Shown here piece by piece: positions 1-34,377 of a stretch of DNA of 34,377 bases. This stretch comes from Polaromonas sp. (lineage in GTDB: Bacteria > Pseudomonadota > Gammaproteobacteria > Burkholderiales > Burkholderiaceae_C). The stretch is taken from assembly GCA_013824015.1 (NCBI GenBank), contig PNNC01000012.1, forward strand, positions 1 through 34,377, given 5' to 3'. A program made the position numbers and the translations under genes. Each line of letters begins with the position of its first letter. The first letter of the stretch is position 1. The notes beneath the pieces are model-generated. The model made no database searches. It was not told the DNA's origin and saw only the letters and a program-made list of their open reading frames with translations.

Positions 1-241
1 CGATTGTCTGAGCGAAGCGAGTTCGAGCTCGACCCCATTTTTTGCGAGCACCGCAGGTTGCCCCGGAGCGCAGCGCAGGGGACCCAGACCATCGGGTCGC
101 CTTTTTCTTTGCTTACTTTCTTTTTGGCGACGCAAAAAGAAAGTGAGTTGCCGCCGGGCAACCCCCGGCCAACAGGTTCAGGCAGACCTCAAGACGCAAG
201 GAAGCAAAAGATGGATCCCGGATCAGGTCCGGGATGACATC
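1..241. repeat. Repeat-rich intergenic region with hairpins, no gene
   Basis: No credible gene is visible here. The stretch is built from inverted repeats. Bases 112-125 (CTTACTTTCTTTTT) and 134-147 (AAAAAGAAAGTGAG) form an almost perfect 14-bp stem around an 8-base loop. A GCCGGG/CCCGGC pair follows near 153-169. A CCCC/GGGG pair flanks GGAGCGCAGCGCA near 61-80. A separate REP-like palindrome lies at 211-240. From memory, near-identical AAAGAAAGT-type blocks are dispersed in Comamonadaceae genomes and are often miscalled as small Arg/Pro-rich proteins. The short reading frames here have that look and I do not call them. Confidence 0.6.
211..240. repeat. REP-like palindrome, copy 1
   Basis: ATCCCGG (215-221) and CCGGGAT (229-235) form a 7-bp stem around ATCAGGT, followed by GACAT. 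A second copy at 33538-33567 matches at 24 of 30 positions in the same orientation. Both sit immediately downstream of the 3' end of a minus-strand gene (uppP here, algC there), so they may act as mRNA 3'-end hairpins. The last bases of the element abut the uppP stop codon at 242-244. Confidence 0.7.
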
Positions 242-1075
242 TCATCCCGCCCAGCGCACCCAGCCCATCTGCGCGGTGACCAGCACCACGATGCCGAACA
301 CGATGCGGTACCAGGCAAAGGGCACAAAGCTGTGTGTCGCGATGTAGCGCAGCAGCCAGCGTATGCACAGCCAGGCGCTGATGAATGAAAACAGCAGGCC
401 AACGCCGAACATCGGCAGGTCGGCCACCGACAGCAGCGCGCGGTCCTTGTACAGGCTGTACACGCCCGCGCCTATCAGGGTCGGGATCGCCAGGTAAAAC
501 GAGAAATCCGTCGCCGCCTTGCGCGACAGGCCCAGCAACATGCCGCCGATGATGGTCGCGCCACTGCGGCTGGTGCCGGGGATCATGGCCAGGCACTGCA
601 CCAGGCCGACCTTGATCGCATCCGTCAGGGTCATGGCCTCGACCTCCTGGATGCGGGCAGCCGCCGGGTTGTTCTGCTGGCGGCGCTCGGCCCACAGGAT
701 GATGAAGCCGCCGATGATGAAGGTGGTGGCCACCACCACCGGCGTGAACAGGTTGGCCTTGATCGCCTTGCCGAACAGCAGGCCCAGCAACACCGCCGGC
801 ACAAACGCCACGAAGACGTTGAGCGCAAACTGCTGCGCCTGTTTTTCGCTCGGCAGCGCCACCAGCGTGTCGCGGATCTTCTGCCAGTACACCAGGATCA
901 CCGCAAAAATGGCCCCGGTCTGGATCGCGATATCAAAGACCTTGGCCTTGGCATCGTCAAAACCGAGCAGCGCGCCGGCCAGGATCAGGTGGCCGGTGGA
1001 AGAAATGGGCAAAAACTCGGTCAACCCCTCGACGATGCCCATGACGGCCGCCTTGATCAGCAATGTGATGTCCAC
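242..1075 (-). CDS. uppP: Undecaprenyl-diphosphatase UppP (BacA family)
   Basis: This is a 277-residue inner-membrane phosphatase that converts undecaprenyl diphosphate to undecaprenyl phosphate, recycling the lipid carrier for peptidoglycan and O-antigen synthesis. The two family signatures are present: [14 protein letters not shown] near residue 16 and [10 protein letters not shown] near residue 165, which carry the Glu, Ser and Arg residues of the active site. The remainder is a series of hydrophobic helices, and the length is normal for the family. I chose the GTG start at 1075 because GGAG lies six bases upstream and the protein then begins [14 protein letters not shown] longer frame reaching 1273 adds 66 Arg/Ala-rich residues and would overlap the divergent gene at 1261, so it is unlikely. 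The gene stands alone on the minus strand. Confidence 0.95.
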
Positions 1076-1260
1076 GCACGCTCCAGAAAGATAAGGCGTG
1101 ATTATCACCGCCGACCCGTGCCGCCTGCGGCCCACCAGGCGGCCGCGGCTCACGCCGCCGGCCTGCATTTCGCGCCGCCCATCCCGCATTCCGTCGCAAG
1201 CCGCTCGCGCCGCGCGAACGGCCGGCGCACAGTCCGCTTCATTCCTCAAGGAGAAGCCCG

Positions 1261-2223
1261 ATGGACATGTCACCCCTGATTGCGGTTCACCTGACCGCCG
1301 CGCTTGGCGCCGTTGCCGTGGGCCCGGTCGCCCTGTGGGCCCGCAAGGCCGGCGCCCACCGGCCCCGGTTGCACCGCGCCGCCGGTTACGCCTGGGTCAC
1401 CCTGATGCTGCTGACTGCCACCTCGGCCATCTTCATCCGGGACTACCGGCTCCCCAACATCGCCGGTTACACGGCCATCCACCTGCTGATTCCGGTGGTG
1501 TACGGCATGCTGTTCCTGGCCTTCCGGTTTCTGTTCGAAGGCAACATCACAGGGCACCGCAAGACCATGCAGTACCTGTACATCGGCGCCTGCGGCGTGG
1601 CCGGCAGTTTCACCCTGCTGCCCGGCCGCTATCTCGGCAACCTGGTCCTGGGCCAGTGGCTCGGGCTCATTTCCCCCACTTACCAGGCACCACGAGGAAC
1701 ACCCATGATTGCTCAAATTGTCATCCACACGCCCGTCTGGGTCTGGGGCCTGCTGGCCGCACTGCTGCTGCTCGGCCTCAGCCAAACCCGCAGCCGCACC
1801 GCGGGCCTGAACCGCATCGTCCTGCTGCCGCTCGGGCTGGGCGCCTTTTCGCTGTACGGCACCATCTCAGCCTTCGGCAGCTCGCCAACCGTGCTGGGCA
1901 GCTGGCTGGCCACCGCCGTCCTGGTGGCGCTGTTTGTCACGCAACTCCCCTTGCCTGCCGGCGCCCGCTACGACAGCGCCACCCGCCAGTTCCAGCTTCC
2001 GGGCAGCTGGATGCCCATGGTGTTGATCATGGCCATCTTCATGACCAAATACGTCGTGGGCGTGAGCCTGGTGATGCACCCCGAACTCAAGGCACACGCC
2101 AATTTCAGCCTGGCCACAGGCACGCTTTACGGCGTCTTCAGCGGCATCTTCGCCGGTCGCGCCATCCGCCTGCTTCGTCTGGCGTCGCGGCCCGCGCCCA
2201 CCCTTCCCGTCCTCAACGCCTGA
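1261..2223 (+). CDS. Membrane protein, DUF2306-like half fused to DUF6622-like half
   Basis: This 320-residue integral membrane protein looks like two separate families joined. Residues 1-145 ([17 protein letters not shown], then [19 protein letters not shown]) resemble DUF2306 proteins. Residues 149-320 ([19 protein letters not shown] onward) resemble the stand-alone DUF6622 membrane proteins. Both assignments are from memory. Each half has about four hydrophobic segments and its function is unknown. The start at 1261 has a strong AAGGAG eight bases upstream. At the junction, an in-frame ATG at 1705 is preceded by GAGGA at 1694-1698, an intact ribosome site with six-base spacing, so the second half may also be made alone. 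It is the first gene of a packed run in which 2241 follows 17 bases after the stop. Confidence 0.8.
1694..1707 (+). promoter_or_regulatory. Internal ribosome-binding site and ATG inside the fused membrane gene
   Basis: GAGGA at 1694-1698 lies six bases before an in-frame ATG at 1705-1707. The residues that follow match where an independent DUF6622-type protein would start. This suggests a relic or still-working internal start for the second half. Confidence 0.5.
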
Positions 2224-2240
2224 CAAGAAAGGAACTCACG

Positions 2241-2534
2241 ATGAACGCCTCCCCTTTGCAAGACATGCCCCTGGAACAACTCGCCCGCAAACGTGCCGGC
2301 GCCAAACTGGGCTGGTACATCCACGCCGCGGCCTACCTGCTGGTCAACTTGCTGCTGGTCGCCCTCTCGGTGGCCAGCGGACGCCACTGGGCGGTGTTTC
2401 CGCTGCTCGGCTGGGGCCTGGGCCTGGCGGTGCATGGCGCCGTGGTGTTCCTGCTGACGGGCGGCGCCGGCCTGCACGAACGACTGGTGCAGCAGGAGCG
2501 CGAGCGCCTCACGCTGCAGCGCGATCCCTGGTGA
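2241..2534 (+). CDS. 2TM-domain small membrane protein (paralogue 1)
   Basis: A 97-residue protein with two transmembrane helices, roughly residues 29-48 and 56-76, joined by a short loop, and with charged ends. The pattern RAGAKLGWYIHAAAYLLVN, then WAVFPLLGWGLGLAVHG, then ERLVQQERERL is typical of the 2TM domain family, which often sits beside or inside sensor kinases. AAGGAACTCACG before the ATG at 2241 supports the start. The gene at 5590 is a clear paralogue sharing RAGAKLGWY, VFPLLGWG and ERLV..ERERL. Function is unknown; an accessory role for the LytS/LytR pair downstream is inference. Confidence 0.85.
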   Translation: MNASPLQDMPLEQLARKRAGAKLGWYIHAAAYLLVNLLLVALSVASGRHWAVFPLLGWGLGLAVHGAVVFLLTGGAGLHERLVQQERERLTLQRDPW

Positions 2535-2584
2535 GATTTTCAAGCCCCTTCCCCCATTCTTCCACCTGTCCAGCGAGGTTTTCC

Positions 2585-3013
2585 ATGCCCACCCGAATCC
2601 TGTGGCCCCTTCTGTCCGCCTTGTCGGCCCTGCTCGCAGCAGCAGCCGTCCATGCGGGCGACCTGACCATCGACATCACCATCCCCGACCAGCGGCAAGG
2701 CGACGTGCGCGCCGCGCTGTTCGACAAGGCCGAGGCCTTTCCGCGCGGCACGCCTTTGCGCACAGCCATCGCTCCGTCGGTCGGGGGCAAGGCCACCCTG
2801 CGGTTCGACGGCCTGCCGCCGGGCGATTACGCGCTCACCGCCTTCCTGGACGAAAACAGCAACAGCAAGCTCGACGCCAATCTTTTCGGCCTGCCGACCG
2901 AGCCCTATGGTTTCAGCCGCAATGCCCGCGGCATGACGGGCCCGCCACCCTTCACCGACGCCGCTTTTCGCGTGGAAGACGGCGCGCTGCAGCAGAACTT
3001 CGTCCTCCAATAA
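2585..3013 (+). CDS. DUF2141 secreted protein
   Basis: 142 residues with a classic Sec signal peptide (MPTRILWPLLSALSALLAAA, cleavage near VHAG). The mature part has the DUF2141 pattern: LTIDITIPDQRQGDVRAALFD near the start, LPPGDYALTAFLDENSNSKLD in the middle and GLPTEPYGFSRNARG near the end. The LDENSNSKLD stretch resembles an Asp/Asn-rich calcium-type loop. The length is normal and the family's function is unknown. I chose the ATG at 2585 because the signal peptide begins there; a frame open from 2531 would add 18 residues without a ribosome site. It lies 13 bases before the carotenoid oxygenase gene, so the two are likely cotranscribed. Confidence 0.85.
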   Translation: MPTRILWPLLSALSALLAAAAVHAGDLTIDITIPDQRQGDVRAALFDKAEAFPRGTPLRTAIAPSVGGKATLRFDGLPPGDYALTAFLDENSNSKLDANLFGLPTEPYGFSRNARGMTGPPPFTDAAFRVEDGALQQNFVLQ

Positions 3014-3026
3014 ATCGGAGCCCCTC

Positions 3027-4514
3027 ATGACTTTCACACTCAATCGCCGCGCGGCGCTGGCCGCCCTCGGTGCCGCAGCCGCCGGAGTCGCCGGCTTCAG
3101 CCATGCTGCGCCCCCCGACCAGGCCTGGCGCAGCAGCTACACCCCGCACAACGGCCCCTTGAAGGCAGCGCTGGACAGCGGGCCGCTGCGTGTAAAAGGC
3201 CGCTGGCCGGCTGCCCTCCAGGGCACGCTGTACCGCGTCGGTCCGGCGCGCCGCGAACTCGGCGGTGTCTCGATGAACCACTGGTTCGACGGCGACGGCA
3301 TGCTGCAGGCCTTCCGCTTTGAAGGCGGCAAGGTGTCGCACCGCGGCGCGCTGCTGGCCACACCCAAGCAACAGGCCGAAGAGGCGGCAGGCCGCCTGCT
3401 GTATTCGGGCTTTGCCCAGGTGCTGCCGGACGCGCCGCCGCTGATGGGGCCGGACACCCTCAACCCGGCCAACATCAACCTGCTGTCGCTGCCGGCCCGC
3501 CGCGAATTGTTTGCCCTGTGGGAGGCCGGCTCGGCGCTCGCGGTGGACCCGGACAGTCTGCAGGCCAAAGGCTTCAAGGTCTGGTCGCCCGACACCAAAG
3601 GCGCGCCCTTCTCGGCGCACCCGCGGGTCGCGCCCGACGGCAGCGTATGGAGCTTCGGCTACATGCCGGGCACCGGCAGCCTGCTGCTGTACGAGATCAG
3701 CCCCGCGGGCCAGTTGCGCCGCCAGCAGGTGATCGCTGCGCCGCAGGCCGACATGGTGCACGACTTCGCCATCACCGAAAAACACCTGGTGTTCCTGCTG
3801 ATGCCGCTGCTGTTTTCCGGCGCGCCGGGCAACAGCGACCGGCTCTCGCACTACCGCTGGGAAGGCCAGTCGCCGCTGGTCGTGCTGCTGGTGGACAAGG
3901 CCGACTTCAAGCTGCAACGTTTCGAGCTGCCGGCCACCGGTGTGTTCCACCTGGCCAACGCCTGGGAGCAGGGTGGCACGGTGCAAGTGCGTTTTGTGGC
4001 GCAGCCTGACATCCTGGGCGCCATGCGCAAGATGCAGGTGGACCAGCCGCGCCAGACCGGCTACGCGCAGCAGCCGCGCTGGACACAAATGACGCTGAAC
4101 CCGGCCACCGGCCAGGCGCAGATGCAGGCGCTGGACGCCAGCGGCGTGGAATTTCCGCGCATTCACCCGGCCCGCAACGGCCTGCCGACACAATTCACCA
4201 CGCTGGTGGCACGCAGCCGCGGCATGGATACACGTGTGGAGGGTTTCGACAGTGTGCTGACCCTGCACGGCGACCGGCAACAGCGCCACGGCTACGGTGA
4301 CGGCTGGATTGCCGAGGAACATGTGTATGTGCCGGCCTCGCGCACGGCGCCGGAAGGCCGCGGCTGGGTGCTCGGCACGGCCTACCATTGGCCCAGCGAG
4401 CGCACCGCGCTGTCGGTGTTTGATGCCGCGGCGGTCAACGCCGGGCCGGTCGCCCGCGTCATGCTGCCCTACGGCTTGCCGCTGGGCCTGCATGGGCAGT
4501 TTGTTGCTGCCTGA
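3027..4514 (+). CDS. Carotenoid cleavage oxygenase family protein
   Basis: A 495-residue member of the retinal pigment epithelial membrane protein/carotenoid oxygenase family, iron(II) enzymes that split carotenoid or stilbene-type double bonds. The four histidines expected to hold iron can be placed at H198 (SAHPR), H245 (MVHDFAIT), H308 (GVFHLANAW) and H489 (GLPLGLHGQFV). The family signature MNHWFDGDGML is near residue 84. The N-terminus NRRAALAALGAAAAG resembles a Tat signal (Arg-Arg), suggesting export already folded with metal. The stop is 24 bases before the hydrolase gene. The substrate cannot be told from sequence, and no carotenoid biosynthesis genes are present in the window. Confidence 0.9.
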   Translation: MTFTLNRRAALAALGAAAAGVAGFSHAAPPDQAWRSSYTPHNGPLKAALDSGPLRVKGRWPAALQGTLYRVGPARRELGGVSMNHWFDGDGMLQAFRFEGGKVSHRGALLATPKQQAEEAAGRLLYSGFAQVLPDAPPLMGPDTLNPANINLLSLPARRELFALWEAGSALAVDPDSLQAKGFKVWSPDTKGAPFSAHPRVAPDGSVWSFGYMPGTGSLLLYEISPAGQLRRQQVIAAPQADMVHDFAITEKHLVFLLMPLLFSGAPGNSDRLSHYRWEGQSPLVVLLVDKADFKLQRFELPATGVFHLANAWEQGGTVQVRFVAQPDILGAMRKMQVDQPRQTGYAQQPRWTQMTLNPATGQAQMQALDASGVEFPRIHPARNGLPTQFTTLVARSRGMDTRVEGFDSVLTLHGDRQQRHGYGDGWIAEEHVYVPASRTAPEGRGWVLGTAYHWPSERTALSVFDAAAVNAGPVARVMLPYGLPLGLHGQFVAA

Positions 4515-4538
4515 ACAGCCCCCCAACAGGAGATTGCC

Positions 4539-5588
4539 ATGTCCATCAAATTGTTGCGAATCACCACCACGGCCGCACTGTGCCTGGCCCTGGCCGGCCT
4601 GGGCACCCTGGCCCAGGCCGGCATGGGTTTTACCGAACTGGCCGGCCAGGCCGACGACGGCCCGGTCACCGTCTACTACCCCACCGCCGGCGCCGGTCAG
4701 CGCGTGCAGCGCGGGCCGTTTGCCCCGCAACTCGACCTCCAGGGCCCGCCGGTGCGCGGCAACGGCCGGCTGGTGGTCATCTCGCACGGCTCGGGCGGCT
4801 CGCCCTGGACCTACACCGACCTGGCGCGCAGCCTCATCGACGACGGCTTTGTCGTCGCGCTGCCGCGGCACCGCGGCGACAACTACACCGACCCGTCCAG
4901 CCCCGGGCCCGACAGCTGGAAGCAGCGGCCGGCCGAAGTGTCACGCGCCATCGACGCGGTGGCGCGCGACCCGCGTTTTGCGCCGCTGCTGGCGCTCGAC
5001 AAGGTCGGCATGTACGGCATGTCGGCCGGCGGCCACACGGCCCTGACGCTGGCGGGCGGCCGCTGGTCGCCGGCCCGCCTGGCCAGCCACTGCGAGGCGC
5101 ACATCGCCGAAGACTTTCACACCTGCGTCGGCCTGAGCACCCGCTTGACCGGCGGCATGCTGGACGGGGTGAAGAAAAGCGTAGCGCTGGCGGTGATCCG
5201 CCAGAAATTCAGCGACGCCACCTGGCAGGTCCATACCGATCCGCGCATTCGCGCCGTGGTGGCCGGCGTGCCGCTGGCCGCGGACTTCGACATGGATTCG
5301 CTGGCCGCGCCGGCCGTGCCGCTGGGCCTGGTCACGGCGCAGCGGGACAAATGGCTGATCCCCCGCTTCCACAGCGACCGCGTGCTGCAGGCCTGCAAAA
5401 GCTGCGAGCTGGTCGCGGACCTGCCCACCGGCGGCCACGGCGCCTTGCTGTCGCCACCGCCGCCGGCCGATGTCCTGTCGCCGCTGGCGCAAGACCTGAT
5501 CCTCGACCCACCCGGTTTCGACCGCAGCCTGTTGCCGGCGGTGGACCGCAAGATCACGGCCTTCATGCGCAAGCACCTGCTCCCCTAG
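4539..5588 (+). CDS. Secreted alpha/beta hydrolase (dienelactone-hydrolase-like)
   Basis: 349 residues. A signal peptide covers about residues 1-27 (AALCLALAGLGTLAQAG). The hydrolase core shows the oxyanion segment VVISHGSGGSPW near residue 80, the nucleophile elbow GMSAGG with Ser162, and a candidate catalytic histidine in TGGHGALLSPP near residue 300. The overall pattern matches bacterial platelet-activating-factor acetylhydrolase or dienelactone-hydrolase-like esterases, with the substrate unknown. The start at 4539 follows an ACAGGAGATTGCC ribosome site. The context, a Tat/Sec-exported oxygenase just upstream and a two-component system downstream, suggests a periplasmic degradative step, which is inference. 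Confidence 0.85.
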   Translation: MSIKLLRITTTAALCLALAGLGTLAQAGMGFTELAGQADDGPVTVYYPTAGAGQRVQRGPFAPQLDLQGPPVRGNGRLVVISHGSGGSPWTYTDLARSLIDDGFVVALPRHRGDNYTDPSSPGPDSWKQRPAEVSRAIDAVARDPRFAPLLALDKVGMYGMSAGGHTALTLAGGRWSPARLASHCEAHIAEDFHTCVGLSTRLTGGMLDGVKKSVALAVIRQKFSDATWQVHTDPRIRAVVAGVPLAADFDMDSLAAPAVPLGLVTAQRDKWLIPRFHSDRVLQACKSCELVADLPTGGHGALLSPPPPADVLSPLAQDLILDPPGFDRSLLPAVDRKITAFMRKHLLP

Positions 5589-5589
5589 A

Positions 5590-5889
5590 ATGGCCCGCAT
5601 GATCCCGTCCCGCAGCCCGGAAGCCCTCGAAAGCCTGGCCCAGCAACGCGCCGGCGCCAAACTCGGCTGGTATGTGCATGCGTTTTTTTTCGTGGTCGTG
5701 AACCTGCTGATGCTGGCGCTGTCGCGTCACGGCTTCGGCCAGCGACCCTGGTCGGTGTTCCCGCTGCTCGGCTGGGGCGTCGGGCTGGCCCTGCACGGCG
5801 TATCGGTGTTCGTGCTGGGCAACGGCCTGCGCGAACGTCTGGTGCGCAGGGAGCGAGAGCGTCTGCAGCGCGGTCGCCATGCGCCCTGA
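5590..5889 (+). CDS. 2TM-domain small membrane protein (paralogue 2)
   Basis: 99 residues from the ATG at 5590, or 96 from the ATG at 5599; neither has a good ribosome site, and the start is one base past the hydrolase stop, so translational coupling is likely. There are two transmembrane helices (HAFFFVVVNLLMLAL and VFPLLGWGVGLALHGVSVF), and the gene is strongly similar to the one at 2241. Its 3' end overlaps the LytS-type kinase gene by 11 bases. Such an overlap suggests the 2TM protein and the kinase are made together; a regulatory interaction is inferred, not shown. Confidence 0.85.
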   Translation: MARMIPSRSPEALESLAQQRAGAKLGWYVHAFFFVVVNLLMLALSRHGFGQRPWSVFPLLGWGVGLALHGVSVFVLGNGLRERLVRRERERLQRGRHAP

Positions 5890-6967
5890 GCCCGCCCCCC
5901 TGGTCGCCACGCCGGCCCTGGTGAAAAAAATCGACTGGCTGGCCAAGTTCAGGCACATGCTGCAGGTGATGGCCTTTGCGCTGGCGATTGCCACCCTGCA
6001 GTACGCCTTCACGCCGGACAGGCCCTATGGCCCGCCGCTGGTGTATTCGCTGTTCATCGCCACCATCACCTGGGCCGTCATCGACCTCGGGCGTGAACTG
6101 TTTCCTTCCAGCGCCGAGACCGGCTGGCCCCAGGGCTGGGCCGCACTGGTACTGGTGCTGGGCGCCATTGTGTTGGGTTACGTGGGCGGCACCCGCATCG
6201 CCGACACGCTCTGCCAGTACTACGGCTGGTACCCGCCGGGCGCCGGCCACCAGGATCCGGCCCAGTTGCGCAACTCCATCCTGATCACCGCGATCGCCGG
6301 CATCGTCGGCAGCTTCTACTTCTACGCGGTCAACAAAAGCGCCTACCTGCAGCGCAAGATGCTGGAGGCGCGCCAGCATGCCAGCGAAGCGCGCCTGAAG
6401 CTGCTGGAGACCCAGCTCGAACCACACATGCTGTTCAACACCCTGGCCAACCTGCGCGCCCTGATCGGCAGCGACCCGCAGCGCGCCCAGGTCATGCTGG
6501 ACCACATGATTGCCTACCTGCGCGCCACGCTGGGCGCCTCGCTGCAGGCCACACACACGCTGCAGGCCGAGTTCGACCGCGTGCGCGACTACCTCGAGCT
6601 GATGGCCATCCGCATGGGCCCGCGGCTGAGTTATTCGCTGGACCTGCCCGAGGCGCTGGCGCAGCACCCGGTGCCCACGCTGCTGCTGCAGCCGCTGGTG
6701 GAAAACAGCATCAAACACGGGCTGGAGCCCAAGGTCGCCGGCGGACACATCGCGGTCAGCGCGCGCCGCGAGGGCCCACACATCGTGCTCGATGTCAGCG
6801 ACACCGGCGTCGGCCTGTCCGGGACAGACAGCGAACGCACCGGCTTCGGCATGGCGCAGGTGCGGGAGCGGCTGGCGAGCAGCCACGGCGCCGAAAGCGC
6901 TATCGAATTGGTAGCTATCGCCTCAGGCGGGACAAGGGCCAGCGCCCGATTTCCGTATCAATCATGA
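5879..6967 (+). CDS. LytS/AlgZ-type sensor histidine kinase
   Basis: 362 residues. The N-terminal half holds about four transmembrane segments (residues 28-42, 52-70, 87-105, 133-152) with no large periplasmic domain. The His_kinase domain shows TQLEPHMLFNTLANL with the phosphoacceptor His183, followed by a GHKL ATPase with the N box VENSIKHGLEP and the G1 motif DTGVGLSG. This is the AlgZ/LytS class, which pairs with LytTR regulators. It overlaps the regulator gene by ATGA at 6964-6967. Oddity: the last residues (SAIELVAIASGGTRASARF) are encoded by a copy of the 54-bp dispersed palindromic repeat at 6899-6952. Confidence 0.92.
   Translation: MRPEPAPLVATPALVKKIDWLAKFRHMLQVMAFALAIATLQYAFTPDRPYGPPLVYSLFIATITWAVIDLGRELFPSSAETGWPQGWAALVLVLGAIVLGYVGGTRIADTLCQYYGWYPPGAGHQDPAQLRNSILITAIAGIVGSFYFYAVNKSAYLQRKMLEARQHASEARLKLLETQLEPHMLFNTLANLRALIGSDPQRAQVMLDHMIAYLRATLGASLQATHTLQAEFDRVRDYLELMAIRMGPRLSYSLDLPEALAQHPVPTLLLQPLVENSIKHGLEPKVAGGHIAVSARREGPHIVLDVSDTGVGLSGTDSERTGFGMAQVRERLASSHGAESAIELVAIASGGTRASARFPYQS
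6899..6952 (+). repeat. 54-bp palindromic repeat, copy C1, inside lytS-like gene
   Basis: Aligns without gaps to five other copies in the window. It starts GCTATCGAATTGG, then TAGCT, a degenerate left arm, CAAGGGC as right arm, and ends CCGATTT. It encodes the C-terminal tail of the kinase in frame. The palindrome is eroded compared with copies C3 and C6. Confidence 0.75.
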
Positions 6968-7788
6968 GCACCGGCCAGCCCGCCACCGCGCTGATCGCCG
7001 AGGACGAACCGCTGCTCGCGCAGGCGCTGCAGGCCGAGCTGGCGCGCGCCTGGCCGGCGCTGCAGGTGCTGGCCAGCGTCGGTGACGGCGCATCGGCGGT
7101 GACGCAGGCGCTGGCGCTGCGGCCTGATGTGCTGTTTTTCGACATCCGCATGCCCGGTCTGGGCGGCCTGGAGGCGGCGGCCGAGCTGGCCGACGCGTGG
7201 CCGGCGGGCAGCGCCTTTCCGGCGCTGGTGTTTGTCACCGCCTACGACCAGTACGCGGTGCAGGCTTTCGAGGCCCAGGCGGTGGACTACCTGCTCAAAC
7301 CGGTGCAGCCCGCGCGCCTGCAAAAAACAGTGTCAAAACTGCAGCTGACCCTTGCCGGACGTGGGCTGACAGCTATCAATTCGGTAGCAGACACCAGCCC
7401 CGGCCTGGACCAGGCGCTGGACCAGTTGCGGCATTTGCTGGCCGCCGGGCAGTCACCTGCCAGCCCCCTGAAGGTGATCCAGGCCAGCGTCGGCAGCAGC
7501 ATCCGCATGGTGCCGGTGGCCGAGGTGCTGTATTTCGAGGCGGCCGACAAATACATCCGCGTGCTGACCGCCAGCCACGAGTACCTGATACGCACACCGC
7601 TGAAGGAACTGCTGCCCCAGCTCGATCCGCAGCGCTTCTGGCAGATTCACCGCGGCACCGTGGTGCAGGCCGAGGCCGTCGACAGCGTGCACCGCGACGA
7701 GGCCGGCAAGCTCACGCTGAGCCTGCGTGGCCGCCCGGAAAAACTCGCGGTCAGTCGGCTGTACAGTCAGCAGTTCCGGGCGATGTAG
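6964..7788 (+). CDS. LytTR-family response regulator (AlgR/LytR type)
   Basis: 274 residues. The receiver domain (about 8-120) has acidic Glu13/Asp14, phosphoacceptor Asp60 in FFDIRMPG, Thr92 in FVTAYD and Lys112 in LLKPV. The LytTR DNA-binding domain (about 170-272) has KVIQASVGSSIRMVPVAEVLYFEA, DKYIRVLT and FWQIHRGTVV. It starts on the ATGA overlap with the kinase, so the two are translationally coupled. The linker (KLQLTLAGRGLTAINSVAD) is encoded by a reverse-oriented copy of the 54-bp repeat at 7335-7388. Targets are unknown; the genes upstream in the same operon are natural candidates. Confidence 0.93.
   Translation: MSTGQPATALIAEDEPLLAQALQAELARAWPALQVLASVGDGASAVTQALALRPDVLFFDIRMPGLGGLEAAAELADAWPAGSAFPALVFVTAYDQYAVQAFEAQAVDYLLKPVQPARLQKTVSKLQLTLAGRGLTAINSVADTSPGLDQALDQLRHLLAAGQSPASPLKVIQASVGSSIRMVPVAEVLYFEAADKYIRVLTASHEYLIRTPLKELLPQLDPQRFWQIHRGTVVQAEAVDSVHRDEAGKLTLSLRGRPEKLAVSRLYSQQFRAM
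7335..7388 (-). repeat. 54-bp palindromic repeat, copy C2, inside lytR-like gene
   Basis: On the minus strand it reads GCTACCGAATTGA, TAGCTG, GCCCACG, tccgg, CAAGGGT and ends CAGTTTT. It is closest to copy C1 in the neighbouring gene. It encodes, in frame, the linker between receiver and LytTR domains. Confidence 0.8.
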
Positions 7789-7806
7789 CCCCTTCTTCAC
7801 GATGCC

Positions 7807-8418
7807 ATGACCGACACCGCCACCCCTGCGTCCATCCTCGACTTCTGGCTCGGCGAAGGCTTCGAATCAGGCTGGCCCGGCCGCGACATGGGCAAACAGT
7901 GGTTTGGCGGAACGCCCGAGCTGGACCGGCAGATCGCCGACCGTTTCGGCGCGGCCGTGCGGCAGGCGCTGGACGGCGGCCTGGGCGCCTGGGAAGCCGA
8001 CCCGCTGGAGCGGCTGGCGCTGGTGATCCTGCTCGACCAGTTTCCGCGCAACATCCATCGCGGCCAGGCCCGGGCCTTTGCCGGCGATGCGCGCGCCCAG
8101 CAACTGGTGCGTGACGCGCTGGCGCAGGGCATGGACGACCAGCTGCCCTGGGTCGGCCGCATGTTCCTCTACATGCCGCTGATGCACGCCGAGGACCTGC
8201 CGCTGCAGGAAGAAGGCGTGCGGCGCTTTCGCCAGCTGGCCGCAGATGCGCCCGAAAACCTGCGCGTGACGCTGACCAGCAGCCTGCGGTTTGCCGAACA
8301 GCACCGCGACATCATTGCCCGCCTGGGCCGCTTCCCCTACCGCAACAACGCGCTGGGGCGCACCAGCACCGCGCTGGAATTCGAGTTCCTGAAAACGGGC
8401 CCGCGCTTCGGCCAGTAG
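7807..8418 (+). CDS. DUF924 family protein
   Basis: 203 residues, normal for the DUF924 family, a helical TPR-like fold of unknown function. Signature stretches are ILDFWLGEGF at the start, QWFGGTPELDRQIADRFG, LALVILLDQFPRNIHRG and MFLYMPLMHAEDLPLQE, ending with RFPYRNNALGR. The ATG at 7807 is 18 bases after the regulator stop, with no strong ribosome site, so it may be the last cistron of the run that begins at 1261. No signal peptide is visible, so it is probably cytoplasmic. Confidence 0.9.
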   Translation: MTDTATPASILDFWLGEGFESGWPGRDMGKQWFGGTPELDRQIADRFGAAVRQALDGGLGAWEADPLERLALVILLDQFPRNIHRGQARAFAGDARAQQLVRDALAQGMDDQLPWVGRMFLYMPLMHAEDLPLQEEGVRRFRQLAADAPENLRVTLTSSLRFAEQHRDIIARLGRFPYRNNALGRTSTALEFEFLKTGPRFGQ

Positions 8419-8623
8419 GCGCGCAGCGCCGGCCGCGCGCACACCTGACGCCCGCTGGCGGCCCGGTCCGCTTACACAAAGTTTCGTCTGGCCTGAATCC
8501 GCGGCCCTGCGGCCGTGCGTACCCCTGACAGGCGCCAGTGCAGGGTTTGCGTAAAAGCCGTTGCACGGGACGTCAACAACAACTGGCAGCCGCCAGCCCC
8601 TCTCACTTCACCAGGAGTTACCC

Positions 8624-9175
8624 ATGATGATCCGTACCGCCATCGCCACTGCCGCTGTTTCGCTGATCGCCGCCTGCGGCAGCATGTCGCCCATGAAGCC
8701 TGTCTACTCGCAGGCCGGCTTGCCCGCCGCCGTGCAGGTGCCTGCCGGCAACAAGGTCGCCCTGGAAACCGTCGGTGTCGGCGAGATCACCTACCAGTGC
8801 AGCGCCAAAAAGGACATGGCCGGCCAGTACGAATGGGTGTTTGTCGGTCCCGACGCCAGGCTGCTTGACCGCAGCGGCAAGCAGGTTGGCAAGTACTACG
8901 GCCCGCCCGCGACCTGGGAAGCCATGGATGGCTCCAAACTGACCGCCGTGCAACTCGCGGTGGCCCCCAACACCGGCATGGCTGGCAGCATCCCGCTGCA
9001 GCTCGTCAAGGGCAACCCGGCCATGGGCTCGGGCGCGATGCAGGGCGTGACCTACATCCAGCGCGTGGACACCCGGGGTGGCGTCGCCCCGGCGATGCCC
9101 TGCGCCGCCGGCAACCTGAACGCCAAACAGATCGTCAAGTACCAGGCCGACTACATCTTCTACAAGGCCATGTAA
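8624..9175 (+). CDS. DUF3455 lipoprotein, tandem copy 1
   Basis: 183 residues from the ATG at 8624, with AGGAG at 8613-8617. A second ATG at 8627 is possible. The signal sequence ends in the lipobox IAAC (SLIAACGSM), so the protein is probably a lipid-anchored periplasmic or outer-membrane protein. The mature part has the DUF3455 pattern: VPAGNKVALETVGVGEITYQC, then WVFVGPDARLLDRSGKQVGKYYGPPATWEAMDGS, then GVTYIQRVDTRGG and a C-terminal YQADYIFYKAM. Function is unknown. It is the first of four related genes in a row, each with its own spacer and terminator-like hairpins, so they are probably separate transcription units. Confidence 0.88.
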   Translation: MMIRTAIATAAVSLIAACGSMSPMKPVYSQAGLPAAVQVPAGNKVALETVGVGEITYQCSAKKDMAGQYEWVFVGPDARLLDRSGKQVGKYYGPPATWEAMDGSKLTAVQLAVAPNTGMAGSIPLQLVKGNPAMGSGAMQGVTYIQRVDTRGGVAPAMPCAAGNLNAKQIVKYQADYIFYKAM

Positions 9176-9228
9176 GCCCTGCAGATTGATTCTCCGGGAA
9201 GCTCGCTTTCTGTCCAGATGGTGAGCGG

Positions 9229-9292
9229 CCAGCCTTGCGTCATGCAGGGCTGGTTTTAGCCCACAGGCCGCATGCGGCCTGTGGGCTTTTTT
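9229..9292 (+). terminator. Double hairpin terminator after DUF3455 copy 1
   Basis: A first hairpin, CCAGCC (9229-9234) with GGCTGG (9248-9253), is followed by TTTT. Immediately after, a perfect 30-bp palindrome runs from AGCCCACAGGCCGCA (9258-9272) to its complement (9273-9287) and is followed by a T run to 9292. This is a strong Rho-independent terminator. Confidence 0.9.
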
Positions 9293-9361
9293 GCGCCTGC
9301 CGCCACGCTGGCGCGGCCCCGTGACGAAGCGCTGTTGCCTTGCAGCACGCCGGTCGGGCGT

Positions 9362-9400
9362 CCTACAACCGCTTACATCATTCGCGGCTCTACTGGCATC
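9362..9400 (+). promoter_or_regulatory. Shared upstream block (CCTAC, 24 bases, TACTGGCATC) before DUF3455 copy 2
   Basis: CCTAC at 9362-9366 and TACTGGCATC at 9391-9400 are repeated with exactly the same spacing upstream of the decayed copy at 10076-10114. The TACTGG part sits about 30 bases before the start codon and could be a -10-like element, with CCTAC upstream as an activator or alternative sigma site. The factor is unknown. Confidence 0.45.
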
Positions 9401-9426
9401 TGGCAACAACACATCGGGGAAAACAC

Positions 9427-10005
9427 ATGAGAAGCATCAACACACAAGCCCGCACCGCCGGCAAAAGCCTGCTCTGCACCACGCTGATGGTCGGCGGCAC
9501 TGCCCTGATCATGGCGGCCTGTTCCAGTGCCCCGCCGCTGCCCAAGGTCTACACCCAGGACCGCCTGCCCCAGGCGGTGATGGTCCCGGCCGGCAACACC
9601 GTGGCGCTGGAAACACGCGCCACCGGCATCCTGAATTACGAATGCAAACCCACCGCCACCGGCCCTTACGGCTGGGTGCTGGTGAGCCCGCAGGCCAACC
9701 TGCTGGACCGCACCGGCAAGGACGTGGTGGCCTATTCCGGCCCACCGGCCACCTTCAAGCACGTCGACGGCTCCAGCGTCATCGGCACGCAGATCGCGGT
9801 CGCGCCCAACGGCGAATACACCCTGCCGCTGCAACTGTCCACCGCCCAGTCCACGGGCAGCGGCGCCTTGCAGGGCATCAGCTACATCCAGCGCGTCAAC
9901 ACCAAGGGCGGCATTGAAAAAACCAAACCCTGCGCCGCGCTGAACACCGGCGAGAAGCTGACCCTGCCTTACCAGGCCGACTACATCTTCTGGCGCCAGG
10001 GCTGA
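9427..10005 (+). CDS. DUF3455 lipoprotein, tandem copy 2
   Basis: 192 residues. The start at 9427 follows a GGGGAAAACAC ribosome-like site. The signal sequence ends with the lipobox MAAC (ALIMAACSSAPP). The domain mirrors copy 1: VPAGNTVALETRATGILNYEC, YGWVLVSPQANLLDRTGKDV, YSGPPATFKHVDGSSVIG, GISYIQRVNTKGG, and the end YQADYIFWRQG. The paired cysteines (YEC and PCAA) are kept, suggesting a periplasmic disulphide. Function is unknown. The upstream block with CCTAC and TACTG suggests regulation shared with the next gene. Confidence 0.88.
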   Translation: MRSINTQARTAGKSLLCTTLMVGGTALIMAACSSAPPLPKVYTQDRLPQAVMVPAGNTVALETRATGILNYECKPTATGPYGWVLVSPQANLLDRTGKDVVAYSGPPATFKHVDGSSVIGTQIAVAPNGEYTLPLQLSTAQSTGSGALQGISYIQRVNTKGGIEKTKPCAALNTGEKLTLPYQADYIFWRQG

Positions 10006-10035
10006 GCCCCTCAGGGCTAACCCGCGGATAGAAAA

Positions 10036-10073
10036 GCTGCCCACGATACACACCTGCAGTGCTTGTGGGCAGC
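10036..10073. terminator. Hairpin after DUF3455 copy 2
   Basis: GCTGCCCAC (10036-10044) and GTGGGCAGC (10065-10073) form a perfect 9-bp stem with a 20-base loop. There is no T run, so it may be a weak terminator, an mRNA-end structure or a protein-binding palindrome. It ends three bases before the CCTAC promoter block. Confidence 0.5.
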
Positions 10074-10075
10074 CT

Positions 10076-10114
10076 CCTACACCGGCTGGGCGCCCGATCG
10101 GTTTTACTGTCATC
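10076..10114 (+). promoter_or_regulatory. Shared upstream block (CCTAC, 24 bases, TACTGTCATC) before decayed DUF3455 copy
   Basis: The second instance of the block seen at 9362-9400, with identical spacing between CCTAC (10076-10080) and TACTGTCATC (10105-10114). Outside these two elements the intervening bases differ, which suggests selection on the elements rather than a recent duplication of the whole spacer. Confidence 0.45.
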
Positions 10115-10154
10115 ACAGAGAAAAGCAGAACGCAGAATGAAAGGGGTGAGGGCC

Positions 10155-10607
10155 ATGAAAAGCACACACAACACAATTCGCGCATTGGCCATCGGCCTGG
10201 TGCTGACCCTGCTGCTCGTGACCGGCACGGCCGCCATGATGGCTGCTTTCTCCACCACACCGCCCGCGACCGACATCTACCGCCGCGTCGCCCTCACACC
10301 CCTCTCCGAACCGGCCACCTACATGGCCACTGGCCATGACAGCGTTTTGTATGAACGTGTGGTGCTGGCGGACGGCCGCGTGCAATGGGTGCTGATCGAC
10401 GAGCCTGGCGTTTCCGTGGCCACCCTGGCCCGGGGCCAGGCCGGCGTCGATGTGGCAAACAACAACACGCCATCGATTTATTCGGGCGCGGCCAGAACCG
10501 TCAGCTACACGCTGGTGGTCAAGCCCGCCGGCCTGAGCAAGCCGCTTAAAAATTGCAATCGTTCGGCTTACGGCGCTTACGACATTGCATGCACCACCTT
10601 GAGCTGA
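10155..10607 (+). CDS. Degenerate DUF3455-like protein that lost its lipobox cysteine (tandem copy 3)
   Basis: 150 residues from the ATG at 10155, with GGGGTGAGG just upstream; an ATG at 10137 in the same frame is an alternative. A membrane or signal segment (ALAIGLVLTLLLVTGTAAMM) leads into MAAFSTTPP, which lines up with MAACSSAPP of copy 2 with the lipid-modified cysteine replaced by Phe. QWVLIDEPGVSVATLARG aligns with YGWVLVSPQANLLDRTGK, and TPSIYSGAARTVSYTLVV with the central part. The GISYIQR and QADYIFW ends are missing. I read it as a diverging or decaying paralogue, likely membrane-anchored by an uncleaved helix. The homology is by eye and could be wrong. Confidence 0.6.
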   Translation: MKSTHNTIRALAIGLVLTLLLVTGTAAMMAAFSTTPPATDIYRRVALTPLSEPATYMATGHDSVLYERVVLADGRVQWVLIDEPGVSVATLARGQAGVDVANNNTPSIYSGAARTVSYTLVVKPAGLSKPLKNCNRSAYGAYDIACTTLS

Positions 10608-10706
10608 TTGATTCGAAAGTAATCATTAGCGACGATGTTCCAGTTTCCGCCACGCCGCTTGAAACGGTGTGTCCGGCGCCAGCGCTGTTCAGCAGCAATG
10701 GCAACC

Positions 10707-10740
10707 AGTCCGCAGGTTCAAGCCTGCGGACTTTCTTTAT
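10707..10740 (+). terminator. Rho-independent terminator after copy 3
   Basis: AGTCCGCAGG (10707-10716) pairs perfectly with CCTGCGGACT (10723-10732) around a six-base loop, followed by TTCTTTAT. It separates copy 3 from copy 4. Confidence 0.9.
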
Positions 10741-10818
10741 GGGCTTGCTTGTCTTAGCATCGGGCGTCGCCGACACGCTGACGGGACAACAGTCTGGGCC
10801 ACATCACCGGGAAATCCT

Positions 10819-11406
10819 TTGAACACTCACACTGCCACACGCTCCCGCACCCCCCGCCTGCACAGCCTCGTGCTGGCAGCCAGCGCCGTTTTCCTGATGG
10901 CCGGCTGTTCGGCGCCGCGACCGCTGGCCGAGTACCTGACCCGGCAACCGACGCTGCCCGGTGACATCCGTGTGCCGGCCGGCCACCAGGCGGTGCTCGA
11001 AGCCCGCGGCAGCGGCCAGCTCCAGTACGAATGCCAGGCCACCAGCCGCTCACCGTGGCAGTACGCCTGGCTGCCGATGGACCGCAGCATCGAGCTGCGC
11101 GACAGTTCCAACAACAGCATCACGCTGGCCCGCAGCGCGCGCAGCTGGGTGCACCGCGACGGCTCCGAACTGGCGGTGCGCGAGTTTGTCGAGGTGGACA
11201 ACGGCGCGCCCAACCTGCCGCTGCAGCGCGCACGCGTCGAGCCGGCCAACCTGCCGGGCACGCTCAACAACATCAGCTACATCCAGCGCATCCGCACCCT
11301 GGGCGGCCTGCCGTCCACACGCAACTGCAGCTCGGCCGAACTCGGCATGCGGGTCAGCGTGCCCTACGAGGCCGACTACGTGTTCTGGCGCCAGCTCAGT
11401 TCCTGA
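10819..11406 (+). CDS. DUF3455 lipoprotein, tandem copy 4
   Basis: 195 residues from a TTG start at 10819, with GGGAAA ending a few bases upstream. This start puts the Arg-containing n-region (NTHTATRSRTPRLH) directly before the hydrophobic stretch LVLAASAVFLMAGC, whose MAGC is a good lipobox. A longer frame from 10669 would run through the terminator and is not credible. The domain features are VPAGHQAVLEARGSGQLQYEC, WLPMDRSIELRDSSNNS, WVHRDGSELAV, NISYIQRIRTLGG and YEADYVFWRQLSS. It is more diverged than copies 1 and 2. Function is unknown. Confidence 0.82.
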   Translation: MNTHTATRSRTPRLHSLVLAASAVFLMAGCSAPRPLAEYLTRQPTLPGDIRVPAGHQAVLEARGSGQLQYECQATSRSPWQYAWLPMDRSIELRDSSNNSITLARSARSWVHRDGSELAVREFVEVDNGAPNLPLQRARVEPANLPGTLNNISYIQRIRTLGGLPSTRNCSSAELGMRVSVPYEADYVFWRQLSS

Positions 11407-11422
11407 AGCGCAGTTCCCCATG

Positions 11423-11458
11423 AAAAAGCCCGCAGGCTGGCAAGCTGCGGGCTTTTTT
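11423..11458. terminator. Bidirectional terminator between convergent genes
   Basis: AAAAAGCCCGCAG (11423-11435) pairs with CTGCGGGCTTTTTT (11445-11458). The A run on one side and T run on the other allow termination for both DUF3455 copy 4 and the minus-strand gene ending at 11498. Confidence 0.9.
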
Positions 11459-11497
11459 GCGGGGCGATGGTCACCCCGATGCGGTCACGCGTCCGGC

Positions 11498-11926
11498 TCA
11501 GCGGTTATGGCCGTGGCCGTGACCGTGGCCGCGATGGCCCCGATCACGGTGACCGTGGTGGCGGTAGTGATGCCCACCGCGGTAATACACCGGCGGCGGC
11601 GCCACATAAACCGGCGCCTGCACATAGATCGGGTGCGGCCGGTAAACCGGGCGCGGCTGGACGTAGACCGGTTGCGGCTGCACATACACCGGCTGCTGCT
11701 GGTAACCATAGACCGGCTGGCCATACACCGGCGAGGTGTAAACCGGGTAGGCGTTGCTGACACCGATCACCACGCCCGGGGTGGACACCCCGACCGAGAA
11801 GTTGACGTCGCTGCGGGCATGGGCGCCGCTGGAAAAACCCATGGCGGCCACCGACAACACTGCAGCGGCACCCGCCATCAGCAAGGTCCGGGTGGACGAA
11901 ACAGAACGGGCGATTGATTGGATCAT
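11498..11926 (-). CDS. Secreted Pro-Val-Tyr repeat protein with His-rich tail
   Basis: 142 residues. The signal peptide covers about residues 1-37 (TLLMAGAAAVLSVAAMG, cleavage near AHA-RS). A short conserved-looking segment, VNFSVGVSTPGVVIGV, is followed by low-complexity repeats of PVY with Gln/Pro (PVYGQPVYGY, QPVYVQPQPVYVQPRPVY). The end is rich in His, Gly and Arg (HHYRHHGHRDRGHRGHGHGHGH). The tail could bind metal ions and the PVY repeats may be extended or stacked; both are inferences. No catalytic motif is seen. Upstream of the ATG is AGGAGAAAGCCAG, a strong ribosome site. It is transcribed divergently from glnS. Confidence 0.8.
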   Translation of the reverse strand: MIQSIARSVSSTRTLLMAGAAAVLSVAAMGFSSGAHARSDVNFSVGVSTPGVVIGVSNAYPVYTSPVYGQPVYGYQQQPVYVQPQPVYVQPRPVYRPHPIYVQAPVYVAPPPVYYRGGHHYRHHGHRDRGHRGHGHGHGHNR

Positions 11927-12058
11927 CTGGCTTTCTCCTGGTTATGGGCGCTTGCCCTTGTGGCTATTAAACGTCCTGCACCGTAAACCGCCTACCGGAT
12001 GCTCTGTGAAGTCGGTAGCCAAACGTAACTCACCCGGCCAAGCACCTAGAATCGGCCT

Positions 12059-13840
12059 ATGACCTCCCCCGCCGACAAAGACATTCACAAACCCAGCAAT
12101 TTCCTGCGCCAGATCATCGAACACGACCTGGCCAAAGGCACGTATTCGGGGCGGCAATGGGGCGGCAGCCCCGGCGACGCCGCCCACCACGCGGGCGGCC
12201 AGCCCGATCCGGCCAAAGTCCGCCTGCGCTTTCCGCCCGAACCCAATGGCTACCTGCACGTCGGCCACGCCAAAAGCATCTGCCTGAACTTTGGCCTGGC
12301 ACGCGACTACCAGGGTGTCTGCCACCTGCGTTTTGACGACACCAACCCGGAAAAGGAAGACACCGAATACGTCAACGCGATCAAGGACGCGGTCCAGTGG
12401 CTGGGCTTCGACTGGCACAACAACGGCGAGAACAACCTGTACCAGGCCAGCGACTACTTCGACTTCATGTACCGCGCCGCCGAGTACCTGATCGAATCGG
12501 GCAACGCCTATGTGGACGAACAAAGCGCCGACGAGATGCGCATCAATCGCGGCGATTTCGTCAAGCCCGGTGTCAACAGCCCCTTCCGCAGCCGACCGGT
12601 TGCCGAGAACCTGGCGCGCTTCCGCGAAATGCGCGATGGCAAATTGGCCGACGGCGCGGCCGTGTTGCGCGCCAAAATCGACATGGCCTCGCCCAACATC
12701 AACCTGCGCGACCCGGCGATCTACCGCATCCGCCGCGCGCACCACCACAACACCGGCGACAAATGGTGCATCTACCCGATGTACACCTATGCGCACCCGA
12801 TCGAGGACGCGCTCGAACAAATCACCCACAGCATCTGCACACTCGAGTTCGAGGACCAGCGCCCGTTTTACGACTGGCTGCTCGACAAACTGGCGGAAGG
12901 CCAACTGATCGCCAGCCCGCACCCGCGCCAGTACGAATTTGCGCGCCTGAACCTGACCTATGTGCTGACCAGCAAACGCAAGCTGGCCCAGCTCGTCAAC
13001 GAAAAACGCGTCAGCGGCTGGGACGACCCGCGCATGCCCACCATCGTCGGCCTGCGCCGGCGCGGCTACACACCCGAAGCGATTCATCTGTTTGCCGAAC
13101 GTATCGGCGTGACCAAAAGCGACAGCTGGATCGACTACAGCACGCTCGAAGGCGCACTGCGCGACACGCTGGACCCGATCGCCCCGCGCGCCATGGCCGT
13201 GCTGGACCCGGTCAAACTCGTGCTGACGAACTGGGACGAAGTGATGGGCGCAGGCAAGCTCGACGACTGCAGCGCCCCGGTGCACCCGCACCACCCCGAG
13301 CAGGGCAAACGCGAATTCAAGATCGGCAAGGAAGTCTGGATTGAACGCACCGACTACGAAGAAACACCGCCCAAGGGCTTCTTCCGCCTGTTCCCGGGCA
13401 ACAAGGTGCGCCTGAAATACGGCCACGTGATCGAATGCACCGGCGCCAGCAAAGACGCGAACGGCCAAGTCACCGAAGTGCAAGCGAAGTTGATCCCCGA
13501 CACCAAAAGCGGCACGCCGGGCTCCGACGCCGTCAAGGTCAAAGGCGTGATCACCTGGGTCGGCGTCAACGACGCGGTGCAGGCCGAAGTGCGCCTCTAC
13601 GACCGCCTGTTCACCGAAGCGCACCCCGAAGCGGACGGAAAAGATTTTCTGGAGAACCTGAACCCGAACAGCCTGAGCGTTGTCACGGCTTATGTGGAGC
13701 CGTCACTGGCCGGTGTGGCCGCCGGTCAACGCTTCCAGTTCGAGCGGCATGGCTACTTTGTCACTGACTTGAAGGATCACGCATCGGGGAAAGTCGTGTT
13801 CAATCGGGTGACGGGGATGAAAGATTCCTGGGCCAAGTAG
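12059..13840 (+). CDS. glnS: Glutamine--tRNA ligase
   Basis: A 593-residue class I aminoacyl-tRNA synthetase that attaches glutamine to tRNA-Gln in the cytoplasm. The HIGH-type motif is PPEPNGYLHVGHAKS (HVGH at 67-70) and the KMSKS-type loop appears as VLTSKRKL near residue 303. The beta-barrel anticodon-binding part ends with RFQFERHGYFVTDL and FNRVTGMKDSWAK. An insert of about 20 residues (GGSPGDAAHHAGGQPDPAK) precedes the HIGH region, a variant I remember from Comamonadaceae enzymes. The ATG at 12059 directly precedes TSPADKDIHKPSNFLRQII. The last 120 bp exist a second time at 14504-14623, marking the 3' end as a recombination or integration point. Confidence 0.97.
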   Translation: MTSPADKDIHKPSNFLRQIIEHDLAKGTYSGRQWGGSPGDAAHHAGGQPDPAKVRLRFPPEPNGYLHVGHAKSICLNFGLARDYQGVCHLRFDDTNPEKEDTEYVNAIKDAVQWLGFDWHNNGENNLYQASDYFDFMYRAAEYLIESGNAYVDEQSADEMRINRGDFVKPGVNSPFRSRPVAENLARFREMRDGKLADGAAVLRAKIDMASPNINLRDPAIYRIRRAHHHNTGDKWCIYPMYTYAHPIEDALEQITHSICTLEFEDQRPFYDWLLDKLAEGQLIASPHPRQYEFARLNLTYVLTSKRKLAQLVNEKRVSGWDDPRMPTIVGLRRRGYTPEAIHLFAERIGVTKSDSWIDYSTLEGALRDTLDPIAPRAMAVLDPVKLVLTNWDEVMGAGKLDDCSAPVHPHHPEQGKREFKIGKEVWIERTDYEETPPKGFFRLFPGNKVRLKYGHVIECTGASKDANGQVTEVQAKLIPDTKSGTPGSDAVKVKGVITWVGVNDAVQAEVRLYDRLFTEAHPEADGKDFLENLNPNSLSVVTAYVEPSLAGVAAGQRFQFERHGYFVTDLKDHASGKVVFNRVTGMKDSWAK

Positions 13841-13864
13841 CACGTCACGCCAGCAGGCGACGTG
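13841..13864 (+). terminator. Hairpin just after the glnS stop
   Basis: CACGTC (13841-13846) pairs with GACGTG (13859-13864), with inner GCC/GGC. No T run follows, so termination strength is uncertain. It starts on the base after the stop codon. Confidence 0.4.
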
Positions 13865-13922
13865 CAAACGGGTCGGCGTTATAGTGAGTCATGTCTTCTC
13901 TGAACCTGTCACGGAGCGAACA

Positions 13923-14156
13923 ATGAGCCAAACCGCAGAAGCCCTGAGCGCGCAAGCCTTGCAATTGCCCCCGGATGAGCGTCTGGCACTGGTCGAGCAT
14001 CTTCTTGACAGCCTCGACGTTCCTGACGCATCGCTGGAAGCGCTGTGGACAGCAGAAGCCAATGACCGCCTTGCGGCCTACAGGCGAGGCGAGATCCGCG
14101 CCATCCCGCTGTCAGATGTGCTGGCCAAATACCAGGTAGCCAACCGGTCGGCATGA
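13923..14156 (+). CDS. Addiction-module antitoxin (TIGR02574/PF09720 type)
   Basis: 77 residues, matching the small acidic 'addiction module component' family: EALSAQALQLPPDERLALVEHLLDSLD, then LEALWTAEANDRLAAYRRGEIRAIPLSDVLAKY. These proteins neutralise an adjacent RelE/ParE toxin. I chose the ATG at 13923 because GGAGCGAACA lies just before it; the frame is open from 13884 but without a ribosome site there. TATAGT at 13880-13885 could be a -10 element. The stop overlaps the toxin start by ATGA. The pair lies between glnS and the duplicated glnS 3' end. Confidence 0.88.
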   Translation: MSQTAEALSAQALQLPPDERLALVEHLLDSLDVPDASLEALWTAEANDRLAAYRRGEIRAIPLSDVLAKYQVANRSA

Positions 14157-14452
14157 ACATCCGGCTTCTTGAGCCCGCACAGAACGAACTCGATGAGGCC
14201 ATCGAATGGTATGCAAGCCAGGCGCCCGGTTTGGGCGAGGCATTTTTGCTTGAAACCCTGAAAACCCTGAAGCTGATCAGTCAGTTTCCGAACGCGTGGC
14301 ATCCGCTGTCGCCCACCCTCAGGCGCTGCCGACTGAATCGCTTTCCTTACAGCATCATCTACAGTGCAGACGAGCGCGACCTGTTGGTCATCGCGGTCGC
14401 CCATCAGCACCGTAAGCCACAGTACTGGAAAAACAGGGTACAAGCGGAATGA
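14153..14452 (+). CDS. RelE/ParE-family toxin
   Basis: 99 residues of the ParE/RelE toxin fold: MNIRLLEPAQNELDEAIEWY at the start, ETLKTLKLISQFPNAWHPLS in the middle, and the conserved core RRCRLNRFPYSIIYSADERDLLVIAVAHQHRKPQYW. Members act as mRNA-cleaving or gyrase-blocking toxins; which applies cannot be told here. Translation is coupled to the antitoxin by a four-base overlap. The order antitoxin then toxin is standard for this family. Confidence 0.9.
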   Translation: MNIRLLEPAQNELDEAIEWYASQAPGLGEAFLLETLKTLKLISQFPNAWHPLSPTLRRCRLNRFPYSIIYSADERDLLVIAVAHQHRKPQYWKNRVQAE

Positions 14453-14485
14453 CCTGCAGGCAGAACGGCGGACAAACAGAGCCCC

Positions 14486-14623
14486 GGACTGGCCAGGGTC
14501 GATGCCGGCCAGCGCTTCCAGTTCGAGCGGCATGGGTACTTTGTCACTGACTTGAAGGATTACGCTGCGAGGAAAGCGGTGTTCAATCGAGTTGCAGGAA
14601 TGAAAGATTCCTGGGGAAAATAA
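14486..14623 (+). pseudogene. glnS (fragment): Duplicated 3' fragment of glnS
   Basis: Bases 14504-14623 align without gaps to the last 120 bp of glnS (13721-13840), with 18 mismatches by hand count (85% identity), and end in an in-frame TAA. The encoded end AGQRFQFERHGYFVTDLKDY, then FNRVAGMKDSWGK, is a sound GlnS C-terminus, and weaker similarity extends back to about 14486. No start codon or upstream glnS body is present, so it is a remnant. The changes are partly synonymous, so this is a diverged homologue, not a fresh duplication. Confidence 0.92.
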
Positions 14624-14639
14624 TTGATCAGTTAATCAA
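14624..14639. promoter_or_regulatory. Small palindrome upstream of the NTPase gene
   Basis: TTGAT (14624-14628) and ATCAA (14635-14639) form an inverted repeat with a six-base spacer, directly after the glnS-fragment stop and 12 bases before the NTPase start. It could be an operator or a recombination-related site. AGG at 14641-14643 is the likely ribosome site for the ATG at 14652. Confidence 0.3.
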
Positions 14640-14651
14640 AAGGTCATTTAT

Positions 14652-16463
14652 ATGTCCGTAAATACAGCCCTCAATAATCAGCAAATTGAGGCGTCTTTTA
14701 GAAGATACATTTCTTCGAAATCAAACCATCAGGCCCTGATGATTTCCGGCAAATGGGGAACCGGAAAAACATATTTCTTTCAGTCAAGCTTGAAAGATAT
14801 TGCTGAAGCCAATGAGCCAGTAGCTCTGAAGGTTTTATATCTTTCCGTCAATGGAATAAGCGAAGCCGATCAGGTAGATCGTTCTCTCTTTTCAGCAGCT
14901 TATCCTTTATTCAAAAATGGTTTTGCACAGGCGACAGGAGCTGTTTTAAAAGGCTTGATTGGAATGACATCCATAAAGCTCGATGAAGTTCTAAAAGTTG
15001 AAGCAACCATAAACAATTCGACATTAGTTTGCATAGACGATTTGGAGAGATTGGACCCGAGTCTCTTAGCTCAAGTGCTCGGGAAAATTTCTACTCTGTT
15101 AGAAATTAAGCAATGCAAGGTTCTAATCCTTTGCGACGAGGATAAATTAAAAATATCACCCTCGTATAACGATAGCAAAGAAAAAATAGTCGGACGTACC
15201 CTTCTTTATTGCCCAACCTTAAAGGACGTCGTCAGTAGGACCTTAGACGTTACCCGACCCGATCTCGAAAAGACAGCAATTTTAAAAGCGGCCCTGCAAC
15301 GAGAACAACTTACCACCTCTTTGGAGGAAGTTCTCAGAATGTCAGGGTGCCGTAATATGCGCTTGACAATTTCCGCTGTAAGGTGTTTTTCGGAATTGAT
15401 CGAAATGATGCCGAAAGAACTGCAACTGGCTTATGAAAAGAATATTCATCAGCTACTTCATACCAGTGTCGCGGTGGCCATTCAGCTCAACGAGAGTCCT
15501 CATACAGCAGATAGGATTGAGCGTGTTTTTTGCTCAGCAGATTCTGAAATTTTCGATATGTATGCCAGCGGGGAGTCTTCAACAGACGCAGGCGTAGCGT
15601 TCATTGAAAAAGTGCTTGATTCGAAAGCAGCCCCACCGATCTATGCCCATGAAATATTTAGATTCGTTCGGCATGGCTTGTGTGAAGTTTCACTACTATC
15701 CAAACAACTACAAGATTTACTGGAGCCAGGAAACAACCATAAGCCTATCCAAAAAATTGAGCGATTCTGGCACCTCTCACAACAAGAATTCGATGTCGTA
15801 CTCGACGAGGTTCTTCAACTCATAACCCACGTTAAATTTAAAGATTTGAATGAGCTTGGTCGTATTACCCATATTCTTTTTCACCTGTCAAAAAAGAAGG
15901 CCATTACGCTATCCGGCGAAGACATAATGGATCGCGTCCTTGAGGCGGGCAATGTTTATATAGCTCAAGCTCTTCAGATGGAATGTCCAGTAGCGCTTTT
16001 TGAGCCTAACTTTATGGCTCCTTCTGCAGGCGAGCTCCACACCAGAACAATTGAAAACTTCAAACTAATGTCGCAGAAGATAGACAAACAAAATTGGGAT
16101 AAGAAGAAGGCACAACTATTTCAGTTAATAAAAAGTGATTCAACTAAATTCTCCGAAGAGTTGCGTGGAACTAACTATGCTAGGTCACAGATATTCACGT
16201 CCGGACGCGATATAGATGTTCTCTCACCGCTATTACACGAAGTTTTTACACGCAATGAAGCGGCAACTGAAGATCTTTTCCGTATTTCGAGTGCATTTTC
16301 CCGACGTTACCGGCCGGAAGATATGTCCGATATCGTTCGCGCTGAACGCCCTTTTCTGCAGAAGTTGGCAGGCGTGTTAGACCGAATACACGAAAAAATT
16401 CCCACTGATCGATCCTTAGCCAAATCAGCTCTGTCAGACCTAAAAGCGGCCATCAGCGAATGA
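14652..16463 (+). CDS. KAP-like P-loop NTPase, candidate phage-defence protein
   Basis: 603 residues. Walker A is SGKWGTGKT (Gly33 to Thr40) and Walker B is TLVCIDDLERLD (Asp129-Asp130); LILCDEDKL near residue 158 looks like the next core strand. The GxWGxGKT plus DDLER pattern is typical of KAP-family NTPases, a group that includes the F-plasmid phage-exclusion protein PifA. Unlike many KAP proteins, I see no transmembrane insertion. The C-terminal 400 residues are helical with no recognisable effector domain. Codon use is AT-rich, unlike every neighbour, indicating transfer. Its stop overlaps the next gene by ATGA. Function is not known; defence is inferred from family and context. Confidence 0.75.
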   Translation: MSVNTALNNQQIEASFRRYISSKSNHQALMISGKWGTGKTYFFQSSLKDIAEANEPVALKVLYLSVNGISEADQVDRSLFSAAYPLFKNGFAQATGAVLKGLIGMTSIKLDEVLKVEATINNSTLVCIDDLERLDPSLLAQVLGKISTLLEIKQCKVLILCDEDKLKISPSYNDSKEKIVGRTLLYCPTLKDVVSRTLDVTRPDLEKTAILKAALQREQLTTSLEEVLRMSGCRNMRLTISAVRCFSELIEMMPKELQLAYEKNIHQLLHTSVAVAIQLNESPHTADRIERVFCSADSEIFDMYASGESSTDAGVAFIEKVLDSKAAPPIYAHEIFRFVRHGLCEVSLLSKQLQDLLEPGNNHKPIQKIERFWHLSQQEFDVVLDEVLQLITHVKFKDLNELGRITHILFHLSKKKAITLSGEDIMDRVLEAGNVYIAQALQMECPVALFEPNFMAPSAGELHTRTIENFKLMSQKIDKQNWDKKKAQLFQLIKSDSTKFSEELRGTNYARSQIFTSGRDIDVLSPLLHEVFTRNEAATEDLFRISSAFSRRYRPEDMSDIVRAERPFLQKLAGVLDRIHEKIPTDRSLAKSALSDLKAAISE

Positions 16464-17359
16464 AAATAACTGCGAAATCTGGAGGGGTACTTAACCTCGC
16501 CTGTAATAGGGGCTCGGTTCAAATTCTTCAAATATGGACAGTTCGCTGTGTTACGCATTTTCTTACCTTTGTTCCGCTAGTTGTTGCAGCCCAACCCCTC
16601 GAAGAAGTCCCCTTCATCACCTCCCCCGACAACGTCACGCTCGAAATGCTGAGCAGCGCCGGCGTCAAGCGTGGCGACCATGTGATTGATCTCGGTTCGG
16701 GCGACGGGCGCATCGTGATCCTGGCGGCGAAGAAGTTTGAGGCGACCGGCCTCGGTGTCGAGATCGACCCGGCGCTGGTCGAGAAAAGCAAGGCCAATGC
16801 GCGCAACGCCGGTGTGGCGGACAAGGTCGAGTTCCGGGTGCAGGACCTGTTCAAGACCGACCTGGCGCCGGCCAGCGTGATCACCATGTATTTGCTGCCG
16901 GAGTTCAACCTGCAGTTGCGCCCTGCCCTGCTCGCGCTGAAACCCGGCACCCGCATCGTTTCGCACGACTGGGACATGGGCGACTGGAAGCCGGACCGCA
17001 CGACCGTGGTGGAGGTTCCCAACAAGGCGGTGGGCCGCGAGAAGTCGAGCAGGATCCATCTTTGGACCGTGCCCGCGAAGGTCGATGGCCTGTGGTGCGC
17101 CAGCGGGCTGCTGCGCGGCGCCAGCATCCAGCTGACCCAGAGCTACCAGACCTTTAGCGGCACGCTGGGCTGGCGCGAGCGCACGCGTGCGCTGGCCGGC
17201 AGCATCAGCGGCAACGAGCTGCGCACACCGGCCGGCAGCAGCGGCGAGCTGGTGCTGGAGGCGCAGGGCGATGTACTGCGCATCAGTTCGGCGCAGGGCA
17301 ACATGGCGCTGGCCCAGGGCGCGCGCTTCACGCGTGCGGCGGGCGCGAGCTGCAGCTAA
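16460..17359 (+). CDS. SAM-dependent methyltransferase with chimeric N-terminus
   Basis: 299 residues. The class I methyltransferase core has motif I VIDLGSGDGR (75-84), acidic GVEIDP (99-104), VEFRVQDLF, and SHDWDMGDWKPD. A C-terminal extension of about 100 residues (TLGWRERTRALAGSISGN onward) is of unknown function. The segment FLTFVPLVVAAQPLEEVPF looks like the end of a Sec signal peptide, so the native protein was probably exported. The first about 33 residues come from AT-rich sequence continuous with the NTPase island, and no other ATG, GTG or TTG is in frame between 16460 and the signal region. I infer that the island replaced the native 5' end. Confidence 0.8.
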   Translation: MKITAKSGGVLNLACNRGSVQILQIWTVRCVTHFLTFVPLVVAAQPLEEVPFITSPDNVTLEMLSSAGVKRGDHVIDLGSGDGRIVILAAKKFEATGLGVEIDPALVEKSKANARNAGVADKVEFRVQDLFKTDLAPASVITMYLLPEFNLQLRPALLALKPGTRIVSHDWDMGDWKPDRTTVVEVPNKAVGREKSSRIHLWTVPAKVDGLWCASGLLRGASIQLTQSYQTFSGTLGWRERTRALAGSISGNELRTPAGSSGELVLEAQGDVLRISSAQGNMALAQGARFTRAAGASCS

Positions 17360-17489
17360 AGCCCCTGCTTCCATCGCGGAAAAAACGCGCTTTTGGCTGA
17401 CACGCCGGACAGCGGGCCTCATGCTTAATGAAGGGGAGCCAGACATTCCCGACAGCCGAGCCGCTGTCCAACTCTTCAAGGAGACTTCC

Positions 17490-17705
17490 ATGCCCCAATT
17501 CGCAACCATCGTCGGCGACGTGACCTTTACCCCCGGCGACGGCGCGCCCATTGTCATTCCGCCGGGCCGGGTGGAAGTCGCGCTGGAGCCGGACAGCGCG
17601 ACCCTGAGCTGGGATGCGGGCGACGGCGTGGCCGGCGTGACGGCCATTCCCAAGACCCAGTTCGACGACTACATGCGCGACGGCAAAATCGTCTGGGAAA
17701 AATAG
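17490..17705 (+). CDS. Small conserved-looking protein, unknown function
   Basis: 71 residues, starting at the ATG at 17490 after a clear AAGGAGACTTCC. The sequence MPQFATIVGDVTFTPGDGAP, then RVEVALEPDSATLSWDAGDG, and the acidic end DYMRDGKIVWEK suggest a small beta-rich domain. There is no signal peptide, membrane helix or known motif. The same frame is open upstream to 17187, but that part overlaps the methyltransferase gene and lacks a start context. It is seven bases before the M23 peptidase gene and probably cotranscribed with it. Confidence 0.7.
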   Translation: MPQFATIVGDVTFTPGDGAPIVIPPGRVEVALEPDSATLSWDAGDGVAGVTAIPKTQFDDYMRDGKIVWEK

Positions 17706-17712
17706 GCAGATT

Positions 17713-18591
17713 GTGTCTTCTTCTGATTTGACGCGCCTGTGCCCTGCGTTGTCGCGCCGCAGGGCAGTGCTGGGTGCACTGGGCCTGCTGGCCCTGCCCG
17801 GCGCAGGTGGGGCCGCCACGCCCTCCGATGTTGCCACGGTGTGGCCGCGTGCGTCGCAGGTGCCGGGCGGTGTGGCGCGGCTGCCGCTAGGCCCGTCGGC
17901 GCAGCGGCCGGTGGCGCACCAGGGCGAGCTTCCATTGCTGGTGGTGGGCGACCAAATCGCCTGGACGGCGATTGTCGGCATCCCGCTGGCGGCGGCGCCG
18001 GGTGATGCCGCGATCACGGTGCAGACGACCGAAGGCGGGCCGCGGCAGCTCAGCTACAGCATCGCGCCCAAACGTTACAGCGAACAACAACTGAAGGTGT
18101 CGCCGCGCACGGTGGACCTGTCGCCGGAAGACCTCGCGCGATACGAGCGCGAGCGTGCGCACCAGGAGACCGTGATGGCAACCTTCAGCCAGCCGCTGCC
18201 GGCGTCGCTGCGCATGCGCGTGCCGGTGCCGGGGCGCAAGTCCAGCTCGTTCGGGCTGCGCCGCGTGTTCAACGGCCAGGCGCGCAATCCGCACAGCGGC
18301 ATGGACATCGCGGCCGCCACCGGCACGCCGGTGGTGGCGCCGCTTCCGGGCCGCGTGATCGACGTGGGCGACTATTTCTTCAACGGCGGCACGGTCTGGC
18401 TGGACCACGGCGGTGGCCTGCTCAGCATGTACTGCCACCTGAGCGCGATGGACGCGCAGACGGGTGATGTGTTGCCCGCAGGCGCGCGCCTCGGGGCCGT
18501 GGGCGCCACCGGCCGGGTGACCGGCCCGCATTTGCACTGGGGCGTGATGCTGAACCGCAGCATGGTGGATCCGGCGCTGTTTCTCGCCTGA
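17713..18591 (+). CDS. M23-family peptidoglycan metallopeptidase
   Basis: 292 residues from a GTG at 17713. SRRRAVLGALGLLALPGAGGAA is a Tat- or Sec-type signal. A middle domain (about 60-130) is followed by the LytM/M23 catalytic domain with zinc ligands His194 and Asp198 (NPHSGMD) and His275 in GPHLHWGV, with His273 as the general base. FGLRRVFNGQARNPH is also typical. All catalytic residues are present, so it is likely an active periplasmic endopeptidase cutting peptide cross-links. The ribosome site is weak and the start is seven bases after the previous stop, suggesting coupling. A 54-bp palindromic repeat begins nine bases after the stop. Confidence 0.92.
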   Translation: MSSSDLTRLCPALSRRRAVLGALGLLALPGAGGAATPSDVATVWPRASQVPGGVARLPLGPSAQRPVAHQGELPLLVVGDQIAWTAIVGIPLAAAPGDAAITVQTTEGGPRQLSYSIAPKRYSEQQLKVSPRTVDLSPEDLARYERERAHQETVMATFSQPLPASLRMRVPVPGRKSSSFGLRRVFNGQARNPHSGMDIAAATGTPVVAPLPGRVIDVGDYFFNGGTVWLDHGGGLLSMYCHLSAMDAQTGDVLPAGARLGAVGATGRVTGPHLHWGVMLNRSMVDPALFLA

Positions 18592-18600
18592 TTTCAAGCC

Positions 18601-18654
18601 AAATCGGCCTCCAGCCCATGTCCTGCATGGGCTTCCAGCTATCAAAATTGCAGC
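18601..18654 (-). repeat. 54-bp palindromic repeat, copy C3 (intergenic)
   Basis: On the minus strand it reads GCTGCAATTTTGA, TAGCTG, gaa, GCCCATG, cagga, CATGGGC, six bases, CCGATTT. The 7-bp stem is perfect, making this one of the two best-preserved copies. It lies between the M23 peptidase and the nucleotidyltransferase gene. Confidence 0.85.
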
Positions 18655-18715
18655 ACACCATCAGCCGGAAGGCAGAGCCGCCTGCTGCTACGCGTCACTT
18701 TCAGCTTGGTAAAAA

Positions 18716-18749
18716 ACCCTAATCGGGTATGATCGAACCCATTATGGGT
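18716..18749. promoter_or_regulatory. Two phased palindromic operators at the start of the HTH-nucleotidyltransferase gene
   Basis: ACCC-TAATC-GGGT (18716-18728) and ACCC-ATTAT-GGGT (18737-18749) are 13-bp palindromes whose starts lie 21 bp apart, two helical turns. They cover both candidate start codons (18729 and 18744). This is the arrangement expected for autorepression by the winged-helix domain of the protein encoded here. Confidence 0.65.
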
Positions 18750-19358
18750 ATAACTCCTCCAGATGCAGGCAGCACGCGTATTGCCGACGCCCTGTTCCCC
18801 AAGGGGCGCCAGCGTGTACTGGCGGTACTGTTTGGCAACCCCGAGCGCAGCTTTTATGCAAATGAATTGATCGCTTTGGCGCAGTCGGGCACCGGCTCGG
18901 TACAGCGCGAACTGGCGGCCCTGTCGGATGCAGGTTTGCTGACGGTCAGCAAACAGGGCAACCAGAAGCACTACCAGGCCAATACGGCGGCGCCGGTGTT
19001 TGCCGAGTTGCGCGGCCTGGTCATGAAGACCTCGGGCCTGGCTGATGTGTTGCGCACGGCACTGGCACCACTGGCGCCGCAGATCGTATGCGCCTTTGTC
19101 TACGGATCGGTCGCCAAACAAAGCGACACCGCGCACAGCGATATCGACGTGATGGTGATCAGCGCGGACCTCGGCTACGCCGACGTGTTCGGCGCGCTGG
19201 AAGCTGCCACCCGGTCGCTGGGGCGCAAGGTCAATCCCACGCTGTACACACCCGCAGACCTGACCAAACGCATCACGCAGGACAACGCCTTTGTCACGCG
19301 TGTGCTGCAACAACCGAAGATCTGGCTGATCGGCAGCGAGGAGAAGCTTGGTGGCTGA
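18744..19358 (+). CDS. Winged-HTH plus MNT nucleotidyltransferase (antitoxin-like)
   Basis: 204 residues from the ATG at 18744; an ATG at 18729 adds five residues. Neither has a ribosome site, so the mRNA may be leaderless. Residues about 15-85 form an ArsR-like winged helix (VLAVLFGNPERSFYANELI, GTGSVQRELAALSDAGLL). The minimal nucleotidyltransferase motif follows: Gly121-Ser122, ten residues, Asp133-Ile-Asp135 (YGSVAKQSDTAHSDIDVMV). In MNT/HEPN pairs the nucleotidyltransferase modifies and silences the HEPN toxin. The fused HTH may provide autorepression through the two palindromes at its start. The 3' end overlaps the HEPN gene by eight bases. Confidence 0.85.
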   Translation: MGITPPDAGSTRIADALFPKGRQRVLAVLFGNPERSFYANELIALAQSGTGSVQRELAALSDAGLLTVSKQGNQKHYQANTAAPVFAELRGLVMKTSGLADVLRTALAPLAPQIVCAFVYGSVAKQSDTAHSDIDVMVISADLGYADVFGALEAATRSLGRKVNPTLYTPADLTKRITQDNAFVTRVLQQPKIWLIGSEEKLGG

Positions 19359-19755
19359 ACTGGACAACTTGTGCGGCCCCGGCAAACCGCTTAAAGCCGA
19401 AGCACCCGACGCCAGCGAGATCGCCGGCTTGGCGCGCACCGGCGCCGCGCGGCTGGCCGACGCCCGCAACACCACGCTGGCGCTGGAAAGCCGCTTCGAC
19501 CTGGCCTACAACGCGGCGCATGCCCTGTGCCTGGCTGCCTTGCGGCGCGCGGGCTATCGCCCCGCCAACCGCTATATCGTGTTCCAGCTGCTGCCGCATA
19601 CGCTGGGATTGGGGCCCGAGGTGTGGCGGGTTCTGGACAAATGCCACAACACGCGCAACCTCGGCGAGTACGAAGGCCTGCTCGACGTCGATGAACGTCT
19701 GGTCACCGACCTGATTGCCGCGACGCAGGCCGTGGCGGACGCGCTGCAGCGCTGA
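19351..19755 (+). CDS. HEPN-domain protein (HepT-like toxin)
   Basis: 134 residues from a GTG at 19351, preceded by GAGGAGAAG; a TTG at 19348 is possible. It is helical, with LALESRFDLAYNAAHALCLAALRRAGYRP and the HEPN ribonuclease signature Arg93-x5-His99 (RVLDKCH) followed by NTRNLGEYEG. HEPN proteins of this kind are RNases or tRNA-targeting toxins held in check by an MNT partner, here the gene directly upstream and overlapping it. The intact Rx5H motif suggests it is active. Confidence 0.85.
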   Translation: MAELDNLCGPGKPLKAEAPDASEIAGLARTGAARLADARNTTLALESRFDLAYNAAHALCLAALRRAGYRPANRYIVFQLLPHTLGLGPEVWRVLDKCHNTRNLGEYEGLLDVDERLVTDLIAATQAVADALQR

Positions 19756-19886
19756 GGCCGACGCGCCAGTTGCCGGCCGGGTCATTCTGGGCACGCGCCC
19801 CTAACAAAGCCCGCCGGGCTAGGTTGCAGCCACTAGTGAAAACCCTGATGATGAGCCATCTTCCAACCTTTTCAAAGGAAAGCTCC

Positions 19887-20411
19887 ATGACTGCCAAAAA
19901 CCTGTCCACCGTCGCCACCGACCTGATCGAAGCCTACGGCAACACCGCCAAAAACATGATCGATGCCTACCGCGCTGGCGGCGAGCGTGTGGTCAGCCTG
20001 CTGGAGCAGCGCTGGAACAAGGCCCTGCGCGAGTCGCGTTCGGAACTGACGTCCGAAACCGCCAAAAATGCCCGCGCCGCCCAACTGGCGTTCAGCGTTT
20101 ATTACACCAAGGGCCTGAGCCTGACCAGCAGCGGCGCCCAGCAGGTGGTGAACCAGCTGGTCAAGGTCCTGGAGACCGGCGTCGAACGCGCTTCCGCCAA
20201 CGCCGCGCTGTTTGAGGAAAAAACCGGCGTCAACACGCTGTCGACGATTGCCCAGGTCACCGCCCCCGGCGCACTGGTGCTGAGCAAACTCGCGACACAG
20301 ATCGAGCAGAAAACCGCCGACCTGGCCGGCAAGATCGCCGGTGACGACGTCAGCACGGTCAGCGCCAAACGCACGTCGGCCTTCAGCCAGCGCCGCGCCA
20401 AAGCCGCCTGA
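19887..20411 (+). CDS. Helical phasin-like protein
   Basis: 174 residues, starting at the ATG at 19887 after AAAGGAAAGCTCC. It is almost entirely amphipathic helix (LIEAYGNTAKNMIDAYRAGG, VVNQLVKVLETGVERASANA, LSKLATQIEQKTADLAGKIA) with a basic, Ala-rich tail (SAFSQRRAKAA). This resembles phasins, which coat polyhydroxyalkanoate granules, and fits the suggested lineage, but I recognise no defining motif, so the name is tentative. It has no signal peptide and stands alone between the HEPN gene and repeat copy C4. Confidence 0.55.
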   Translation: MTAKNLSTVATDLIEAYGNTAKNMIDAYRAGGERVVSLLEQRWNKALRESRSELTSETAKNARAAQLAFSVYYTKGLSLTSSGAQQVVNQLVKVLETGVERASANAALFEEKTGVNTLSTIAQVTAPGALVLSKLATQIEQKTADLAGKIAGDDVSTVSAKRTSAFSQRRAKAA

Positions 20412-20429
20412 GCCTGCGGTTTGACAATA

Positions 20430-20483
20430 AAAAGTGGCGTCAGCCCATGTCGGGCGGTCGTCACCAGCTATTAAAACAATAGC
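20430..20483 (-). repeat. 54-bp palindromic repeat, copy C4 (intergenic)
   Basis: On the minus strand it reads GCTATTGTTTTAA, TAGCTG, gtg, a mutated left arm, cccga, CATGGGC, six bases, CACTTTT. The left arm has lost complementarity. It sits between the convergent phasin-like and multi-PAS kinase genes. Confidence 0.75.
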
Positions 20484-20553
20484 AATCGGGAGGTGAGTGG
20501 CGGTTCACACTGGCCACCTCACCGGCCCCCGGCCCACTGGCCGCCCGCCGTGA

Positions 20554-23553
20554 TCAGGCCGCCGGCCCCGACTGTCGCCCGAAGCAGAAGTAAAACGTCG
20601 CCCCCTCGCCGGTCTTGCCCTCGGCCCAGACACGTCCGCCGTGGCGCTCGATCACGCGCTTGACGGTGGCCAGGCCGATGCCGGTGCCCGGAAAGTCGCC
20701 GGGGGAGTGCAGGCGCTCGAAGGTGCCGAACAGCTTGTGGGCAAACGCCATGTCAAAACCGGCGCCGTTGTCGCGCACAAAAAACACGTCCTCGCCGCCG
20801 CTGCCCGCCTGCCGCGCCAGCGTGATCTGCGCCAGCGGCTGGCGCGCGCTGAACTTCCAGGCATTGCCAAGCAGGTTTTGCAGCACCGCGGTCAGCAGCC
20901 GCGGGTCACCGTGGATGCGCAGCCCCTCGTCGATGTGGAACACCACCTGGCGCTGCGGCTCGCGCTCGCGCTGCAGCTGCTCGATGCCGCGCGCCAGCGC
21001 CGACAGGTCCACCAGCTCGGAGCGTATTTCCTCGCGCGACAGGTGCGCCAGCGTCAGCAGGCCTTCGATCAGATCGCCCATCTGCTTGACGCCGGCGCGG
21101 ATGCGGTCGAGGTAATGTTTGCCCTTGTCGCTGACCCGGTCCGCGTCGCTCTTGAGCAGCAGCTGGCTGAAGCCGTCCACCGTGTTCAGCGGCGAGCGCA
21201 GGTCGTGCGAGACCGAATAGGCAAAGGACTCGAGCTCGCGGTTGACCTCGGCGAGCTGGCCGGTGCGCAGCAACACGCGTTCTTCCAGCTCGCTGTTGAG
21301 GCTCAGGATTTCCTGCTGCTGCTGCTGGCGCTCGCTGATGTCGCGTCCCACCGCCACCCAGTGCGTGAACTTGCCGGTCTCCCCCGCGATCGGGGCAATG
21401 TCGAGTTCCAGCCACAGCAGCGCGCCGCCCTTGGCCCGCACCGAAATTTCGGTGCGCACCGGCTGCTTGCGCTCCATGGCGACGCGTATGCGCTGCAGCT
21501 CGGCCTGCTGGTGGGTGGTGCCCCACAGCAGCATCACGCTCTGGCCCATGGCCTCGGTGCTGCTGTAGCCGGTCAGGCGTTCGAAGGCGTCATTGACAAA
21601 CACCACGTGCGGGCCGCCCGCGTCGCCGCTGCGCACTTCGGTGATCACCACCATGTCGTTCAGGCGCGAGACGGCGGTCTCGAGCAGGTGCAACTGGGCC
21701 TGCTCCTGGCGCCGCGCGGTGATGTCCTGGAAATAAACAGCCGTGCCCGCCTGCGTCGGATAGACGTGGAACACGAACCAGGTCCGCAGCGGCCGGTAAA
21801 AGGCCTCGAAGCGCGCGCTGCGCTGCTCGGCCACGGCGGCACGGTAGCCACGTTCGACCGGCGTGCCGAGAATGTCGGGAAACTCCTGCCACAGGTTCTT
21901 GCCCAGCAACTGGCCGGCCGGTCGCTGCAACATGTTCTCGGCCTGGCGGTTCAGGAAGGTGAAGCACCAGTCGCCGTCCATCAGCGCAAAGCCGTCGGTG
22001 ATGCTCTCCAGCGTGGACATCATGCGCGCCTCCAGCGCCAGCGTGCGCGCCTCGGCGGCCTTCTGTTCGGTGATGTCCTGGAAAGCACCCTGCAGGCGGA
22101 TGATGTTGCCGTCGGCGTCGCGCACCGCCTCGCCCAGCGAGCGCACCCAGATGCGCCGCCCCCTGGCCGTCATCTTGGGCAGCGTGAACTCATACGGCGT
22201 GCCGTGGGCGGCGCAGGCCTCGACCAGCCGGATCACCTTGAGCCGGTCTTCCGGCAGGAAGTAGCCGAGGCCTTCGTCCAGCGTCGGTACATAACCCGGC
22301 GGCACCTCGTGGATCGCGCAGTTCTCGTCCGACCAGGTGAGCTTGCGTTCCGGCAGGTCGATGGTCCAGCTGCCCAGCCGCGCCATGCGTCCGGCGATGC
22401 GGTTCATGAACATGTTCTTCTCGAGCAGGTCGGTGGCGCGCTTGAGGTCGTCAATATCCGTCAGCGTGCCCAGCCATTGCACGCGCTGGCCGTCCGCACC
22501 GAGCTGCGGCAGCGCGCGACCCAGCATCCAGCGGTAAGCCCCGTCGGCGCGGCGCAGCCGGTGTTCGATCTCGCAGGCCTCGCCCAGCGCCAGCGCGCGC
22601 GACCAGGCACTGTTGATGCGGTCGGCGTCTTCGGGGTGGAGCAGCACGCTCCAGCCCTTGCTCAGGCTCGCCTCCATGCTCAAACCCGTGTAGTCCAGCC
22701 AGGTCTGGTTGAACCACTTGTGCTGTCCGTCCGCATGCATGGTCCAGACGATGTGCGGCATCGCGTCGGTCAGCTGGCGAAAGCGCGCTTCGCTGGCATG
22801 CAGGGCGTCGCGGGCGAGTTTGCGGTCGGTGATGTCCTGCACCGTTCCCGACAAGGTGACCGGCTGGCCCTGCGCGTCCAGCACCGCCTCGCCCAGCGCA
22901 TGCACCCAGCGCAACTCGCCGTCCGCCCGCACGGTGCGGTATTCGATGTCGAGCGGGCCCTGGCCGGTGAAGAAAAGTTTTTGCGCGGCGGCGTAGCGGT
23001 CGCGGTCGTCGGGAAAGACATGGGACAGGCTGGCCTGATAACTGCCGCCGGAGGCAGCTGGTGCGCCCGGCGCCAGGCCATAGATCGCCGCCGTTTCCTC
23101 GGACCACCAGACCCGCTTGCTGGCGATGTCGAGGTCCCAGTGGCCGATGCGGCCGATGCGCTGCGCGGTGCGCAGCCGGCAGCGCGCCAGTTGCAGCGCT
23201 TCTTCGGTGCTGGCCAGTTCCTGCTCGCGCGCCGCCAGCACATCGGACAGATGCGCCAGGCTGCGCGACAAGGCGCCCAGTTCACAAGCGGTCTGGCCGT
23301 CGGCCGATGGCGCGCCCTGCAGGCGGTCGGCCTGCTGCTGCAGGCGGCGCAGCGGCGCCAGCACCAGCCGGTCGGCCGCCCAGGCGGCCAGCACCATGCC
23401 GAGGGCGGCCAGCGCAAACACCAGGCCGGCATGCACCGCGGTGCCGGCCTCCCGGCCGTGGGATCTCAGCAGCGCGGGATAAAACACCGCGACGAACAGG
23501 GGCAGCAAGCCCAGCAGCGCCACCAGCACCAGCCGGATACGCAAACCCGTCAC
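20554..23553 (-). CDS. Membrane-bound multi-PAS sensor histidine kinase
   Basis: About 999 residues. I favour the GTG at 23553, which has GGAG seven bases upstream; a GTG at 23559 is too close to that site. Two transmembrane helices lie within residues 1-65, then RLVLAPLRRLQQQADRLQG as a HAMP-like linker. Five PAS/PAC units follow, marked by their ends: SGTVQDITDRK, LGTLTDIDDLKR, QGAFQDITEQKA, VYFQDITARRQE and VAVGRDISERQQ. HisKA has the phosphoacceptor His in SVSHDLRSPLNTVDG (near residue 784). The ATPase domain has NAWKFSARQP, DNGAGFDM and GTGIGLATVKRV. This resembles phytochrome-type light/redox kinases in the output half, but no GAF or PHY domain is present. No response regulator is adjacent, so it is an orphan. 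Confidence 0.92.
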   Translation of the reverse strand: MTGLRIRLVLVALLGLLPLFVAVFYPALLRSHGREAGTAVHAGLVFALAALGMVLAAWAADRLVLAPLRRLQQQADRLQGAPSADGQTACELGALSRSLAHLSDVLAAREQELASTEEALQLARCRLRTAQRIGRIGHWDLDIASKRVWWSEETAAIYGLAPGAPAASGGSYQASLSHVFPDDRDRYAAAQKLFFTGQGPLDIEYRTVRADGELRWVHALGEAVLDAQGQPVTLSGTVQDITDRKLARDALHASEARFRQLTDAMPHIVWTMHADGQHKWFNQTWLDYTGLSMEASLSKGWSVLLHPEDADRINSAWSRALALGEACEIEHRLRRADGAYRWMLGRALPQLGADGQRVQWLGTLTDIDDLKRATDLLEKNMFMNRIAGRMARLGSWTIDLPERKLTWSDENCAIHEVPPGYVPTLDEGLGYFLPEDRLKVIRLVEACAAHGTPYEFTLPKMTARGRRIWVRSLGEAVRDADGNIIRLQGAFQDITEQKAAEARTLALEARMMSTLESITDGFALMDGDWCFTFLNRQAENMLQRPAGQLLGKNLWQEFPDILGTPVERGYRAAVAEQRSARFEAFYRPLRTWFVFHVYPTQAGTAVYFQDITARRQEQAQLHLLETAVSRLNDMVVITEVRSGDAGGPHVVFVNDAFERLTGYSSTEAMGQSVMLLWGTTHQQAELQRIRVAMERKQPVRTEISVRAKGGALLWLELDIAPIAGETGKFTHWVAVGRDISERQQQQQEILSLNSELEERVLLRTGQLAEVNRELESFAYSVSHDLRSPLNTVDGFSQLLLKSDADRVSDKGKHYLDRIRAGVKQMGDLIEGLLTLAHLSREEIRSELVDLSALARGIEQLQREREPQRQVVFHIDEGLRIHGDPRLLTAVLQNLLGNAWKFSARQPLAQITLARQAGSGGEDVFFVRDNGAGFDMAFAHKLFGTFERLHSPGDFPGTGIGLATVKRVIERHGGRVWAEGKTGEGATFYFCFGRQSGPAA

Positions 23554-23714
23554 CAACACTCTCCAGCCTTAGGCGTCATGAAGCTCTTTCGTGATTCGCG
23601 CCGCGCGTCATGCGCCAGCTTCCTGACGCTCCGGACCAGTGTAGCGCCTGCCGGTGCATGTGCCACGCGCCCGGCATCAGGGTTGACACGGTGGCGCCTG
23701 CGCATAATGCAGCG

Positions 23715-24428
23715 ATGAACCCAAGCCCCCTGCCCGCCCGTGCCAGCGTTCTGGCTTTTGATGTGTTCGGCACCGTGGTCGACTGGCACGGCAGCATCGC
23801 GCGCGAGGTGCAGGCCCTGCGGCCGGGCGTGAATGGCGCGGCATTTGCGCTGGCCTGGCGGGCCGGCTACCGCCCGGCCATGGCGCGCGTGATGTCGGGC
23901 GAGCTCGGCTGGACCCGCATCGACGAGTTGCACCGCCTCATCCTCGACGGCATCCTGCCGCAGTTCGGGCTTGCGGACATGAACGAAGCCGACCGGCAGC
24001 ACCTGAACCGCGCCTGGCACCGGCTGGACCCCTGGCCCGATGTGGTGGCCGGCCTCACGCGGCTGAAATCGCGCCACACGATCTGCACGCTGTCCAACGG
24101 CAACATCGGCCTGCTGACCCACATGGCCAAACGTGCCGGCCTGCCCTGGGACTGCGTGTTGTCGGCCGAAGTCTTTCGTGCCTACAAGCCCGACCCGGCG
24201 ACCTACCTCGGTGTGGCGCGGGTGTTCGACCTGGCGCCCGGCGAGGTGATGCTGGTGGCGGCGCACCAGGACGACCTGGCCGCCGCGCGCGCCTGCGGCC
24301 TGCAGACGGCTTACATCGAGCGGCCGGCGGAGTTTGGCGCGGCGCAGCCCAAGGACGTGTCGCCCGACCCGGCCAACACCTGGCATGCGACGGACCTGCT
24401 CGCGCTGGCCGACCAGCTGGGCTGCTGA
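23715..24428 (+). CDS. HAD-superfamily haloacid dehalogenase, type II
   Basis: 237 residues. Motif I is [10 protein letters not shown] with the nucleophile Asp16, motif II is CTLSNGN, motif III is RAYKPDP and motif IV is [12 protein letters not shown]. These match (S)-2-haloacid dehalogenases, which hydrolyse 2-haloacids to 2-hydroxyacids. AHQDDL in place of the more usual AHNWDL-like string is a small variation, so another phosphatase-like role is possible. The start at 23715 has no ribosome site, and a CATAAT at 23703-23708 sits only seven bases upstream, so the transcript may be leaderless. The stop overlaps the next ATG by one base. Confidence 0.88.
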
Positions 24429-24997
24429 TGCCTGTTGCACCACCACCCCGCCTGCTGGTTTTCAACAAACCGTATGGCGTGCTGAGCCAGTTCACGCCCG
24501 AGGGACGCTGGCGCGGACTGAAGGACTTCATCACCATCCCGGACGTGTACGTGGCCGGGCGGCTCGATGCCGACAGCGAAGGCCTGTTGCTGCTGACCGA
24601 TGACGGCAAGCTGCAGGCGCACATCAGCGACCCGCGCTTCAAGATGGACAAGACCTACTGGGTGCAGGTCGAGGGTATGCCGGATGAGGCCGCGCTACAG
24701 GCCTTGCGTGATGGCGTCATGCTCAATGACGGCATCACCCGCCCGGCCGGGGCCAGGCGGATCGCGCCGCCGCCAGCGCTGTGGCCGCGCGACCCGCCGG
24801 TGCGGGTGCGCCAGGCCATTCCCACCAGCTGGGTCGAACTGGTGATCCGCGAGGGCCGCAACCGGCAGGTGCGGCGCATGACCGCCGCCGTCGGATTCCC
24901 GACGCTGCGGCTGATACGCGCGGCCATCGGCCGCTGGCAGCTGGACGATCTGGCGCCCGGCGCCTGGCGCGAGGACCCGGCCGGCGGCCCGGCCTGA
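24428..24997 (+). CDS. rluE: 23S rRNA pseudouridine synthase, RluE type
   Basis: A 189-residue RsuA/RluE-family pseudouridine synthase without the N-terminal S4 domain, as is usual for RluE, which modifies U2457 of E. coli 23S rRNA. The family features are [15 protein letters not shown], the catalytic [17 protein letters not shown] with Asp47, and the C-terminal [28 protein letters not shown]. The length is slightly below the E. coli enzyme. It begins on the last base of the HAD gene's stop (TGATG), so the two are cotranscribed. Confidence 0.93.
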
Positions 24998-25016
24998 CGC
25001 GCGGGCGCGCCAGGCC
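24991..25016. terminator. GC-rich hairpin between convergent genes
   Basis: GGCCTG (24991-24996) pairs with CAGGCC (25011-25016), with inner CGCG pairs. It covers the rluE stop and lies before the end of the minus-strand gene at 25034. There is no T run, so this is only a possible bidirectional terminator. Confidence 0.35.
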
Positions 25017-25033
25017 GTCAGGACCGCTGGGGC

Positions 25034-25633
25034 CTAGCCGCGGCCGCGGCCGTTGCGCAGGGCGCGCTCGACCTCATCCCGCAAGGTCTTGAGTTCGGCG
25101 CGCAACTGGCGGCGCTCCTGCGGCGTCACCACGCCGTCGGCCTTGAAACTGGCCTCGTGCTGCGCAATCACGCGTTCCCGGTTGTGCAGGCGTCGCGCTT
25201 CGCGCTGCGTGATGCGGCCGCTGCGCACACCCTCGTCGATACGCTGGCTGATGCGGTATTCCTGCTGGTCCAGCCCGGGCGTGCCGACGTCGCGCGGCGC
25301 GTTGTACACATTGTTGGCCATCATGCGTTCAACATCGGCGCCCAGGGCGTCGAGTTCTGCGCGCAGTTGCTGGCGCTCCTGCGGCGTGGCCTGGCCGTTG
25401 GACTTGAAGAAGGCCTCCCTGGCCGCGATGTCGCGGTCGCGGCGGTACAGTGCCTGGGCTTCGGACGGGGTGATGTGGCCGGAGTTCAGGCCCTGCTGGA
25501 TGCGGGCGCCGATCGCCTGCTGCGCGCGGTCCACCTGGGGGGTGCTGGTGTTTTGCGCCATTGCCGGGGACAGGCCCAGGCCGGCGAACAAGGCGGATGC
25601 CAACAAGGAAGTGGTCAACAGTTTCGATTTCAT
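25034..25633 (-). CDS. Periplasmic protein with two tandem ~65-residue helical repeats
   Basis: 199 residues. The signal peptide is MKSKLLTTSLLASALFAGLG with cleavage near AMA-QN. The mature protein contains an internal duplication: RIQQGLNSGHITPSEAQALY, then FKSNGQATPQERQQLRAEL, is matched by RIDEGVRSGRITQREARRLH, then FKADGVVTPQERRQLRAEL. Shared positions are RI..G..SG.IT..EA..L, R.R.IA..EA.FK..G..TPQER.QLRAEL..L...VER. The charged helical character recalls periplasmic stress proteins such as Spy/CpxP, but the LTxxQ motif is missing, so I do not assign a family. The ribosome site GGAG sits just before the ATG. A GTAAA direct repeat lies about 150 bases upstream. Confidence 0.75.
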   Translation of the reverse strand: MKSKLLTTSLLASALFAGLGLSPAMAQNTSTPQVDRAQQAIGARIQQGLNSGHITPSEAQALYRRDRDIAAREAFFKSNGQATPQERQQLRAELDALGADVERMMANNVYNAPRDVGTPGLDQQEYRISQRIDEGVRSGRITQREARRLHNRERVIAQHEASFKADGVVTPQERRQLRAELKTLRDEVERALRNGRGRG

Positions 25634-25778
25634 GCGGTTCTCCTGCTTTCGGACAAAGGGCCAGCAAGCCCCTGGCTTGCTACCGGATCGCTGCTTTTCA
25701 AAGGCATGTGAGATCCGATGCGCCCATGGTGGGCGGGCCGTGTGAAGCAGGCGTCAACGCCGCGTGTCGCCGTGTGTA

Positions 25779-25794
25779 TTTACCGGCGATTTAC
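25779..25794 (-). promoter_or_regulatory. GTAAA direct repeat, candidate OmpR/CpxR-type site
   Basis: Read on the minus strand, GTAAA (25790-25794) is repeated at 25779-25783 with six bases between, an 11-bp period. It lies upstream of the periplasmic repeat protein gene. Tandem GTAAA copies are the core of CpxR boxes and resemble other OmpR-family sites. The distance to the start codon is long and the assignment is tentative. Confidence 0.35.
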
Positions 25795-25855
25795 CTCGCC
25801 GATACAGGGGTATCCGGATGCGTGCGGCGCGCGGCCGCGCAGGGATCGGCTCAGT

Positions 25856-26434
25856 TCAGCGCGGCGACGCCGGGCTGTTGGCCATGTCGGCGCTGTCGTC
25901 CATCACCAGGTAACGTTTCACCAGGTCGAAGAAGCGGTCGTAAAACGCATCGGCGGTGATGGTCTGGCTGCCGACCTTGACCAGGGCGTCGTTGCTCGAA
26001 CTGAAGGGCAGCGACACCGAGCCGATCGCACCCACGCCCAGGCTGGCGGAGTTGTTGCTCTTTTTGAGCGTGTAGCTGTCCTGCAGCGCGGTGACAAAGC
26101 CCAGGCTGACACTGTTATCGCTGGTCTCGGGCGCACACACCACGCGGATCGACATCTGCAGATGCGCCTCCGGCTCCGGCTGGAAACTCTTGTGGCCGTC
26201 CACCAGGTCCTCACGCGCGGTGTTGATGATGTAGCCCTGGCTCAACAGGGCGCGGCGCGCGGCCTCGCAGGTCTGCGCGGCGGTGGCGTCGAACAGGCGC
26301 GAGTAGGTGGCGGTGGAGCTGAACTGCTCCTGCAGCGGAAACTGCTTGACCGGCGCCGCGCAGCCCGCCAGCAGCAGGCTCAGGCCCAGGCCCAGGCCGG
26401 CCAGAACGTTTGCAGGTAGGCGGGGCAGCTTCAA
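25856..26434 (-). CDS. DUF2242 lipoprotein
   Basis: 192 residues. The signal sequence ends in lipobox LAGC (LGLSLLLAGCAAP), so the mature protein is lipid-anchored. The body resembles DUF2242 proteins: YSRLFDATAAQTCEAARRALLSQGY, then AREDLVDGHKSFQPEPEAHLQMSIRVVC, then a Ser-rich stretch SVSLPFSSSNDALVKVGSQTITADAFYDRFFDLVKRYL. Function is unknown. It is divergent from the GDSL esterase gene, with 186 bases between the two starts. It is on the same strand as the periplasmic repeat protein but separated from it by 222 bases. Confidence 0.82.
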   Translation of the reverse strand: MKLPRLPANVLAGLGLGLSLLLAGCAAPVKQFPLQEQFSSTATYSRLFDATAAQTCEAARRALLSQGYIINTAREDLVDGHKSFQPEPEAHLQMSIRVVCAPETSDNSVSLGFVTALQDSYTLKKSNNSASLGVGAIGSVSLPFSSSNDALVKVGSQTITADAFYDRFFDLVKRYLVMDDSADMANSPASPR

Positions 26435-26620
26435 GACCAGTCACTCCTTGGCAACAAACCGGTTTTCACGGGGGCTCCTGTGGTTGCACAGGCACGCTTT
26501 CAGCCTACCACAGCCCTGCTGCGCCTTCGCGACGCCGAACAATTTCACACACCTGCCTGCGCCGCAGCGATCCGCCGCCCGAGCGCCCGTTGGCGCGGCG
26601 GGCTGGTTTATGCTTGCCCC

Positions 26621-27274
26621 ATGTCTGCCCAGCTTCCCGATCCACAACGCCGGCTGTGGCTGGCCGGTCTGGGCGCCGCCCTGCTGCTGTCGGCCGGTTG
26701 CTCCCGATCAGGACCCGCCGCGCGCACCCTGCCCCAAGACGCCACCCTGCTGTGCCTCGGTGACTCATTGACCTTTGGCTACGGCGCCGCCGCCGGAACG
26801 GCTTACCCCGAGCAGCTCCAGCGCCTGACCGGCCACACCACCCAGAACGCCGGCATCAACGGCGACACCAGCGAAGGCGCGCTGCTGCGCCTGACCGGCC
26901 TGCTGACGGGCAACACGCCCGGGCTGGTGCTGCTGTCCATCGGCGGCAACGACTTCCTGCGCAAATGGCCCGAGGCGCGCACCCGCGCGGCACTCACGCA
27001 GCTGGTGCAGACCGCCGCTGCCGCGACCCAGGTGGTGCTGATTGCCCAGCCGCGGCCCGAGCTGATGGCCGCGGCGCTGGGCTCGCTGAACGACCACCCG
27101 GTGTATGCCGAGGTGGCGGAAGCGACCGGCGTGCCGTTGTTCGAGGACGGCTGGTCGCAGGTGTTGTCACGCGCCGAACTGCGGTCCGACCAGATCCATG
27201 CCAACAGCGAAGGCTACCAGGTGTTTGCCGAACGCCTGGCCGGCTGGCTGCGCAAGCAGAAGTTCATTGCCTGA
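26621..27274 (+). CDS. GDSL-family lipoprotein esterase (TesA/arylesterase-like)
   Basis: 217 residues. The signal ends in SAGCS (LGAALLLSAGCSRSG), predicting a lipoprotein. The SGNH hydrolase blocks are all present: nucleophile Ser in LCLGDSLTFGYG, Gly/Asn in NAGINGDTSEGALLRL, Asn in LLSIGGNDFLRK and catalytic Asp/His in DQIHANSEGYQVFAERL. This is the TesA group, with lysophospholipase, thioesterase and arylesterase activities. The ATG at 26621 has no ribosome site, so a leaderless transcript is possible; the frame is open further upstream but the signal peptide fits this start. It is convergent with the kinase at 27286. Confidence 0.9.
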   Translation: MSAQLPDPQRRLWLAGLGAALLLSAGCSRSGPAARTLPQDATLLCLGDSLTFGYGAAAGTAYPEQLQRLTGHTTQNAGINGDTSEGALLRLTGLLTGNTPGLVLLSIGGNDFLRKWPEARTRAALTQLVQTAAAATQVVLIAQPRPELMAAALGSLNDHPVYAEVAEATGVPLFEDGWSQVLSRAELRSDQIHANSEGYQVFAERLAGWLRKQKFIA

Positions 27275-27285
27275 TTCGGCTGGCG

Positions 27286-28362
27286 CTAGGCGGCTTGCGC
27301 CAGCCTCACGTCAAAGCTTGAACCGCATCCCGGCCCCGGGCTGCTTGCAGAGACCCGCCCTCCATGCAAATCGACGATGCGCTTGACGATCGCCAGCCCG
27401 AGGCCCAGACCCCCCTTGGCATTGATGAGCGCGTCCGGGGCCTGCACAAAGGGTTCAAAAATCTCGTCAATCGCTTCCGGGTCCAGGCCCTGCCCGTTGT
27501 CCGCCACACTGACGTGCCATTCGTGGCCCACCAGCGCGAGCCGCACCGAAATCTGACCGCCGGGCTGCGTGTATTTCGCGGCATTGGTGAGCAGATTCGC
27601 AAAGACCTGCACCAGGCGGCTCGCATCACCCCGCACCATGGCCGGTTCGGGCGGCTGCCCGGTCGTCAGCTGATGCCGCTTTTCCGCCATCAGCGGACCG
27701 CACTGCTCCACGGCGGAACTGAGCACGTGACGCAGGTCGACCGGGTCCATTTTCACGTCGATATGGCCGTGCAGAACCCTGGACATGTCCATCAGGTCGT
27801 CCGACATCCGGGACAACTGGGTGAGCTGGCGGCCTATCAGCTCGCTGGCCCACACGATGCGCGCCGGATCTTGCGTGGAGCGCGCCAGCACCTGGTTGGC
27901 CGAGTTCAGGGCGGACAGCGGGCTGCGCATCTCATGCGCTACCGTTGCCAGCACATGGTCCTTGGCGCGATTGCTGCTGCGCAGCCCCTTGACAGCCTCG
28001 GACAGCTCCTGCCTTGACGCCCGCAATCGCCCACCGATCACGGAAATACTGAGCCCGATCAGCAGGAACAAAACGGTGCGGGTGATGTTGGGCGTTTCAA
28101 ACACACTCTCCCACCCCGGCCTTGAACCGATGAACAGGTAGGTCCCGATGAAGGTGCCGAGCGCCGTTGCCAACATGGCCGGGCCGAAGCCACCGTACAG
28201 GGCAGCCAGCACGATGGACAGCGTGAGTATCAGGTAGGGACCCTGCTGGCCCAACACCGGGTTGAGGAGAAAGCGCAGCAGCAGCGCGGCGCCCACCCAG
28301 CCTACCGCCAGAACATACCCCTGCCACCGGGCGCGGCGGGGATAGATCGATTCGGACTGCAT
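27286..28362 (-). CDS. Sensor histidine kinase with DUF4118/KdpD-like membrane domain
   Basis: 358 residues. Four transmembrane helices occupy residues about 15-110 (GYVLAVGWVGAALLLRFLL, YLILTLSIVLAALYGGFGPA, TALGTFIGTYLFIG, TVLFLLIGLSISVIGG), the pattern of KdpD-type DUF4118 domains. HisKA carries His143 in ATVAHEMRSPLSAL. The ATPase has NLLTNAAKYTQPGG, VADNGQGLDP and GLGLGLAIVKRIVDLHGG. All motifs are intact. There is no neighbouring response regulator, so the partner is unknown. The ribosome site is weak. Confidence 0.9.
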   Translation of the reverse strand: MQSESIYPRRARWQGYVLAVGWVGAALLLRFLLNPVLGQQGPYLILTLSIVLAALYGGFGPAMLATALGTFIGTYLFIGSRPGWESVFETPNITRTVLFLLIGLSISVIGGRLRASRQELSEAVKGLRSSNRAKDHVLATVAHEMRSPLSALNSANQVLARSTQDPARIVWASELIGRQLTQLSRMSDDLMDMSRVLHGHIDVKMDPVDLRHVLSSAVEQCGPLMAEKRHQLTTGQPPEPAMVRGDASRLVQVFANLLTNAAKYTQPGGQISVRLALVGHEWHVSVADNGQGLDPEAIDEIFEPFVQAPDALINAKGGLGLGLAIVKRIVDLHGGRVSASSPGPGCGSSFDVRLAQAA

Positions 28363-28457
28363 GGGCGTAAGGGCTGGGTCTCTGGGAGTCAGGCGCCAAG
28401 TGTAGCCCCCAGTGATTACCCTGCGCCGGAGCGGCGGGCTAGCCGGACCGCCATGGC

Positions 28458-28862
28458 TCAGGCGCCGACCGGTTCCGGTATCCTCGCAATCACCTTGATC
28501 TCGAAGTCGAACCCCGCGAGCCAGTTGACGCCGATGGCCGTCCAGTTCGGATAAGGCGCTTGCGGGAACACTTCATTTTTCACGGTCAGCAGCGTGCCGA
28601 ACTGTCTTTCGGGATCGGTGTGAAAAGTCGTCACGTCAACGATATCGTCGAGCCCGCATCCACCGGCTTGCAGCGTCGCCTGCAGATTGGCGAATGCCAG
28701 ACGGACCTGGGCCTCGAAGTCCGGCTCGGGCGAACCGTCCTCACGGCTGCCCACCTGCCCTGACACAAACAAAAGGCCGTTGGACCTGACCGCCGGCGAA
28801 TAGCGGTGGTGCTCATAAAGGGCCTGCCGCCCGGCCGGAAAAACCACGTCACGTTGCTTCAT
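28458..28862 (-). CDS. RidA/YjgF-family protein
   Basis: 134 residues. Family features are YSPAVRSNGLLFVSGQVG near the start, FEAQVRLAFANLQATLQAGG, DIVDVTTFHTDP, and a C-terminal PYPNWTAIGVNWLAGFDFEIKVIARIP. RidA proteins are enamine/imine deaminases or related ligand-binding proteins. The usual catalytic Arg of true RidA (in the R-V-EV motif near the end) is not obvious, so this may be a RutC/YoaB-like subgroup member. It is divergently transcribed from a LysR regulator, with 140 bases between starts and a good LysR-type dyad, suggesting control by that regulator. Confidence 0.87.
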   Translation of the reverse strand: MKQRDVVFPAGRQALYEHHRYSPAVRSNGLLFVSGQVGSREDGSPEPDFEAQVRLAFANLQATLQAGGCGLDDIVDVTTFHTDPERQFGTLLTVKNEVFPQAPYPNWTAIGVNWLAGFDFEIKVIARIPEPVGA

Positions 28863-28961
28863 GTCTGTGCTCCATCAGTGGGGCCACGCGACCCCGGGTT
28901 AAAGATGAAGTCACTTTAGGCCGCACGGTCTGCCGGATAAACAGGCAAGCCCACCCATCAC

Positions 28962-28980
28962 TGTTTGTAAAATCCAAACA
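28962..28980. promoter_or_regulatory. LysR-type dyad between ridA-like and lysR-like genes
   Basis: TGTTTG (28962-28967) and CAAACA (28975-28980) form a perfect inverted repeat with a seven-base spacer, containing a T-N11-A pattern. It lies 22 bases before the LysR start in the divergent spacer, the usual position of a LysR autoregulatory site. Confidence 0.65.
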
Positions 28981-29002
28981 ATCATCACCGTCGGGAGTTT
29001 CG

Positions 29003-29926
29003 ATGGACCGTTTCGATGCGATGCAGGCCTTTGCCCGCGTGGTGGAAACCGGCAGCTTCACCAAGGCAGCCGATACCCTCCACATGAGCCGGACCAGCGT
29101 GACGCAACTGGTGCAGCAACTGGAGGCGCGGCTGCGTGTCAGGTTGCTCAATCGCACCACCCGCAAGGTCAACGTGACGGCCGACGGCGCCGCCTATTAC
29201 GAACGGGTGCTGCGCGTGCTGGCCGATGTGGACGACGCCGAAACCAGCCTGTCCAGCGCCTCGACATCGCCCCGCGGCCGGCTGCGGGTGGACGTGCCCA
29301 GCCCGCTGGCCCGCATGATCCTGATCCCTGCCCTGCCGGCGTTTTATGCGCAGTACCCCGACATCCAGCTCGACATGGGCGTCAGCGACCGCATGGTGGA
29401 CATCATTGGCGAAAACGTCGATTGCGTGGTGCGCGGCGGCGAACTCAGCGACCAGTCGCTGATGGCCCGCCACGTCGGCGATCTGCAGCTCGGCGTCTAC
29501 GCCGCACCGGGCTACCTGAAGCTGGCCGGCACACCCGCGCACCCGCGCGAGCTGGAAGACACCCACCACCGCATCGTCGGCTTTTTGTGGGCACGCACCG
29601 GCAAGGCCGTGCCCTACGCGATGCACGCAGGTGATGAAAACATCGAGGTGCAGGGCCGCCACGCGCTCGCTGTCGACGACGGCAACGCCTACCTCGCCGC
29701 CGGCCTGGCCGGCCTGGGCATTCTCTGGCTGCCCGACTACATGGCCAAACCGCACCGGGCCAGCGGCGAACTGGTGCCGCTGTTCGAAGACTGGGAGCTC
29801 GACCCGATGCCACTGTACATCGCGTTTCCACCGAACCGGCATGTGAGTGCGAAGTTGCGGGTGTTTATCGAGTGGGTGGCGGGGTTGATGGGGAAGCATG
29901 CGCCAGCTGGTGAGCGACGGGCTTGA
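29003..29926 (+). CDS. LysR-family transcriptional regulator
   Basis: 307 residues. The N-terminal winged helix is MDRFDAMQAFARVVETGSFTKAADTLHMSRTSVTQLVQQLEARLRVRLLNRTTRKV, which I recognise as the classic LysR pattern and which extends over residues 1-56. The effector domain (RLRVDVPSPLARMILIPALPAFYAQYPDIQLDMGV, then VVRGGELSDQSLMARHVG) resembles the CrgA/DmlR group. The start at 29003 follows GGGAGTTTCG. It probably represses or activates the divergent RidA-like gene and itself through the dyad at 28962-28980. The ligand is unknown. Confidence 0.93.
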   Translation: MDRFDAMQAFARVVETGSFTKAADTLHMSRTSVTQLVQQLEARLRVRLLNRTTRKVNVTADGAAYYERVLRVLADVDDAETSLSSASTSPRGRLRVDVPSPLARMILIPALPAFYAQYPDIQLDMGVSDRMVDIIGENVDCVVRGGELSDQSLMARHVGDLQLGVYAAPGYLKLAGTPAHPRELEDTHHRIVGFLWARTGKAVPYAMHAGDENIEVQGRHALAVDDGNAYLAAGLAGLGILWLPDYMAKPHRASGELVPLFEDWELDPMPLYIAFPPNRHVSAKLRVFIEWVAGLMGKHAPAGERRA

Positions 29927-30008
29927 ACAGGGCGGCGGCATACCCCCTTGGTTAGATTCTTTGCTCAACGCTCGACAATTGCATATTGCCGATAGCCAGC
30001 CCAACTGC

Positions 30009-31127
30009 TCAGGCGCTGAGCACCAGCTCAAACGCTCCCAAGCCCTGCGCCTGCCCATTCAACAACACCTCCACCCGATGTTTGCCCGCATGGTGTTTGC
30101 GCGTCGTCATTTCGGCAGTGGACACCGTCTTGCTCAGCCGCACGGTTTCCTTCGGCGCCAGGTCCAGCACCTTGAGCTTGAACACCTTGGCGCTGCTTTT
30201 GCCGCTGGCCTTCACATAGTGGATACAGAAGTCCACCAGCACGCGTTGCGGCCTGCTGCTGGTGTTGGTGATGGCAAACGCGATGTTGACCTTTTCACCC
30301 ATCACGACCCGCTTGGGCGTGATCCTGGCGCCACTGACTTCAACCTCTGCGCTTTTGCCGAAGCCCAGAACTTCCAACGCACCAGCCTCGCCGCGCTTGA
30401 CGGCGGAGCGCAGCGCGTGCTGGACGATCCAGCGGCGCTCGTCGCTGGCGCCCTTGAGCCATTTCTTCGCCGTGGCGGCCAGCACATCGGGGTGGTCCTT
30501 GCCGATGTCGTTGAGGTTGTTGGCGACGGAGCGGCGCACGTACAAGGCCGGGTCGTCCCTGAGCAGCTCCAGCAGTTCCAGCACCGGCGCCGGGTTTTTC
30601 TGGAAGGCCGGCAGGCGGCTGGCCCAGGGCAGGCGCGGGCGGCTGCCTTCGGACACCAGGCGGCGCACATGTTCGCTCGGGTCGCTGGCCCACTGCCTGA
30701 AACGCGCCAGCGTGGCGGCTTCGTGGTGCTGAAAAAAAGCGCGGATGCTGAACTCGGCGGTGAAGCGTTGCGTCAGCGCATGTTGCGCGCGCATCGATTC
30801 TTCAAAGTGATCGAGCCCGACCTCCGCGACAAACAGGGTGTGCGGCAGATACAGGAAAGAGCCAAGGGTCAGCCCCGGATCGCGGCCATGCGGCTGGTCC
30901 AGCGAGGCCAGCAGGATGGCGATCGCTGTCGGGTAGTCGGGCGGCAGGTGCCGCTGCAGGGCGCGGGCCATGTGTTTGCCGCGTGGCATCAGCGCCAGTT
31001 CGTCATACCCCTTGAGTGCGTCGGCAACAAACTTGCGCGCCTCGAAGGCCGGAAACACCGCGCTGATCATGCGCGCAATCGCTTGGGGCACGTCGGCGCC
31101 ATATTGATTGACCAGCGGTTCTGCCAC
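30009..31127 (-). CDS. DNA alkylation repair glycosylase, AlkC-like
   Basis: 372 residues with HEAT-like helical repeats and a C-terminal beta domain. HVRRLVSEGSRPRLPWASRLP near residue 155 and YVRRSVANNLNDIGKDHP near 197 are hallmark stretches of the AlkC/AlkD family, which removes alkylated bases such as 3-methyladenine. The C-terminal 110 residues (VNIAFAITNTSSRPQRVLVDFCIHYVKA) look like the immunoglobulin-like domain that distinguishes AlkC from AlkD. The start is a GTG at 31127, four bases after the waaA stop, with its AAGGA ribosome site inside the end of waaA, so it is probably translated from the same mRNA as the LPS genes. Confidence 0.88.
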   Translation of the reverse strand: MAEPLVNQYGADVPQAIARMISAVFPAFEARKFVADALKGYDELALMPRGKHMARALQRHLPPDYPTAIAILLASLDQPHGRDPGLTLGSFLYLPHTLFVAEVGLDHFEESMRAQHALTQRFTAEFSIRAFFQHHEAATLARFRQWASDPSEHVRRLVSEGSRPRLPWASRLPAFQKNPAPVLELLELLRDDPALYVRRSVANNLNDIGKDHPDVLAATAKKWLKGASDERRWIVQHALRSAVKRGEAGALEVLGFGKSAEVEVSGARITPKRVVMGEKVNIAFAITNTSSRPQRVLVDFCIHYVKASGKSSAKVFKLKVLDLAPKETVRLSKTVSTAEMTTRKHHAGKHRVEVLLNGQAQGLGAFELVLSA

Positions 31128-31131
31128 AGTG

Positions 31132-32439
31132 TCAGTCCTTCAGGAATTGCGCCAGCGCCTGCACCGTGTTGGCGGCGGCGCCGCGGTGCTGCGCGGCAAA
31201 GGCCAGGCTGGCTTGCGCCGCCGCCTGCTGCGTGGACGGCCGCGCCAGCATGGCGCGCGCGCTGCGCACGGCTTCGTCCATGTCGCTCACACGCCGCGCC
31301 GCGCCCGCGGCTTCCGCCAGTTCCGACACCTCGGCAAAGTTGAAGGTGTGCGGGCCCATGATGACGGGGCAGCCGCAGGCGGCGGCCTCGATCAGGTTCT
31401 GCCCACCCAGCGGCGCAAAACTCCCGCCCAGCAGGGCCACGTCGCTCATCGCGTAATACAGCGCCATCTCGCCGAGCGAGTCACCGAGCCAGACATCGGC
31501 GGCCTGCGGCGCGCCATTCCAGGCCGAGCGGCGCGCCACCGACAAACCGTGTTTTTCGATCAGCGCCTGGACCTCGTCGAAACGCTGCGGGTGCCGCGGC
31601 ACGATGAGGATTTGCACGGCTGCACCTGCTATGGTATTGATAGCTGGATGCCCATGTTCTGAAAGGGCCAGCGCCACAATATGCTTGAGAAACTCGTCTT
31701 CCTCGGCCTCGCGGGAACTGGCCAGCATCAGCACCGGCTGGCCCAGCGCCTGGCGCCAGGCACGGCCCTGGGCCTGCTGTGCCGCGTCCGGCGTGGCGTC
31801 GAACTTGAGGTTGCCGAACACAGCTTCCACCCTCGCGCCGAGCATGCGCAGGCGCTGCGCGTCGCTCTCGCTTTGCGCGTACACCGCCGCCAGGCCGGCA
31901 TAGGCCGGCCGCGACAGCGGCGCCATGCGCAGCGCCTGCTGCAGCGACTTGTCGGACAGGCGTGCGTTGACCAGCACCATTGGCACGCCGCGCGCTTGCG
32001 CGCAGGCCACGGTGTTGGGCCAGACTTCCGTCTCCAGCAGCAGGCCCAGGCGCGGCTTGAAGTGGGCGAAGAAACGCGCGACCGCGGCCTCGCTGTCCCA
32101 GGGCTGCCACACCTGCACATCGCCATCGCGCAACAGGCTGGCGCCCTCGGCGCGACCGGTGGCCGTGCCATGCGTCAGCAACACGCGCAGGCCGGGCCAC
32201 TTCTCGCGCAGCGCGGCCAGCAGGATGCCGGCGGTGCGGGTTTCGCCGAGCGACACCGCGTGCACCCAGACCAGCTCGGCGCGCGGTTCCGCCGGGTGGG
32301 TGTAGAAGCCGAAACGTTCCTCCACCGCCTCGAGGTAACCGGCCTCGGCCTGGCCGCGGCGCCGCAGCTTGCGCCGCAGAAAGGGCTGGGCGGCCCACAT
32401 CAGCAGCGAATACAGCGTGCGGATCAGGTGGTCCATCAT
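31132..32439 (-). CDS. waaA: 3-deoxy-D-manno-octulosonic acid (Kdo) transferase
   Basis: 435 residues. WaaA adds Kdo to lipid A precursor at the inner membrane. The N-terminal anchor IRTLYSLLMWAAQPFLRRKL is followed by the GT30 features VWVHAVSLGETRTA, LLTHGTATGRAEG, LLLETEVWPNTVA, FGNLKFD, IVPRHPQRFDEV, and GGSFAPLGGQNLIEAAACGCPVIMGPHTFNF. I chose the ATG at 32439, which overlaps the waaC stop by ATGA. A loop between two core elements (IVALALSEHGHPAINTIAG) is encoded by a copy of the 54-bp repeat and seems longer than the E. coli loop as I remember it. Confidence 0.94.
   Translation of the reverse strand: MMDHLIRTLYSLLMWAAQPFLRRKLRRRGQAEAGYLEAVEERFGFYTHPAEPRAELVWVHAVSLGETRTAGILLAALREKWPGLRVLLTHGTATGRAEGASLLRDGDVQVWQPWDSEAAVARFFAHFKPRLGLLLETEVWPNTVACAQARGVPMVLVNARLSDKSLQQALRMAPLSRPAYAGLAAVYAQSESDAQRLRMLGARVEAVFGNLKFDATPDAAQQAQGRAWRQALGQPVLMLASSREAEEDEFLKHIVALALSEHGHPAINTIAGAAVQILIVPRHPQRFDEVQALIEKHGLSVARRSAWNGAPQAADVWLGDSLGEMALYYAMSDVALLGGSFAPLGGQNLIEAAACGCPVIMGPHTFNFAEVSELAEAAGAARRVSDMDEAVRSARAMLARPSTQQAAAQASLAFAAQHRGAAANTVQALAQFLKD
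31628..31681 (+). repeat. 54-bp palindromic repeat, copy C5, inside waaA
   Basis: Reads GCTATGGTATTGA, TAGCTG, gat, GCCCATG, ttctg, AAAGGGC, six bases, CACAATA. The gene runs on the other strand, so the repeat is translated in antisense orientation, encoding a loop before IVPRHPQRF. Confidence 0.8.
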
Positions 32440-33479
32440 GGCAGCGGCTGCCATTCGGAGATCACCGCCGGCGGCTGGCAACTGAGCCAGGCATCCCACA
32501 CCTGGCCGACTGAAGGCGCGGGCTGCGCGAACACACTGCGCTGGCGGGCGCCCTCGCCGGCTGTGGCAGCTGGCAGCGGCCCGGTGCGCCAGGCGGTGTC
32601 GAAGTTGTAGATCTGCACATGCGGCAGATCCAGCGCCACCGCGATGTGGCTGAGGCCGCTGTCCACGCCGATGACGCCGGCGCACAACGCGAGTTGCGCT
32701 GTCAGTTCGTCCAGCGCCAGTCTCGGCCACACGACCGCTTTGTCTCCGCCCGTCTTCAAGCCACCGGCAATCGCCTGGCTCATGGCCAGCTCCGCATCGC
32801 TGCCATGCGGCAGCGCGATCAGGTAACCGTGGGCGTTGAGTTGCCGGCCCAGCGCGACCCAGTTTTCCAGCGGCCAGAGTTTGTCGGCGCGTGAACTGCC
32901 ATGCACAAACGCTATCATTTCAGGAGCTGCCTGCCCATGTCCGGCATGGGCCAACACACGATTTAGCCCATAATCCGGGCGCGCTGCCGGGGTGTAGCCG
33001 AGCGCACGCGCAGCCAGCGCGCGCCCGCGCGACACGGCGTGGCTGTGCGGCGGCAGCGTGATCGCCACATCGGCGACCCAGCGTGTGGGCGCCTCGTAGC
33101 CCGAGCCCTCGGTCTGGTTGGCCATCGCGTAACGCTGGCCGCCGGGCGCCAGCCGCGCCAGCCAGGCCACCAGCGCCGACTTGCTCAAACCCTGCAGGTC
33201 AATCACCGCGTCATACGCCTGGCTTTGCAGCTCACGCCGGAAAGCGCGCCAGGCGCTGCGTGTGGCCGCGCTGAACGGCGACTTGCGCCAGCGCCGCAGC
33301 TCGCAGCCGATGACACGCTGCAGGCCCTTGCCCAACAGCGGGCTCAGCAGCGGCGCAAAGGCTTTTTCGACCACCCAGTCGATCTGCGCGCCGGGATGCG
33401 CAGCCAGGATGTCCTGCACCACGGGCAGCGTGTGCACCACGTCGCCCAGCGACGAGAGTTTGACGATCAGTATTTTCAC
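32436..33479 (-). CDS. waaC: Lipopolysaccharide heptosyltransferase I
   Basis: 347 residues, GT9 family. WaaC adds the first heptose to Kdo2-lipid A. Features are KILIVKLSSLGDVVHTLPVV at the start, IDWVVEKAFAPLL, YDAVIDLQGLSKSALVAWLA, GSSRADKLWPLENWVALG, and ALCAGVIGVDSGLSHIAVALDLPHVQIYN. The GTG at 33479 fits the family start. A frame open to 33680 reads through the REP at 33538 and is not used. The segment NRVLAHAGHGQAAPEMIAF, a loop before the GSSRADKLWP motif, comes from repeat copy C6. The order algC, waaC, waaA, alkC suggests one envelope-biogenesis transcript. Confidence 0.94.
   Translation of the reverse strand: MKILIVKLSSLGDVVHTLPVVQDILAAHPGAQIDWVVEKAFAPLLSPLLGKGLQRVIGCELRRWRKSPFSAATRSAWRAFRRELQSQAYDAVIDLQGLSKSALVAWLARLAPGGQRYAMANQTEGSGYEAPTRWVADVAITLPPHSHAVSRGRALAARALGYTPAARPDYGLNRVLAHAGHGQAAPEMIAFVHGSSRADKLWPLENWVALGRQLNAHGYLIALPHGSDAELAMSQAIAGGLKTGGDKAVVWPRLALDELTAQLALCAGVIGVDSGLSHIAVALDLPHVQIYNFDTAWRTGPLPAATAGEGARQRSVFAQPAPSVGQVWDAWLSCQPPAVISEWQPLP
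32911..32964 (+). repeat. 54-bp palindromic repeat, copy C6, inside waaC
   Basis: Reads GCTATCATTTCAG, GAGCTG, cct, GCCCATG, tccgg, CATGGGC, six bases, ACGATTT. The 7-bp stem is perfect, so it is well preserved despite lying in a coding frame. waaC reads it in antisense orientation. Confidence 0.85.
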
Positions 33480-33537
33480 GCTGTGTTTTTGCGGACTGGA
33501 CCCGCAATCCATCCCCGCGTCACCGCGCGTTCGAAAC

Positions 33538-33567
33538 ATGGACCCCGGGTCGAGCCCGGGATGACAG
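33538..33567. repeat. REP-like palindrome, copy 2
   Basis: Matches 24 of 30 bases of the element at 211-240, with CCCGGG arms (33544-33549 and 33555-33560). It lies ten bases past the end of algC and upstream of waaC. Confidence 0.7.
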
Positions 33568-33576
33568 CCAGGGGGC

Positions 33577-34377
33577 TCAATGGGCCGGGGCAGAGAAGCT
33601 GGCGCCGGGCTTGACGCTGTGCAGCAGCTTGAGCATGTCGATCTGGATGCGCTGCAGCGCTTCCTCGGTGTGGCCTTCAAAACGCAGCACCAGCACCGGC
33701 GTGGTGTTGGATGCGCGTATCAGGCCGAAGCCGTCCGGCCAGTCCACGCGCACGCCATCAATCGTGGAGATTTTGGCCCCCACGCTTATCGCTTCGCGTA
33801 TGACGCTGCCCCCCGAGGGGGCTGTGCTTGCTTGGGGCGGCCCTGCGCTGCGCACGGCCGCTGCAACCTGCTCGATCAGCGAATGTACGACCGTGTGCGG
33901 CTCGCCCTCCTTGCAGGCGACGTTGAGCTCGGGCGTGCTGAAGCTGGTCGGCAGGCCGTTGAGCAGCGCGCCGACGTCGGACACCCTGCTCAGGATCTCC
34001 AGCAGGCGCGCGCCGGCATAGGTGCCGTCGTCGAAGCCGAACCAGCGCTCCTTGAAAAAGATGTGGCCGCTCATCTCGCCGCCCAGCGGGGAATTGACTT
34101 CCTTCATCTTCGCCTTGATCAGCGAATGGCCGGTTTTGTACATCATGGGCACGCCGCCGGCCGCTTCGATATCGGGCGCCAGGCGCTGCGAACATTTCAC
34201 GTCGTAAACAATGGTGCCGCCCGGCACGCGCGACAGCACATCGCGCGCAAACAGCATCATCTGGCGGTCCGGGTAGATGTTCTGGCCGTCACGTGTGACG
34301 ATGCCCAGGCGGTCACCGTCGCCGTCGAAGGCCAGGCCCAGTTCGGCGTCGCCGGCCTGCAGCGCGGCGATCAGGTC
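33577..34377 (-). CDS. algC: Phosphomannomutase/phosphoglucomutase, C-terminal part (cut by window edge)
   Basis: 267 codons are visible; the 5' part lies beyond the right edge. The sugar-phosphate mutase metal loop AFDGDGDRLGIVT is near the cut. It is followed by YDVKCSQRLAPDIEAAGG, KTGHSLIKAKMKE, the specificity loop GGEMSGHIFFKERWFGFDDG, and the phosphate-binding RASNTTPVLVLRFEG. This matches the AlgC group that makes mannose-1-P and glucose-1-P for LPS and exopolysaccharide. Oddity: between domains 3 and 4, about 24 residues (GPPQASTAPSGGSVIREAIS and VGAK) are encoded by a dispersed GC-rich repeat at 33775-33850 and look inserted compared with the Pseudomonas enzyme. Confidence 0.92.
   Translation of the reverse strand, partial: DLIAALQAGDAELGLAFDGDGDRLGIVTRDGQNIYPDRQMMLFARDVLSRVPGGTIVYDVKCSQRLAPDIEAAGGVPMMYKTGHSLIKAKMKEVNSPLGGEMSGHIFFKERWFGFDDGTYAGARLLEILSRVSDVGALLNGLPTSFSTPELNVACKEGEPHTVVHSLIEQVAAAVRSAGPPQASTAPSGGSVIREAISVGAKISTIDGVRVDWPDGFGLIRASNTTPVLVLRFEGHTEEALQRIQIDMLKLLHSVKPGASFSAPAH
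33775..33850 (-). repeat. GC-rich dispersed repeat embedded in frame in algC
   Basis: On the minus strand it contains GGGCCGCCCCAAGCAAGC, then a GCCCCC/GGGGGC hairpin (33808-33813 with 33817-33822), then GCGAAGCGATAAGCGTGGGGG. From memory, nearly the same string recurs between genes in Comamonadaceae genomes. Here it lies inside the coding frame and keeps it open. Confidence 0.65.

Follow-up and report, generated by a model that had tools for sequence, protein, structure and literature searches.

The six palindromic segments found in the window (i.e., the whole analysed stretch of 34,377 nucleotides of Polaromonas sp. contig PNNC01000012.1) are confirmed members of a dispersed, genome-wide palindromic family. 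With a probability of roughly 0.6, this is a REP-like, non-autonomous family of around 66 nt, most likely mobilised by the TIRYT-type RAYT of its host genomes, and it is the RAYT/TIRYT-type gene as a candidate driver of the repeat family that is new here.

All six 54-bp segments of the initial annotation were found in place, their gap-free alignment was reproduced, and both orientations are occupied as described (the copies at 7335, 18601, and 20430 lie on the minus strand). Of the plan given for the 54-bp core, the alignment stands, whereas the unit proved longer (around 66 nt): in the profile, conserved columns run from a T or C preceding GCTA to an AAAT-like end, and the arm GCCCATG/CATGGGC is one variant among the family members and not the definition of the family. 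Copy 4, for instance, possesses the variant arm ACGACCG, which is present in other copies as well. Concerning copy number, a pattern search of the source genome gave 250 matches versus none for the reversed pattern, and of the 68 copies that an iterated 60-column profile detected in 434 kb, 62 lie outside the window; around 600 copies are extrapolated from this density for the entire genome. Over the profile rounds, first-order Markov resamplings of this sequence never scored above -2.8 bits, compared to 49.0 to 67.7 bits for the six window copies, such that the core clearly exceeds chance, the point on which the family had been made to depend beforehand; this genome holds hundreds of copies, not six. 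At a G+C of 0.52, the element is richer in A+T than the genome as a whole (0.65). Copies within a genome exhibit a mean identity of 54-60% and a median nearest-neighbour identity of 64-74%. Profile comparison between genomes shows that each genome's copies have their own sequence flavour, i.e., a dialect.

Table 1. Copies of the element in the window and the genes that host them
Feature	Position	Strand	Remarks
Element copy 1	6898..6963	+	49.0 bits; C-terminal tail (AIELVA...FPYQS) of LytS-like kinase; abuts lytR start
Element copy 2	7324..7389	-	58.3 bits; in frame, linker between receiver and LytTR domains of LytR-like regulator
Element copy 3	18590..18655	-	67.7 bits; intergenic, between convergent ORFs
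Element copy 4	20419..20484	-	63.5 bits; intergenic
Element copy 5	31627..31692	+	52.7 bits; within waaA, translated in frame on opposite strand
Element copy 6	32910..32975	+	50.3 bits; within waaC, translated in frame on opposite strand
LytS-like histidine kinase gene, host of copy 1	5879..6967	+	Pfam His_kinase, HATPase_c
LytR-like response regulator gene, host of copy 2	6964..7788	+	Pfam Response_reg, LytTR
waaA/kdtA, Kdo transferase gene, host of copy 5	31132..32436	-	Pfam PF04413; start codon inferred
waaC/rfaC, heptosyltransferase I gene, host of copy 6	32436..33479	-	TIGR02193 285.8 bits; GTG start inferred

The distribution of the window copies over four reading frames and two intergenic regions, as initially annotated, is borne out by the ORFs and their translations (Table 1). 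Copy 3 extends into the last bases of a minus-strand ORF (18642-19475). The Pfam domains of the LytR-like regulator occupy residues 10-123 and 179-273, the TIGR02193 match in the waaC ORF begins at residue 69, and waaA/kdtA scores 472 bits with NF004386, under that model's cut-off of 524. Copy 1 is also present in close relatives, and among the matches listed the sites of the placeable genic copies are filled in close relatives, except for one odd match in G004; being common to close relatives, the genic copies are old. For the two intergenic copies, no two-flank match in close relatives occurs among the matches listed.

Genome-wide, intergenic positions account for around two thirds of the copies, frequently close to the 3' end of a gene, and around one third lie inside genes, in frame; the frames were assigned by a Viterbi caller, whose 8 copies "in gene but with a stop" are tallied as intergenic and which misassigned the frame of copy 1. 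Convergent intergenic regions contain 14 elements per 57 regions, unidirectional ones 18 per 226, and divergent ones 4 per 56. All 15 in-frame host ORFs scanned possess Pfam domains, and the hosts include many core genes (waaA, waaC, metG, cobU, and putA among others). Alignment with orthologues lacking the repeat gave a mixed picture of the insertions that had been proposed. In WaaA, orthologues without the element mostly have fewer residues at its spot (17-28 in 22 of 24, 34 and 49 in the remaining two) than the 45 orthologues with it (31-44); four of 79 loci (L155, L156, L181, and L183, the first from the repeat-free G013) lack the WaaA motif and were dropped, and the change count leaves out 6 of the 75 others with weak scores. 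Of 37 readable WaaC orthologues, 27 contain the element and have 15-27 residues at its spot, whereas the 8 that lack it have 12-23, the other 42 of 79 loci having no WaaC motif match; as these ranges overlap, no gain in length can be claimed. The LytS tail is of equal length in orthologues without the repeat, and in the LytR linker the difference amounts to a few residues, or to around 10 in one orthologue (L153). Compared to solved homologues, the net gain is around 10 residues in CobU, 7 in PutA, and 1 in MutS. Clean additions of 18 codons are thus not what is found. The likeness to Rickettsia palindromic elements holds as far as copies are read in frame within real genes and in both orientations, whereas the copies are old, shared between species, mostly intergenic, and often add little length; their peptides are probably tolerated rather than useful.

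Concerning the history of the sites, G033 and G026 share 31 of 33 placeable sites filled in both, the other two being weak matches, and no clear empty site was found when G033 was compared against G026. Between G131 and G237, the spacer at one site differs by 67 nt (113 vs. 46 nt between matching blocks); at three more comparable sites there are other changes, the empty spacer being longer at two and around 24 nt shorter at one, and two further copies are not comparable. In 30 pairs of orthologous sites, the family-conserved columns are 0.938 identical, compared to 0.796 for the variable columns: the sites are old and their core is constrained. Given the divergence of the copies and the filled sites in G033 and G026, no transposition was observed, a point against the mobiliser reading. 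Flanking direct repeats show no excess in the 68 copies, so that the family lacks the target-site duplication of a MITE.

As DNA, the consensus folds at -16.6 kcal/mol (z -5.2), with two hairpins at the consensus level. A structured RNA was rejected: the consensus fold is empty, and the stems exhibit no covariation beyond shuffles (73.2% of cells paired vs. 72.9% in shuffles of the aligned copies). In the window, there was no match to Rfam at gathering score.

The named hosts are genera of Comamonadaceae, one A. facilis genome with the element among them. At least 10 strict matches are found in 54 of 200 genomes of the family; matches exist in 32 of 36 genomes of other members of the genus, four of them with a single match. 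Outside the family, 24 genomes from elsewhere in the order yielded two with one marginal match each. Two of the survey counts are lower bounds, at least 150 in one search and at least 85 per genome in that of genus members and other families. The copies are old and common to different species, and the G206 sample holds a few copies of another dialect.

The case for a RAYT as mobiliser is based on its occurrence and its 3' flank. A RAYT-type gene (E <= 1e-15) exists in 46 of 54 genomes with at least 10 copies and in 67 of 137 with at most 2 (Fisher 3e-6); the 8 repeat-rich genomes without a strong match include G080 with 187 copies. Directly after the RAYT stop, 15 of 29 repeat-rich loci, which represent 14 genera, have a reversed element, versus 0 of 10 repeat-poor ones (Fisher 0.006), these 15 copies not being independent, since the RAYT locus looks vertically inherited. 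As controls, the forward orientation gave 0 of 29, the upstream side 2 of 29, and the flank after waaA 0 of 18; one repeat-poor locus (L061) is slightly below the cut-off (z 2.9). Of the 50 loci scanned, 20 of the fetched regions having been chosen largely by copy number, 9 are without this type of RAYT; L051 and L069, with a distant one, were left out, and L076, fetched without a RAYT place, is excluded from the counts. The flank copy is matched best by the dispersed profile of its own genome in 4 of 5 genomes, the exception being G131, where the G000 profile performs slightly better (33.5 vs. 30.8). Within genus g96, G131 (195 copies) possesses a flank copy and G237 (0 copies) does not, and the RAYT spacer measures 145 nt in both. 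The flank is also empty in the source genome, whose catalytic motif reads Y---HP instead of Y---NP, and in 13 further repeat-rich loci. The occurrence of an element copy beside a RAYT-type gene in many related genomes makes this gene a likely source of the repeat.

In most RAYT loci, HUH and Y---NP motifs (Y---HP also in L078) are accompanied by flanking motifs of the GGGGWSAS type, and the flanks contain GGGGTCAGA and GGGGACA, which fit the TIRYT consensus GGGG[AT][CG]A[CG] (PMC6006769). By these motifs, the transposase is assigned as probably of the TIRYT type (RAYT group 1). Most flank copies start with GGG(G)ACAnATCAAA and not with GCTATCAAA (exception L079), and are thus not simply dispersed copies. 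As a dispersed repeat, the terminal motifs themselves were rejected: neither GGGGTCAGATTCC nor GGGGACA[CGT]AT[CT]AA matched anywhere in the stretches searched, which comprised 434 kb from G000 and, for five further genomes, 80 kb apiece. In the same stretches, the shorter core GGGGTCAGA occurs once in G000, five times in G095, twice in G132, once in G181, and never in G131 and G206. Terminal repeats of some TIRYTs are described as repeated families themselves in PMC3733652.

Accordingly worded as a proposal, the element would have spread in the past through the genomes of one bacterial family, Comamonadaceae by its named hosts, most likely mobilised by the TIRYT-type RAYT (an HUH/Y1 transposase), often situated beside a gltB-like gene. 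The 3' flank of this gene often holds a reversed element in the genome's own dialect, and the two hairpins predicted for the single-stranded consensus are the kind of substrate such enzymes would use; the transposase presumably copies the element. Copies may then have settled mainly 3' of genes and between convergent genes, and intragenic ones may have survived where the frame stayed open, some of them (waaA) possibly being kept or regained over long evolution as a host-encoded peptide.

We regard it as unlikely that the palindromes form an orphan family comparable to CGTC-tagged REPs or Rickettsia elements, with some other factor having spread them and the RAYT-flank copy being a single ancient insertion passed down together with its locus. 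Some repeat-rich genomes do have no strong RAYT match, the flank copy is missing from the source genome and from 13 further repeat-rich loci, and, as the start of the same gltB-like gene follows in 21 of 41 RAYT loci (strict motif), one flank insertion could be common to them; against this, the flank copy is written in its own genome's dialect in four of five tests, and none of the 10 repeat-poor loci has one at the cut-off applied, although one of them is borderline. Ordinary regulatory hairpins such as terminators, or a chance likeness common to few genes, are highly improbable: many intergenic copies do lie directly 3' of genes and between convergent genes, but hundreds of copies face no reversed match, resampled sequence stays below the observed scores, around a third of the copies are in coding frames, and the consensus has no long T run after the hairpin.

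Quite doubtful, too, is that selection or drive maintains the copies as recognition sites particular to each lineage, e.g., as DNA uptake sequences for natural transformation, the RAYT link being incidental. Static orthologous sites with slowly changing conserved columns, old and unequal copies, dialects, and many core genes as hosts would suit it, as would the element in A. facilis and two observations in PMC4212676, namely that DNA from other Acidovorax species failed to transform Acidovorax strains and that uptake in Verminephrobacter eiseniae looked sequence-limited. The uptake sequences named in that publication measure 9-11 bp, far below around 66 nt with two hairpins, and the reversed copy at the RAYT 3' flank would remain unexplained. 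Concerted drive is contradicted by the foreign-dialect copies in the G206 sample and by the waaA copy of G075, for which the G132 profile gives a higher score than the profile of G206, a member of the same genus as G075. More speculative still, and held with little credence, is a combination in which TIRYT renews long lineage-specific marks in waves, these being selected as chromosomal addresses (for DNA uptake or other DNA handling), and intragenic copies recurrently supply new peptide at the same site of core enzymes like WaaA.

If the preferred reading, mobilisation by the TIRYT-type RAYT, is correct, it concerns a large group of RAYTs: for TIRYT-type transposases, i.e., TIRYT/TIRtrons, RAYT group 1, or TnpAREP subclass 2.1 (groups of Bertels 2017 as quoted in PMC6006769), the survey in that publication found no REP-like sequences. 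The present family is a candidate cognate repeat for them in widespread, testable bacteria. Furthermore, the set of host genes (waaA, waaC, metG, and the others) offers a repeat translated inside conserved proteins, with relatives that possess it and relatives that do not.

Among known systems, DNA uptake sequences form genome-wide dialects, and their sites are old, have a constrained core, and extend into core genes. The element resembles them in all of these traits; unlike them, it is far longer, palindromic, and tied to the RAYT flank. The BREs (PMC3110155) are reported in Polaromonas, Rhodoferax, Acidovorax, and Delftia, with some copies likewise in coding sequence; those of Bordetella have a full length of 75-91 bp, are G+C-richer than the genome, and number at most 29 per genome, whereas the present element is A+T-richer with hundreds of copies, a separation made by description. 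Also by description and mode of action, it is likened to Rickettsia palindromic elements, equally palindromes translated in frame within unrelated genes; these are described as measuring around 150 bp, RPE-4 and RPE-6 being assigned to the CGTC repeats (PMC10969869 and PMC3733652).

With TIRYT/TIRtrons it shares a transposase flanked by GGGGWSAS-type motifs (PMC6006769 and PMC3733652); unlike there, the dispersed element is a palindrome inside the 3' end and not a terminal repeat. From REP/RAYT systems it differs in its two hairpins, around 66 nt, TIRYT-type transposase, and old, diverse copies, and the GTAG/GTGG tag of REPs has no counterpart at the 5' edge of the copies or immediately beyond their 3' edge, where the most frequent tetranucleotide is present in 6 of 68 copies. 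Like the GTAG-tagged REPs in PMC3733652 and PMC6006769, it consists of short palindromes in hundreds of copies, mostly intergenic near 3' ends; the link of REPs to an HUH/Y1 gene with a copy at its flank is paralleled here in 15 of the 29 repeat-rich loci.

The repeat belongs to a real, wide, REP-like family with many translated copies. The six 54-bp segments of the initial annotation were found again at their positions and align without a gap. In the genome to which the window belongs (88.8% complete, 3.80 Mb in 234 contigs, of which C28 is the window), the pattern TAGCTGN3GCCCATGN5CATGGGC has 250 matches with at most 3 mismatches, and the reversed pattern has none. An iterated profile search (cut-off 8 bits) through 434,377 bases of this genome, i.e., twenty 20-kb stretches and the window, yielded 68 copies (one per 6.4 kb), 62 of them outside the window, while resampled sequence reached a maximum of -2.8 bits over the profile rounds. 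Extrapolation from large contigs gives around 600 copies in the genome. The conserved stretch opens with the base that precedes GCTA and weakens around column 64, giving a unit of around 66 nt. The consensus, entered by hand with its variable places filled in, forms two hairpins as single-stranded DNA, with a folding energy of -16.6 kcal/mol (z -5.2); covariation preserving base pairs was not found in individual copies.

Concerning the placement of the 68 copies, gene calling by a simple Viterbi method (88.1% of bases coding) assigned 37 to intergenic sequence and 23 to open frames continuing on both sides, and bridged 8 over a stop; with the latter counted as intergenic, about two thirds of the copies are intergenic (12% expected). 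Intergenic regions of at least 20 bp contain 36 copies: the 57 convergent regions have 14 of them, the 226 unidirectional regions 18 and the 56 divergent regions 4. Most copies in unidirectional regions are close to the upstream gene's 3' end. The mean score is lower for genic copies (47.8 vs. 60.4). A further 15 host ORFs, chosen for copies of at least 30 bits, were scanned, and each has Pfam domains, namely of P450, CobU, CobD/CbiB, MutS, glutamyl-tRNA-synthetase-like, PutA, 3-hydroxyisobutyrate dehydrogenase, FAD oxidase/Fe-S protein, MetG, EF-Tu-like GTPase, alanine-racemase-like, LipB, DsbD, PIN protein and MoeA types. The first hairpin is translated as A-x-x-x-[IV]-A in 12 of the 20 genic copies of at least 30 bits, a count in which the LytS copy was entered in the wrong frame.

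Positions of features in the window and of the transposase gene in the same genome
Feature	Sequence	Positions	Description
54-bp segments	window	6899-6952, 7335-7388, 18601-18654, 20430-20483, 31628-31681, 32911-32964	
LytS-like kinase tail	window	6898-6963	element-like DNA
Direct repeat	window	13705-13839, 14488-14622	135 nt, 84% identical, near glutaminyl-tRNA synthetase gene end
Related stretches	window	8702-11307	repeat families D3, D4, D10
Similar stretches	window	2269-2456, 5624-5817	76-80% alike (D8, D19)
Y1/RAYT gene	locus L041 (contig C23)	1429-2157	

Apart from the element, the D3, D4 and D10 stretches suggest, by their sequence, a small run of paralogous genes, and the likeness of D8 and D19 apparently reflects a domain common to two proteins.

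The in-frame copies had been read as insertions adding peptide segments to existing proteins, which holds in part for WaaA. Its segment between SSRxGEE and VPRHPQR, readable in 75 of 79 loci and scored with six genome profiles, contains the element in 45 loci (31-44 residues) and lacks it in 24 (17-28 residues in 22; the two exceptions have 34 and 49), the remaining 6 giving weak scores. The copies occupy an identical site, strand and frame across many genera, and on a quick tree made without the element segment, with many weak forks, presence and absence require at least 8 changes, so that the element in waaA was gained or lost repeatedly. In the AlphaFold model of WaaA (mean pLDDT 90.4), the element residues (around 251-270 of 434) form a helix end and a loop whose pLDDT drops under 50 at residues 263-267. 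The copy in WaaC is old and common: among 37 of 79 readable loci, 27 possess it (at least 10 bits; 15-27 residues), 8 lack it (12-23 residues) and 2 score weakly, lengths that show no gain. In close relatives, the linker of LytR derives from the element, and its length differs little. For the kinase tail an extra segment is not supported: six close relatives carry element-like DNA there (47-59 bits), yet element-free orthologues are equally long and align throughout, including GT-like ATPase-domain residues. Compared with homologues of solved structure, CobU, PutA and MutS show net gains of about +10, +7 and +1, respectively; the MetG copy falls in the linker that precedes the tRNA-binding domain. 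From these length comparisons, element residues often replace native loop residues.

The element sites are static. In 400 kb of genome G033 there are 54 copies; for 33 the corresponding site was located in genome G026, and both genomes have the element at 31 of these. Over 30 orthologous pairs, identity is 85.6% in the element (93.8% in family-conserved and 79.6% in variable columns) and 75.9% in the adjoining 30 nt, the latter an ungapped, indel-sensitive count. The core looks constrained; detection bias may contribute to this, though most copies score far over the cut-off. Copies within a genome share 54-60% mean identity (median nearest neighbour 64-74%).

Among 200 genomes of the bacterial family, the strict first-hairpin pattern GCTAYN7ATAGCTG matches in 89, with at least 10 matches in 54 genomes, 3-9 in 9 and at most 2 in 137; the highest count is 435, and the reversed control never exceeds 5 per strand. 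Members of a single genus can differ strongly in copy number (e.g., 195 in G131 vs. 0 in G237). A covariance model with strict filters matches 32 of 36 other genus members, four of them once. Of 24 genomes from other families, by contrast, only 2 gave a match, in both cases a single marginal one. A scan of named genomes, with a pattern specific for few arm types, found 30 stretches, in Acidovorax and Polaromonas (both Comamonadaceae), in Ramlibacter, Rhodoferax, Curvibacter, Ottowia, Comamonas, Hylemonella and Oryzisolibacter, which we take to belong to the same family, and in a few records named to a higher level only.

A TIRYT-type transposase is a plausible partner and candidate mobiliser of the element family. 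The only Y1 transposase match in the window's genome (242 aa) scores 76.2 bits against NF047646 (NCBIfam REP-associated tyrosine transposase; cut-off 80). The gene after it, here and in G185, encodes a class-II glutamine amidotransferase domain like that of gltB. A strict motif for the gltB-like gene start, to which the window's genome itself does not match, places this start behind the RAYT gene in 21 of 41 loci. Strong RAYT-family matches (E ≤ 1e-15), which take in other RAYT types too, occur in 46 of 54 genomes with at least 10 copies vs. 67 of 137 with at most 2. Directly after the RAYT stop, many loci possess a reversed element, which in most of them ends with GGG(G)ACAnATCAAA and precedes a motif TCTGACCCC. 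Scored with profiles leaving out the tested genome, this copy is present in 15 of the 29 loci from repeat-rich genomes, representing 14 genera, and in none of the 10 loci whose genomes have at most 4 copies (Fisher 0.006), figures that overstate independence since the loci are best-scoring or hand-chosen regions related by descent; the repeat-poor locus L061 falls narrowly below the cut-off (z 2.9). In the 29 repeat-rich loci, no forward element was found in the 3' flank, and the upstream side carries the element in 2; the control flank after waaA contained the element in 0 of 18. The flank copy follows the variant of its own genome, the own profile scoring best in G095 (57.8 vs. at most 41.6), G181 (43.3 vs. 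25.7), G132 (31.2 vs. 24.5) and G206 (47.1 vs. 29.7), with the exception of G131 (30.8 vs. 33.5 with the profile of the window's genome). In the RAYT gene of the window's genome, the conserved N of Y---NP is replaced by H, and the element is missing from the 3' flank; this gene may be inactive. The same N-to-H change is found in G237, the genome with 0 repeats. No strong RAYT-type match was obtained in G080 and G208, two genomes of one genus with 187 and 37 strict copies, which may have lost the RAYT gene or use a different mobiliser.

Literature searches by short element words returned no relevant paper, and those by topic no title evidently on this family, most subscription papers lying outside both; single passages of two further sources (PMC8049555, PMC2817692) hold nothing decisive for it. 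Natural transformation is described for Acidovorax and Verminephrobacter (PMC4212676). According to PMC6006769, TnpAREP subclass 2.1 corresponds to RAYT group 1 and probably to the TIRYTs, with flanking motifs GGGG[AT][CG]A[CG], and automatic and manual searches there gave no REP-like sequences with subclasses 2.1 and 2.3. Known systems for comparison are the Rickettsia elements (PMC10969869), to which the initial annotation had likened the repeat, and BRE (PMC3110155); furthermore, PMC3733652 describes intragenic REPs in several species and some TIRs as moderately abundant families.
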